This document shows, piece by piece, positions 1 to 45,121 of a stretch of 45,121 nucleotides of DNA. Numbering within the stretch: the stretch's first letter is position 1; every line of letters starts with the position of its first letter. The notes beneath the pieces are model-generated. The model did no database searches and was not told where the DNA came from. It worked only from the letters and a program-made list of their open reading frames with translations. This stretch comes from a bacterium. Lineage in GTDB: Bacteria > SM23-31. A program made the translations under genes and the position numbers. The stretch is from positions 1-45,121 of the forward strand of contig JANQEH010000105.1 of NCBI GenBank assembly GCA_028278455.1, given 5' to 3'.

Positions 1-1
1 T

Positions 2-1303
2 TATCTATCCTTTAAGGATATAGAGACATTTGATTTAACAACCTTAAACCGGGCAAAAGGGTATAAAGAAGAAAATGTAATAAAAGCAGAAAGATATAAT
101 CTACTAAAGAGTGCTGTAATATTTGGCGCAAATGCTAGCGGAAAATCAAATCTACTTAAAGCAATGTTGTATATGAAGGGACACGTAATCAATCCTGACA
201 GCATGTTACAATCAAATGATGTTATTAAGCTTGATCAATTCAAATTAAGTACTGAGACTACAAATGAACCTAGTTTTTTCGAAATAGAATTCTTAATTGA
301 TAAAATTAAATATCGATACGGTTTCGAAACAAAAATTGGCGATATAACCAACGAATGGTTGTATTGTGCTGAAAAAATCCAAGAAAAAGTACTTTTCATA
401 AGAGAAAATGCAATATTTGAAATCTCAAAACATTTTAAGGAAGGGCTGGATCTACAAGATAAAACAAGACCTGATGTATTATTTCTCTGGGTGGTTGCAC
501 AGTTTAATGGTGAGATTTCCAATAAAATAATAAGCTGGTTTAAGAACTTTAGTATTGTCCCCACCTTAGTTGATCCAAGTCTCTATAATCTATTATTTAA
601 TTTGTTAAAACAAGAAGAATATCGGAGTATAATTTCACAATTTTTAAGACTTGCTGATACTGGTATTGAAGATATAAATTTAGAAGAAATACTATTTTCA
701 AAAACCGATCCTCCTCCTGGTATACCAGAAGAAATCTTAAATAGAATTAAAGATGACTCTAAAACCTCAAGACAGTTAAAACTATTGGCAACGCATAGAC
801 AATTTGACTTAGCTGGAAATACTGCTAATTTAGTTGATTTCAATTTTGAAACTGATGAATCAGCTGGCACAAAGAATTTTTTATTACTTATTGGACTAAT
901 TATAGAGACTATTAAACTAGGTGCAATACTCTTTATTGATGAATTGGATGCAATACTACATCCGTTCTTAACCCAAGTAATTATTAGTCTATTTAACTCA
1001 AATAAAACGAATCCCAAGAATGCGCAACTAGTATTTACAACATTTAATACAGATTTATTAAGTACTGGTATTTTGCGTAGGGATCAATTTTGGTTTGTGG
1101 AAAAATCATTTGAAAATTATACCAAACTATATTGTTTGGCTGAATATAAAATCAATTCAAAGTCTATAAGAAAAGATGCATCTTTTAGAGAAGGTTATCT
1201 AAATGGTAGATTTGGAGGAGTACCATCAATCGGGGATATCCAAAAGGAATTTGAGAAATTTCTATTATGGCAAAAAGACAACCTGAAAGCAGAAAAGGTT
1301 TAG
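2..1303 (+). CDS. AAA15-type ATPase, RloA/AbiLi-like (5' end outside window)
   Basis: This is an ABC-type AAA ATPase whose reading frame is open from base 2, so the true start lies before the window. The Walker A motif GANASGKSN is encoded at about 125-151, upstream of the first in-frame ATG at 164, so that ATG is not the start. Further on come a signature-like ESAGT, a Walker B 'AILFIDELD' (about 920-950) followed by HP, and a switch-type 'LVFTTFN'. This is the layout of RloA, AbiLi and OLD-like ATPases. The last 37 bases overlap the RloB gene, a typical two-gene defence arrangement in which the ATPase senses and the partner acts. The region is visibly AT-richer than the permease genes, which suggests acquisition by transfer. 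Family assignment is firm; an anti-phage role is inferred from relatives. Confidence 0.85.
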   Translation, partial: YLSFKDIETFDLTTLNRAKGYKEENVIKAERYNLLKSAVIFGANASGKSNLLKAMLYMKGHVINPDSMLQSNDVIKLDQFKLSTETTNEPSFFEIEFLIDKIKYRYGFETKIGDITNEWLYCAEKIQEKVLFIRENAIFEISKHFKEGLDLQDKTRPDVLFLWVVAQFNGEISNKIISWFKNFSIVPTLVDPSLYNLLFNLLKQEEYRSIISQFLRLADTGIEDINLEEILFSKTDPPPGIPEEILNRIKDDSKTSRQLKLLATHRQFDLAGNTANLVDFNFETDESAGTKNFLLLIGLIIETIKLGAILFIDELDAILHPFLTQVIISLFNSNKTNPKNAQLVFTTFNTDLLSTGILRRDQFWFVEKSFENYTKLYCLAEYKINSKSIRKDASFREGYLNGRFGGVPSIGDIQKEFEKFLLWQKDNLKAEKV

Positions 1304-1947
1304 AACGATTACAAAAAGAAAGTAAACGGAGAAGAACTGCCGCCACTAGACCATTAAGAAAAAGAATTTTAATAGTCTGCGAGGGTGAAGAAACTGAACC
1401 TAATTATTTTGAGTCATTTAAGAGATTCCTACCTAAGAATATTATACAAGTAGATATTATTGGGGAAGGTGACAATACAATTAACATTGTAAATATTGCT
1501 ATCGAAGAACGCAAAAAGATGTATGAAAAATCGATAAAATCACATTATTATCAAAAATATGATGAAGTCTGGGCTGTTTTTGATAAAGATTCCTTTCAGG
1601 ATCGAAGATTTAATGATGCTATCAAATTAGCAGAAAGAGAGAATATTAGATGTGCATATTCAAATGAAGCATTTGAATTATGGTATTTACTTCATTTTCA
1701 CTATTACAATACTGGTATATCAAGAAGTAGTTATAAAGGTATTCTAACAAAACTTCTTGGATTTAAATATGTTAAGAATTCCAAAGAGATGTATGAAATA
1801 TTGAAAGAAAAAGGCAACCAAAGTAATGCAATAAAAAATGCAACGAAACTTTATAATCTATATGACCATCATAAACCTGCTAAAGAAAATCCATCAACAA
1901 CAGTCTTTCAATTAATAGAAGAATTAAATAAGTTTATCCCAATATAA
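1267..1947 (+). CDS. rloB: RloB family protein (AbiLii-like), TOPRIM-like effector
   Basis: The 226-residue product starts with a basic, probably disordered tail. 'ILIVCEGEETEPNYFESF' (about residues 34-51) follows, the hallmark of RloB, whose fold resembles TOPRIM nucleases. Acidic residues that could bind metal are E39, E41, E42, and D106 and D108 in 'VFDKDSF'. A second conserved block, 'NEAFELW', is at 133-139. The ATG at 1267 lies inside the end of the ATPase gene, so the two are probably translationally coupled. In known AbiL and RloAB pairs both genes are needed for abortive infection. Here that is inferred from family and gene order. The length is normal for the family and nothing looks broken. 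Confidence 0.88.
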   Translation: MAKRQPESRKGLERLQKESKRRRTAATRPLRKRILIVCEGEETEPNYFESFKRFLPKNIIQVDIIGEGDNTINIVNIAIEERKKMYEKSIKSHYYQKYDEVWAVFDKDSFQDRRFNDAIKLAERENIRCAYSNEAFELWYLLHFHYYNTGISRSSYKGILTKLLGFKYVKNSKEMYEILKEKGNQSNAIKNATKLYNLYDHHKPAKENPSTTVFQLIEELNKFIPI

Positions 1948-2050
1948 TATAAAATTAGGCAGTACGGTATTTCATCTAACTTTAAGTAGTTTTTCGTCTT
2001 TTACATAGCATTCCCACCTCAAAAGCGAAGCGTTATATTCTCGAACCATT

Positions 2051-3382
2051 CTACCTAAACATAAACCAGTCGATGTCGAAGAGTTCGCCACCTTCTCCAT
2101 ATCCCTGGATCCAAAGCGCATGGACACCCTCTATATTCTTCACATCGAATGTCAGTGTCTGCCATTCCGGATCACCTTCAGCCGCAGGAACTTCGTACAC
2201 AGCAAGGCGGTTATACCATGGTTTACCCGCCGAGATTATCAGTCTGCCGCCGCTTTTCGGCCTTATTCGAACTGCTATCGACTGTACTCCACTGCCGAAA
2301 TCGAGATATTTATACACAGCGGCGCTTTCATCCGTAAACTTTGACAGTATCTCATTAGTGGGCGATTCAGCAGTTATTCGCGTATCACCATGCAGAAGAC
2401 ATGCCCGGGCAGCATCTATCTCCGATATCGCATCCAGCGGTTCTCCTGCTCCCTGTGAGGTCATCTCGACTTCCGGGATTGTCCCGTCTTCATTGAAGGT
2501 GATCTCTTCTACACAGGTTTTTCTCATGGTTCTTGCACCGTGTGTTGACCGGTGGTAGAACACGTACCATTTACCCTTGTACTCTGCGATCGATCCGTGG
2601 TTATTCCAGTTTCCGGGATTACATCCGTCGTTATCGACAATCACTCCCCTGTAAGTATACGGCCCGTAAGGTGACCTGCTTGTGGCATAGCCTATGCAGG
2701 TTGGTTTATCCTCCCTGCTTATATCCGCATATACAAGATAGTATATCCCATTACGTTTGGTGAGAAAAGCCCCCTCATGAAAGTAATGCTCTTCCTCGGT
2801 AACGATCCCGTCCCTGATACTGCCGCTTACCAGCTCTTTCATATTCGGTTTCAGCTGTGCTATTTTCAGGCTGAACTGCCCCCAGAGATAGTATGCTGTC
2901 CCGTCATTATCGATAAAAACCGCCGGATCGATCTGGTTGTGCGTTCCAAGATCTATCGGTACACCTCCGGTGAATGGCCCTGCCGGGCTTTTGGAAAGCG
3001 CAACACCCTCTGCGTTCTTCCTGTCAGGCTGGCAGTAATACAGGTAATAAGTATCCCCGATCAATATACAGTCCGGTGCAAAAAGCAGGCTGTTATTGTA
3101 GGGAACCTGATCGTTCTCACCCCGGGAGGCAAATATATCTTCAGAGATCTGCCAGTTCTGCAGATCTGAAGTAGACATTACATCGTGCTTCCATGAGCAG
3201 TAATAATCGGTACTTTCATCGGTTGATCCGTAAATATATAGTCTGCCGTCAGGCCAGATGCGTGCTGTCGGATCGGCTATAAATACTCCCGGGGGACAGA
3301 TCGGATTTTGTGCAAAACACAAAGAATTTATCAGGAATATCAGGATTAGAGTATTAATTGCTCTTAAGATTATAATTATCAT
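2051..3382 (-). CDS. Glycoside hydrolase family 43 with C-terminal CBM6-like domain, secreted
   Basis: A signal peptide (residues 1-24, ending LCFAQ) precedes a five-bladed GH43 propeller. The expected catalytic triad is visible: D37 in 'ADPTARIWPDG' as base, D152 in 'IDPAVFIDNDG' as pKa modulator, and E203 in 'HEGAFLTKRNG' as general acid. Residues from about 325 to the end look like a CBM6-type beta-sandwich. GH43 enzymes release arabinose or xylose from hemicellulose side chains; the exact substrate cannot be read from the sequence. It is probably periplasmic or surface-exposed and helps use plant polysaccharide. It stands alone, with no SusCD-like genes beside it. Its neighbour on the right, at 3652, runs the other way. 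Confidence 0.9.
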   Translation of the reverse strand: MIIIILRAINTLILIFLINSLCFAQNPICPPGVFIADPTARIWPDGRLYIYGSTDESTDYYCSWKHDVMSTSDLQNWQISEDIFASRGENDQVPYNNSLLFAPDCILIGDTYYLYYCQPDRKNAEGVALSKSPAGPFTGGVPIDLGTHNQIDPAVFIDNDGTAYYLWGQFSLKIAQLKPNMKELVSGSIRDGIVTEEEHYFHEGAFLTKRNGIYYLVYADISREDKPTCIGYATSRSPYGPYTYRGVIVDNDGCNPGNWNNHGSIAEYKGKWYVFYHRSTHGARTMRKTCVEEITFNEDGTIPEVEMTSQGAGEPLDAISEIDAARACLLHGDTRITAESPTNEILSKFTDESAAVYKYLDFGSGVQSIAVRIRPKSGGRLIISAGKPWYNRLAVYEVPAAEGDPEWQTLTFDVKNIEGVHALWIQGYGEGGELFDIDWFMFR

Positions 3383-3651
3383 CTGGAAATCTCCGAAGAT
3401 ATATTGATAGATCTAAAATTGGATAATTCCATATAGCAGATTGCAGCGAATTTTACATTATCTGTAATTTATACACTCTGCGGGAAGTATTCAATAGATT
3501 TATCTGAATACTGCAGAGGTAATAATTATTAACTGCTTGACTTTTTAGCACAAGCAGAATAAATTGGACTTCAGAAAATAAAATACCTTAAGTAGTTTAA
3601 CCTGTTGTTAATCTATAGACCAGCAAATATATCTAATTGATCGAGTTTGAA

Positions 3652-4599
3652 ATGAAATTAGCGATAATGGCAGTACTCTGCCTATTCAACTGTGTAACAG
3701 AAACAACACTGCATAATAGTGAAATTGCTTTCATAGTAAAGGATAAGGAACTTATCCCTGAGGGAATAACTTATTCATCTACAACCGGATCTTTCTATCT
3801 CGGCAGTATAAATAAGACAAAGATCATCCGCATCGATCCGGATACAGGTGAGAATACAGATTTTGTAAGCCCTGATATCCTCGGGATGCTTGTATTGGGA
3901 ATGACAGTCGATGAAAAAAGGGGATTTTTGTGGGCATGCGCTGAAGGACTTAAAGGCCCGCCATACAAGTCTGCAATCGCAAAATTCGAGCTGTGTTCCG
4001 GGAAATTGCTAAAAACTTATGATCACGTTGACAGCCTGCAATACACTTTCAACGATATTACTCTGGATTCTGAAGGGAATGCTTATTTCACGGACCGGGC
4101 AAACCACAGTATCTTAAAAATCGTTTCTGCCGTTGATTCGATTGACCTTATATACAAAAGCAACGAAATCGAATACCCAAACGGTATTACTATTTCCCCT
4201 GATGACAAATACCTGTATATTGCCTCCGCTACGAAAGGGATCAGAGTAATCAGGCTGAATGACAAAAGGATTGTAGGCAGTGTCAATAAGGAAATTAATT
4301 CAGGAGGTATCGATGGACTAAAATACTACAAAGGCAGCCTGATCGGAATTCAAAACTGGGTTGAAGACAGCAAGGATATAAAGATAGCCCGGTATTTCCT
4401 CGATGAAGCAAAGGCAAACATAACTGAAATGGAAATTATAGATCAGGACAATCCTTATTTTAATACTCCGACTACATTTGTTATTGTTGATGATCATTTA
4501 TACTGCATTGCTAACAGCCAGGTCGGGAATTTCTCGAATGAAGGAATAAAGGATCCATCAATATTAGAAGATATTATTATTTTGAAGTATAAGCTTTGA
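3652..4599 (+). CDS. SMP-30/gluconolactonase-like beta-propeller protein, exported
   Basis: The protein has about 315 residues if started at the ATG at 3652. An upstream TTG at 3637 would add five residues before what looks like a signal or lipoprotein leader (MKLAIMAVLCLFNC), so I prefer the ATG. Repeated propeller strands carry typical SMP-30/strictosidine-synthase-like phrases: 'PEGITYS', 'FNDITLDSEGNAYFTD', 'YPNGITISPDDKYLYIA' and 'GGIDGLKYYKGSL'. Family members bind a divalent metal at the centre of a six-bladed propeller, and some hydrolyse lactones; others have no known activity. The substrate is unknown here. It lies tail to tail with the PD40 lipoprotein gene, with 60 bases between them and no clear terminator hairpin. 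Confidence 0.75.
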   Translation: MKLAIMAVLCLFNCVTETTLHNSEIAFIVKDKELIPEGITYSSTTGSFYLGSINKTKIIRIDPDTGENTDFVSPDILGMLVLGMTVDEKRGFLWACAEGLKGPPYKSAIAKFELCSGKLLKTYDHVDSLQYTFNDITLDSEGNAYFTDRANHSILKIVSAVDSIDLIYKSNEIEYPNGITISPDDKYLYIASATKGIRVIRLNDKRIVGSVNKEINSGGIDGLKYYKGSLIGIQNWVEDSKDIKIARYFLDEAKANITEMEIIDQDNPYFNTPTTFVIVDDHLYCIANSQVGNFSNEGIKDPSILEDIIILKYKL

Positions 4600-4659
4600 A
4601 GATAGAGATGGATTCTTGTTTTACTAATGCATCTTAGATTATAGCTGAGCTACCTACCG

Positions 4660-5598
4660 TTATTTCAATCCATCCGGTCTCAGATCTCCGACAAATGATG
4701 TGTTTACCCAGTAAATTCCATCATGCGTCATATAGAATAGATAGTTTCCGTCGGGAGAAGCATGCGGAAACCTTCCCCATCCCAGATTAGTATTAATCCT
4801 ATCTGACCATGAATTATCGTTCAGTCTATATGAAATAAAAAGTTCACACAGTCGATTATCCCTAGTTTCTTCTATGATCATATAGCTTTCATCTGGTGAG
4901 ACGTACAACGCCATCTCCTGTGCATCGTCAGAGTTAATTGTATTCCCAAGCCTGACAGGTAAATCAAACTCACCGTCTACATTTCTCGCAACATGTATTT
5001 CGTTCATTGTATTTCTATTATCCGTTCCCGGTACACTCCGGGAGAAATATATTGAACCGTCGGCAGTTATACTGTGAATTATCTCATATTCATTGCCATC
5101 GATAACTGAACCGATCCTTTCGGGATCACCCCATACTTCTCCAGACTTTTCACTCATCCAGATCTCTCCATCGGAATCGAAATATAGCATGCTTCCATCC
5201 GGAGAGAATACTGGCCTGTTATTATTTGTATTCCTGTTAAATGGGGCAGGTTCCGGAGCAGTCCATATATCACCTGCCATTTTCATAAAATAAATTAAAA
5301 AATACCGTTCGCCGTCAGCTTTCGCTGCCCAGAATACTTCCTTCCCGTTCGGAGAGAAAACAGCTGCGCTGTGCTCGAAGTAACCGTCCCTCGAGATAAA
5401 ACCCGGCGCGAATTTTATGGGTGTTGAACCGGGAAGTGGTTGACCGAGGTATTCACCTGTTGATAATTCAGGTTCGGCTTCGTTTTGCGTGGGTGTATAG
5501 GAATTGCTGCAGCTGAATATCGCAAGTACAAAAATAAGTTTAAAAGGTATAATTACTTTCAACACTATCCTCCAGAAAAATAGTATTCTATTATTCAT
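4660..5598 (-). CDS. PD40 (TolB-like) beta-propeller lipoprotein, last gene of PadR-permease unit 1
   Basis: The leader contains a lipobox 'AIFSC', so the protein is probably a lipoprotein anchored after residue C29 or so. Five PD40-type blade signatures follow: 'FSPNGKEVFW', 'FSPDGSMLYFDS', 'TADGSIYFS', 'VSPDESYMI' and 'ASPDGNYLFYM'. Such propellers usually bind partners rather than catalyse. Its ATG overlaps the last 8 bases of the permease gene upstream, so the two are co-transcribed and probably coupled in translation. That links this lipoprotein functionally to permease A, perhaps as a periplasmic partner. The role is inference; the fold and the overlap are seen directly. Confidence 0.8.
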   Translation of the reverse strand: MNNRILFFWRIVLKVIIPFKLIFVLAIFSCSNSYTPTQNEAEPELSTGEYLGQPLPGSTPIKFAPGFISRDGYFEHSAAVFSPNGKEVFWAAKADGERYFLIYFMKMAGDIWTAPEPAPFNRNTNNNRPVFSPDGSMLYFDSDGEIWMSEKSGEVWGDPERIGSVIDGNEYEIIHSITADGSIYFSRSVPGTDNRNTMNEIHVARNVDGEFDLPVRLGNTINSDDAQEMALYVSPDESYMIIEETRDNRLCELFISYRLNDNSWSDRINTNLGWGRFPHASPDGNYLFYMTHDGIYWVNTSFVGDLRPDGLK

Positions 5599-8203
5599 AT
5601 TTCAATGTATCTACAGGGTTTGCCCCGGCGGCTTTGATAAGCTGGATACTTATTGATATCAAGACTGTGATCGTGGCTAAAAAACATGCTGTCAGCAGAG
5701 TAACGATCCCGGGATCAATCCTGTAGGCAAACGATTCAAGCCATTTTCTCATTATCACCCACGCTATCGGGCAAGCCAGGACTAGTGAAACTGCCAGGCC
5801 TACAAAGAATTCCCTGAACAAAAGGAAAGTGATGCCTGAATTTGAAGTACCCAACACCTTTCTGATCCCGATCTCTTTCTTTCTCTGCTCAGTAGTATAA
5901 GAAGTCAATCCAAATAATCCGAGGCATGAAATGAAAATTGCAAGAAGTGCAAAGGACATGAATACTTTGCCGGTTTTCCTGTCATTTGTGTAGAAGTTTT
6001 CGATCGTTTCATTGAGTAATGTATAAGTGTAGGGATAGTCTACATATTTTCCCCATATCTGCTCAATAAATTTCAGAACATCCGCAGTCTTATCTTCATT
6101 GTATTTTATTGAAGTATAAGGATGCCCTCTGCTGTGTATAAATACAGTCGGTTCTATTTCATTATGAAGAGAACCCTGATGATAGTCCTTTAACACTCCA
6201 ATTACCTCTCCTTCAAAAATATTGAATTCTCCTGTATCAAAATCCTGGATTCTGTATCTGAGTACTTTTCCTAACGGCGAATTATCCCCAAATACATTTG
6301 CTGCCGTTTCGTTTACGACCAGTTTACTCAGATCTGCGCCGTATTCTTTCGAAAAGAACCTTCCCTCCACCAAATCCATCCCATAGGTCTCCAGGTAATA
6401 CTGGTCAACGTACGCAGTATAGAAGGTCAATACTTCATCCGGATTTTTCCCAGCCCATGAAAAAGAATTATTTCCTGTGAGTTCAGCGCTGGGAGGAATT
6501 CCCTGGGAAATACTGAAAATATCTGGATTACTGAGTAATTCGTTCTTTACCGGTTCGGGATTTCTGTTCCAGAATAGATAACCGCCGGGAATGATGATTC
6601 CTTCCGGTTCGTATCCAAGTGGTTTATTGCTTATATAATCCAACTGATCATAGACAGCTAATGTAACTGCAATGAGAATTACTGACAAGACAAATTGTGT
6701 TATTACCAGCGCTTTTCTCAGTAAGATTCCGCCACGTCCGCCTTTCAAACCTTTATCCCTCAACCCCTTTACCGGATTCAGTGTAGACAGGATAAATGCA
6801 GGATAAACACCAGACAGCAGCCCCGTTAACAAAGTTATACCGAGACAACCTGCGATTATGATGTAGTTCATCGACATGTCAAAAACAAGGTTTTTATCTG
6901 TCAGCGAATTAAAAGCCGGAAGCAGTAAGCGGACAATCGTGATAGAAAAAACCAGGGCGACAAGTGTAAGGATAACAGATTCTCCAAGAAACTGGTTCAA
7001 AAGCTGTTTTTTTCTTGCTCCAACGACTTTTCTCAGACCTACTTCCTTTGCTCTCCTGCTTGATTTGGCAGTAGAAAGATTCATGAAATTGATGCATGCT
7101 ATAAGGAGGATTCCCAGCGCAGTAAAACCGTAAATATATATGAACTTTATATTTCCCTTCTTATAATTATCCATATCACCAAGTAAATCTGAACTCAAAT
7201 GGATATCTTTCAGAGATTGAATATCCAGTTCAGTTAAAGAATTCTGATCATTCTCTTTTATTATTCCTTTAATTTTTTCCGAGACAGACTCCCTGTCTAT
7301 CCCTTTTTCGGTCTGAAGATATGTATAATACATTGATGGTTCCCAACCCGCCGGTTCCGCGTGAAACCAGTCGTAGCATACTGAGAAGGGTAAAATACAA
7401 TCAAAATGAATATGTGAATTCTCGGGCAGATCTTCAATAACACCTGTAACCTTGAATGGCTCTCTTCTGATCTGAAGGTTCATAATCTTACCGACAGGAT
7501 CCTCATCACCAAAAAAAGTCTCTGCCAGACTTTCTGTGAGAACTATTGAATACTTCTCGGTTAATGCAGTTTCAGAATCTCCGCTAATAAAGTCAAACGT
7601 AAACATTTCGAAAATTGATTGATCAGCCACGCCAAGATAATTACATAGCAATGACCTTTCATTTGCCTCGATTAAAGTCCCTTCAAAACATTGATATCTT
7701 GTGTAATTAATGAACTCAGGATACTGCTCAACCAACGCTGCACCTATACCTGTAGGGGTCCTGGCAGAACTTATGGTCTGGTCAGCAGCGGTAGTTATAG
7801 ATATTGCTCTGTAAAGCTCGTTTGAATTGTCATGAAATTTGTCAAAACTCATCTCATCATTGAGCCACAAGAACACTAAAATACAGCTTGCCAGCCCAAC
7901 TGCCAAACCGGAAATATTGATAAATGAATATGTTTTATAATTTTTTATATTCCTGAGTGCAATCTTAAAATAATTCTTAAGCATAGTAAATCTCCAAATA
8001 AGAAATACCGGAAAATTCACTCCGATCGATTTTATAATCTGTATAATGTACCAGGTTGTTGATGAATACCATCCTTTCTCAGATATCAACTCATCATAGA
8101 ACTCTTCAACATCCCCGATAAACGATTCGTATTCTTTTTCTGTAGAGACAAGTTTCAGTATCTTCATGAAAAACAGAATAAATATGTTGTTTCTCTTATC
8201 CAT
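5591..8203 (-). CDS. Orphan FtsX/MacB-type permease A with N-terminal prefix domain (unit 1)
   Basis: I start it at the ATG at 8203 (870 residues): it follows the PadR stop as TGA-T-ATG and has AGGA about 10 bases upstream. Residues 1-70 form the 'permease prefix' domain seen only in PadR-linked permeases, with the landmark W51-Y52-x-x-Q55. 'MLKNYFKIALRNI' then leads into TM1. The order is TM1 (about 94-115), a first periplasmic MacB-like domain, three TMs with the ATPase-coupling loop 'KEVGLRKVVGA', a middle TM, a second periplasmic domain, and three TMs with 'KEIGIRKVLGT'. The tail is 'NPVDTLKYE'. It is a duplicated, MacB-like inner-membrane protein, but no ABC ATPase gene is nearby, as in acidobacterial duplicated orphan permeases. 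Its prefix lacks the PP motif found in the others. Substrate or signal is unknown. Confidence 0.88.
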   Translation of the reverse strand: MDKRNNIFILFFMKILKLVSTEKEYESFIGDVEEFYDELISEKGWYSSTTWYIIQIIKSIGVNFPVFLIWRFTMLKNYFKIALRNIKNYKTYSFINISGLAVGLASCILVFLWLNDEMSFDKFHDNSNELYRAISITTAADQTISSARTPTGIGAALVEQYPEFINYTRYQCFEGTLIEANERSLLCNYLGVADQSIFEMFTFDFISGDSETALTEKYSIVLTESLAETFFGDEDPVGKIMNLQIRREPFKVTGVIEDLPENSHIHFDCILPFSVCYDWFHAEPAGWEPSMYYTYLQTEKGIDRESVSEKIKGIIKENDQNSLTELDIQSLKDIHLSSDLLGDMDNYKKGNIKFIYIYGFTALGILLIACINFMNLSTAKSSRRAKEVGLRKVVGARKKQLLNQFLGESVILTLVALVFSITIVRLLLPAFNSLTDKNLVFDMSMNYIIIAGCLGITLLTGLLSGVYPAFILSTLNPVKGLRDKGLKGGRGGILLRKALVITQFVLSVILIAVTLAVYDQLDYISNKPLGYEPEGIIIPGGYLFWNRNPEPVKNELLSNPDIFSISQGIPPSAELTGNNSFSWAGKNPDEVLTFYTAYVDQYYLETYGMDLVEGRFFSKEYGADLSKLVVNETAANVFGDNSPLGKVLRYRIQDFDTGEFNIFEGEVIGVLKDYHQGSLHNEIEPTVFIHSRGHPYTSIKYNEDKTADVLKFIEQIWGKYVDYPYTYTLLNETIENFYTNDRKTGKVFMSFALLAIFISCLGLFGLTSYTTEQRKKEIGIRKVLGTSNSGITFLLFREFFVGLAVSLVLACPIAWVIMRKWLESFAYRIDPGIVTLLTACFLATITVLISISIQLIKAAGANPVDTLKYE

Positions 8204-8204
8204 A

Positions 8205-8534
8205 TCAGCGTATAGTCCTGACTTCAATATTCAGGAAATCCTCCCAGAGTATATCCTGCTCTTTCCTGAGAGCTTTCAGAGCATCTATCCCGCTTTTTGT
8301 AATATGACACATCTTCTTCCTTCTTCCTCCTCTGACCGGAGTAGCCTCACCCATATTGGTTGTTATATAGCCTTTTTTTTCTAACTGTATCAGCGGTTTC
8401 TGTACGATACTTAATGACCAGTCAGTATCCGTTACTGTCGACAGATGTTTTTTTATCGAAAGCAGGTATGCCTTGTCCTTTAAGGTCCAGATCGCAAGGA
8501 GAACCTGTTCTTCTCTTCTCGAAAGGGGGATCAT
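8205..8534 (-). CDS. PadR family transcriptional regulator 1 (short PadR-s1 type)
   Basis: This 109-residue winged-helix repressor is made of little more than the DNA-binding domain plus a dimer helix. The recognition helix lies around residues 41-53, with residues 43-50 reading IVQKPLIQ. The wing carries 'RGGRRKK' near 68-74. GAGGG upstream supports the ATG. The chosen starts make the N-termini of all seven PadRs in the window align without gaps over the first 50 residues. It is the first gene of unit 1 and is followed after one base by permease A. Its own promoter region carries two inverted repeats with a TGTTA core, so autorepression is likely. The effector is unknown. Confidence 0.92.
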   Translation of the reverse strand: MIPLSRREEQVLLAIWTLKDKAYLLSIKKHLSTVTDTDWSLSIVQKPLIQLEKKGYITTNMGEATPVRGGRRKKMCHITKSGIDALKALRKEQDILWEDFLNIEVRTIR

Positions 8535-8554
8535 TTATAGCCCTCAGGTAAATT

Positions 8555-8617
8555 TGTTATAATTAATATAACATATATTTACGGAGCCTGAATATTTTTG
8601 TTACACTTTTTATAACA
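8555..8617. promoter_or_regulatory. Two candidate PadR1 operators (TGTTATA half-site)
   Basis: The first dyad, 8555-8573, is TGTTATA-N5-TATAACA with perfect arms. The second, 8599-8617, is TGTTACA-N5-TATAACA with one mismatch. The first sits where transcription would begin and the second covers the -35 element of the promoter at 8580-8605. This is the placement expected of a repressor site. Assignment to PadR1 is inference. Confidence 0.7.
8580..8605 (-). promoter_or_regulatory. ECF sigma-W-like promoter of unit 1
   Basis: On the minus strand this reads TGTAAC-N16-CGTA, one base from the TGAAAC-N16-CGTA consensus known for Bacillus sigma-W. It is about 46 bases upstream of the PadR1 start. 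The same motif precedes all six other PadR genes in the window. Confidence 0.65.
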
Positions 8618-8758
8618 AATTAAATATTAACGGTAGTTCTAGGGATTATTTATTAGAAAATCTGTCTAACAAAGGGATATTAGTTTTGAATAGCATTCAG
8701 GATTTTTTATCAGTATATTTATCAGATATTTCCCATTACAGGGCTGCATACACTTCAT

Positions 8759-9166
8759 ATGAATCGTACTATTATACACCCTCCGGTAATTCCGGTTACT
8801 GTAAAGATAGCAAATAATCCGGATCCGGTAAAAAAACCTGTGAAAAAGAAAGACAGGATACGGCTTTTGGTCAATACTGAAAACTCTTTCGAGCCTAAAT
8901 CTATTGTCAGGGTTAATTATCCAGTAACTGACAAGGATTTCATTGTTACAGGCACTGTTATCAAATGTGAAGAGGATAAATCACGATATAACGTTGTCAT
9001 TGAATTTTCAGATCCTGATAATATCTGCCGTGTCCGAATGGTCGAGCAGATTTGCCGTATAGAGCTTTACAAAAGGCAGGTATTGAAGAATGAAGGACGC
9101 TCGATCACTAAAACCCAGGCCGCACTTGAATGGATAGATAAATACGCCAAAGATTTTATGGTGTGA
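8759..9166 (+). CDS. PilZ-like domain protein, small cytoplasmic
   Basis: The 135-residue protein has no signal peptide or membrane segment. Residues from about 32 to 105 look like a beta-barrel of PilZ type, and the C-terminal part ('MVEQICRIELYKRQV' then 'TQAALEWIDKYAKDF') resembles the helical tail of small PilZ-like proteins I recall from proteobacteria. The usual c-di-GMP motifs RxxxR and N/DxSxxG are not evident, so nucleotide binding is doubtful. It is transcribed away from unit 1 and ends 11 bases from the end of permease B on the other strand. No strong ribosome binding site is visible. Family assignment is moderate; function is unknown. Confidence 0.55.
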   Translation: MNRTIIHPPVIPVTVKIANNPDPVKKPVKKKDRIRLLVNTENSFEPKSIVRVNYPVTDKDFIVTGTVIKCEEDKSRYNVVIEFSDPDNICRVRMVEQICRIELYKRQVLKNEGRSITKTQAALEWIDKYAKDFMV

Positions 9167-9177
9167 TCTTTCCCTGA

Positions 9178-11724
9178 TTATTCATACCTGAGAGAATCCA
9201 CAGGATTTGCACGCGCGGCTTTAATCACCTGGAAACCAATAGTAAATATTGTAAGAATAACTGCAGTAAGTAATGCTATGAAAAACAGCATAAATGATAT
9301 TTCTGCATGATAAGCAAAATTGTTCAGCCACCTGCTCATCAAATAGTATGCAATAGGGAAGGCTATAATATTTGAGGCGACCACAACTGTGATGAATTCC
9401 CTGCCAACCAATACGAGAATATTATCCATTCCTGCACCAAGTGTTTTCCGTATTCCGATCTCCCTGGTCCTTTGCTCAGTAATACAAGCTACCAAACCGA
9501 ATAATCCGAGACAAGAGATCAGCAGTGTCAGAAAAGTAAAAATCCTGAATATGGTACTCATCCGCTGTTCCGACTCATAATAACGCTGGAGAGATTCATC
9601 AAGAAATCTGACCTCGAACGGAAAATCCGGCGCAAATTTATTCCATACACTCTCTATATAGGAAAAAGTTTTTCTGAAATCTGATCCCGGAGCAATTCTG
9701 ATTATAGAATTATAGTAGAAATCCGGCATGATCAAAAACATTACAGGCTCTATCTCTCTGTGCGCTGACCTGCAGTGAAAATTCTTGACAACACCAATTA
9801 TCTTCCCTTCATTTCCCCACAATGCGAAACGTCTTCCTACAGGAGATTCATATCCCATTGTCTCTACAGCTTTTTGATTTAAAATATATGCAGTTCTCCT
9901 GTCGGTTTTCATTTCCTCAGAAAAGTTCCTGCCCTCTACAAGTTCAAGACCTACAGCTGGCAGGAAATCATAGTCTATTGAGAAAAAAGGCCATGTCGGA
10001 TTATAGTCTTCAGGTTTACCATCCCAATCCATTCCTGATCCGGTATTTCCTACCGCTGAAGGGACGCTGGATGCAAAACAAACATCAACAATATACGGAT
10101 CTCTCATTAACTCATTTTTAAAAGAATCACTATTCTCCTGTACCGGAGGTTTTAACCTGATATATACAAGATGGTCTTTCTCAAAACCAAGATTCATTCT
10201 ATTTATATATTCAAGCTGGTCGTAAATAACACATGTTGATATAATCAGGGCCGTCGAGATTGTGAATTGAAATAATACAAGTTTCTTCCTGCCCCCGACA
10301 CCGGATGATTTGTTACCTCCACCGGATCCCTTTACGAGTTTCACAGGATCAAATCCTGAAAGAAAAAGCGCGGGATATATACCGGCAGCTATTCCGGTAA
10401 AAAGGATAACTGAAAGCAGCATGGCAAGTATCGTAAAATTCCCGAAAACAAGTAAAGAACTAAAATTCAGTCCGGCATTTGTGTTTACAATCGGCAGGGA
10501 GAAGATAGTAACAGCCAGCGCAACCGAACCGGCGATTACCGATATCAGAGCAGATTCACCAAGAAATTGATTTGCAAGCATAAAGCGTGTGCTTCCTATC
10601 ACCTTTCTTACACCGATTTCTCTTGCCCTGGTATTTACCCGGGCTGTTGTAAGGTTAATAAAATTCACTATTGCTACTATCAGTATAAAAACTGCTATAG
10701 CAGAGAAAATATATACATACTTTATTGCGCCGTTTTCATAAAGATGGATATCCTTGATTGGTACGAGTCTCAGTTTTTCGGATATTGCAAGATCAGGTAC
10801 TTTCTCAATGACAGTATTCTCAATCTTCGGGATCAGACTAAGATAATCAACGTTATTTTCAAGCTGAACATAAGAAAAAAGATAGTGGTTTCCCCAGAAT
10901 TTTTGAAAATCTGATATTCCTTCAGATTCAAGGGTCTCAAAGGAAGCAAGGAATTCGAATTCAAAATGTGTATTATCCGGCAGGTCTTTGAGAACTCCCG
11001 TAACCTGAAGACCATAATTATTGTTACATTTAAGAACTTTACCGACAGGATCATCACTGCCGAAATACTTTTTAGCAGAACCTTCGGTCAACAATAGAGA
11101 ATATGGTTTTTCAAGTGCTGTAACCGGATCGCCTGAAACTAATGGGAAATTGAACAGGTCAAGAAATTCAGGATCAACATATGCAAAATTATTCTCTTCG
11201 AATGTTTTCTTTTGAAACCTGATAGTTGATCTTCTGTTGTAAAACCTTGCGGTCTCGATAATCTCCGGATAATTATCTTCGAGATGCGGCGCCAGCGGGT
11301 ATGGCTGATGTGCAGATATTGACTTTATCTGAAATAGCATGTCTGCATTGGAGTGAAATCCTTCATATTCCAGATCATTCTGTACTATAAGAAGAATGAT
11401 CATGCAGCATGCCATTCCCAGTGCAAGGCCGGTTATATTAATAAAAGAGTACCCGGAATTTCTCCTGATAATTCTGTAAGCGATCTTCACGTAATTTTTA
11501 AACATTGCCGTGCTCCTCTCAAAACTTGAAGGAATGCACTGGATTAATATGTTGAACAATTGAATCCAGTACCAGGTCTTTGCTTTGATTTTACCTTTTC
11601 TATCACGGATATCTAGGAATTCCTCTTCAATAAGATCGCTTAGCGCAAATCTTTCTTCGTAAAGGGATAATTTCGAGATTATCCATTTTGCGATAACAGG
11701 CGGTTTTCTTCTTCGTTCGGTCAT
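9178..11724 (-). CDS. Orphan FtsX/MacB-type permease B with prefix domain (unit 2)
   Basis: At 848 residues this is the shortest of the eight permeases. The prefix starts 'MTERRRKPPVIAKWI' and contains the acidic stretch 'DLIEEEF' and the landmark 'WYWIQ'. The two coupling loops read 'REIGVRKVIGS' and 'REIGIRKTLGA'; both are intact, so interaction with an ATPase remains possible. The tail is 'NPVDSLRYE'. The ATG at 11724 lies three bases beyond the PadR2 stop, so both are on one message. No passenger gene follows, because the unit ends against the PilZ-like gene that runs towards it. Confidence 0.9.
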   Translation of the reverse strand: MTERRRKPPVIAKWIISKLSLYEERFALSDLIEEEFLDIRDRKGKIKAKTWYWIQLFNILIQCIPSSFERSTAMFKNYVKIAYRIIRRNSGYSFINITGLALGMACCMIILLIVQNDLEYEGFHSNADMLFQIKSISAHQPYPLAPHLEDNYPEIIETARFYNRRSTIRFQKKTFEENNFAYVDPEFLDLFNFPLVSGDPVTALEKPYSLLLTEGSAKKYFGSDDPVGKVLKCNNNYGLQVTGVLKDLPDNTHFEFEFLASFETLESEGISDFQKFWGNHYLFSYVQLENNVDYLSLIPKIENTVIEKVPDLAISEKLRLVPIKDIHLYENGAIKYVYIFSAIAVFILIVAIVNFINLTTARVNTRAREIGVRKVIGSTRFMLANQFLGESALISVIAGSVALAVTIFSLPIVNTNAGLNFSSLLVFGNFTILAMLLSVILFTGIAAGIYPALFLSGFDPVKLVKGSGGGNKSSGVGGRKKLVLFQFTISTALIISTCVIYDQLEYINRMNLGFEKDHLVYIRLKPPVQENSDSFKNELMRDPYIVDVCFASSVPSAVGNTGSGMDWDGKPEDYNPTWPFFSIDYDFLPAVGLELVEGRNFSEEMKTDRRTAYILNQKAVETMGYESPVGRRFALWGNEGKIIGVVKNFHCRSAHREIEPVMFLIMPDFYYNSIIRIAPGSDFRKTFSYIESVWNKFAPDFPFEVRFLDESLQRYYESEQRMSTIFRIFTFLTLLISCLGLFGLVACITEQRTREIGIRKTLGAGMDNILVLVGREFITVVVASNIIAFPIAYYLMSRWLNNFAYHAEISFMLFFIALLTAVILTIFTIGFQVIKAARANPVDSLRYE

Positions 11725-11727
11725 AAT

Positions 11728-12054
11728 TTATTTTATCTCGATAATTAGATCCGAAATGCTCTCCCAGGCAGTTTTCTGGATCTTATACTGGTGTCTCAAA
11801 GCATTCTGGCCTTCTTTAGTAAGAGTATACATCACTTTCCTGCGCCCTCCCTGCTGTGATACAGGATCGCTTTCATCTGAACTGATATACCCTTTTTTCA
11901 CCAGCTTATATAGCGTTTTACACAAGGAACCATAATTAATTTGTTTACCTGTAGTGGATACGAAATCCTTTTTAAGAGTTACTCCGTAAGCATTATCCTT
12001 TAATTTCCAGATGGAGATCAGGATAAGCTCTTCATGTTTTGTTAATTCGTACAT
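11728..12054 (-). CDS. PadR family transcriptional regulator 2
   Basis: This 108-residue winged-helix protein has residues 43-50 of the recognition helix reading SLCKTLYK and a wing with 'QGGRRKVMYTLT'. GAGGA about ten bases upstream supports the ATG. It heads unit 2. The single perfect dyad in front of it, with ATGT/ACAT inside its arms, is the one in the window most like operators described for classical PadR and LmrR proteins, although the spacing is shorter. Confidence 0.92.
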   Translation of the reverse strand: MYELTKHEELILISIWKLKDNAYGVTLKKDFVSTTGKQINYGSLCKTLYKLVKKGYISSDESDPVSQQGGRRKVMYTLTKEGQNALRHQYKIQKTAWESISDLIIEIK

Positions 12055-12070
12055 TATTAGTCCTCATCTA

Positions 12071-12089
12071 TGTATGTCTTTTACATACA
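12071..12089. promoter_or_regulatory. Candidate PadR2 operator (TGTATGT half-site)
   Basis: TGTATGT-CTTTT-ACATACA is a perfect 7-bp inverted repeat with a 5-nt spacer. It lies directly downstream of the -10 element of the promoter at 12094-12119, that is over the predicted start of transcription. Only one dyad is seen here. Confidence 0.72.
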
Positions 12090-12093
12090 AATA

Positions 12094-12119
12094 TACGAAC
12101 TACGGAACTCATTGTTTCA
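12094..12119 (-). promoter_or_regulatory. ECF sigma-W-like promoter of unit 2
   Basis: The minus strand reads TGAAAC-N16-CGTA, an exact match to the consensus. It lies about 40 bases upstream of the PadR2 start, between the unit 3 terminator and the operator. Confidence 0.72.
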
Positions 12120-12130
12120 ATAAATAAAAA

Positions 12131-12152
12131 CAGACAGCTGCAAGACAGTCTG
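12131..12152 (-). terminator. Probable terminator of unit 3
   Basis: On the minus strand a short stem (CAGAC/GTCTG, 12-nt loop) is followed by TTTTTATTT. It lies between the end of the ATC-hydrolase-like gene and the promoter of unit 2. The stem is only 5 bp, so this is a modest call. Confidence 0.45.
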
Positions 12153-12199
12153 CATGGTTAAAATAGAACTATATGAAATTGTTACTTCTTTAGGCGGGA

Positions 12200-12829
12200 T
12201 TATCCTGTCCAGACATACCTGTGATTACAGAAGTCATCTCCCTGCATAAGTGTTTTATCCCGTATCAGCTTGATCATTGGATTGAATCCTTCTGCCCAGA
12301 CATAATCTCCCCAGCACACTCTCGCATATCCAATATCCCCGGCATCTAACCTGAGAAAAGTGTTGGCTGACAGGCACTCCTTAACCTTAATTTCAAAAAC
12401 AGTATCGGTATCTTCGATAATATCCATCGTAAGCGTTGCCAGCATATTCGGATTTCTAAAAATGCTGATATAGGATTTAAAATCGGAATTTCCCAATCTC
12501 TCGAGATCTCTTTTTGCAGCACTCAGCAACCTTTCAGTAGCATGTTTTTTTACTAGATCTAACATTTTTTCCTTCCCGATCTCTTGCTCAAGGAATTTAG
12601 CAAACCTGACAAAGTTTAACTGCCGTGCAATCTGATAACGGTTATATGTCATATCCGGCCCAGGCCTTTTCTTGTCGAATTTATGCACCTCCTTCTGCTG
12701 TTGTGAACTTGAAAAACCGGATGACATAGCAAAAAGATTGCTTGTTGCAAGACACGCGGCAGCGCACACCGGCACTGACTTAGTAAGGAAATCCCTTCGT
12801 TCACTACTAAGGTCATCTTTTGTTTTCAT
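12200..12829 (-). CDS. Tat-exported ATC hydrolase-like protein, passenger of unit 3
   Basis: The 209-residue protein has a twin-arginine leader ('SERRDFLTKS', then a hydrophobic stretch ending near A34-M35). The mature part ends with 'GDDFCNHRYVW', whose cysteine block, together with the 'KHATERLL' and 'FLRLDAGDIGYARVCWGDY' regions, resembles the L-2-amino-thiazoline-4-carboxylic acid hydrolase family. The best-known members open a thiazoline ring on the way to cysteine, but many relatives are uncharacterised. It starts 41 bases after permease C ends, on the same strand and with no promoter motif between, so it is probably the third gene of unit 3. Tat export implies that it folds, perhaps with a cofactor, before crossing the membrane. 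Confidence 0.65.
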   Translation of the reverse strand: MKTKDDLSSERRDFLTKSVPVCAAACLATSNLFAMSSGFSSSQQQKEVHKFDKKRPGPDMTYNRYQIARQLNFVRFAKFLEQEIGKEKMLDLVKKHATERLLSAAKRDLERLGNSDFKSYISIFRNPNMLATLTMDIIEDTDTVFEIKVKECLSANTFLRLDAGDIGYARVCWGDYVWAEGFNPMIKLIRDKTLMQGDDFCNHRYVWTG

Positions 12830-12870
12830 TTTAATTGCTCCTGAAGTAATTAGATAGTATTTTTTTTTGA

Positions 12871-15510
12871 TTACTCGTATTTCAGCGACTCAACCGGATT
12901 TGCGCGCGCTGCTTTAAATGTCTGGTATGCTGATGTTATGATCGCCAGGGCAAGAGCCATTACAGATGATAGAACATATAGCCAGAAGCTGATCTCAATT
13001 CTGAACGCGTAATGCTGAAGCCATCGATCCATGATCTGATAGATCAAAGGGAAGGTTAGTATCGAGGCTGCCAGGACCACTCCAAGAAAAGACTTGTTCA
13101 TCATGATCATGAGCTGCATGTTATCTGCCCCGAGGACCTTCCTTATTCCGATCTCCTTAGTTTTCTGTTCTGCTGTATAAGCCGCCAGGGCAAACAGGCC
13201 GAGACCGGAAATGAAAATTGCGAGAAAAGCAAAATATCTGAACAGGTCACTTAGTTTTTCCTCGGATCTGAACTGGCTGTCAAAATTCTCATCTACAAAG
13301 AAAAATTCGAAGTCCAGGTTGGGAACAAACTCTTTCCATTTGCTTTCTATAAATGAAATGGTTTCTGATATGTTATCTCCGTCGATCTTTATAGAAAGAT
13401 AACCTGCTTCGAAAGGCATTATTCCATATATTATTGGTGCGATATCTTCCTTCATTGATCTGTGGTGATAGTCCTTAATGATACCAATAATTGTCTTTTC
13501 GGGTTCTCCTGTTGTCAGGTTACTTAAACTCTTGTTTAGAGCTTCCTCACCGGTCCAGCCAATTAATTTTGCCGCCTGCTCGTTCAACATATATGAGTTT
13601 GTAGAGTCGGCGCTTATATCGCTGGAAAAATCCCTGCCGTAGACTGTATCAAGTTTATATGTATCGAGATAGTCAAAATCCACTCTAATAGACTCGATGA
13701 TCAGTGAAGAATCATCACTGTAACCTTCCGGCTGAAATGCTGTTGTAGCCGTATTCTTTCCGGGAATCGATGTAGAAAATGATGCTTTGAATATTTTCGG
13801 ATTATCTTTAAGCTGCTCCTTAAACATTCTTCCCTGGTTCCTTAGACTTCCTGACCTCATCCTGATCACAACGACCTGTTCCTTATCAAAGCCGGGATTC
13901 TTAGTCCTCATAAAGTTTAACTGATTAAGGACTATTATCGTACTGAAAATAAGACTGATCGATATAACGAATTGCACCATTACAAGCGACTGCCTGAAAT
14001 ACTTTCTTCTTTTTGAGTTCTTCAGGTTACTGCTCATTGTCTTTATGGGACGAAACCTTGCCGAGAATATCGAAGGATAAATTCCTGCAGCCAGACTTGT
14101 TACAGCTATCAATCCAAAAATGAGAAGCAGGATCTGCTTTTGAAACAGATACGTTGCCGTGATTTTCAGTCCTGTCAGAGAATTGAATACAGGCAGCAAT
14201 AGTATTACGGAAATAATACCGAGCAGCACGCTTAAGATGATCATGATCAGAGATTCGCTGAAGATCTGACCAATGATATTCATCTTCACTGCTCCAAATA
14301 CCTTACGTATCCCAACCTCTTTTGACCGGTCCGATGACCTGGCTATAAATAGATTTATGAAATTCGCGCAGGCTATCACAATTATCAGACCTGCAATAAT
14401 AAATTGCAGGTAAATATATTCAATACTGTTATTTGGTTCCATCTCTCCTTCAAGGTGTGAATTGAGATGAATATCGGTTATTTTTTGAATATGGTAGTAC
14501 CAGTATCCACCCAGGGCCCTGTGCCTTTCACCGCTGTATTTTTCATATATTTCGGCGAACTTCTTCTTTACTTCCGTAAGATCAGCTTTCCTGTCTATCC
14601 GTAGATATGTAAAAAAAGGAAAATATCCCCAATCGTGGAACATCATACGCTTTCTTCTCTCTTCGTCTATCGACAGATGAGACACCAGCATCTTGAATTT
14701 GAAATGAGTGTTAGGCGGAGGATCCTCGATCACACCTGTAACACGGACATCTCCAATTCTGTATGAATTGATCCTGAGTATTTTCCCAATGGGATTCTCA
14801 TCGCCAAATAGCTTTGCAGCAAAAGTTTCCGTCAGGACTACGCAATCCGGTTCGTCCAGTGCAGTGTTTGGATCTCCATTTAAAAATCCATAATCGAAGA
14901 TCTGTGAAAAAGTCGAATCGGCAAGGAATATTCCAGTTTCTTCAAACATCTCACCATCCTTTATTATCCCAAGCTTTGCTCCTCTTGGATTCAATCTCCT
15001 TAACCTGGTATAGCCAAGGACTTCAGGGATCTCCTCAGTAAAAGTTGGGCCGGGAGGACCAGGGATGGTAGCATAATGTCTTTTAGTATCACCAATATGA
15101 ATATCATTTGTTAATCTGTATATATTAGAGAAATTTTCAAAATGCCGATCATAACTCAGTTCAAAATGTAAATATAGAATAATAAATATACACGCTGCAG
15201 TAGCAAGTGTGAGTCCAAGGATATTGATCAGTGTATAACCTTTGTGCCTCTGGATGTTCCTAAATGCAACTTTCAGGTAGTTACTAAACATTATAAAGCT
15301 CCATTTTATTCTTAATACAATGATTGACGGAAACATAAGTATGATCTGCCGCCAAAACCACAGGCATGCTGCAGGTCTTCCCTTTTCACTAATAAGTTCT
15401 GTAAACCTTCTGTCGAAATCCTGAAGGGCGCCTGATTTAACTTCAGCCGGGATAAGTCTCTCTAAAGACAACCTTGCATACATCGACAATCTGTTATTTC
15501 TTTCCGACAA
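12871..15510 (-). CDS. Orphan FtsX/MacB-type permease C with prefix domain (unit 3)
   Basis: The 879-residue reading uses a TTG start two bases after the PadR3 stop, with GGAG about ten bases before it. The next ATG (15483) would remove part of the prefix domain that the paralogues have, so TTG is preferred. The prefix landmark is 'WFWRQ'. The coupling loops are 'KEVGIRKVFGA' and 'KEIGIRKVLGA'; the tail is 'NPVESLKYE'. The first periplasmic domain carries 'LRRLNPRGAKLG' where the paralogues differ strongly, as expected if each senses or binds something different. The Tat-exported gene follows in the same unit. Confidence 0.88.
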   Translation of the reverse strand: MSERNNRLSMYARLSLERLIPAEVKSGALQDFDRRFTELISEKGRPAACLWFWRQIILMFPSIIVLRIKWSFIMFSNYLKVAFRNIQRHKGYTLINILGLTLATAACIFIILYLHFELSYDRHFENFSNIYRLTNDIHIGDTKRHYATIPGPPGPTFTEEIPEVLGYTRLRRLNPRGAKLGIIKDGEMFEETGIFLADSTFSQIFDYGFLNGDPNTALDEPDCVVLTETFAAKLFGDENPIGKILRINSYRIGDVRVTGVIEDPPPNTHFKFKMLVSHLSIDEERRKRMMFHDWGYFPFFTYLRIDRKADLTEVKKKFAEIYEKYSGERHRALGGYWYYHIQKITDIHLNSHLEGEMEPNNSIEYIYLQFIIAGLIIVIACANFINLFIARSSDRSKEVGIRKVFGAVKMNIIGQIFSESLIMIILSVLLGIISVILLLPVFNSLTGLKITATYLFQKQILLLIFGLIAVTSLAAGIYPSIFSARFRPIKTMSSNLKNSKRRKYFRQSLVMVQFVISISLIFSTIIVLNQLNFMRTKNPGFDKEQVVVIRMRSGSLRNQGRMFKEQLKDNPKIFKASFSTSIPGKNTATTAFQPEGYSDDSSLIIESIRVDFDYLDTYKLDTVYGRDFSSDISADSTNSYMLNEQAAKLIGWTGEEALNKSLSNLTTGEPEKTIIGIIKDYHHRSMKEDIAPIIYGIMPFEAGYLSIKIDGDNISETISFIESKWKEFVPNLDFEFFFVDENFDSQFRSEEKLSDLFRYFAFLAIFISGLGLFALAAYTAEQKTKEIGIRKVLGADNMQLMIMMNKSFLGVVLAASILTFPLIYQIMDRWLQHYAFRIEISFWLYVLSSVMALALAIITSAYQTFKAARANPVESLKYE

Positions 15511-15512
15511 GA

Positions 15513-15836
15513 TTAAATATCTCCGGTTAATTCAGGCAGACCAGACCACATAGCCGAATTCACTTCCTGAATCCTCTTAAGCGCAAGTTTCCCGCTGGTT
15601 GTCAGCCTGTAGAGGATTTTGCTTCTACCGCCACGCTCAGGTAAAGGATCACTATTATAGGATTCAACATATTTCATTCTGACAAGTCGCGCAAGAGGCG
15701 CATAAATTGCCCCAAACTTGATCGAAATACCTGTCTGTTTTTTTATTAACTCACGGATGGTCACACCATAAGCATCATCCTGCAGTTTCCAGACAGCGAG
15801 TAGTATCAATTCATCTTTTCTTGATAAAATTTCCAT
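15513..15836 (-). CDS. PadR family transcriptional regulator 3
   Basis: This 107-residue winged-helix regulator has residues 43-50 reading AIYAPLAR and a wing with 'RGGRSKILYRLT'. GGGGA is five bases before the ATG. It is separated from permease C by two bases. The promoter region has one dyad over the -10 element and a second upstream of the -35 element, both with TACAC/GTGTA-like arms. Confidence 0.92.
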   Translation of the reverse strand: MEILSRKDELILLAVWKLQDDAYGVTIRELIKKQTGISIKFGAIYAPLARLVRMKYVESYNSDPLPERGGRSKILYRLTTSGKLALKRIQEVNSAMWSGLPELTGDI

Positions 15837-15862
15837 GATTCCCCATATTCTTTTTTTATATC

Positions 15863-15913
15863 TATACGTTTTGTGTACATATTGGTTTCAATATATCTAC
15901 ACTAAATGTGTAG
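15863..15913. promoter_or_regulatory. Two candidate PadR3 operators (TACAC/GTGTA half-site)
   Basis: The dyad at 15863-15877 is TATAC-GTTTT-GTGTA (one mismatch) and covers the -10 element. The dyad at 15897-15913 is CTACAC-TAAAT-GTGTAG with perfect 6-bp arms and lies just upstream of the -35 element. Their centres are 35 bases apart. Confidence 0.7.
15865..15890 (-). promoter_or_regulatory. ECF sigma-W-like promoter of unit 3
   Basis: The minus strand reads TGAAAC-N16-CGTA, an exact match. It begins transcription towards PadR3, whose ATG is about 29 bases further on. Confidence 0.72.
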
Positions 15914-15919
15914 TAATAA

Positions 15920-15942
15920 AACAGGCAATAATTAAGCCTGTT
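15920..15942 (-). terminator. Probable terminator of unit 4
   Basis: Arms AACAGGC and GCCTGTT (7 bp, 9-nt loop) are followed on the minus strand by TTTATTA. The hairpin lies between the end of permease D and the operators of unit 3, where a terminator is expected. Confidence 0.6.
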
Positions 15943-15993
15943 CTTTAGTTTCTGATTTGTAATTAAAATCCCGGGTAGAAAACTGTATTGGGA

Positions 15994-18612
15994 TCATTCA
16001 TATCTAAGCGTTTCTACCGGTTTAGCGCATGCAGCCTTTATGGTTTGAAAAAGTATAGTGACCAGTGCAAGCATGAAAGCGGATAGGCCCGATAGTAAAA
16101 AAATTTCCCAGCCTACATTGATTCTATAAGCATACGATTCTAGCCAGCGGTTAACTATAAAATAACCTATCGGGATTGCGAAAACACTTGCTATAACTAT
16201 CCAAACGGCAAGATTCTTTACGAAGATACAGGCTATACTCATTTCTGTTGCCCCGAAGGTTTTCCTTATACCGATCTCCTTTGTACGCTGCTCAATCATA
16301 TATGATACGAAGCCGAAAATCCCCAGGCTGCTGATAATAATAGCGAGGATAGCAAATATCTGGACGATCTTTCCTGCTTTTTCTTCCGAGTTATACATGC
16401 TGCTGATACGGTCTTCGAGAAAACTGTACTCAAATGGGTGGTTCGGTTCCATACGGTCCCATATACTTTCTATTCCTGCAAGAGTATTTTCAAAGTTTTC
16501 GGATTTAATTCTCAGCATCATGTAATGTGAATGTGGGAAATTTGTAATAACCAATGGATCGATCTTATGATGAAGAGACCTGCAGTGGATGTCTTTCATG
16601 ATCCCTACTACTGTCCAGCTCTTATCTCCGTTTTCGGTTTTGATCTTCTTACCAATCGGTTCTTCCCATCCTATCATTTTTGCTGCAGTTTCATTGATGA
16701 TAACCGAGTTATCCCTGTCTGCCGGAAATTCTTTAGTAAAACGCCTGCCTTCAATGATCTCTATTTCAAGAGTCTTAAGATAATCGTCGCTGACATCATA
16801 CAATACCGCATTAATTGTTTTTTGTTCTGAAAGTCCCTCAGGATTTAATTTGCTCAGTGCGTAATATCCGCCGGGCAAAGTAGTAGTAAATGACACTTCT
16901 TCGACACCTTCAAGCAGCAATAACTCCTGCTTAATTGAACTGATCCAAATATCAACCTTTTCATTACCAAGGTCTCCCATATAGTCTGTATATACCGGGG
17001 AGTAGATTAATTGCTTGTCATTGAAACCCAGTCCTGTCTGCTTTAAGAAATCTATCTGCCCGAAAACACCAATTGTTACTATTATAAGAGAAATCGAGAT
17101 AAGGAATTGAAGAACCACCAGGGCATTACGGGAGAAAGAAATATTCTTTCCTCCTGTATTAATCCCTTTTATAATTTTTATCGGCCTGAATCCTGAGACG
17201 AAGAACGCTGTATATACGCTTGCTGTGAAACTGATAATACCAAGGATCATTAATGCTTGAAGGATTAGTGATCTGGTTGTTAAAAAACCGATATCGAGAT
17301 TATAGCCCGATATAAAGTAGAGATATGGAAATGTCAATACAACAAGTATGATCCCTATAATAAATGCTATAAGGGTGTTTAACGCTGATTCACCAAAACA
17401 CTGGAGAATTAACTGCTCTTTGAAAGCGCCGAGAACCTTTCGCATCCCTATCTCTTTTGTCCTTTTTGTCCATCTTACTGTTGATAGGTTTACATAATTA
17501 AAAATTGCTATCAGCAGAATAAACACCGCGCTTGTAATAAGTCCATATATATAGGTTATATTCGTATTTCCCGGATTATCATATGTCAGGTTTGAATAAA
17601 GATGTATAGATGTTAAAGGCTGAATTAAAACTGAAAGATTTCGTCCGGTTGATACTAATACATCACTATACTGCTGATCGAAGAATCCACTGAGTTTGGA
17701 TTCGAATTCATCAATATTATGATCCTCCCTCATAAGAATGTATGTAAACCAGTCGAAATGCCCCCGGTATTCAAAGGGATGCTCAAAGATCTTTTTCATC
17801 GACTCCATCGAGATCAGCGCATCGTATTGTAGATGCGAATTCACCGGAGGCTTGACCATGATCCCCGTTATTGTAAATTCGTATTCATCATCGCATTTTA
17901 TAATTTTACCAAGAGGATTTTCATCTCCAAAATATTTCTCTGCCAGCTCTGCAGAAAGCACAACGGTGTATGGCAATGTAAGTGCATTATTAGGATCTCC
18001 ACTTAGCAGTTCAAGATCGAAAATGTTGAACACTGAATTATCGGCATAATAGAGGCCGTCTTCTTTAAATTTTTTGTCACCATTTGAAAAGGTTTCAAGC
18101 CAGGGTTTAGCAAAACGCACAATATCTTCTACCTCAGGAAAATTCAGCTCCAGGTAATCTTTCACTGACGAATGAACACTTGCGATACTGTAATGATTAA
18201 TCCCCTGTGTTCCTGTAGCGGCAAACCGGTATATCCTGTCTTTATTACCGTGATATTCATCAAAAGAGAATTCAAAATTCACATATGCAAGAATAAGAAG
18301 GCTGCTTGCTATCCCAAGTGATAGACCGGTCAGATTGACTATTGAATAAGTCTTATACCGCTTAATATTTCGAAATGCGATTTTTAGATAGTTCTTTAAC
18401 ATTTTCATACTCCAGATAATATTGAATATTCGATTTCTTAAAAGTGAATGAAGTACCTGTTTCCAGTACCATATATCTGCATTAAGCCTGCCATGGTCCA
18501 TCAATCTCTCTTTATAGATATCACTCAGGGTTCTGATCAGATCAAACTCTTCATCGAATCTCGAGAATAATCTTATGATCAGGTTTGCGATAAAAGGTGG
18601 TTTATTACTCAT
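15994..18612 (-). CDS. Orphan FtsX/MacB-type permease D with prefix domain (unit 4)
   Basis: I start it at the ATG at 18612 (872 residues, 'MSNKPPFIANLI'), which has AAAGGA at the right distance and follows the PadR4 stop by 13 bases. The longer reading from 18648 would overlap PadR4. The prefix contains 'WYWKQ'. Coupling loops are 'KEIGMRKVLGA' and 'KEIGIRKTFGA'; the tail is 'KPVETLRYE', with a cysteine (AACAKP) where the others have R or another small residue. No passenger gene follows; a hairpin ends the unit. Confidence 0.9.
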   Translation of the reverse strand: MSNKPPFIANLIIRLFSRFDEEFDLIRTLSDIYKERLMDHGRLNADIWYWKQVLHSLLRNRIFNIIWSMKMLKNYLKIAFRNIKRYKTYSIVNLTGLSLGIASSLLILAYVNFEFSFDEYHGNKDRIYRFAATGTQGINHYSIASVHSSVKDYLELNFPEVEDIVRFAKPWLETFSNGDKKFKEDGLYYADNSVFNIFDLELLSGDPNNALTLPYTVVLSAELAEKYFGDENPLGKIIKCDDEYEFTITGIMVKPPVNSHLQYDALISMESMKKIFEHPFEYRGHFDWFTYILMREDHNIDEFESKLSGFFDQQYSDVLVSTGRNLSVLIQPLTSIHLYSNLTYDNPGNTNITYIYGLITSAVFILLIAIFNYVNLSTVRWTKRTKEIGMRKVLGAFKEQLILQCFGESALNTLIAFIIGIILVVLTFPYLYFISGYNLDIGFLTTRSLILQALMILGIISFTASVYTAFFVSGFRPIKIIKGINTGGKNISFSRNALVVLQFLISISLIIVTIGVFGQIDFLKQTGLGFNDKQLIYSPVYTDYMGDLGNEKVDIWISSIKQELLLLEGVEEVSFTTTLPGGYYALSKLNPEGLSEQKTINAVLYDVSDDYLKTLEIEIIEGRRFTKEFPADRDNSVIINETAAKMIGWEEPIGKKIKTENGDKSWTVVGIMKDIHCRSLHHKIDPLVITNFPHSHYMMLRIKSENFENTLAGIESIWDRMEPNHPFEYSFLEDRISSMYNSEEKAGKIVQIFAILAIIISSLGIFGFVSYMIEQRTKEIGIRKTFGATEMSIACIFVKNLAVWIVIASVFAIPIGYFIVNRWLESYAYRINVGWEIFLLSGLSAFMLALVTILFQTIKAACAKPVETLRYE

Positions 18613-18625
18613 GGTCCTTTCTGCT

Positions 18626-18949
18626 TTATGTTTCTTTATAAAGTACATCCGGAATGTTATCCCATATCTTATTATGCAGGTCTCTGGTTTTTTCCAGAGC
18701 TCTGTAACCGTCTCCGGTTATCCGGTATATTACGATATCCTTCCCTTTCTCACTGACCGGCCTTCCCTTTTCCTTATTCAGATAGCCTTTTCTGCCAAGC
18801 TGTTTAAGGGTGTTAAACAGAGTCCCCACTATCACATCCTCACCCGTCATTTTCATTATTTCCCCGTGAATTGTCACACTATAGGCATTCCCCTTCAGCC
18901 TGTATATTGCAAGCATGACTGTCTCTTCAAAAACGGTCAGACTCCTCAT
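18626..18949 (-). CDS. PadR family transcriptional regulator 4 (divergent wing)
   Basis: The ATG at 18949 is chosen over 18970 because AAGGAG lies nine bases upstream and because it aligns with the other six PadRs. The protein has 107 residues; residues 43-50 read TLFNTLKQ. Unlike the others it lacks the GGR motif in the wing and has 'EKGKDIVIYRIT' there instead. That change, and the less uniform operator pair in front of it, suggest altered DNA contacts. It heads unit 4. Confidence 0.9.
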   Translation of the reverse strand: MRSLTVFEETVMLAIYRLKGNAYSVTIHGEIMKMTGEDVIVGTLFNTLKQLGRKGYLNKEKGRPVSEKGKDIVIYRITGDGYRALEKTRDLHNKIWDNIPDVLYKET

Positions 18950-18980
18950 AGTGATTGTCTCCTTATTCAATAACTTAAAT

Positions 18981-19020
18981 TACAGTATTCCTGTATCTAA
19001 GTATAACGTAAATTACGTTA
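18981..19020. promoter_or_regulatory. Two candidate PadR4 operators
   Basis: The dyad at 18981-18995 is TACAG-TATTC-CTGTA and lies downstream of the -10 element. The dyad at 19004-19020 is TAACGT-AAATT-ACGTTA, perfect over 17 bases, and covers the -10 element and half the spacer. Aligned on their centres the two share ATnAC...GTnAT. Centres are 24 bases apart. Confidence 0.65.
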
Positions 19021-19030
19021 TTTGGTTTCA
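19005..19030 (-). promoter_or_regulatory. ECF sigma-W-like promoter of unit 4
   Basis: The minus strand reads TGAAAC-N16-CGTT, one base from consensus in the -10 element. It lies between the terminator of unit 5 and PadR4. Confidence 0.65.
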
Positions 19031-19068
19031 CTTATTTATTTTTTTAGGTTTATTCAGTTTACAGACAA

Positions 19069-19101
19069 AAAAATGAGTATGGTCATTGCATACTCATTTT
19101 T
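19069..19101 (-). terminator. Strong terminator of unit 5
   Basis: A perfect 13-bp stem with a 7-nt loop (GAGTATG...CATACTC core) ends in a T run in both directions. It lies about 40 bases after permease E and just before the promoter of unit 4, so it isolates the two units. Confidence 0.8.
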
Positions 19102-19141
19102 GATAATATACTGAAGTTATAGAATTCAATATTATATTATG

Positions 19142-21757
19142 CTATTCGTCCCTGAGAGAATCGACGGGATTTGCTGAGGCAGTCCTAACCGATTGCAGAC
19201 TTACGGTAAACAGGGCTATAAAAAATGCTATGAATCCGGCTGATATAAAAAAGAGTGGATTGATACCAATTCTGAACGCGAAATTCTGAAGCCATTTATC
19301 CACTGCAAAGAATGCTATTGGCCAGGCAAAAAGGTTACCTGCTGCGACAAGCACAAGAAAATCACGGTTAATCAGGCTCATTATTCCGGATGACGAAGCG
19401 CCGAGGACTTTTCTTATACTGATTTCCTTATTCCGCCGGGCCACCGTCAGGGATGTGAGGCCGAACAGACCGGAGCAGGCTATAAATATTGCGAAGAACG
19501 AGACAAAACTGAACATCCTGCCATACTGCTTTTCACTTTCGTATTCCCTGGCGATCTCTTCATCCATGAATGAATACATGAAAGGATCATCAGGGGCTAA
19601 CCGGTTAAATTCTCTCTTTATCAAATCCAGGGTACTTCTTATATTGTCACTGTTCATTTTTATATATATATAACTGTAATGGTCATCTCCCCCTTCATCA
19701 GGTAAGGTCAGGTACAGCGGCATTATCTCATTGTGCAGCGAATTATAATGGAAATCCTCGACAATCCCAATGATTTCTCCGTCTCCCCAGGATCTCTTGA
19801 AAATGTTAGATAGTTTTTTTCCGATAGGCGATTCAACTTCATATTGATCAACAAATGTCTGGTTTACTATGATAGTCCTCCCGGCATCGGATGGACGGTC
19901 TTTTTGAAAATTCCTACCCTCAGTAAGTTTCAGTCCAAAAAAATCAAGGTATTTATAATCTACCCAGTTGAACCTCAATAACGACCTTTCTTTCATGTTG
20001 TTTTCTACTACGGATGCAGAGTACATATTATACTTTGCATGTGATGCAGAAACGGATACGATCCGGGAATCGGATTGAAGCCTGTCTCTGAGAGTAGAAA
20101 AGATTATATCGTTTCTACTCTGGTCAGAAGAGCTGTTTTGAAGGTCCAGGGTAATAGCAAGTTCGCTGTCTAAACCGAATTTCTTATCCATCATGAAATC
20201 ATATTGTTTATTAATCGCTATAGTGAAAATTATAAAAAAGATCGAAATAACAAATTGAAAGATTATCAGGAACCGTGAGAATGAGTTTTTTCCAGTCATA
20301 CCAAAAACCTTTTTGAACAGATCGACAGTCGTAGATCTCGACATTGCCAAGGCAGGATAGATTCCTGAGGTGACACCTACCAGCAATCCGGCACAGCAAA
20401 GTCCAAGTATATATTTAATACCCATCAGATAGTCAAGACTGAGCATTCTCTGTGTCATTTCATTAAAGGTAGGTAGGAAACCTATTGAAAAAACAACACC
20501 TGTTATGATCGCAATACAACTTATTATAATAGATTCAACCCAGAATTGTCTTATGAGCTGTTTTCTCTGGGCGCCGAATACTTTTCTGAGCCCTATTTCT
20601 TTCATTCTTGGAGAAGAACCTCCAACTGAAAGGTTGACGAAATTGCATACCGCAATGATCAGAACCAGAACCGATATGGCCGACAAGATGTAGGAATAAA
20701 GCTTATTACTGCTGTTTCTCAATACACCTGAGTAATAATAATCCAGGTGGTAATCTGTCAAAGAGTTGAGGTGGTAGCCAGACTTCTTAGAAACACCCTT
20801 ATCATAAAGATTCTTGTTAATAGTATCAGGAAACTTATTTTCTAGGTCTGCAGCCTGTTCCCTGTTTTCTAGACGAATAAAAACAGAAGGGCCGCTGGAC
20901 AGGTCCCATACATCCAGGCTTTCACCGGATGATATTCTTATGTTGATAACAAAATCCAGAGGCAGGCTTGAATTAGAAGGTATTTTCTCAAATACCCCCG
21001 ATACTGCAAAAGTCCTGAATCCATCCCTGATCTTTACCTGGAGAACCTTACCAATCGGTTCATTCTCTCCGAAATACTTTTCAGCCATATCCTGACTCAG
21101 TATCACGGAATTCATCTCTAATTCTGTTGCATTTCTATTACCTTCTTTTACTGGGAATGTGAAGATGTCAAAAAACTCGGGATCTACGCACAAGAACCTT
21201 TCCGTAAACGTCCGGTCTTCATATCTTACTATATAGTCCTCGTAGTCTGCCCTTGCGGCGTTAAGGATTTCCGGGAACATGGGAGTCAGTGTAGGCGCCA
21301 AAGGTGATTGAGGACGTCTCCATACAATATTATTTTCTCCATAGTAGTACTCGGAATACACTTGGAAGATCTCATCGGCATGCTCATGGAATCTGTCATA
21401 TGTATATTCATCCCTAATAAATGAAAAGATCAGTATACAGCATCCGAATGCTATAGCAAGACTCAGGATATTAATCAATGAATAAAGCTTATTCTTCCGA
21501 AGATTACGCGCTGAGATTTTAAGGTAGTTTTTAAACATTGCATATGTCCTTTTAGTCCGGTTTGAAAAATAGTTGGGTATTGCCGAAATGGTCTGGAAAC
21601 GATACCAGAAAGACGCATAGAATATCCCCTTTTCATGCTGAAGGTCATGGAAATCCTCCTCGATATCACTCACAGTAGTATAATGCCCTTTATCCGGGAA
21701 CATCCTGCCGAAAAGATATTCAGATAAACGCGGCGGCTTTTTCTTAACCGAATTCAA
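19142..21757 (-). CDS. Orphan FtsX/MacB-type permease E with prefix domain (unit 5)
   Basis: The start codon is TTG at 21757, overlapping the PadR5 stop as TTGA, so re-initiation is likely. The 871-residue product has a prefix beginning 'MNSVKKKPPRLSEYLFG' with 'WYRFQ' as landmark. Coupling loops are 'KEIGLRKVFGA' and 'KEISIRKVLGA'. The usual 'EQR' before the second loop is replaced by 'ARR', and the tail ends 'SLRDE' rather than 'SLRYE'. These small losses in otherwise fixed positions mark it as one of the more diverged copies. It is alone in its unit with PadR5. Confidence 0.88.
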   Translation of the reverse strand: MNSVKKKPPRLSEYLFGRMFPDKGHYTTVSDIEEDFHDLQHEKGIFYASFWYRFQTISAIPNYFSNRTKRTYAMFKNYLKISARNLRKNKLYSLINILSLAIAFGCCILIFSFIRDEYTYDRFHEHADEIFQVYSEYYYGENNIVWRRPQSPLAPTLTPMFPEILNAARADYEDYIVRYEDRTFTERFLCVDPEFFDIFTFPVKEGNRNATELEMNSVILSQDMAEKYFGENEPIGKVLQVKIRDGFRTFAVSGVFEKIPSNSSLPLDFVINIRISSGESLDVWDLSSGPSVFIRLENREQAADLENKFPDTINKNLYDKGVSKKSGYHLNSLTDYHLDYYYSGVLRNSSNKLYSYILSAISVLVLIIAVCNFVNLSVGGSSPRMKEIGLRKVFGAQRKQLIRQFWVESIIISCIAIITGVVFSIGFLPTFNEMTQRMLSLDYLMGIKYILGLCCAGLLVGVTSGIYPALAMSRSTTVDLFKKVFGMTGKNSFSRFLIIFQFVISIFFIIFTIAINKQYDFMMDKKFGLDSELAITLDLQNSSSDQSRNDIIFSTLRDRLQSDSRIVSVSASHAKYNMYSASVVENNMKERSLLRFNWVDYKYLDFFGLKLTEGRNFQKDRPSDAGRTIIVNQTFVDQYEVESPIGKKLSNIFKRSWGDGEIIGIVEDFHYNSLHNEIMPLYLTLPDEGGDDHYSYIYIKMNSDNIRSTLDLIKREFNRLAPDDPFMYSFMDEEIAREYESEKQYGRMFSFVSFFAIFIACSGLFGLTSLTVARRNKEISIRKVLGASSSGIMSLINRDFLVLVAAGNLFAWPIAFFAVDKWLQNFAFRIGINPLFFISAGFIAFFIALFTVSLQSVRTASANPVDSLRDE

Positions 21758-22083
21758 TTAATGTCTCCCGCTTCACGGGTATAAGCAGCTTCCCACATTG
21801 TATTGCCCATTTCCCGGATTGCTGTGAGAGCTTCCTTTCCAGTAAGTGATATCCGGTATATACGCTTGCTCCTTCCTCCCCTTTCGGATAATGGTTCAGT
21901 AAGATATGAATCGAGGTATCCTTTTCTTACCATCTGTTCCAGTGAAGTAAATAATGCCCCGTACGACCATGATTTGCCGGTCACCTCTTTCAAACGCTGT
22001 CTTATCATAACAGCATAAGCGCTCTCCTTGAGGTAAATGACAGCAAGAAGAATGAATTCTTCTGTTCGTGATAAAAGTTTCAT
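21754..22083 (-). CDS. PadR family transcriptional regulator 5
   Basis: This 109-residue winged-helix regulator has residues 43-50 reading ALFTSLEQ and a wing with 'RGGRSKRIYRIS'. AGGAG upstream supports the ATG. Its first helix lacks the usual W in 'AVWxLK' (here AVIYLK). It is coupled to permease E through TTGA. The gene starts about 200 bases from the divergent metallo-beta-lactamase-fold gene at 22284, so the region between may control both. Confidence 0.92.
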   Translation of the reverse strand: MKLLSRTEEFILLAVIYLKESAYAVMIRQRLKEVTGKSWSYGALFTSLEQMVRKGYLDSYLTEPLSERGGRSKRIYRISLTGKEALTAIREMGNTMWEAAYTREAGDIN

Positions 22084-22099
22084 TTAAGTCTCCTGTCTA

Positions 22100-22114
22100 T
22101 ATTTCCTTGAAATA
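22100..22114. promoter_or_regulatory. Candidate PadR5 operator (TATTTC half-site)
   Basis: TATTTC-CTT-GAAATA is a perfect dyad with a 3-nt spacer (or 5-bp arms with a 5-nt spacer). It is about 15 bases downstream of the -10 element at 22129-22132, inside the 5' leader. No second perfect dyad was found. Confidence 0.5.
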
Positions 22115-22128
22115 GAAACATATTATTG

Positions 22129-22154
22129 TACGGCGCAATTTTCTATTTGTTTCT
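22129..22154 (-). promoter_or_regulatory. ECF sigma-W-like promoter of unit 5
   Basis: The minus strand reads AGAAAC-N16-CGTA, one base from consensus. It is placed as in the other units, about 46 bases before the PadR5 start. Confidence 0.62.
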
Positions 22155-22283
22155 TTTTTCAGGAAAAATATTATAGTCGCCTTTCAACATAGATTATTAT
22201 GAATTGATTTTGCATGAATTATAGTTTACATTTATATAGTTTTTCCGGCCCTCCAAAATTATCGATCGTTAGAGAGGATACTC

Positions 22284-23144
22284 ATGAGAGTGAGACATAT
22301 TTTCCTGATAATTTTTTTCTGCCTTTCTTCTTATTCCGCGAGGCCTTTTCTAGATCCTATTAAACATGCCTACACTCCGGCGCCTAAGCAGGATATAGCT
22401 GACGGAGAAGCTGAAGTAATATATCTTAACCACAGCGGATGGGCAGTGAAAACCAGCGGTCATTTCCTTATTTTCGATTACTGGCAGGGCCGCGGATCAG
22501 GCGGAACTGAGAGATCACTGAAGAATGGTTATATTGATCCGGCTGAGATCAGTGATGAAAATGTAATAGTATTCGTATCCCATTCACACGGAGACCACTA
22601 CGACCGAATAATACACGAATGGGAAGGTAAGATTGGAAATATCGAATACGTTTTCGGCTGGAGAGCGACTCGTGGTCCCGATCATCATTGCATAACCGGG
22701 GAGCGCCAGAGCCTGAAGGTCGGGGATGCACAGATCGATGTCGTTAACCACAGAATAGACGGTGTCCCGGAGGTTGCTTTTCTTGTGCGGGTGGACGGTA
22801 TAACGGCATACCATTCAGGTGATCACGGCTTCTACAAGGGATCGCAAACGGAATTATACGAGAGCAATATAGACTATTTAGCGGGACTTACTGATAAAGT
22901 AGACCTTGCGTTCATTATGGCGGTTGACGGAGGGGGAAGGATCACGAAATACACCCCGACAATTATCGAGGGGGCTTTTTATACTGCGGAAAAACTCAAT
23001 GTACAGGTCCTTTTCCCGATGCACGGCGGAGGATTCGAGCACTACTACGGGGAATTCTTTGAATTAGCAAAAACTAAGAATATAAACTATACTGTTTTCC
23101 CCGCCTCTAAACGCGGCGATATCTTTCACTATAAGGGGAGTTGA
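22284..23144 (+). CDS. Exported metallo-beta-lactamase-fold hydrolase
   Basis: A signal peptide (about residues 1-19) precedes an MBL domain with the metal motif H100-S-H102-G-D104-H105 and later H177 with 'SGDHG', plus 'FPMHGG' near the end. The pattern resembles the UlaG/UPF0173 branch, which includes lactonases and phosphodiesterase-like enzymes; the substrate cannot be read. GAGG seven bases before the ATG fits the start. It is divergent from unit 5. The protein has 286 residues and seems complete. Confidence 0.8.
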   Translation: MRVRHIFLIIFFCLSSYSARPFLDPIKHAYTPAPKQDIADGEAEVIYLNHSGWAVKTSGHFLIFDYWQGRGSGGTERSLKNGYIDPAEISDENVIVFVSHSHGDHYDRIIHEWEGKIGNIEYVFGWRATRGPDHHCITGERQSLKVGDAQIDVVNHRIDGVPEVAFLVRVDGITAYHSGDHGFYKGSQTELYESNIDYLAGLTDKVDLAFIMAVDGGGRITKYTPTIIEGAFYTAEKLNVQVLFPMHGGGFEHYYGEFFELAKTKNINYTVFPASKRGDIFHYKGS

Positions 23145-23236
23145 GGGTGGGTATTAGATACTAATAACTTTCAAATAGAATTTAGTAATACATTAATTGG
23201 ATAATCAATCGCTCTATTAACATAACTCTATTCGTT

Positions 23237-23268
23237 AACCTGTCATCCTGAACTTGTTTCAGGATCTA
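23237..23268. repeat. Left copy of 32-bp inverted repeat (REP-like) flanking GIY-YIG gene
   Basis: This 32-base segment is the exact reverse complement of 23625-23656. Inside it, ATCCTGAA and TTCAGGAT form an 8-bp hairpin around five bases. In one frame the family encodes CHPELVSGS, a peptide often mis-annotated in Bacteroidota genomes. Confidence 0.9.
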
Positions 23269-23338
23269 TTTGAATTGTATTGTTCATGATTAACTTCCAT
23301 TATTGAGTAATTGCCTTTTGTATTTAAAGGTTCAGTAG

Positions 23339-23650
23339 ATGTACTACGTATATATTTTAACAAATAAAAAATTACGCCCACTATATATTGGTGCTACAAA
23401 TAATCTCGAAAGAAGGATATTTGAACATAAAACTGGGGAGTTTGAAGGTTTTTCTAATAATTACAATTTGAAAATATTGCTTCATTTTGAAGAATATGAA
23501 TATGTTAGAGATGCTATTAAGAAAGAAATACAATTAAAAAACTGGTATAAAGAATGGAAGCTAGATTTAATCCAGAAAACCAATTGTAGCTTTGTCGATA
23601 TTGCTGAAGATTGGTTCACAGATTTAGATCCTGAAACAAGTTCAGGATGA
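23339..23650 (+). CDS. GIY-YIG domain endonuclease (URI type), embedded in palindromic repeats
   Basis: This 103-residue protein shows the GIY-YIG core: 'YYVYILTNKK' (the 'GIY' strand), 'LYIGATNNLERRI' (the 'YIG' strand with catalytic R) and a later acidic region with 'KKEIQLKNWYKEWK'. Single-domain members of this kind are small nicking or cutting enzymes of unknown target. The last residues and the TGA stop are encoded inside the right-hand repeat, so gene and repeat are physically fused. The whole unit, repeat-gene-repeat, spans 23237-23656. The gene is AT-rich against its neighbours. A role in repeat spread is possible but inferred. Confidence 0.85.
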   Translation: MYYVYILTNKKLRPLYIGATNNLERRIFEHKTGEFEGFSNNYNLKILLHFEEYEYVRDAIKKEIQLKNWYKEWKLDLIQKTNCSFVDIAEDWFTDLDPETSSG

Positions 23651-23656
23651 CAGGTT
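23625..23656. repeat. Right copy of the 32-bp inverted repeat, overlapping the GIY-YIG stop codon
   Basis: This is the exact reverse complement of 23237-23268. It contains the final codons and stop of the GIY-YIG gene and forms an 8-bp hairpin that could also end transcription from both sides. Confidence 0.9.
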
Positions 23657-23686
23657 GTTGCATAACAACTCATTGATTGATATTAT

Positions 23687-24619
23687 TCACCCAAGGTAAA
23701 CATATTCATTATGCCATCTCAGATAATGGTTCTGTGGTAAATTATATGACTCAAAAGGTAGAATTTTCAAAGAGTTGCCATGATATTTGTAATAGTCCCG
23801 TCCGTTTTCGTATTCTTCTTTTATCTTTCTACTGACTTCAACCTTCTTATCTGTATTTACAGTAATGTATCCCTTATCAAATAGTATATGCAAATCAGCG
23901 CGTAGAAGAATTCCATTGCTTATTATATTTGGTCCACTCTTAGAAAATGGTTTAATATGACCTGCCTCAAGAACCGGTAGAGTTTTCTCTCCTGAAATAG
24001 CACAGCTTTTGTTATAAGCACTTGTAACTAAAATGCGAAAAGCTCCCTGACCTATTCGCCCTCTGGTAAGATATTCTTGACCATACACTGGATTTGGATC
24101 ATTTGCAGTTAAATCTGTTTCCAATGTTTCGGTATTTTGATTTTGAGAATATAGAGCCATCTGAACCTGATTCCATGTTTTCTCACCAATACTATCAAAA
24201 ATATCATAGGTTTTTCCTGGTACTATGCCCTTTTTCCAGTTTTTAGGTATAGGAATCCAGTTTTCTCTATCTAGCCAGAAAGGTTCATTAAGTATTATAC
24301 ATGTTATATCCGGATCATGCTCAGAAGATTTTCGATGTGATAATATTAGTTTTCGAAAACTCTCAAAACTTTCTGCACCGTTTTTGTTTCCAAATACTTT
24401 CCATGCAATTGAAAGCGGTAATTTCTCAGCCTTTACGAAAAAACCACCACCTGTTATATAATTCAGAGGGCTGTGCAGTTTAAAAAGGAATGGGCTACCA
24501 ACGTCAATTGCCTTAAATCCCATACCGCTTGGACGCCAGAAATTAACTTCTTCAGGCTTCAGCGAAGCTAAATAACTATACCATTCATTATCTGTGACTC
24601 CAATGAAATATTTCATCAT
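23687..24619 (-). CDS. HNH endonuclease with N-terminal PUA/EVE-like domain
   Basis: The 310-residue protein has two parts. Residues 1 to about 150 ('YFIGVTDNEWYSYL', 'PFLFKLHSPLNYI', 'GGGFFVKAEKLP') resemble a PUA/EVE-type base reader. Residues from about 190 onward hold an HNH_2-type nuclease: 'CAISGEKTLPVLEAGHIKP' with the catalytic H, then 'NGILLRADLHILFDKGYITV' as N...H. The combination of a reader and a nuclease is typical of modification-dependent (type IV) restriction enzymes, so defence against modified phage DNA is a fair guess. The reader call is from memory of related proteins. There is a second ATG start one codon later. No methylase is nearby. Confidence 0.72.
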   Translation of the reverse strand: MMKYFIGVTDNEWYSYLASLKPEEVNFWRPSGMGFKAIDVGSPFLFKLHSPLNYITGGGFFVKAEKLPLSIAWKVFGNKNGAESFESFRKLILSHRKSSEHDPDITCIILNEPFWLDRENWIPIPKNWKKGIVPGKTYDIFDSIGEKTWNQVQMALYSQNQNTETLETDLTANDPNPVYGQEYLTRGRIGQGAFRILVTSAYNKSCAISGEKTLPVLEAGHIKPFSKSGPNIISNGILLRADLHILFDKGYITVNTDKKVEVSRKIKEEYENGRDYYKYHGNSLKILPFESYNLPQNHYLRWHNEYVYLG

Positions 24620-24714
24620 AATCCTTGATGAATTTGTAATATTGGCAACACAAAATTAAAATAAAAAATAAAAATAGTCAAGAAGTAAAATACTATATAT
24701 ACTTCCCCTCCCCT

Positions 24715-27336
24715 TTACCGGTGTTTCAGTGAGTCGACGGGGTTGGCCATTGCCGCTTTGATAGACTGCCGGCTGACCGTTAATGCAGCGATCAGCAGTG
24801 CCGCTGTACCGGATGCAGCATAGGGCAATATCCCGGGATCCATCCTGTATGCGAAATTTTGAAGGATCCGGGAAACGATATAGCTTCCCGCTGGAATTGC
24901 AATAATTATTGAAATAACCACCCACACGACAAACTTTCCGGTGAGCATGATCGTGATCCCTGAAGCAGTAGCGCCGAGTACCTTCCTGATACCGATCTCT
25001 TTTGTCTTCTGTTCTGCCATGTAGACCGACAATCCGAAGAGTCCGAGGCATGCTATGAAAATACCCAGAGCTGTGAACAGATTGAATATCTGTCCCATCT
25101 GCTCTTCATGGCGGTAATGTTCGTTAAAATCATCATCCAGAAAGAAGTATTCGAGATAATTTCCCGGAAAGATCGATCTGTATGTATCATCAACAAAAGC
25201 CAGTGTTTTATTTAGATTCTGCGTATCGACCTTTAAAGATAAATACATTCCGATCGGCGCACAGAAAATCGCGAATGGCTCTATCTCATTCTGAAGGCCC
25301 GTAAAGTGAAAGTCCTTTGAAACACCGATCACTTTCCGCTGGTTTTCGTCCATAAATATCCGGCTGACGGCCTCCTCGTTTTGCTTCCAGCCGAAAGTTG
25401 ATACTGCCTTCTCATTCAGGATCCACACACCGGCTGTATGTGTTTCATTGAATTTTTCACCTGAGGCAATCTCGATGTTATAAAGATCGAGAAAATCACT
25501 GTCACCACCCATAACATTTATCTTATGCGAGTTGTTGGTCTTCTCTCCTGCCGGATAAACATCCCAGGGATACATCCACCTGCCCGGGATACTGGTAGAA
25601 AATGCAGCCCCAAGAATTGACGGATCTTTCAGAAATTCACTCTTGATCGCTTTACCGGTATTCATCCAGTTTCTCTGGAGATCGATTATCAGCATCTGCT
25701 CCCTGTCAAATCCGAGATGCGCTGTTTTCATATAATTAAGCTGAAGATTGAAGATCAACGTAACAATTATAAGGATGAGGGAAACCGAAAATTGAAGTAT
25801 AACAAGCGATCTCCGCAGTTTACCTCCTTTTTTTCCAGCCGTCAGATTTCCTTTTAGTACTGTTACCGGCCTGAACGAAGAAAGTACCAGCGCAGGATAG
25901 AATCCTGCCGCAAGCCCCTGTATCAAGAATATCACCAGAAGCAGAAATACTATCCTGCCGGAGAGAAGGTCAAACATTTTTATAGATGTAGAAGCGATAG
26001 AGTTGAATTCCGGCAGAAACAGGATTACAAGTGATATTGCCATTAAATACGAAAGAAACACTATAACGAAGGAATCCCCCAGAAACTGAAAGACAAGCTG
26101 ACTTCGATGAGCACCGGCTACCTTTCGTATCCCTACCTCTCCAGCACGCCCCGCAGACCTTGCTGTAGACAGGTTAACGAAATTCACAGATGCTATCAAC
26201 AGGATAAATACTGCTATCCCCGAGAAAATGTATATATAAAGAATATTAGCATGACCACCCGGATCGAATACAATATCAGTCCTGTTGTCCAGGTGGATAC
26301 TCTGAAGCGGTTGAATAGTGATCAGCGCTTCTGTATTTTCTCTTTCAAAATATTCTTTGTAATCTTTATAGATAATATCTTTTACCCCCTGCGCAAGATC
26401 CTCTGTAAATGCTTCAGAATGAAGCTTTGCGAATGTCTGGAAGTATCCTCCGGTACCTGTACTGCGCTTTGAGGGGAGTGAAGCATCCTCGAGTATATTC
26501 CACGATCTTATTATTCTGTATTTGAATATGGAATTTCCGGGCATTTCATCGATTATACCTGTTATCCTGTAGTCTATGCTGTCAACCCTCAGTATCTCCC
26601 CGATAACATTTATATAATCGAAATACTTTTGTGCAATACCGGATGTGATAACTACTGTATTCGGCTCCGATAATGCATCAACGGGATCACCATGAATAAA
26701 TTCTGCAGAAAATATTCTGAAAAACTCATCATCTGCATATGCTACCAGGTCTTTCTTCTCACATAATAGTTTTTCTCCCGCCTCTACCTGAGAATCAAGG
26801 TTATCTCTCCATAACCATGTAATATTTTCGACCTGTGGGAAATGCCCCTTCACCTTCGAGGCATAAGGAGGCATGATACCTGCGTATGTATTGGTAAATT
26901 CAGGCCTCGTTATTGTCGTCAACACCCTGTATATCCTGTCAGCATCCTTATGATGACTGTCATATGTCAGTTCATAGTTGATATAAACAAGGATAAAAAT
27001 GCAAACGGCGATCCCTCCTGCAAGTCCGGAAATATTGATAAGTGAGAATAATCTCTGTTTAAAGAGATTTCTAACAGCGGTTTTCAGGTAATTATTGAAC
27101 ATTGCCATACTCCGTAATAGATTGTCTTTCTGACGAATAGAAATACAGATAATTACTTGAAGCCAGTACCAGAACATTGCCGCCATTACGCCGCGTTTAC
27201 TGCGGATATTGTTATAGATCTCTCCAAAATCACCCGGCCGTGTATCCGCATCCCTGCTGTGATACAACTTTCTCAATACCCACTCTGCTAACCGGGGAGG
27301 ACGAAAATATTCAAAGGTTTGATTTTCGTGAGCCAT
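24715..27336 (-). CDS. Orphan FtsX/MacB-type permease F, second permease of unit 6
   Basis: This 873-residue permease has no PadR of its own. It lies 54 bases downstream of permease G on the same strand with no promoter motif between, so both are in one unit. Its prefix ('PPRLAEWVLRKLYHSRDADTRPGDFGEIYNNI' region) is close to that of G, which also has 'DTRxGDFGEI', suggesting the pair arose by duplication of one another. The landmark is 'WYWLQ'. Coupling loops are 'GEVGIRKVAGA' (E for the usual basic-side K) and 'KEIGIRKVLGA'. The tail ends 'SLKHR', not 'SLRYE'. It may pair with G in the membrane. Confidence 0.88.
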   Translation of the reverse strand: MAHENQTFEYFRPPRLAEWVLRKLYHSRDADTRPGDFGEIYNNIRSKRGVMAAMFWYWLQVIICISIRQKDNLLRSMAMFNNYLKTAVRNLFKQRLFSLINISGLAGGIAVCIFILVYINYELTYDSHHKDADRIYRVLTTITRPEFTNTYAGIMPPYASKVKGHFPQVENITWLWRDNLDSQVEAGEKLLCEKKDLVAYADDEFFRIFSAEFIHGDPVDALSEPNTVVITSGIAQKYFDYINVIGEILRVDSIDYRITGIIDEMPGNSIFKYRIIRSWNILEDASLPSKRSTGTGGYFQTFAKLHSEAFTEDLAQGVKDIIYKDYKEYFERENTEALITIQPLQSIHLDNRTDIVFDPGGHANILYIYIFSGIAVFILLIASVNFVNLSTARSAGRAGEVGIRKVAGAHRSQLVFQFLGDSFVIVFLSYLMAISLVILFLPEFNSIASTSIKMFDLLSGRIVFLLLVIFLIQGLAAGFYPALVLSSFRPVTVLKGNLTAGKKGGKLRRSLVILQFSVSLILIIVTLIFNLQLNYMKTAHLGFDREQMLIIDLQRNWMNTGKAIKSEFLKDPSILGAAFSTSIPGRWMYPWDVYPAGEKTNNSHKINVMGGDSDFLDLYNIEIASGEKFNETHTAGVWILNEKAVSTFGWKQNEEAVSRIFMDENQRKVIGVSKDFHFTGLQNEIEPFAIFCAPIGMYLSLKVDTQNLNKTLAFVDDTYRSIFPGNYLEYFFLDDDFNEHYRHEEQMGQIFNLFTALGIFIACLGLFGLSVYMAEQKTKEIGIRKVLGATASGITIMLTGKFVVWVVISIIIAIPAGSYIVSRILQNFAYRMDPGILPYAASGTAALLIAALTVSRQSIKAAMANPVDSLKHR

Positions 27337-27390
27337 TATATCATCGTTCCCTTATTTGCGATTTTCAGGATATAATTACTGCTCAATATT

Positions 27391-30021
27391 TCACTCGTAT
27401 CTGAGTGAATCAACCGGATCTGTAACAGCCGCTTTAACTGCTTGAATACTCATAACTGCAATCACCGAAAACACTGAAATCATTCCACCGAGAACGAACA
27501 GGTCTACCCCTAAGGATATTCTATATGCGAAATTATCCAGCCATTTCCCGAGAACAATATACGTCAGGGGTGTAGTGATGAATATTCCTGCAGCAAGCAG
27601 GTATAAATAATCTTTTATCAGAAGTCTTACTATCACATCAGGTGATGCGCCAAGGATCTTTCTGATCCCTATCTCTTTTGTCCTGATCCCGGAAGTTAGC
27701 GTGATTAAACCGAAAAGGCCAATACCCGCTATGAAGATAGCGATAACTGAACCGTAACCAACAATCCGGTTCCAGAGCCTGTCATTTCTGTACTTTGTTT
27801 CCATCGACTCATCAAGAAAAGTATAACTAAAGGGGATATCAGGTACGATTTCGTTCCATGTTTCGTTCAAGTATTGCACAGCCTCATGTATTTTGCCGGG
27901 ATATACTCTTACAAGCAGCCTGCTGTATCTCATATAAAAGTCTGCGGAAATCATCACCGGATTGATATCATGATAGAATGACTGGAACATATAGTCTCTG
28001 ACAACACCTATTATGATCGGAGCTTTTGCCGGATCCTGTGAATACCCCGGTATCGGTTTACCGACAGGATCGGTCATGTCGAATTCCCTGATGAGCGACT
28101 CGTTCACTATAACGGCATTTTTGATCTCAGCTGCCGGATCCTGCTTAAAATCTCTTCCGTTTACGATTTCCAGATCAAGAAAATCCACATAATTCTGTTC
28201 TACAGAAAAGATATTGATTGTATAAGTAGCTCCATTATAAAAATACCTTCTTCCGCTCGAATTATTGCTCCCGAGCTCGTTATTAGACGCCGTAAAATCC
28301 TTGATGAGACTGCTGCTGCTTAGCGCATTTTTAAATTGGGCAGATGTACGCTCCCACCCGGCGTCTTTCAGAGGGATCTGGATTATATTCTCTTTATCAT
28401 AACCGGGGCTGCTTTCACGAGTATAATCAAACTGTTTTGACATTATAAGGGTGCTGTTTATCAGAAAAAGCGATAAAGCAAATTGTATTACAACCAGTGC
28501 CCGGGTAAAAGTATTCGATCCTGATAGTTTTAACCTTTTTTGAAGTACGTATACCGGTTTGAATCCGGATATGACAAGCGCTGGATAACCGCCGGCGAAA
28601 AGACTTGTAAAAAATACCAATCCCAGTATTACCGGGAAATATGTCATGATCCCGGAAAACGTCAGATCAAGCTCCTTTCCGACGATATTATTAAAGAGAG
28701 GTAATGCTGACCAGGATAGAATTATTCCCGCAAGCAGCGCAAACAAACTGATAATAACCGTCTCACCCCAATACTGTAATGCAAGCTGTGACCTTCGGGC
28801 CCCAATCACTTTGCGCATCCCGATCTCCTTGGAACGGCTTGAAGACAGTCCAATAGACAAAGTTGTGAAATTTATACAGGCTATAAGCAGGATCATCAAA
28901 GCTATCCCTGATAAAATATAGGAATATTTAGGTGAACTGAATGATGAAAGGTGGATATCTGTAAGTCTCTGCAGATCATATGAAAGTACAAGGGCATCAT
29001 CCGCGAATTTCTCTCTTTCTCTAAGTAATTCCACATACTCCCTGCTGTGCCTGAGTGTAAAATCCTGCAGCGTCTCTGTAAGATCATGATTATCTAACTC
29101 AGGTAAGGTTTTTATATATGTCTGTATGGATACGAAATCCCACCTATCAGCATTATTCCTGTAGGGGCTGACCGATGTGGTAAGCTTCTTGAAAGGTAAA
29201 AGGAAATCAAACTTTATTGTGGAATTCCCCGGAATATTTTCTGCTGTACCGGTTACGATGAACTCTTCGTACTCTTCATTCAACTTTATAAATAGACTAC
29301 TTCCAATTGGATCATCATCTCCAAAGTATTTGCCGGCTGCATCCTTGCTTAATACAACCGAATTCATGTCCTCAAGTACCGATCCGGGATTCCCGGAAAG
29401 AAGGCCGAATGAAAAGACTTTAAACACCGAAGTATCTGCATATAAAACGTTCTCGTCATTTACTATTTCATCCTTTCGTACATAGTGCTTCAACCTTTTG
29501 AATCTGATAAAACTCTCAATCCCGGGAATCTCTGAGCAAAGTGCAGGGCCTAGAGGAATCGACTGATTGGAATTCATACTTTTTATACTTCCATCCGGAT
29601 TATATCTTAATAGGGTTACGCGGTAGATATTTTCTGCATTTTCATGAAATTTATCGTAAGAATATTCGTCTCTGACATAAAGAAGAATAAGGATACAGAA
29701 TGCCAACCCGATTGACAGGCCCATTATGTTAATCAGTGTATATCCTTTTTTCCTCTGAATATTTCTCAATGCGATCTTAAAATAATTTTTTAACATTATC
29801 TGACTCCCTATCGCTGCTTTTTCAGTCCTCCTGAAAAAACTCAAGATCACCTGCATCATGTACCATGTCCAGGCTTTGGATTTTCCGGCATTATGGTAGA
29901 TGTCGTTGAATATCTCTCCGAAATCACCGATCCTTGTATCCGGCTTTTTATATTTGTACAGCCGTTTGAGCATCCTCTCTGCAAAACGCGGGGGATTTTT
30001 ATATCCGTAATCTTTTTTCAT
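27391..30021 (-). CDS. Orphan FtsX/MacB-type permease G, first permease of unit 6
   Basis: The 876-residue permease starts with ATG overlapping the PadR6 stop as ATGA. Its prefix has 'PPRFAERMLKRLYK' and the landmark 'WYMMQ'. Coupling loops are 'KEIGMRKVIGA' and 'KEIGIRKILGA', and the tail is 'DPVDSLRYE'. The 'EQR' usually before the second loop is 'GIR' here. The gene is followed by permease F. The intact loops and full length speak for a working protein. Confidence 0.9.
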   Translation of the reverse strand: MKKDYGYKNPPRFAERMLKRLYKYKKPDTRIGDFGEIFNDIYHNAGKSKAWTWYMMQVILSFFRRTEKAAIGSQIMLKNYFKIALRNIQRKKGYTLINIMGLSIGLAFCILILLYVRDEYSYDKFHENAENIYRVTLLRYNPDGSIKSMNSNQSIPLGPALCSEIPGIESFIRFKRLKHYVRKDEIVNDENVLYADTSVFKVFSFGLLSGNPGSVLEDMNSVVLSKDAAGKYFGDDDPIGSSLFIKLNEEYEEFIVTGTAENIPGNSTIKFDFLLPFKKLTTSVSPYRNNADRWDFVSIQTYIKTLPELDNHDLTETLQDFTLRHSREYVELLREREKFADDALVLSYDLQRLTDIHLSSFSSPKYSYILSGIALMILLIACINFTTLSIGLSSSRSKEIGMRKVIGARRSQLALQYWGETVIISLFALLAGIILSWSALPLFNNIVGKELDLTFSGIMTYFPVILGLVFFTSLFAGGYPALVISGFKPVYVLQKRLKLSGSNTFTRALVVIQFALSLFLINSTLIMSKQFDYTRESSPGYDKENIIQIPLKDAGWERTSAQFKNALSSSSLIKDFTASNNELGSNNSSGRRYFYNGATYTINIFSVEQNYVDFLDLEIVNGRDFKQDPAAEIKNAVIVNESLIREFDMTDPVGKPIPGYSQDPAKAPIIIGVVRDYMFQSFYHDINPVMISADFYMRYSRLLVRVYPGKIHEAVQYLNETWNEIVPDIPFSYTFLDESMETKYRNDRLWNRIVGYGSVIAIFIAGIGLFGLITLTSGIRTKEIGIRKILGASPDVIVRLLIKDYLYLLAAGIFITTPLTYIVLGKWLDNFAYRISLGVDLFVLGGMISVFSVIAVMSIQAVKAAVTDPVDSLRYE

Positions 30022-30347
30022 AGTTCTCGTTCAATTGCCGGGATCGATATACCGTTCCAGATAGCATTCTGGGCGTTCCGGAGTTCGATCATGGCCTTAA
30101 GACCATCCTTAGTGTGTTTATATATCCGCTTGCTTCTTCCTCCACGGGATTTCATCGGCTCACTCAGGTACGATTCGAGATACTTTTTCTTCTCCAGTCT
30201 GTCCAGCGCTTCATAGACCGATCCAAGAGACCATTTTTTGTCCGAAACCTCGATAAGCTGTTCCCTGATTGGAACGGTATATGCATTACCCTGAAGTCTC
30301 CAAACTGCGAGGAGTACAAGTTCTTCACCCCTTGTTAAAAGATCCAT
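30018..30347 (-). CDS. PadR family transcriptional regulator 6
   Basis: This 109-residue winged-helix regulator has residues 43-50 reading SVYEALDR and a wing with 'RGGRSKRIYKHT'. AAGGAG is close before the ATG. It controls the only unit in the window with two permeases. The promoter region also faces the decayed TonB receptor gene on the other strand, 175 bases away. Confidence 0.92.
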   Translation of the reverse strand: MDLLTRGEELVLLAVWRLQGNAYTVPIREQLIEVSDKKWSLGSVYEALDRLEKKKYLESYLSEPMKSRGGRSKRIYKHTKDGLKAMIELRNAQNAIWNGISIPAIEREL

Positions 30348-30370
30348 AACTTCTCCTTGAATATTACCTA

Positions 30371-30385
30371 ATGTTTTTGAAACAT
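30371..30385. promoter_or_regulatory. Candidate PadR6 operator (ATGTTT half-site)
   Basis: ATGTTT-TTG-AAACAT is a perfect dyad just downstream of the -10 element. Further up, TGTTTC occurs twice, 11 bases apart (30401-30406 and 30412-30417), in direct orientation; the second copy overlaps the -35 element. Confidence 0.58.
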
Positions 30386-30392
30386 ATAGATA

Positions 30393-30418
30393 TACGCCGC
30401 TGTTTCCAATATGTTTCA
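30393..30418 (-). promoter_or_regulatory. ECF sigma-W-like promoter of unit 6
   Basis: The minus strand reads TGAAAC-N16-CGTA, an exact match, about 46 bases before the PadR6 start. Confidence 0.72.
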
Positions 30419-30522
30419 GATTAATTAGGAAATAAATACATCAATGTTAATAATCTGAGTCACCCTTTATTAATAACAGATTGTCAATATAACTTATACT
30501 ATGATGAAGGAAATTTCAGCTT

Positions 30523-33124
30523 ATGAAAATGAGATCGTATATATTAAGCAGTGCAGTCATCCAATTTCTTTCTACAACTCAACCATCAACCGGCCAGCAG
30601 ACAGAAAAAGGAAATATACGAACTCTTTTTAAGGAGCGGATCACAGTTGAATTCAGAAATACTCCCCTCTCCAAGGCGATTTCGATCATTGAAGGAAAAA
30701 CACAGGTACATTTCAACTACCTTATCAATGACCTGCCGAATGATCACAAAGTTTCAGGGAAATACGTAAACATTCCGGCTAATAATGTATTGAAAAGCAT
30801 ACTTGATCCGGTAAATCTGGAATTACGGATATCTGATTCCGGAGAGGTTATAATCGTTAAGCCTCCAAAAAAAAATACAAACGCATATGATCCGAAGTTC
30901 ACTATTAGCGGCTATATCACAGACGCATCTACCGGAGAAGCTCTTATTGGGACTAATATATATATATAAGTATTGAGGGCTGGTTGTCTAACAAATAATT
31001 ACAGATTCTATTCTCTGACAGTTCCGGCCGGGTACTATAAAGTACAGTACAGCTATATTGGATATGATATAGAGAATATCGGGGTCGAGTTATCCGGCAA
31101 TGCTATACTAAATATAGAAATGATGGAAGCTATACAATTATCCGAGACGATCGTTATTACGGGTGAAGCCGAGGATCTCAACGTCAGATCAAAAGAGATC
31201 GGCCTCGTTAAGATCAATCCAAGATCAGTAAAATACGTGCCGACATTTCTTGGTGAGCAGGATATTCTGAAGACGATTCACCTTCTGCCGGGAGTTACAT
31301 CATCTCGTGAAGGGGATAGTGGATTTTACGTCAGGGGAGGTAATTCCGATCAGAACCTTATCCTATTGGATGAAGCATCGATCTATAATGCCTTCCACTT
31401 TTTCGGATTTTTTTCCGTCTTCAATTCAGATGCTATCAGGGATGTAAAGTTGCATAAAGGCCCTTCACCTACGAAATATGGAGGTTAGCTTTCTTTGGTA
31501 CTGGATATCCAGATGAAGAAAGGTAATAACAAGGAATTCGAAGGTACGGGAGGGAAAGGAATTCGAAGGTACGGGAGGGATCGGACTGATCTTCTCGAGG
31601 ATCATGCTCCAGGGACCAATAAAAAAAAGACAAAAGCTCTTTTATATTTTCGGCAAGAAGAACTTATGCTGATGTTTTCCTGAATATATCAAATAATCAG
31701 GATGTGAAGGACTCAAATCTTCTTTTCTATGATCTGAACTTAAAGACCTATTATATCCTGGGGGAGAAAGACCGGCTGTTCATATCAGGTTATGCGGGGA
31801 AAGATGTTCTCGGATTCCAGGGCATCTTCAAGCTTGACTGGGGCAATAGCACCTCTACTCTGCGTTGGAATAATCTTTTCAGCAGAAAGCTTTTTCTGAA
31901 TACTTCTTTCATATTCAGCGACTATAAATACAATATGAATGTCTATGCCGAAGATGAAGACGACGACACTGTTACTATCTCTTCAAGAATAAGGAATTTG
32001 AGTGCAAAACGGATTTCGAATACTTCATAAATTCTAACAATATAATCGGATTCGGACTGAAATATGGATATTACAGGTTTAGGCCGGGTTCTATTACTGC
32101 TAAAGGTCATGATTATTTCGAAGCGGTTTTCGGAAGGAGGCTTGTTGACGAAGGGGTGATTTACCTGTCTCATGAAATCAGCGAAATAAAAAGGATCAGC
32201 CTCAATTACGGCCTAAGATATTCAGTTTTTGCCACTACAAGACAGAAAGACGACTATACAGACCTTATAGAGGAGGATCTGATATTCCATAAAAAAGAAG
32301 CAATAACTCATCAAGGCTTTGAACCAAGGATTACTGCTAATTTCAGCATCAGTAAAACAAGCTCACTCAAAGCAGGTTTCTCAAGAAATTATCAGTTCAT
32401 ACATCTTCTTTCCAAGTCCACTTCCGGCACTCCGCTCGATGTCTGGCAGCCCAGCAACAAGCTGATCAAACCCCAGCGCGGCGACCAGGTTTCAATGGGA
32501 TACTTCAGAAATTTCAATGAAAATAATTACGAGACATCGGTTGAGGTCTTCTATAAGGATATGAAAAACCTGACTGACTACAAGAACGGAGCAAATATTC
32601 TCTTAATAAGCTTTTTTGAATCCGAGGTTGTCACGGAGAAAGGATGGGCTAAGGGTGTGGAATTCATGTTCAATAAGAATTTGGGGAAACTCAACGGTTG
32701 GGTGGGCTATTCACATTCAAGATCGATTAAAAATTTGCTGATATAAACAACGGCTGATCCTTTCTTGCGCGATATGACCGCACCCACGACCTATCGGTTA
32801 CCGGTATTTATTCGCCTGAGAAAAAATGGAAGTTCTCAGCAAACTGGGTGTATTTCAAGGGACAGCCAATAACGATTCCATACGGAAAATACCAGGTGCA
32901 TGGATATGATGTGACAGCATATTCCGATAAAAACAACTATAGACTGCCTGCATATCACAGGCTCGAATAGGGGCCTTCTATACAACCAGAAAGGGCGGGA
33001 CATGGAATTTTTCGATCTATAATGTTTATGCGCAAAAAAATACATACTCCCTGATGTTCAGAAAAAAAAACATACCGGGGATAATGTAAGCTGTGCGTCT
33101 ATCTCTTATAACTTCAAATTCTGA
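30523..33124 (+). pseudogene. Decayed TonB-dependent receptor (STN + carboxypeptidase-like + plug + barrel)
   Basis: Joined across frames, this reads as an outer-membrane TonB-dependent receptor. An N-terminal STN-like region ('LSKAISIIEGKTQVHFNY') comes first, then a carboxypeptidase-regulatory-like domain ('ISGYITDASTGEALIGTN'), a plug ('FYVRGGNSDQNLILLDEA') and a barrel ending in 'ISYNFKF'. The lesions seen are: in-frame stops at 30967-30969 and 31486-31488; a 25-bp tandem duplication at 31531-31580 that shifts the frame; a further 1-base shift in the A run at 31621-31628; another shift near 32005; and one near 32720 followed by more stops (around 32753 and 32968). The neighbouring genes are intact, so sequencing error is an unlikely cause of so many lesions. 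Its former ligand is unknown. Confidence 0.88.
31531..31580 (+). repeat. 25-bp perfect tandem duplication inside the TonB receptor pseudogene
   Basis: Bases 31531-31555 and 31556-31580 are identical and contain GGAATTCGAAGG. Because 25 is not a multiple of three, the second copy shifts the reading frame. The frame that continues with the family-typical 'GLI-SR...L-GP' motif resumes one base out of phase after it. Confidence 0.93.
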
Positions 33125-33130
33125 TTGTCC

Positions 33131-34117
33131 ATGAATGAAAAATATTACGGAATAAAATGCTTTTCAGTTCTTCCGGAGAACTGTCATTTCAATCGCAGCC
33201 AAGTAATTTCAGCACGATATATCAATTTATTCCCCAGGCTCACTGGACATATTAATAAATATAATCATAATCCATCCTTTTCGATTCGCTGTCTCATTAT
33301 CCTGGCTCTCATAGTATTCATACCTTTCACTACAGGCTGCTTCAAGGATATCGTCAGTATTGATCTCAGCGGTATCGGTTCGAAAATGGTTATCAACGGA
33401 CTTGTCACAGATACCGGCTATAATATTGTGGCAGTCAACAGGATTGCGGATTATTTCCTGAACGGCGAGAATCCATCTGTTCCGGGAGCTAAGGTGACCT
33501 TCATGGACAATGAAAACAACACGTATATACTTGATGAGTTTAAGGATGATCCCGGGCGATACCGCAGCCGGGAATATGAAGGAAAACAGGGAAGAGAATA
33601 CAGATTGAGTGTGATTATTGAAGGCGAAGAATACTCGGCAGTATCCAAAATGCCTGATGCGCTTGAACTGGATTCCATCTGGTTTGAATTGGAATATAAC
33701 AGATTTTTTAAGGTTAAGTGCCGGTTTACGAACCGTACGGGCATTAAGGATTTCTGCTGTTTCGCCATGTATAACAGCGGTTATTCCGTTTTTTCAGATT
33801 TCCAACTCTATTTCGACCGTGAAGAAAATGACGGAAAAGAAATCACGTACACTTTTGAGAATGTCGGCTTCAACCTGACGACTACCTGATTATCCAGGTC
33901 TGGGCTATTGTAGAGGTTTTATACAACTATTATTCTTTTCTCAATACTCTCAGGGAATATGAACGTGAGTATGATGATATTGATTCACCGGATACGATCT
34001 TTTTACCGCTGACATATTATAATCCCACCTCTAATATGTCTGAAAATGCACTTGGTTATTTTAACGCAATGGCATTTAAAATGCTACGGATTCCTTATCT
34101 ATTTTTAACAGATCCTG
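33131..34117 (+). pseudogene. Frameshifted DUF4249-type lipoprotein gene
   Basis: A hydrophobic leader with lipobox 'FTTGC' precedes 'IDLSGIGSKMVINGLVTD', 'SVPGAKVTFMDNENN' and 'REYRLSVIIEGEEYSAVSKMP', the pattern of DUF4249 proteins that follow TonB receptors in Bacteroidota. The frame stops at 33889, yet 'DYLIIQVWAIVEVLYNYYS' and a plausible C-terminus ('NPTSNMSENALGYFNA') continue one base out of phase from about 33877 to past 34070. One frameshift is therefore clear. The open frame then runs into the end of the opposite M24 gene, so the true end is lost or displaced. The leader is unusually long if the start is near 33131. It shares the fate of the receptor upstream. Confidence 0.78.
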
Positions 34118-35506
34118 TCATTTTATCAGGTAGAATTTCCTTGGATATCCGTCGAGAAAATCTGCACCTTTTTCGGTAAAAATGATCGTCTCCTCCAATC
34201 CCATCCTTACGCGTTCATTCCCCCACTCGGGAATATCTGCGGCAACGCTGAATTCCATAGCATACGCAGTATTGAAATAAAGCGGATGCTCTCCGGAACC
34301 GGGAACGAATTCCTGTTTCTCCGGCATACCGATCATCGTTCCCGATCCATGCCCGTAAGGCCCTATCGGATGCGAATATATTACCGGATTCAATCCTTCT
34401 CTTTTCCCCCTGTCAATTATTGCTTTCAGTATCTGGTTGCCGGTCAGTCCCTTTTTCATCTCTTCAAGGTGTATCTCCTGGAGCCTGTTGCCGTTTCTCA
34501 ACAGCTTCTTGATCCCCTCCGGTGGTTCAGTTTCACCCTGCCGGAGCACGTAAGCATTATGCTGCATATCGGTGCAGAGTCCGAGATACACAATCCCGAC
34601 GTCACAGTGCAGTATATCACCGCGGCGGATCACATTGTCATCTCTACCGTACTTCTCACGGTCAGAAGGTGACCTGATAATATCGATCGAGGGCTGGAAC
34701 CATGTAGTTAATCCAATTTCATTGATACGGTCCCTGATCCACCATCTGACATCATCTGCTGTAGTCAGGTCCGGCGTGATCACCTCGTTTGAGAAGAATT
34801 CCGAGATCAGGTCATGAGCAATACCGCAGAGATGACGGTACAGGCTCACCTCGCGGGGGCTTCTCGTCTCATACCAGCCGATACAGACATTTTCCGCAGG
34901 GACAAGGCGGTCTATATATTTTTGGTCAAGAGCCCTTTCGAGTTTCTCTTTATGGAACGCAGACAGTCCGTTGCCGTGGTTAAACGCATCGTGGTGGCCG
35001 TAATGCGGAGCATAATTAATCCCTATCCTTTCGGGATCATGCTCCCGTATATAATCGGCCACAACATTAAACTGTTCGTTCGCCCCTTTCGACCTGTCCG
35101 TAAATATATTCGTATACATATACCCCGCTGAACCAGATCCATGCCAGTTTGCAGTCAGTTTCTTGAATCCTTCCGGGCTGTCATGGAAAAGCAGAATTGA
35201 TAACCTCCTTGCGCACATTACCGGCTCCGGAACAAGAGACATATAAACCGGATCCTCGTCATACTCGAAACATATCACCAGCCACATATCGATCCCTTCA
35301 CGTCTCATAACCTCCGGGAGGATATTGTCGAGCCTCCATTCGAGGATTTCGTTATATATGTTAGCCCGGTCACGCATGGGAAGAATATTGTTTATTTCTC
35401 CATATGGTGACATCTCCCATTTAAATCCATCCTGTGCGTCAGCGTTTAGTGGAATAAAGTTCAAAATAGTAAGGATCGCAATAATGATAACTTTACTTTT
35501 CATCAT
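34118..35506 (-). CDS. Secreted M24 family metallopeptidase (Xaa-Pro aminopeptidase-like)
   Basis: A signal peptide (to about A24-Q25) precedes an N-terminal creatinase-like domain and a pita-bread M24 domain. The five metal ligands can be placed at D302 ('HCDVG'), D313 ('CTDMQHN'), H379 ('SHPIGPYGHGSGT'), E418 ('MEFSV') and E438 or E439 ('GLEETI'). M24 members of this kind remove the N-terminal residue next to proline or act on related small substrates in the periplasm. Two adjacent ATGs (35506, 35503) are possible starts; AAGGGG is seven or ten bases upstream. The gene is intact, unlike its neighbour on the right strand. Confidence 0.88.
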   Translation of the reverse strand: MMKSKVIIIAILTILNFIPLNADAQDGFKWEMSPYGEINNILPMRDRANIYNEILEWRLDNILPEVMRREGIDMWLVICFEYDEDPVYMSLVPEPVMCARRLSILLFHDSPEGFKKLTANWHGSGSAGYMYTNIFTDRSKGANEQFNVVADYIREHDPERIGINYAPHYGHHDAFNHGNGLSAFHKEKLERALDQKYIDRLVPAENVCIGWYETRSPREVSLYRHLCGIAHDLISEFFSNEVITPDLTTADDVRWWIRDRINEIGLTTWFQPSIDIIRSPSDREKYGRDDNVIRRGDILHCDVGIVYLGLCTDMQHNAYVLRQGETEPPEGIKKLLRNGNRLQEIHLEEMKKGLTGNQILKAIIDRGKREGLNPVIYSHPIGPYGHGSGTMIGMPEKQEFVPGSGEHPLYFNTAYAMEFSVAADIPEWGNERVRMGLEETIIFTEKGADFLDGYPRKFYLIK

Positions 35507-35828
35507 ATACCCCTTGGAGTATTATGTTAATAGTTTTTTATACTAATTGATTTATAGTCTCTCTTGAACTGATTATCCCCTTCACTGGAACATACAATTA
35601 TCTTTTCGACCGGAGTTCCAATGCTACGGGGAGGTAATAGAGTAATCTCAAAGCGAAATTCAGTTTATAGCTCAAGCGGATGAAAGTAATATATATAATT
35701 CTCTCTAAATAATCATGAAAAAAACGGAATTATTGCATTTTTAATATTGTATTATTATATACAGATACAATTCAAATACGCATTCCATCATTACGCATAA
35801 AATACAAAAACTTCTCAGGAGGATCAAA
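35507..35828. other. Intergenic region between divergent genes
   Basis: The M24 gene and the small membrane protein gene are transcribed away from here. I see a strong AGGAGG site just before 35829 but no clear palindrome, no ECF-type motif and no coding potential. Confidence 0.6.
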
Positions 35829-36395
35829 ATGGTTTCAATAGTATCATTATGGTTACCTATTTTGCTATCTGCTGTATTTGTATTCATTATAAGTACCATA
35901 ATCCACATGTTCCTTCCCTATCACAGGAGCGACCTTTCTGGTCTGAAGGACGAGGAAAAAGTCATGGATGCACTTCGTGATTTCAATATCCCCCCGGGGG
36001 ATTACTGCATGCCCCATGCGGGTGATCCGGAGACAATGAAGAGCAAGGAATTTCAGGATAGGGTGAAGAAAGGCCCTGTCGCCATTTTCACGTTCTACAG
36101 ACCGGAAGATTTCCTCAATATGATTCCGAGTATGGTGATGTGGTTCTTTTATATCGTTCTGGTTAGTCTCTTATCTTCTTACATCGCAACCCGAGTTCTC
36201 GAACCGGGTGCATATTACCTTTCGGTATCCAGATTCGTAGGAGCAACGGCATTCATGTGTTATTCGATCGCTCTTCTACAGAATTCGATTTGGTTCAAGA
36301 GAAAGTGGTCAACTACATTCAAGTCGATGTTCGACGGCCTGATTTATGCATTATTCACCGCCGGAACGTACGGCTGGCTCTGGCCCGCCGCCTAA
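35829..36395 (+). CDS. Conserved small integral membrane protein, unknown function
   Basis: This 188-residue protein has about four membrane segments (near 5-28, 98-122, 132-150 and 165-185) and a polar loop at 35-95 with 'NIPPGDYCMPHAG' and 'KKGPVAIFTFYRP'. AGGAGG directly before the ATG fixes the start. I do not recognise a named family, though I recall similar proteins in other genomes. It is a single-gene unit closed by a perfect hairpin at 36413-36446. Confidence 0.8.
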   Translation: MVSIVSLWLPILLSAVFVFIISTIIHMFLPYHRSDLSGLKDEEKVMDALRDFNIPPGDYCMPHAGDPETMKSKEFQDRVKKGPVAIFTFYRPEDFLNMIPSMVMWFFYIVLVSLLSSYIATRVLEPGAYYLSVSRFVGATAFMCYSIALLQNSIWFKRKWSTTFKSMFDGLIYALFTAGTYGWLWPAA

Positions 36396-36412
36396 TAGGA
36401 GAATACAACTTC

Positions 36413-36446
36413 CCGGAACAGGGGAGTTCACACTCCCCTGTTCCGG
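36413..36446 (+). terminator. Terminator hairpin after the small membrane protein gene
   Basis: A perfect 15-bp GC-rich stem (CCGGAACAGGGGAGT and its complement) with loop TCAC is followed by TTTA. The stem is very stable although the T run is short. From here to 36707 I see no gene. Confidence 0.8.
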
Positions 36447-36707
36447 TTTAAAGAATTACCTGAATAACAGCTGGGATCATTACTTTTACATCCGAATTAT
36501 CTTTTCTATCACCATAATCTCCTCCTCCAATTATTATTTATGTTGAGTTCCCTTATGCATTTTTGACAGAGTGAAGAAATCTCGAATCAAAAAACTAATT
36601 TTATATTAGGGAAAATACGAGAATCTAACGTATATTAGTTTAATCCGGGATCTAAGCCAATTACTTACCACAGTCTGTCTTTGGGCTGGAAATATCGGGA
36701 GAAGGTC

Positions 36708-37274
36708 ATGAACAGATCCAAAATCTATATAATTATATTCTTCATTTACTCCGTAATTCTTTTTTCCTGTTCTGCACATCACCAGACTATAATTGATAAG
36801 CGGGGTACTTTAAAGCTAACCGATTATTCTTATTTCATTTTCGGAAATGTCAATCCGATAAATCCGAAACCGGAAGGTATAAGAAATTACAGGATTGTAT
36901 CATCGGAAAATATAAGATCAAGGGTGGAAAATGCTTTTAATGATATGGGATTCGCGGTGCTTAACAAAGGTGATTATCTAGACCTTCCGGCTGAAGAAAA
37001 AGCAAGAGTCATTTCGGGAATTTGCTATCAGTATAAGACCAAAGAAAACAGGTTCCCGGTATTTGGGGGTAAAACTAATATACACAATGACTGGCAGACA
37101 AAAATAAATTTTGCGTTAGATCTTTATAGCGGATATGACTGGGTTTACCATGTCGAATCGTTTATCTGGGAAAATCCGATTCTGAAAAAAAGCGCCGGGA
37201 ATGAAGCTGTTATGCAGGCATTATCAAAAATGATGGTCGATTTTTCCCTGGATATAAAGCATTCCCATTATTAA
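36708..37274 (+). CDS. Lipoprotein of unknown function, tandem paralogue 1
   Basis: The ATG at 36708 is preferred over 36681 because GGAGAAGG lies just upstream and because it yields a clean lipoprotein leader with 'ILFSC'. The mature part carries 'KLTDYSYFIFGNV', 'VENAFNDMGF' and 'CYQYKTKE', shared in order with the next gene. About 188 residues. The family is not known to me. Its second half ('WQTKINFALDLYSGYDWVYH') suggests a compact beta-rich domain. The two copies are probably co-transcribed. Confidence 0.72.
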   Translation: MNRSKIYIIIFFIYSVILFSCSAHHQTIIDKRGTLKLTDYSYFIFGNVNPINPKPEGIRNYRIVSSENIRSRVENAFNDMGFAVLNKGDYLDLPAEEKARVISGICYQYKTKENRFPVFGGKTNIHNDWQTKINFALDLYSGYDWVYHVESFIWENPILKKSAGNEAVMQALSKMMVDFSLDIKHSHY

Positions 37275-37298
37275 ACATTTCTTCATATGGGATTAGTT

Positions 37299-37913
37299 AT
37301 GAAAAGGTATATTTTTCTGCTGTTAATACCGGCAACTGTTATCCTGTACGGATGCTATACCCAAAAGACTTCAGAACAGGAAAAACAGGTAAACAAACAG
37401 CAAGAAAGAGAACCCGGTACCCTTAAGATAAGGGGTGAAAAGATCACGGATATCAGGCGCACTGCCAAATTAACGGATTATGAGTATTTTATATTCGGTG
37501 AATTGAAGAATATTCCCAAAAGCCCGCTGACAAGTACAAAATACAAATACTTCGACATTCCCTACCGTGGAATGAAAGAAAAGGTGGAATCGGTCTTTCA
37601 CACCCTTGGATATACAATAATAGATGAACAGATTTTTGAAGAAATGACACCGGACATGAAGAAAAAAGTTCTAACGTGCGATTGCTATTATTTTTCACGA
37701 ATAACGAGCAAATACAAAAAATACAGGACATCAGGCAGATGGTGGAGAGAGACCTGTTTTTTAATCAATCTCCGGCAGGACAAGAACTGGGTATTCCAGG
37801 CAAGAAGAGAGGATTATGTTCCGGCAGAATCAAGGGAGGGGCCAAGCGACAGGGTGATAACCGAAGCATTAGCGAAGATCATCGCTTCATATGTAAACCT
37901 GAAGAAAGAGTAA
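37299..37913 (+). CDS. Lipoprotein of unknown function, tandem paralogue 2
   Basis: The lipobox is 'LYGC' after a short hydrophobic leader if the ATG at 37299 is used; the in-frame ATG at 37287 adds four residues. The mature part has a Q/E/K-rich linker, then 'KLTDYEYFIFGEL', 'VESVFHTLGY' and 'CYYFSRITSK', matching the gene before it. It lies 24 bases downstream of it. The pair looks like an old tandem duplication, since identity is limited to the landmarks. The function is unknown. Confidence 0.72.
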   Translation: MKRYIFLLLIPATVILYGCYTQKTSEQEKQVNKQQEREPGTLKIRGEKITDIRRTAKLTDYEYFIFGELKNIPKSPLTSTKYKYFDIPYRGMKEKVESVFHTLGYTIIDEQIFEEMTPDMKKKVLTCDCYYFSRITSKYKKYRTSGRWWRETCFLINLRQDKNWVFQARREDYVPAESREGPSDRVITEALAKIIASYVNLKKE

Positions 37914-38507
37914 CGTTACACCTTTGTATACCTAATCAATCCACTTGTCATACTGAATACCACCACCTGTCATCCGGACCTTAGCCTGTACCATCGATGC
38001 GGGGAGTTTCAGGTTCTCAAACTTAACCAGGAATAAAGAATATCCTGAAACTGTTCTGGATGAAAAAAAAGGAATATCTCAAATTCCGCGATCATAATTC
38101 GATCTTGTACGCATCTCCACTTTTGTCATTTCAATCCGTTATGTTAGAAAGAGATATCAATTCCGGATCATGTTTTTACATTACATGTTAAATTCTTCGG
38201 AATCCTGCCTTAAATAGTAATTTAATTCAGCTTCTGCCATCCCAATCCGGATCCCGGCTTTCCATCAGTAACTCCGTCCCTTTCCATCACCGGGAGATTA
38301 TGGTATAAAAAGAAAAAAAAACCTATTGTTTTAGGAAGAAGTTTTTTTTATTTTTAAATTGAATTACTGCTTTTTTAGAATTCAGCAGGTTATATTCTGC
38401 TACACTGAATTCAATTTCTGTTAAATTTTGTTAATTTTATTTCGTTTGCTGATTTTGGTATCTTTAGAAAAAATAAAAAATCAAATAACAATTCGCCGGA
38501 TAAACTC
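37914..38507. other. 594-base intergenic region with degenerate palindromic repeats
   Basis: No open frame of interest. An inverted repeat with 9-bp arms (AGTTTCAGG at 38005, CCTGAAACT at 38044, 30 bases apart) and fragments such as 'GTCATTTCAA' resemble worn REP elements. The right part holds the AT-rich repeat at 38300-38356. Confidence 0.5.
38300..38356. repeat. AT-rich repeat, copy 1 (upstream of the HAD/membrane gene)
   Basis: This 57-base element ('ATGGTATAAAAA', then 'CCTATTGTTTT', then 'GAAGAAG' and a long T run) recurs in the same orientation at 40431-40486 with few differences. A short CCTA/TAGG stem between an A run and a T run could act as a terminator in either direction. Confidence 0.75.
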
Positions 38508-40238
38508 ATGATTAACATATTTGCGTTTATAGCCAAAAAGCTTTCGATATTTGATTCCTATAACACACCTGACAGACAAATCAATACGATTTTAGATCTG
38601 GATCCATTTGAATTAAGAAAAAATGATATATCGAAACTGATTTTTGATTTAGATCAGACAGTCGTCATCCAGGGTACTTCTCAAATCCCTGAAGATATTT
38701 TAGAAAAAATCAATGCATTTAAAAAAGAATTCGGCAGCAATCATATCTGCTTTCTGAGCAATGAGTTCAATGAAAAAAGAGCCGCGGAAATCGAAAAAAT
38801 AACCGAGATAAAGGTAGTCAGATCAGATTTTAAGAAGCCTTCGCCAAAGGCTTTTGAACAAGCGCTGAAATATTTAAATGTGAACGCTTCAAAAAGCATT
38901 GCAATGATTGGTGACCGATTGTTTACCGACATACTGGGCGCCATTAAAATTGGATTGTACACTATTCAGGTTAGTCCTCTATCACCGCAGGATGATTCAC
39001 CCGGAGCACGGTTTTTCAGATTCTTTGAAATCCCTGCGCAAAAATACGGCTTTTCATCATTCATAAAACTTTTTCTTGCTTTTTTGACAATTGCCGGGAT
39101 AGGATTATTTGAATTTATTCATATGGCTAAAGATTTCTTTACCAACTCATTCATGATAACAATAAGTGACAATCTGAATATCATACATTTTATATTTGTC
39201 GGTGTCGTAAATTTCTTTTACTGGAGTTTTACTTTACCGAACTTAAACTTTGAAAACCGCGGTAAGTGGTATACAGGTATTTCATATTATTTTAATACAT
39301 ATCCCCTGTTTCTGAGATATCTTTTCAGTTGGATTCTGCTGATAATCGCTTTCTTTTTCAAATCACTGGTTCCAGATTATTTTCTTTCAATAGCTATTTT
39401 CTACAGTTTCTTCATTCACCTGGCAATGCTGGCATCTCTGTCAAGTTTTTACCATTCTCATTCAGGCAGAGTCTCCAGAGTATTCCTCGATATTATCATT
39501 ATTTTTATTATTGGAAACACCCTGGAAGTATCTTACACAAAATATGCATTAATTTTCCTATTAGTCCCCGTCGGTACATCTTCAAAACACTTCGATTGGG
39601 CAGGATGTATTATCACTTTCATATTTTCTACAGCAGCGGCAGTATATTTACTATTGCCAAATGTGCATGAAGCTGTACTATTCGGAGGTTTGTTTTTTGG
39701 ATTAATGCTGATGATGAAAGTCGATGCCTATGAGTTGACAAATCCTATAGATAATTTTGTAGACAAGTTTTATTCTGCAGAAGAATTTGATACATATGAC
39801 GTTCTGAAGCATTATGCAAAAATATTGAACTGTGAGGCTGCATTCTATATAAAAAGTGAAGACGAGGGTTTTTACTACAGTCAGTATAATAAGAAAGATA
39901 ATAACGGGCCGATACATAATATTTCAAACAAACTGACCTATAATTACCTGAACGAGCATTCCGACCTGGTAATTGACTCTCCTAATGTAAGTCTCTATAG
40001 ACTGAGAAAGATGCAGAAATCACTGTTATCGGAGTTCAAAATCCAGATCACGATCAGACCATTACCGATAGAAGGCATCAGGTCTATTATGGTATGTAAA
40101 GTTCCTGATATTGAAGACAAATATTTGATATTTATAAATTCTTTTACAAGAAACGGAATTACGAAAATGAATTTTTCGAAAAGTCACTCAAGAACGATGT
40201 ATTTATGCTCAATATTATTATCAAACAGCCTTTTATAA
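38508..40238 (+). CDS. HAD IIIA (YqeG-like) phosphatase fused to a membrane domain and a cytosolic tail
   Basis: Residues 40-150 carry the HAD core of the YqeG type: 'FDLDQT' (D47, D49), 'LSNEFN' (S84-N85), K110-P111 and 'IGDRLFTD' (D136, D141). All catalytic residues are present. From about 180 to 400 come some six to eight membrane segments. A soluble part of about 170 residues follows ('YDVLKHYAKILNCEAAFYI' onward), possibly GAF-like. Stand-alone YqeG-type enzymes act on phosphatidylglycerophosphate; here a lipid-phosphate role near the membrane is plausible but inferred. I do not know this fusion. The gene is AT-rich and is bracketed by two copies of the repeat at 38300 and 40431. Confidence 0.7.
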   Translation: MINIFAFIAKKLSIFDSYNTPDRQINTILDLDPFELRKNDISKLIFDLDQTVVIQGTSQIPEDILEKINAFKKEFGSNHICFLSNEFNEKRAAEIEKITEIKVVRSDFKKPSPKAFEQALKYLNVNASKSIAMIGDRLFTDILGAIKIGLYTIQVSPLSPQDDSPGARFFRFFEIPAQKYGFSSFIKLFLAFLTIAGIGLFEFIHMAKDFFTNSFMITISDNLNIIHFIFVGVVNFFYWSFTLPNLNFENRGKWYTGISYYFNTYPLFLRYLFSWILLIIAFFFKSLVPDYFLSIAIFYSFFIHLAMLASLSSFYHSHSGRVSRVFLDIIIIFIIGNTLEVSYTKYALIFLLVPVGTSSKHFDWAGCIITFIFSTAAAVYLLLPNVHEAVLFGGLFFGLMLMMKVDAYELTNPIDNFVDKFYSAEEFDTYDVLKHYAKILNCEAAFYIKSEDEGFYYSQYNKKDNNGPIHNISNKLTYNYLNEHSDLVIDSPNVSLYRLRKMQKSLLSEFKIQITIRPLPIEGIRSIMVCKVPDIEDKYLIFINSFTRNGITKMNFSKSHSRTMYLCSILLSNSLL

Positions 40239-40655
40239 GCTATTCCTTAGATATCTAATAGACAATTTAGAAGATTCCAGGTTAAAAGATTACTGACATT
40301 GTTAAATTTAACATAAATGAAAGACCGAAGTATAAATGGGATCTCATTGTAATTGTACCCTGCTTTTATTTGGATCCAACTAACCGACCAATAATACACC
40401 CCATTCCTCCCCATTAAACCATGGTATAAAAATAAAAAAACACCTATTGTTTTTAGAAGAAGATTTTTTTATTTATGGGAGAGGGATATAATGTTTATTA
40501 ATTTCTTCATTAATTCTCTTATTTTACAAACGAGAAATAAAACATACGATATTTCTTTATAAAAATCAATATTAGTACTCTTTATACCTGAGTCTACCTA
40601 TATTAAAGATGTTAATAACTCTGATTTATCCTTATAATTAGATTGTAGGAAAAAT
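40239..40655. other. 417-base intergenic region holding AT-rich repeat copy 2
   Basis: Apart from the repeat at 40431-40486 I see no gene, hairpin or recognised promoter. The last 150 bases are AT-rich and must hold the promoter of the next gene. Confidence 0.5.
40431..40486. repeat. AT-rich repeat, copy 2 (downstream of the HAD/membrane gene)
   Basis: It aligns with 38300-38356 over its whole length: same 'ATGGTATAAAAA', 'CCTATTGTTTT' and 'AGAAGA' blocks with scattered single-base changes. Direct orientation. Confidence 0.75.
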
Positions 40656-41741
40656 ATGAGTTGGATTGATATAAACGATGTTCGAATTCAGGCTGCTATA
40701 ATTGCTGCTGGTGTTACTCTATTGGGAATCTTCTTGAGAGATTTCTTCTTTAGTTTATTAAAAGACCGTCGAGAATCAAGAAAAAACACTTTTGTTATAT
40801 ACCAGAATTATGCAGATCCTCTTCTTTCAACCGCTACGAAATTGCTTTGGCGATTCAACGAAATTTTTAATTTAGAAGGTAGAGGTAGTTTTTTAAGAGG
40901 GAAAGAATCTAATACTAAATATGATGATTATAAAAGAAAAAGTACATTATATCGTCTAGGATCATTAATCGGATGGATTAGAGCGTATAAAAGAGAATTA
41001 TCATTTTTGAGGATTCAGAATAGGAGAAAATATAAATCATTTGATTCTGCAATTAACGAGTTTGAATCAAGTTTAGCTGATGGTCCACATGTTGAAACTC
41101 AAAGGTTAAAATCTCTTACTAGATTATGGAATATTGAATTACCCGAAGATGAGAAGGCAATTGTTATTATTGGTGTAGCCATTGAAAAGATTATTAAAAA
41201 AACTATATTTGAATTAGAAAAAAATTCTGCTTTGGAAATATCATTAAAAAATCAAAATGAACTTTGTCTTAAAGTATCTAATGAAATATGCAATTTTTTG
41301 AAAATCAATCCTTTATCAAAAGAAATTGTCCTTGAAACTAGAGCGCAAGCAATTCAGCAAATTGCAATAAAAGAATCATGGCTTTATAGAGATTGGCAAG
41401 AAGGGATAGGGGATCTGATGATTCATGAAATAAATGCCGATGCAAGGCGATTTGAGGTAGTTGGTTATCGAAAATTTGAAAAAATACTAATCTCAGGTTC
41501 AGATGAAGAACAGAGATGGATTAATCGCTTAAATAATGTTATTGAGGATCTAGATGTCACAGGTGCGGATCGATTTGATGCTAGGCTTATGCAATTGAGA
41601 AAGACCTTTAGATCAATTGCAAAACTTGTTATAGCTTTATCTAAGGTAAAAATTGGTAATAACATTAGCTCAGATGATACTATTGAACTTTGTGAAAAAG
41701 TAGTAAATGAATTCAGAGATGATACTATTTATCTAATTTAA
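40656..41741 (+). CDS. Membrane-anchored protein of unknown function
   Basis: The 361-residue product has one membrane segment near residues 12-35 and then a long soluble, helix-rich region with 'YQNYADPLLSTATKLLWRFNEIF' near the start and 'YRLGSLIGWIRAYKREL' further on. The start is the ATG at 40656. Proteins of this plan occur here and there among bacteria as hypotheticals. No catalytic motif is visible. The strongly AT-rich composition, like that of the RloAB pair, and its lone position between repeats and unit 7 hint at horizontal arrival. A defence role is only a guess. Confidence 0.65.
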   Translation: MSWIDINDVRIQAAIIAAGVTLLGIFLRDFFFSLLKDRRESRKNTFVIYQNYADPLLSTATKLLWRFNEIFNLEGRGSFLRGKESNTKYDDYKRKSTLYRLGSLIGWIRAYKRELSFLRIQNRRKYKSFDSAINEFESSLADGPHVETQRLKSLTRLWNIELPEDEKAIVIIGVAIEKIIKKTIFELEKNSALEISLKNQNELCLKVSNEICNFLKINPLSKEIVLETRAQAIQQIAIKESWLYRDWQEGIGDLMIHEINADARRFEVVGYRKFEKILISGSDEEQRWINRLNNVIEDLDVTGADRFDARLMQLRKTFRSIAKLVIALSKVKIGNNISSDDTIELCEKVVNEFRDDTIYLI

Positions 41742-41761
41742 ACTTACTCCCTCCCCCCCCT

Positions 41762-44362
41762 TCACTCATACCTTAAACTATCGACCGGGTTGGTGCGGGC
41801 GGTCCTGAATGCCTGAAGTCCGACTGTAAACGCGGTGACAGCAAGCGCAATCAGCGAAGCTCCGAGAAGAACAAAAACTCCGATATTCGTCCGGTAGGCG
41901 AACATCTCAAGCCACCGGTTCATAACGTAATACGCCAGCGGGTAAGCCAGTATATTCGATAACAGCACCAGAGCTATAAACTCCTTCGTAAGCAGGTTCA
42001 TTATACTCCCGTTCGAGGCGCCGAGAACCTTGCGGACACCGCATTCCTTTGTCCTCTGTTCCGCAGTGTATGCGGCCAGCCCGAAAATACCCATGCAGGC
42101 TATGATGATCGCGATGAAAGAAAACGTCCTGAAAATATCCCCGGCCCTCTGTTCGCCGGTATAGAGTCTGTCGAAATCGGACTCGAGAAACCTGAACTCA
42201 AACGGAAAAGAAGGAGCAACTGCTTTCCATGAACTTTCCAGATTTTCCAGGATTTCCGGTACACTCTGAGGCGAAACTCTGACAAGCATTACCCCGGTCC
42301 TTTCCGGAATAAGCCTCATCACAAGCGGGCGCATCGCCATCCGCAGAGGAGTGTAGTGAAAATCCCTGACAACACCGATCACCGTACCCTCCTGACCTGC
42401 AAACATCAGCCTTTTTCCGACAACATCATCCATCCGCATGATCCGCCTCATCTCCTCGTTGATTATGAATCTGTTTCCTAAATCCGTCGCAAACTCCCGG
42501 GAGAAATCCCTGCCCTGGATAAGCTGAATCTTCATTGTTTCTATAAAGTCATGGTTGATTCTGAAATCCCCCATCGTCGGATTATACTCCGGATTCTTAC
42601 CTTCCCAGTCAGCATATGTCGTACTGCTCCCGATGAATGACGGCCTGTCCTGTAAACCCGTAACACTTTCCACCCCGGGAACCGTCTCGAATCTTGTCTT
42701 TAACGTTTCGAAATACTGCCGGTTACCGGAATTCAGCGGGATCATGATCACGTTATCAGGCTCATACCCCATATCTTTCTCCCGGATGTAATCGAGCTGA
42801 TCGTTTATTATTCCAGTTCCGATGATCAGGGAGATCGACAGAACGAACTGGAATGCAACAAGAATTTTCCTTATTACTGAATTTTTTGTCCCTGCACTCA
42901 GGTTTCCTTTCAGTGTGTTAACAGGCTGAAAACGCGAAAGAAAAAACGCAGGGTAACTGCCCCCTGCGAGCCCTGTGAACAAAGTTATACCGAGCAGAAG
43001 CAGGGGTACGTACGAATTCTGCAATATGCTGAAACTTATATTCCTACCGAACATTCCGTTGAAAGCCGGAAGCAACAGTACAGCGAGAGCAACAGCCGTG
43101 ATCAGCGCAATAGTTGACAGTACCATCGATTCACCGAGGAATTGTATGATCACATTCTTCCTGTCGGCGCCGGAGACCTTCCTGAGGCCGATCTCCTTCG
43201 CCCTTCGGGACGACCGGGCTGTCGACAGATTCATGAAGTTGATACTCGCTATAAGAAGTGTAACGAATGCTATCGCAACGAAAAGAGTTAAAGTCTGCCT
43301 CCTGCTCTCACCACGGTATACCGTATCGAACCTGATCCACTGCAAAGGTTTTATAGAAACCTGGGGGAGCTGGTCATCTGTCATTTTCTCTGTTTCTTTG
43401 GGTAAGACTATCCTGATCTTCGATCCGAGGTAATTGGTGAGTTTGGCTTGCATATCTTCACCGGAAGCGCCCTTTCTGAGCCTGACATAACATAGCGGGG
43501 AATTATGTGTCCAGCCTGGAACATACCCCTCGAGAACGTTCAGTTCCAGCCGGAGTGTGTAAGGAAGCAGGATTCTGAACCTTACCATGGAATTAAATGG
43601 AACATCTTCGATCACGGCCTTGACAGCGAGATTATATTCACCGTTAAATGTCAGAACTTTACCTATCGGATCCTCATCACCGAAATATTTTTCGGCAATA
43701 CTCCTTGTCAGCACTATCGACCTTGGATCGTTCAGAGCATTATTCCCGTCTCCGTATATGAAATCGAATTTGAACATCTTCAGAAACACCGGATCGACGA
43801 AAAATGTACTTCCCTCGTAGAAAGGATCGTTTCCTCTTGTAAGAAGGATCCTTCCGGCGCTGTGGAATCTCGAGGCTCCCACAACTTCAGGAAATTCCTC
43901 CATCAGGGCCGGTGCAAGCAGCACCGGTGTGGCAGTTACCGGACGTCCCTGGAAGGTCTTAATCGCCTGGTAGAGGAATTCGGCATCATCGTGGTAAGTA
44001 TCGTAATTCAGCTCATCGAGTATCCAGAGTGATATCAGGATACAGCATACCATACCCGTGGTCAGTCCTGAGATATTGATTAATGAATATGCTTTCTGTC
44101 TTCTCAGGTTTCTGAGTGCGATTTTCAAATAGTTCTTATACATTGTAAGTCTCCGGCAGATGGTTGAAAACAGTATCTGGGGTATCACTTTCAGCACCTG
44201 CAGAATATACCAGGAAACTGCACTGAACCTTCCCTTCCGGGAAGCGAGATCCTCGAATTCGATCTCGAGATCGTCCATAAGCGAATACCCGTCTTCAAGA
44301 TTATTGATCCTGAGCAGGATCTTTGAGGCCCATTTCGGCGGTATTTGCTGCCTATTCGTCAT
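41762..44362 (-). CDS. Orphan FtsX/MacB-type permease H with prefix domain (unit 7)
   Basis: The ATG at 44362 ('MTNRQQIPPKW') has GGGGAG five bases upstream and overlaps the end of PadR7 by 11 bases; the reading from 44380 would overlap more and lacks such a site. The product has 866 residues. The prefix contains 'DDLEIEFEDL' and 'WYILQ'. Coupling loops are 'KEIGLRKVSGA' and 'KECGVRKVLGA', and the tail is 'NPVDSLRYE'. The gene looks richer in G+C than the other permeases. It lies 11 kb from the main array, separated by unrelated genes. It ends 20 bases from the opposite gene at 41741, next to a run of C. Confidence 0.9.
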   Translation of the reverse strand: MTNRQQIPPKWASKILLRINNLEDGYSLMDDLEIEFEDLASRKGRFSAVSWYILQVLKVIPQILFSTICRRLTMYKNYLKIALRNLRRQKAYSLINISGLTTGMVCCILISLWILDELNYDTYHDDAEFLYQAIKTFQGRPVTATPVLLAPALMEEFPEVVGASRFHSAGRILLTRGNDPFYEGSTFFVDPVFLKMFKFDFIYGDGNNALNDPRSIVLTRSIAEKYFGDEDPIGKVLTFNGEYNLAVKAVIEDVPFNSMVRFRILLPYTLRLELNVLEGYVPGWTHNSPLCYVRLRKGASGEDMQAKLTNYLGSKIRIVLPKETEKMTDDQLPQVSIKPLQWIRFDTVYRGESRRQTLTLFVAIAFVTLLIASINFMNLSTARSSRRAKEIGLRKVSGADRKNVIIQFLGESMVLSTIALITAVALAVLLLPAFNGMFGRNISFSILQNSYVPLLLLGITLFTGLAGGSYPAFFLSRFQPVNTLKGNLSAGTKNSVIRKILVAFQFVLSISLIIGTGIINDQLDYIREKDMGYEPDNVIMIPLNSGNRQYFETLKTRFETVPGVESVTGLQDRPSFIGSSTTYADWEGKNPEYNPTMGDFRINHDFIETMKIQLIQGRDFSREFATDLGNRFIINEEMRRIMRMDDVVGKRLMFAGQEGTVIGVVRDFHYTPLRMAMRPLVMRLIPERTGVMLVRVSPQSVPEILENLESSWKAVAPSFPFEFRFLESDFDRLYTGEQRAGDIFRTFSFIAIIIACMGIFGLAAYTAEQRTKECGVRKVLGASNGSIMNLLTKEFIALVLLSNILAYPLAYYVMNRWLEMFAYRTNIGVFVLLGASLIALAVTAFTVGLQAFRTARTNPVDSLRYE

Positions 44363-44693
44363 ATTCTCCCCGTACATCAAGCGCCATTTTCGTACTGCCG
44401 CCCCAGATAGCTTCCTGGAACCTGTAAGCCTCCTTCAATACACTGACACCCCGTTTTGTCAGCGTATAAAAATTTTTCCGCCGCCCTCCCTTTTCAGGGA
44501 TCGGCTCCCCCTCTTCGCGGGACAGCAGCCCCTTCCTGACAAGCTGTCCAAGGATCCTGTATAACGTCCCGTAATTCCACTGCTGCCCGGTCATCTCTTT
44601 TATCTTACTCCGGATATGCACTCCATAGGTATTATCCTTTAGATGAAGAATAGAGATAAGTAATATTTCTTCGTGTTTTGTGATGTCTGACAT
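44352..44693 (-). CDS. PadR family transcriptional regulator 7
   Basis: The ATG at 44693 (113 residues) is chosen over the GTG at 44702, because AGGTGG is eight bases upstream and because the N-terminus then aligns with the other PadRs. Residues 43-50 read TLYRILGQ; the wing has 'KGGRRKNFYTLT'. The C-terminus is a few residues longer than in the others, and this tail is what overlaps the permease start. Two nearly identical dyads precede it. Confidence 0.92.
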   Translation of the reverse strand: MSDITKHEEILLISILHLKDNTYGVHIRSKIKEMTGQQWNYGTLYRILGQLVRKGLLSREEGEPIPEKGGRRKNFYTLTKRGVSVLKEAYRFQEAIWGGSTKMALDVRGEYDE

Positions 44694-44714
44694 TCGGACC
44701 ACCTATTTTATATA

Positions 44715-44754
44715 TATGCGCCATGCATACATCTATATATATGCGATCAGCATA
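44715..44754. promoter_or_regulatory. Two tandem candidate PadR7 operators (TATGC half-site)
   Basis: TATGC-GCCAT-GCATA at 44715-44729 and TATGC-GATCA-GCATA at 44740-44754 share perfect arms and differ only in the 5-nt spacer. Their centres are 25 bases apart. The second covers the -10 element of the promoter, the first the start region. Confidence 0.75.
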
Positions 44755-44765
44755 ATAATGTTTCA
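44740..44765 (-). promoter_or_regulatory. ECF sigma-W-like promoter of unit 7
   Basis: The minus strand reads TGAAAC-N16-CATA, one base from consensus. The changed base belongs to the TATGC arm of the operator that overlaps it, so the deviation may reflect operator constraint. Confidence 0.65.
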
Positions 44766-44837
44766 GAATATTTTTGATACATGATTTTTAAGCGGGAATA
44801 ATGACGCGATATTAATTCGATTACGAGAATATAAGTA

Positions 44838-44970
44838 GAGATTTCTCCGCTTCGCTCCGCAGCTTTGGAACTACGGTCGAAATGACATATAATCAATCCC
44901 GCAATTTATGTTTTCATTTCGAGCGAAGCCCCGACTCTGCTTTGAAGAGAGGGGCAAGCCGATAAATCTC
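44838..44970. repeat. Pair of imperfect inverted palindromic repeats (GTCATTTCGA/AAATCTC family)
   Basis: The left element (44838-44886) starts GAGATTTCTCC and ends CGAAATGAC; the right element (44913-44970) starts TCATTTCGAGCGAAG and ends AAATCTC, as a degenerate inverted copy. This is a REP family distinct from the one at 23.2-23.7 kb. No gene lies between or beside them inside the window. Confidence 0.7.
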
Positions 44971-45071
44971 AGAAGCGAAAAATATTTCCTGAATATTGTT
45001 GAGTTAAAGGTATGATTCGTTAGAATAGTGATACTCTGAAAGGTAATATAGGATATATTCCTGATGACAAT

Positions 45072-45101
45072 AAAAAAGGGCTTCAATTGAAGCCCTTTTT
45101 T
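45072..45101. terminator. Bidirectional terminator at the right edge
   Basis: A 30-bp perfect palindrome: six A, GGGCTTC, AATT, GAAGCCC, six T. It is a textbook two-way intrinsic terminator and probably ends a gene just beyond the window, since no gene to its left runs towards it. Confidence 0.88.
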
Positions 45102-45121
45102 CTAAATCTGGTCTAATTTAT

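Follow-up and report, generated by a model that had tools for sequence, protein, structure and literature searches.

Seven operons, each made up of a gene for a PadR-type regulator followed by a gene for a permease, lie within the 45,121-nucleotide stretch of DNA considered here (the window), and all seven are preceded by much the same promoter. What does it mean for operons to share a promoter when each brings along a regulator of its own? An earlier note took the array to be one regulon of an ECF sigma factor encoded elsewhere. The promoter it described, TGAAAC and CGTA separated by 16 bases, is indeed present upstream of all seven PadR genes, in each case on the minus strand. Three copies are exact, those of unit 2 (12094-12119, PWM score 24.3), unit 3 (15865-15890, 24.6), and unit 6 (30393-30418, 28.8), and each of the other four departs at one base: TGTAAC in unit 1 (8580-8605, 20.0), CGTT in unit 4 (19005-19030), AGAAAC in unit 5 (22129-22154, 20.7), and CATA in unit 7 (44740-44765). 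Less than one exact match by chance had been claimed for a window of this size; the expectation is 0.08, and three were reached in 0 of 100 shuffles. A search of the window allowing one mismatch gave 10 matches (2.25 expected), and the three further one-mismatch matches, at 2828, 38108, and 41093, do not precede a PadR gene. Between the end of the -10 block and the PadR start codon lie 28 to 55 bases.

Genome-wide statements come from pattern and profile searches of the 5.28-Mb assembly, in which this PadR subfamily has 125 genes. Of the upstream regions, 121 could be tested, and 84 of these contain TGAAAC-N14-18-CGTA with no more than one mismatch, against 2.9 expected from shuffles (exact in 31 and with one mismatch in 53, where shuffles give 0.2 and 2.7). 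Only 16 and 17 emerged as strong spacers from the range of 14 to 18; a spacer of exactly 16, said to be invariable, is the rule in this window, but elsewhere in the genome 17 is also common. PWM scores of at least 10 were obtained for 102 of the 121 regions, with 9 on the opposite strand and 1.75 in shuffles, a count that is partly circular, since 81 of the same regions served to train the PWM. A search for gapped word pairs that was blind to the motif, made outside the window on 114 PadR upstream regions, arrived at GAAAC-N16-CGTAT. Beyond the motif itself, the columns are low in information. The start codon follows 23 to 220 bases downstream of the promoter, mostly 39 to 60.

Exact sites number 30 with N16 and 20 with N17 in the genome (6 and 7 for the reversed patterns), and 29 of these 50 lie before PadR-permease units. 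This concentration supports the proposal that the array may be one regulon of an ECF factor encoded elsewhere. The motif is not equally common before unrelated genes: about 21 exact sites fall outside the PadR units, compared with about 13 for the reversed controls. That figure also bears on the idea that TGAAAC...CGTA is the primary (housekeeping) promoter of the lineage and not an ECF promoter at all. No primary promoter is known for this uncultured lineage, but such a promoter would be expected before far more genes than this. In addition, the motif is identical, as had been claimed, to the published consensus of Bacillus sigma-W, TGAAACN16,17CGTA (PMC2375139), in both blocks and in their separation of 16-17 bases, and many other PadR units, in Candidatus Aminicenantes, have TTGACA-like blocks instead, so that two promoter types coexist there. 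A housekeeping role is thus very unlikely.

The same block also stands before genes for GntR, MarR, and TetR regulators and before a PspC gene.

Might the whole block, instead of being a promoter, be a conserved site that every one of these PadR proteins binds? A PadR operator would be looked for at just this place, and the proteins are paralogues of one another. Operators described for PadR proteins, however, are inverted repeats with ATGT/ACAT (PMC3506622), while the block is not palindromic; regulators of three other families and a PspC gene have it as well; and the positions of the recognition helix vary strongly from paralogue to paralogue, while the block stays constant. We regard a common PadR site as highly improbable and continue with an ECF-type promoter.

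The cognate ECF factor was sought by way of the motif before ECF/anti-sigma operons, as the earlier note had proposed. In an assembly 76% complete, a full-strength copy of the promoter in the right place was found at 0 of 29 sigma loci. The best candidate, L038, encodes an ECF factor and an anti-sigma-like protein behind a site with one mismatch (score 14.2). Its orthologue in a sister genome, L274, has a site scoring 15.4 at nearly equal distance; another orthologue, L269, has no such site upstream. Sites were also found upstream of L035 (ECF factor, zf-HC2 protein, ABC ATPase; score 12.9) and L054 (MarR-ECF-pirin; 18.1). Choosing the ECF factor by likeness to the solved SigW led to L032 and L031 as the closest loci, and these were set aside, as they lack the motif upstream. 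The claim of one ECF regulon has on its side the concentration of the motif at the PadR-permease units and against it the finding of a perfect copy at no ECF/anti-sigma operon.

There is a second layer, overlooked by the earlier note: palindromes specific to single units that overlap the promoter and may be operators. Their centres are given here relative to the C that begins the -10 block. In a complementarity map corrected for column composition, centres at -4 and +21 rank first. A palindrome centred 4 bp upstream of that C is found in 19 of 81 units, against 3.2 in controls that pair halves from different units, and one centred 21 bp downstream in 9 of 81, against 0.7. (An apparent pairing of -22 with -18 in the covariation map proved to be an artefact of mixing spacers of 16 and 17.) At the locked centres, 32 of the 81 promoters have a strong palindrome, as would befit a PadR protein repressing its own promoter. 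A direct-repeat test with one fixed period over all units gave no clear peak, because the units differ, so each unit had to be compared with itself and with the others. That comparison showed that a given word recurs inside one unit, not between units (15 against 0.56, at a score of at least 16).

The window offers examples of most of these arrangements. Unit 7 has two candidate operators of the form TATGC-N5-GCATA, O1 at 44740-44754 (centre -4) and O2 at 44715-44729 (centre +21), which repeats the half-site of O1 25 bp away. Unit 4 has a candidate O1, ATAACGTAA-T-TTACGTTAT, at 19003-19021 (centre -4) and a candidate second operator, TACAG-N5-CTGTA, at 18981-18995 (centre +20). In both units the deviation of the -10 block, CATA and CGTT, completes the palindrome, and the presence of O1 would account for these inexact blocks. 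Among the 81 units, the -10 block departs from CGTA in 14 of 19 units with O1 and in 14 of 62 others (p 8e-5). Single candidates lie downstream in unit 1 (TGTTATA-N5-TATAACA, 8555-8573, centre +19), unit 2 (TGTATGT-N5-ACATACA, 12071-12089, centre +17), and unit 6 (ATGTTT-N3-AAACAT, 30371-30385, centre +18), with a weak one in unit 5 (TATTTC-N3-GAAATA, 22100-22114, centre +25). At the promoter of unit 3 (15865-15890), the search gave no strong palindrome.

Unit 3 and the 49 of 81 promoters whose locked positions show no strong palindrome could be taken to mean that the ECF promoter is real but the palindromes incidental, leaving one simple regulon in which PadR acts elsewhere. Against this stand the position-locked excess over swapped controls, the recurrence of words within but not between units, the departure from CGTA in O1 units, and a link to the residues that contact DNA: similarity between operators goes with similarity in the PadR recognition helix and wing (Mantel partial r 0.14, p 0.0005; significant, though small) and not with similarity elsewhere in the protein (r 0.013, p 0.32). 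Incidental palindromes are, in our judgment, unlikely. The palindromes, if they are operators, would change the functional reading: the array would no longer be a plain regulon but one whose members are locked individually.

The genes behind the promoters are all on the minus strand. The PadR genes of units 2 (11728-12054), 4 (18626-18949, ATG at 18949), 6 (30018-30347), and 7 (44352-44693, ATG at 44693) encode proteins matching Pfam PF03551 over its cut-off, those of units 4 and 7 matching the subfamily profile as well. That of unit 1 (8205-8534) has no Pfam match by itself but, being itself among the members of the subfamily profile, matches that profile at E 3e-42; that of unit 3 (15513-15836) has a weak match to TIGR03433 besides the profile; and that of unit 5 (21754-22083) is recognized by the profile. 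Each is followed by a duplicated MacB_PCD/FtsX permease: 5591-8227 (unit 1), 9178-11724 (2), 12871-15510 (3), 15994-18648 (4), 19142-21757 (5), 27391-30021 (6), and 41762-44380 (7), those of units 3, 4, and 5 placed by the permease family profile and by alignment of their prefixes with the others. Behind unit 6 lies a second permease (24715-27336) without a PadR gene of its own. A permease of this kind follows the PadR gene in all 107 instances genome-wide with enough downstream sequence. The prefix matches NCBIfam permease prefix domain 2 (NF038404) in 54 of 80 cases at E<=0.01, the lowest E being 5.4e-10; at 20.3 bits, the first member stays under the curated cut-off of 35 bits. Its predicted structure has three helices (pLDDT 84), and Foldseek with this model gave no fold match below E 5.

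The family is far larger here than in two sister genera (125 members against 6 and 3), which could suggest that recent copying of the units is all that makes motif and palindromes look patterned. But the median identity of the PadR proteins is 0.38, with just one pair above 0.7, and there is little information in the columns beyond the motif. Furthermore, members of another phylum, Candidatus Aminicenantes, share the promoter and, in some examples, have operator centres similar to these. Recent duplication is an extremely improbable explanation. PadR genes of other genomes partly bear out the association (contigs were searched with a consensus PadR sequence; a permease query gave no match): the motif precedes one PadR gene of a sister genus (L188), and of 32 PadR upstream regions sampled from Candidatus Aminicenantes, 11 score at least 10 (0.25 in shuffles) and 21 score below 10. 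The coupling of promoter and PadR is not universal there.

It is probable, then, that all units are driven by one ECF sigma factor, with every PadR acting through a private operator to repress the promoter of its own unit. The identity of the sigma factor, the repression, the signal that relieves it, and the role of the permease are what we infer. Each unit would be a PadR-repressor/permease operon transcribed from TGAAACAWWT-N-CGTATATAT, with a spacer of 16 or 17, and one ECF factor encoded elsewhere would jointly switch the whole family of about 100 operons, scattered through the genome. Many of the units would have a private palindromic operator lying over the promoter: O1, whose centre falls between the -35 and -10 blocks and which extends into the latter, often with O2 some 23-25 bp further down, near the expected start of transcription. 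The unit's own PadR would bind as a dimer, block RNA polymerase, and so repress its operon; for expression, the sigma factor would have to be active and that particular PadR released, probably by a signal that comes by way of the permease or the prefix domain at the permease's N-terminus. Whether the whole forms a combinatorial array, with a common ECF enable line and about 100 paralogous sensor-permease operons each held off by its PadR at an operator of its own, often a double one, that coevolved with the recognition helix, we put at even chances.

The sigma-W regulon of Bacillus subtilis, like the array here, includes membrane and envelope genes, and we know of no PadR gating of its members. 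The present lineage is unrelated, yet it shares the promoter TGAAAC-N16,17-CGTA(T) (PMC2375139), and the PspC gene among the other motif sites is a further likeness. In Listeria monocytogenes, the sigC-lstR-lmo0421 operon is controlled in opposite directions by an ECF-type sigma and a PadR (Hauf et al. 2019, PMC6624303), and full expression needs both inputs. There too, an ECF-type sigma promoter is repressed by a PadR of the same operon (here predicted from sequence), and a membrane protein is also encoded. The Listeria operon, however, stands alone, its sigma encoded within it and acting on that operon only, whereas here about 100 operons share the promoter, each with its own PadR. Expanded PadR families and duplicated MacB_PCD/FtsX permeases are known as well from acidobacterial ADOP/PadR, but the proteins here come nowhere near the curated cut-offs, with five permeases at 237.8-308.7 bits (622 for TIGR03434) and PadR at 22-33 bits (101.8 for TIGR03433, padR_acidobact). 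The HAAS-PadR dyad, proposed as an alternative to two-component systems (PMC11237479), likewise links PadR to a membrane protein with a helical N-terminal domain before FtsX/MacB_PCD; the prefix here, though, mostly resembles permease prefix domain 2 and not HAAS, for which six permease prefixes gave no Pfam match. Literature searches, those on acidobacterial ADOP/PadR included, turned up no paper on this PadR-permease expansion or on a shared ECF promoter.

The recurrence of the promoter in Candidatus Aminicenantes suggests a scheme common to different phyla. The set of about 80 PadR proteins and their promoters, many of which carry candidate operators, lends itself to the study of how PadR recognition residues determine DNA specificity, and annotations of "PadR plus permease" with no known purpose become a testable scheme of control. 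If the scheme is true, sigma activity together with one specific signal would select a single permease, which suggests a route by which more than 100 related membrane operons could be placed under one global signal and yet remain individually addressable.

The seven window copies of TGAAAC-N16-CGTA lie where the earlier note had placed them (8580-8605, 12094-12119, 15865-15890, 19005-19030, 22129-22154, 30393-30418, and 44740-44765), each before a PadR gene, all on the minus strand and all with a 16-base spacer. Three are exact and four differ at one base, as the note had counted, and the exact match is indeed rare by chance (3 in the window vs 0.08 expected). With at most one mismatch, 10 matches are found where 2.25 are expected, and the three extra ones do not precede PadR genes.

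The window is one entire contig (C252) of an assembly of 5.28 Mb in 318 contigs, 76% complete. A profile built from the seven window PadR proteins gave 125 matches in this genome, nearly all of the same PadR subfamily, but only 6 and 3 in the genomes of two sister genera within the family (79% and 63% complete), an apparent lineage-specific expansion, as judged from incomplete assemblies. One PadR upstream stretch is identical in one of these sister-genus genomes and in 'bacterium SM23_31' (L179 and L192), which assigns the window's genome and SM23_31 to one family. Wherever 900 or more bases follow a PadR gene (107/107), a duplicated MacB/FtsX-type permease lies directly behind it, at a median gap of 1 base. 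These permeases resemble ADOP and DarB-type permeases, yet score below curated cut-offs, and the window proteins scanned yielded no ABC-transporter ATPase. Unit 6 is followed immediately by a further permease (24715-27336, minus strand) that has neither a PadR gene nor a site of its own. Elsewhere in the window, on the plus strand, an AAA_21 ATPase and then an RloB-like protein (164-1947) form a pair reminiscent of RloA/RloB-type anti-phage defence, and what looks like a broken or fragmented TonB-dependent receptor gene (30973-33889) has its plug (30973-31488) and its barrel (32156-32746) on different ORFs.

The motif extends across the genome. It is exact in 31 of 121 PadR upstream regions (0.2 in dinucleotide shuffles) and present with one mismatch in 53 (2.7 in shuffles). 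A weight matrix scores at least 10 in 102 of the 121 regions, against 1.75 in shuffles and 9 on the opposite strand, a count that is partly circular, the matrix having been trained on 81 of the same regions. Without prior knowledge, the 114 PadR upstream regions outside the window yielded GAAA-N17-CGTA, AAAC-N16-CGTA, and AAAC-N17-GTAT. The aligned sites read TGAAACAWWT ... CGTATATAT. The spacer, always 16 in the window, is not so genome-wide, where 16 and 17 cover nearly all cases. The motif equals the published consensus of B. subtilis SigW, TGAAACN16,17CGTA (PMC2375139), and the sigma-W likeness proposed earlier stands.

Exact sites number 50 in the genome (30 N16 and 20 N17; the site listing has 52 rows, two sites in overlapping loci being entered twice), against 13 for control patterns, and they concentrate at PadR units as predicted, 29 of the 50 lying upstream of PadR genes. 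High-scoring sites elsewhere precede further regulators, namely one MarR-like, one TetR-like, and five GntR-type-domain genes (called from sequence, one of the five confirmed with Pfam), as well as other genes, one PspC-like and one coding for a small membrane protein. In the one GntR case whose downstream region was read (L117:16107-18952), an exact N17 site is followed by the regulator and then by a duplicated permease of the same class, lacking the N-terminal prefix typical of PadR-linked permeases. Judging from this single case, the promoter seems to accompany the permease class, and the prefix seems tied to PadR.

Beneath the shared promoter, many units carry a palindrome of their own. 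Complementarity around promoters, corrected for composition column by column, shows two maxima, centred at -4 and +21 (counted from the C of CGTA). Strong palindromes occur at -4 in 19 of 81 units and at +21 in 9, where controls with left and right halves exchanged among units give 3.2 and 0.7; +19 is also prominent (6 vs 0.3). Words shared between the spacer and the downstream region, at a score of at least 16, are likewise private: 15 direct repeats within units vs 0.56 across units, and 9 inverted repeats vs 0.52. A strong palindrome stands at some tested centre in 32 of the 81 promoters (at both positions in 7) and at none in 49, so that candidate private operators are seen in a sizeable minority of promoters rather than in all. 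Unit 7 is a clean case: the putative operator TATGC-N5-GCATA occurs twice, at 44740-44754 and, 25 bp away, at 44715-44729. Within the window, palindromes at -4 are confined to units 4 and 7; units 1, 2, 5, and 6 have theirs centred between +17 and +25, and no strong one occurs in unit 3. Ahead of the PadR gene in another locus (L150, about 11860-11940), a stretch of promoter comprising candidate operator and -10 (TGTACGAAAGATACGTAATAATA) recurs 25 bp downstream.

The -4 palindrome shows as a cost to the promoter: the -10 block differs from CGTA in 14 of the 19 units that have it, compared with 14 of 62 without (Fisher p 8e-5). The inexact -10 copies of units 4 (CGTT) and 7 (CATA) are explained in this way, because the departing base forms part of the palindrome, an account that does not cover the -35 variants of units 1 (TGTAAC) and 5 (AGAAAC). 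Units whose PadR proteins are more alike in the recognition helix and wing also have more similar promoter-proximal sequences (partial r 0.14, permutation p 0.0005). With helix and wing controlled for, no such correlation is seen for the remaining protein sequence (r 0.013, p 0.32). One caution is that the helix and wing columns were settled on once a sliding window had been run over these very data, though they match the structural assignment (helix 3 for DNA recognition, beta1-beta2 as wing; PMC3506622). The effect is small, and it points at the cognate PadR as the probable reader of the candidate operators.

The earlier proposal that the array is one regulon of an ECF factor is supported by the concentration of the motif at PadR units, but none of the 29 sigma-factor loci contains a decisive cognate. 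Three have an upstream candidate site. L038, an ECF gene with a downstream anti-sigma-like protein, has TGAAAC-N17-TGTA; before its orthologue in one sister-genus genome (G002), a comparable site stands at almost equal distance, and the orthologue in the other (G001) lacks one. L035 (ECF, zf-HC2 protein, and ABC ATPase) has TGCAAC-N17-CGTC, and L054:857-2744, a MarR-ECF-pirin operon with TGGAAC-N16-AGTA in front, offers a candidate link to the regulon. Perhaps the cognate gene lies in the part of the genome, about a quarter, that the assembly lacks.

PadR genes of the same type number between 1 and 85 in each of eight Candidatus Aminicenantes genomes. The promoter extends to some of these units, scoring at least 10 in 11 of 32 sampled upstream regions (0.25 in shuffles), the remainder falling below. 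Several other sampled regions have a TTGACA-like block in its place, and L224, L218, and L225 have CTTGACA-like sequences with no ECF block, which suggests that one PadR family may be under mixed sigma-70-type and ECF-type control. In individual examples from Aminicenantes, promoters have palindromes at identical or neighbouring centres (L204, -4 and +22; L234, +21; L201 and L199, +27).

The observation is confirmed, and its first interpretation is supported and extended, with the cognate sigma factor at the level of candidates. The ingredients are known. In Listeria, the sigC-lstR promoter depends on SigC, and its activity is 77-fold higher when the PadR protein LstR is absent (PMC6624303), the single known example found of AND logic between a sigma factor and a PadR protein. 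Membrane-linked HAAS domains have been proposed to signal to PadR partners (PMC11237479); HAAS is not recognisable in the prefix of the present permeases, which resembles permease prefix domain 2 in 54 of 80 cases and could play a HAAS-like part, signalling to PadR. At this scale, the arrangement is undescribed in searchable papers. Most likely, judging from the sequences, each unit would answer to a common sigma factor and to its private PadR repressor, an AND gate that would be repeated about a hundred times.

Follow-up and report, generated by a model that had tools for sequence, protein, structure and literature searches.

RAYT systems have REP sequences in inverted orientation on their flanks and are accompanied by gene-less REP dimers (REPINs). 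GIY-YIG homing endonucleases of the I-TevI type belong to the same catalytic domain family as the nuclease described below, follow a selfish-gene logic and possibly spread by break and copy. CGTC REPs consist of a CGTC, TGTC or CCTC tag, a stem of 8-9 starting with AT, a loop of 4-5 and a short unpaired tail, mostly CCA. They are dispersed, multicopy and mostly arranged as head-to-head dimers, and include dRS3 (the neisserial family-1 repeats) and RPE-6 and RPE-4 (the family-1 and family-4 repeats of Rickettsia conorii, respectively) (Di Nocera, De Gregorio & Rocco, 2013; PMC3733652). In the accessible portion of that paper, CGTC REPs "apparently lack a dedicated transposase", no associated enzyme gene is reported and the enzyme question is named as open. 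Transposases were monitored in that study, and repeats in hypothetical ORFs of <120 aa were left out of its intragenic pool.

Within the 45,121-nucleotide stretch of bacterial DNA analyzed here (the window), a small GIY-YIG nuclease gene lies between inverted repeats. The arrangement resembles the REPtron/RAYT, a small single-gene unit with cognate REPs, as described in the accessible part of PMC8266576. The RAYT enzyme is a HuH tyrosine transposase (TnpA-REP) and its tag is GTAG, whereas the window product is a PF01541 GIY-YIG protein and the window-type tag is TGTC/CGTC. We conclude that the unit is probably the autonomous form of a REP-type element, with the GIY-YIG nuclease as the dedicated enzyme of its REP family.

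Anatomy of the window unit

The left repeat (23237-23268, plus strand) and the right repeat (23625-23656, minus strand) are 32-nt arms, 100% complementary to each other and separated by 356 nt. The left arm consists of AACC, the tag TGTC, ATCCTGAA-CTTGT-TTCAGGAT and CTA, and the right arm is its mirror image. The tag (23241-23244, mirrored at 23649-23652) is followed by a stem strand (23245-23252), the loop (23253-23257), the second stem strand (23258-23265) and the tail (23266-23268). Folding yields an 8-bp stem and a 5-nt loop in both arms (−6.1 and −6.5 kcal/mol as single-stranded DNA; z −3.5 and −3.8). In a search with the 19-nt core at up to three mismatches, the two arms were the sole sites in the window, against 0.01 expected in shuffles.

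The nuclease gene (23339-23650, plus strand; 103 aa) is an open reading frame supported by a PF01541 match, a structure model and the UPF0213 and Slx1 folds discussed below. Its TGA stop (23648-23650) comprises the last base of the right stem and the first two bases of the tag. The original prediction of exact 32-bp inverted repeats, each itself an 8-bp hairpin and the right one encoding the end and stop of the nuclease, is therefore borne out in all three respects. The repeat-gene-repeat box is also real, and its proposed extent of 420 bases was revised: from outer tag to outer tag the unit spans 412 bp (23241-23652, plus strand), a boundary inferred from homologous units elsewhere, and the AACC/GGTT identity beyond the tags is extra to it.

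The TGTC tag, 8-bp stem starting with AT, 5-nt loop and 3-nt tail are shared with the CGTC/TGTC REP superfamily as set out in the accessible text of PMC3733652, as are a high copy number (25 in the source genome) and head-to-head dimers (26 in eight other genomes, for a related repeat). The tail in that superfamily is mostly CCA, as it is in most repeats of related units, whereas the window repeat has CTA. The stem and loop lengths of the window repeat match family 2 of that classification, and those of the TGTCATTCCCGC-GAAA type match family 1. The superfamily as published there comes without an enzyme gene, whereas here such repeats flank GIY-YIG genes.

Next to the unit lie a gene of the metallo-beta-lactamase fold and one for an HNH protein, neither of which is counted as part of it. 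The HNH gene (23687-24619, minus strand) ends 31 bp past the right repeat, and shows weak likeness to phosphorothioate-type restriction nucleases (69 bits, cut-off 180) and to PADLOC HNH models. A 42%-identical paralog of the beta-lactamase-fold gene is present on another contig (L317, G000 contig 256); downstream of it, in the same orientation, lies a degenerate copy of the window repeat (L317, 40615-40633) that may be there by chance.

Nuclease genes and repeats across genomes

Searching the draft source genome (5.28 Mb in 318 contigs) with the 19-nt core at up to two mismatches gave 25 sites, against 0 for the reversed control. Five PF01541 matches are present in this genome. The nuclease genes of the window (contig C252) and of contig C28 both lie between inverted copies of the window repeat, and in C28 the right copy again gives the protein end and stop (DPETILG, stop). 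The match in C61, with a broken open frame, lies between inverted copies of another repeat. The match in C297 adjoins tRNA-Ser genes, and that in C44 (580-aa frame) has no copy of the window repeat. Only four of the 25 repeat copies flank a GIY-YIG gene, and contigs C77, C138 and C136 carry gene-less head-to-head pairs of the window repeat or near variants.

A sample of six genomes from the phylum contained 18 matches to the nuclease. Inverted tagged repeats flank eight of the nine best matches (E ≤2e-17), and the ninth (L054) is flanked by direct repeats. Four of these eight units have the window repeat in common (two in G000 and one each in G001 and G004, three genomes of different genera), three (L033, L051 and L053) have the repeat type TGTCATTCC or TGTCTTTCC, and one (L035) has TGTCATTGCGAGG. 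The remaining nine matches include one with an inverted pair (L037), two cut by contig ends (L052 and L039), five adjoining tRNA- or tmRNA-like 3′ ends, and one with neither feature (L041). Genome G005 has 23 window-repeat copies at up to one mismatch with no gene found between two of them, which argues against a strict link.

For a broader survey, 84,980 species genomes were scanned with a narrower alignment (A2), alignment A1 being too divergent, and the best 80 of 547 relatives were taken; their record titles show at least 15 phylum-level names. Five of the 80 loci were dropped because a contig end lay within 200 bp, leaving 75, and 191 other ORFs from the same 75 loci served as controls. 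Inverted repeats with a score ≥14 surround 58 of the 75 genes and 2 of the 191 control ORFs (Fisher 2e-40), and 17 of the genes lack such a strong inverted repeat. Hairpins defined by a GTC tag and a stem of 8 or more (one mismatch) point outward on both sides in 47/75 genes and 0/191 controls (Fisher 7e-33), a count that is probably low since detection misses older or longer hairpins. Hairpins with the tag inward occur on both sides in 12/75 genes and 0/191 controls. Since the loci are the best 80 of 547 and the profile was built on repeat-flanked relatives, the proportions 58/75 and 47/75 apply to that clade.

A second sample, overlapping the 75-gene set, comprised 40 genomes chosen for holding such a gene. 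From these, 130 matches were taken, two of them cut by contig ends, with up to 12 per genome among the matches listed by the profile search. An inverted repeat score ≥14 was found for 34/42 matches at ≥140 bits and 32/43 at 100-140 bits (66/85 at ≥100 bits), and for 4/8 at 60-100 bits, 4/13 at 45-60 bits and 7/22 below. This fall with bit score indicates that one clade of GIY-YIG proteins has the strongest repeat link. At several of the weaker matches, CCTC-type palindromes or tRNA direct repeats are present instead. Viral contigs contain two relatives, one of which (L079) lies between inverted repeats, and no relative was found in GenBank phages at E 1e-8.

The window locus is an exact instance of this broad and statistically strong pattern, and its description as a minimal repeat-plus-nuclease element with REP-RAYT logic is supported as anatomy and as evolution. 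The expectation that GIY-YIG genes always lie between inverted copies was too strong: the link extends through the source genome, the phylum and at least 15 phyla, at 58/75 and not 75/75. As a genome-wide rule it runs from gene to repeat and not from repeat to gene.

Several loci depart from the simple arrangement. In Neisseria gonorrhoeae (NZ_CP119142.1; L291, about 1850-2350), a GIY-YIG relative lies among dRS3-like repeats, the nearest of which have their tags toward the gene, opposite to the usual orientation. In Bradyrhizobium (L200-L202, L205 and L206) and Azospirillum 4B (L300), the gene is flanked on each side by a complete head-to-head repeat dimer in place of a single repeat. At L215, on G034 contig 631, where the gene occupies 1001-1261 of the reverse complement, the unit follows roughly the first 25 codons of a host gene (MKSDIILSGVGGQGILSIAAT...). 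Just downstream, an open frame begins with these codons again, in a copy that differs at the nucleotide level (87% over 76 bp), as if the host gene start had been duplicated or restored. Another set of GIY-YIG genes directly follows tRNA or tmRNA genes detected with ARAGORN (L055, 1501-1710; L036, 1501-1704; L056, 1501-1701; L040, 1501-1701; and L264, L280, L286 and L289, near 1001). Several of the tRNA-adjoining genes have a duplicated tRNA 3′ part on their far side, as though insertion had taken place in a tRNA gene and its 3′ end had been restored.

The association was also examined from the side of the repeats, with 134 copies of one repeat type from eight genomes. Neighboring copies within 700 bp make up 26 head-to-head pairs, one tail-to-tail pair and one head-to-tail pair; 81 copies are unpaired. 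Of the 26 head-to-head pairs, 18 are short (35-81 bp) and contain no gene, and each of the eight long ones (332-380 bp) holds a GIY-YIG gene. These counts bear on the possibility that the REPs are moved by another enzyme (RAYT, IS200 type or other) and that GIY-YIG genes were trapped between two of them. Solo repeats and gene-less dimers far outnumber gene-bearing units, as such trapping would allow, and hairpin cutting by the nuclease is a prediction. However, trapping predicts varied cargo, yet eight of eight long pairs hold the same kind of gene; PMC3733652, in its accessible portion, reports no transposase gene flanked by CGTC REPs; and protein and repeat co-diversify (see below). We consider a trapped passenger gene unlikely.

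Gene-less head-to-head dimers with the same ends as the units occur in the same genomes. The window repeat (up to two mismatches) is present in nine of the 40 genomes: in all three with a gene bearing ends of its class (G022, G028 and G034) and in six of 37 where no such gene was seen (G023, G035, G037, G039, G040 and G043), a distribution (C(9,3)/C(40,3)=0.0085) for which classes were assigned post hoc and gene status came from a subset of matches. Genome G039 was ruled out as one with a matching gene, as the flanks of its L220 are a different palindrome. G028 has 59 copies of the window repeat, many in head-to-head heterodimers. The two arms of these, ATCCTGAA and ATGCTGAA, are identical to the ends found on the two GIY-YIG units of G028 (L244 and L228). 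Judged from sequence, these heterodimers have the appearance expected of gene-less dimers mobilized in trans, which falls short of proof. Strict dependence is argued against by the many copies far from any such gene and by repeat-bearing genomes in which a matching gene was not found.

Unit ends and occupied sites

The two ends of a unit match each other better than they match those of other units. End matches ≥24 were observed for 28/75 genes with their own flanks and 6/75 when flanks were mispaired. Across 77 units from 24 genomes with at least two units each, the left-right score averaged 20.6 within a unit and 10.1 against other units of the same genome; a unit's own score exceeded that of the best other unit in 58/77 cases, with 7 ties and 12 losses (Wilcoxon p 4e-13). 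Same-genome paralogs have differing repeats, each matched left to right, and the better match of own ends over those of same-genome units indicates that several cognate pairs coexist in one cell.

The tags are also where similarity ends. Loci with similar units and dissimilar flanks were compared in pairs, which are not independent. The left break fell within 6 bp of the GTC tag in both members in 168/221 pairs (random 14.1, maximum 24), and the right break fell at GAC in 191/249 pairs (random 15.9, maximum 28). At identities of ≥74%, similarity broke at the tags in 20/27 (left) and 11/21 (right). The units of L149 and L147, in Aminicenantes and Nitrospira records (compared as L181/L183), share 86% identity across the 351 bp that run from GTCATTCC to GGAATGAC, and their flanks are unrelated. 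An alphaproteobacterial contig with two unit copies 30 kb apart is another example of similarity ending at the tags.

With a multicopy repeat family, some genes will fall between two copies, so the arrangement could in principle reflect chance or composition, two repeats of a common family having ended up around a small gene. The absence of outward hairpins on both sides of any of the 191 control ORFs and the failure of random positions to reproduce the boundaries exclude this for the family as a whole, and we regard it as exceedingly improbable.

Repeat and protein also co-diversify. Protein identity correlates with repeat similarity (rho 0.63, n=69; permuted maximum 0.23), and the correlation persisted after thinning to n=54 (rho 0.61 vs 0.33 permuted). 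The window unit is not among the 69, since the start of its right hairpin falls within the gene and exceeds the 15-nt limit.

Units are present and absent at orthologous sites, as was foreseen for filled and empty sites; the comparisons come from Azospirillum and Sphingobium plasmids, both away from the window locus. In Azospirillum lipoferum 4B, a unit (gene between two dimers) lies between sufB and sufC, and three Azospirillum relatives with flanks 95-96.5% identical have neither gene nor repeat at this site. On Sphingobium megaplasmids, the repeat-gene-repeat unit lies between fnrL and a response regulator gene in the three filled strains read (of seven listed). In TomTYG64 and TomTYG74, that site is occupied by a single symmetric palindrome of the form CGTC-stem-loop-stem-GACG, the TomTYG74 copy being mutated; a repeat of this kind is absent in TomTYG72, TomTYG65 and S. 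herbicidovorans. The filled strains group together as a clade (100/100) from which TomTYG64 is excluded. Insertion into the palindrome and collapse of the unit via its 8-bp stems both fit this pattern. A few single repeats near the site are asymmetric, with the tag on one side and the tail on the other, which slightly favors collapse, as the symmetric form may be a collapsed dimer.

As a sub-case of the REP-type element proposed here, the nuclease might act by classical homing only, cutting an existing symmetric REP palindrome so that homologous repair copies the unit in, with the unit never entering REP-less DNA. The palindromes of TomTYG64 and TomTYG74, exactly where filled strains have the unit, and the branching of TomTYG64 outside the filled clade are what such homing would leave. 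The three Azospirillum empty sites that were read hold no repeat, and the asymmetry of the single repeats near the Sphingobium site speaks slightly for collapse instead, making homing alone doubtful.

Like insertion sequences and MITEs, the window unit has inverted ends; no target-site duplication was seen in the two filled/empty comparisons (Azospirillum and Sphingobium). Candidate empty sites in Shinella and Novosphingobium were too diverged for the junction to be read, no usable empty site was among the matches listed for the flanks of Rhizobium CIAT894 and R. tumorigenes, and the gene flanking the window unit had no match in five phylum relatives.

The nuclease and its proposed role

The 103-aa product matches PF01541 (GIY-YIG) at 52 bits (cut-off 22.6, E 8.8e-14), with T5orf172 as its sole other Pfam match. 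Its structure model has a pLDDT of 87. The UPF0213 proteins 1ywl and 1zg2, whose entries are titled hypothetical protein, are the closest solved sequences, and the closest folds are 1zg2, followed by Slx1 (which works with Slx4, according to entry titles) and the UvrC N-terminal domain. Of these folds, 1zg2 alone reaches E 0.001. The GIY-YIG core columns Y, Y, G, R, H, E and N are 99-100% conserved among 69 relatives, and dN/dS is 0.03-0.17 in 11 of 13 pairs of related nuclease genes, the other two being saturated. The GIY-YIG proteins of these units are under purifying selection.

The domain with its conserved core residues is shared with GIY-YIG homing endonucleases. Those act at one allelic site, whereas repeats of the window type offer many dispersed palindromic sites, and the 103-aa model contains no separate DNA-binding domain. 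An intron-borne endonuclease is disfavored because no Rfam family matched 22500-24700 at the gathering score, and an anti-phage defense gene was rejected because none of the PADLOC defense families matched the GIY-YIG protein.

Purifying selection and a fold closest to UPF0213 and to the structure-specific nuclease Slx1 would also suit a housekeeping enzyme that processes REP hairpins or cruciforms for the host, in repair or relief of replication stalls, from a gene that stays immobile among its substrates. Such a role is at odds with units present or absent at orthologous sites and with similarity that ends at the tags, with up to 12 matches per genome bearing different repeats, and with cross-phylum similarity confined to the unit, as in L181/L183. 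We judge it improbable, on a par with the trapping of a passenger gene.

Under the REP-type element reading that we prefer, the two TGTC-tagged hairpins would be one REP in head-to-head inverted copies enclosing the nuclease gene. We infer a pathway in which the nuclease would recognize its own tag plus hairpin in cruciform or single-stranded form, a target proposed because the nuclease fold resembles branch-cutting Slx1. The enzyme would nick or break the tagged hairpin, and repair of the break would then place copies elsewhere, either of the unit itself or, in trans, of a gene-less dimer, giving the unit its presumed mobility. A break at an existing REP would amount to homing, and entry into REP-less DNA to transposition; the Sphingobium sites fit the first and the Azospirillum sites the second.

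There is perhaps an even chance that the GIY-YIG protein is the missing mobility enzyme of the whole CGTC/TGTC REP superfamily, dRS3 and RPE-4/RPE-6 included, acting by hydrolytic hairpin nicking and not by covalent HuH chemistry. If true, this would explain the origin of CGTC REPs and give RAYT a counterpart, a second REP-enzyme system with a different chemistry, and a REP plus private nuclease would have evolved at least twice in bacteria, from unrelated enzymes. CGTC-type REPs span many phyla and shape intergenic DNA, and no enzyme had been tied to them before; with a conserved nuclease of about 100 residues and a cognate hairpin, the REP enzyme question becomes testable in a tube. To our knowledge, an autonomous unit of 0.4 kb would rank among the smallest mobile units.

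As far as our searches reach, the link between GIY-YIG proteins and REPs is new: none of the open-access papers among the matches listed joins GIY-YIG to REP, dRS3, RAYT, MITE or REPIN, and the terms nuclease, RAYT and transposase are absent from the accessible text of RepRanger (2025). UPF0213 appeared in a single open-access paper among the matches listed. On the plasmid records AP027312.1, AP027319.1 and AP027322.1, genes of the family are annotated "excinuclease ABC subunit C", a label that could make REP surveys score these units as repeats within repair genes.
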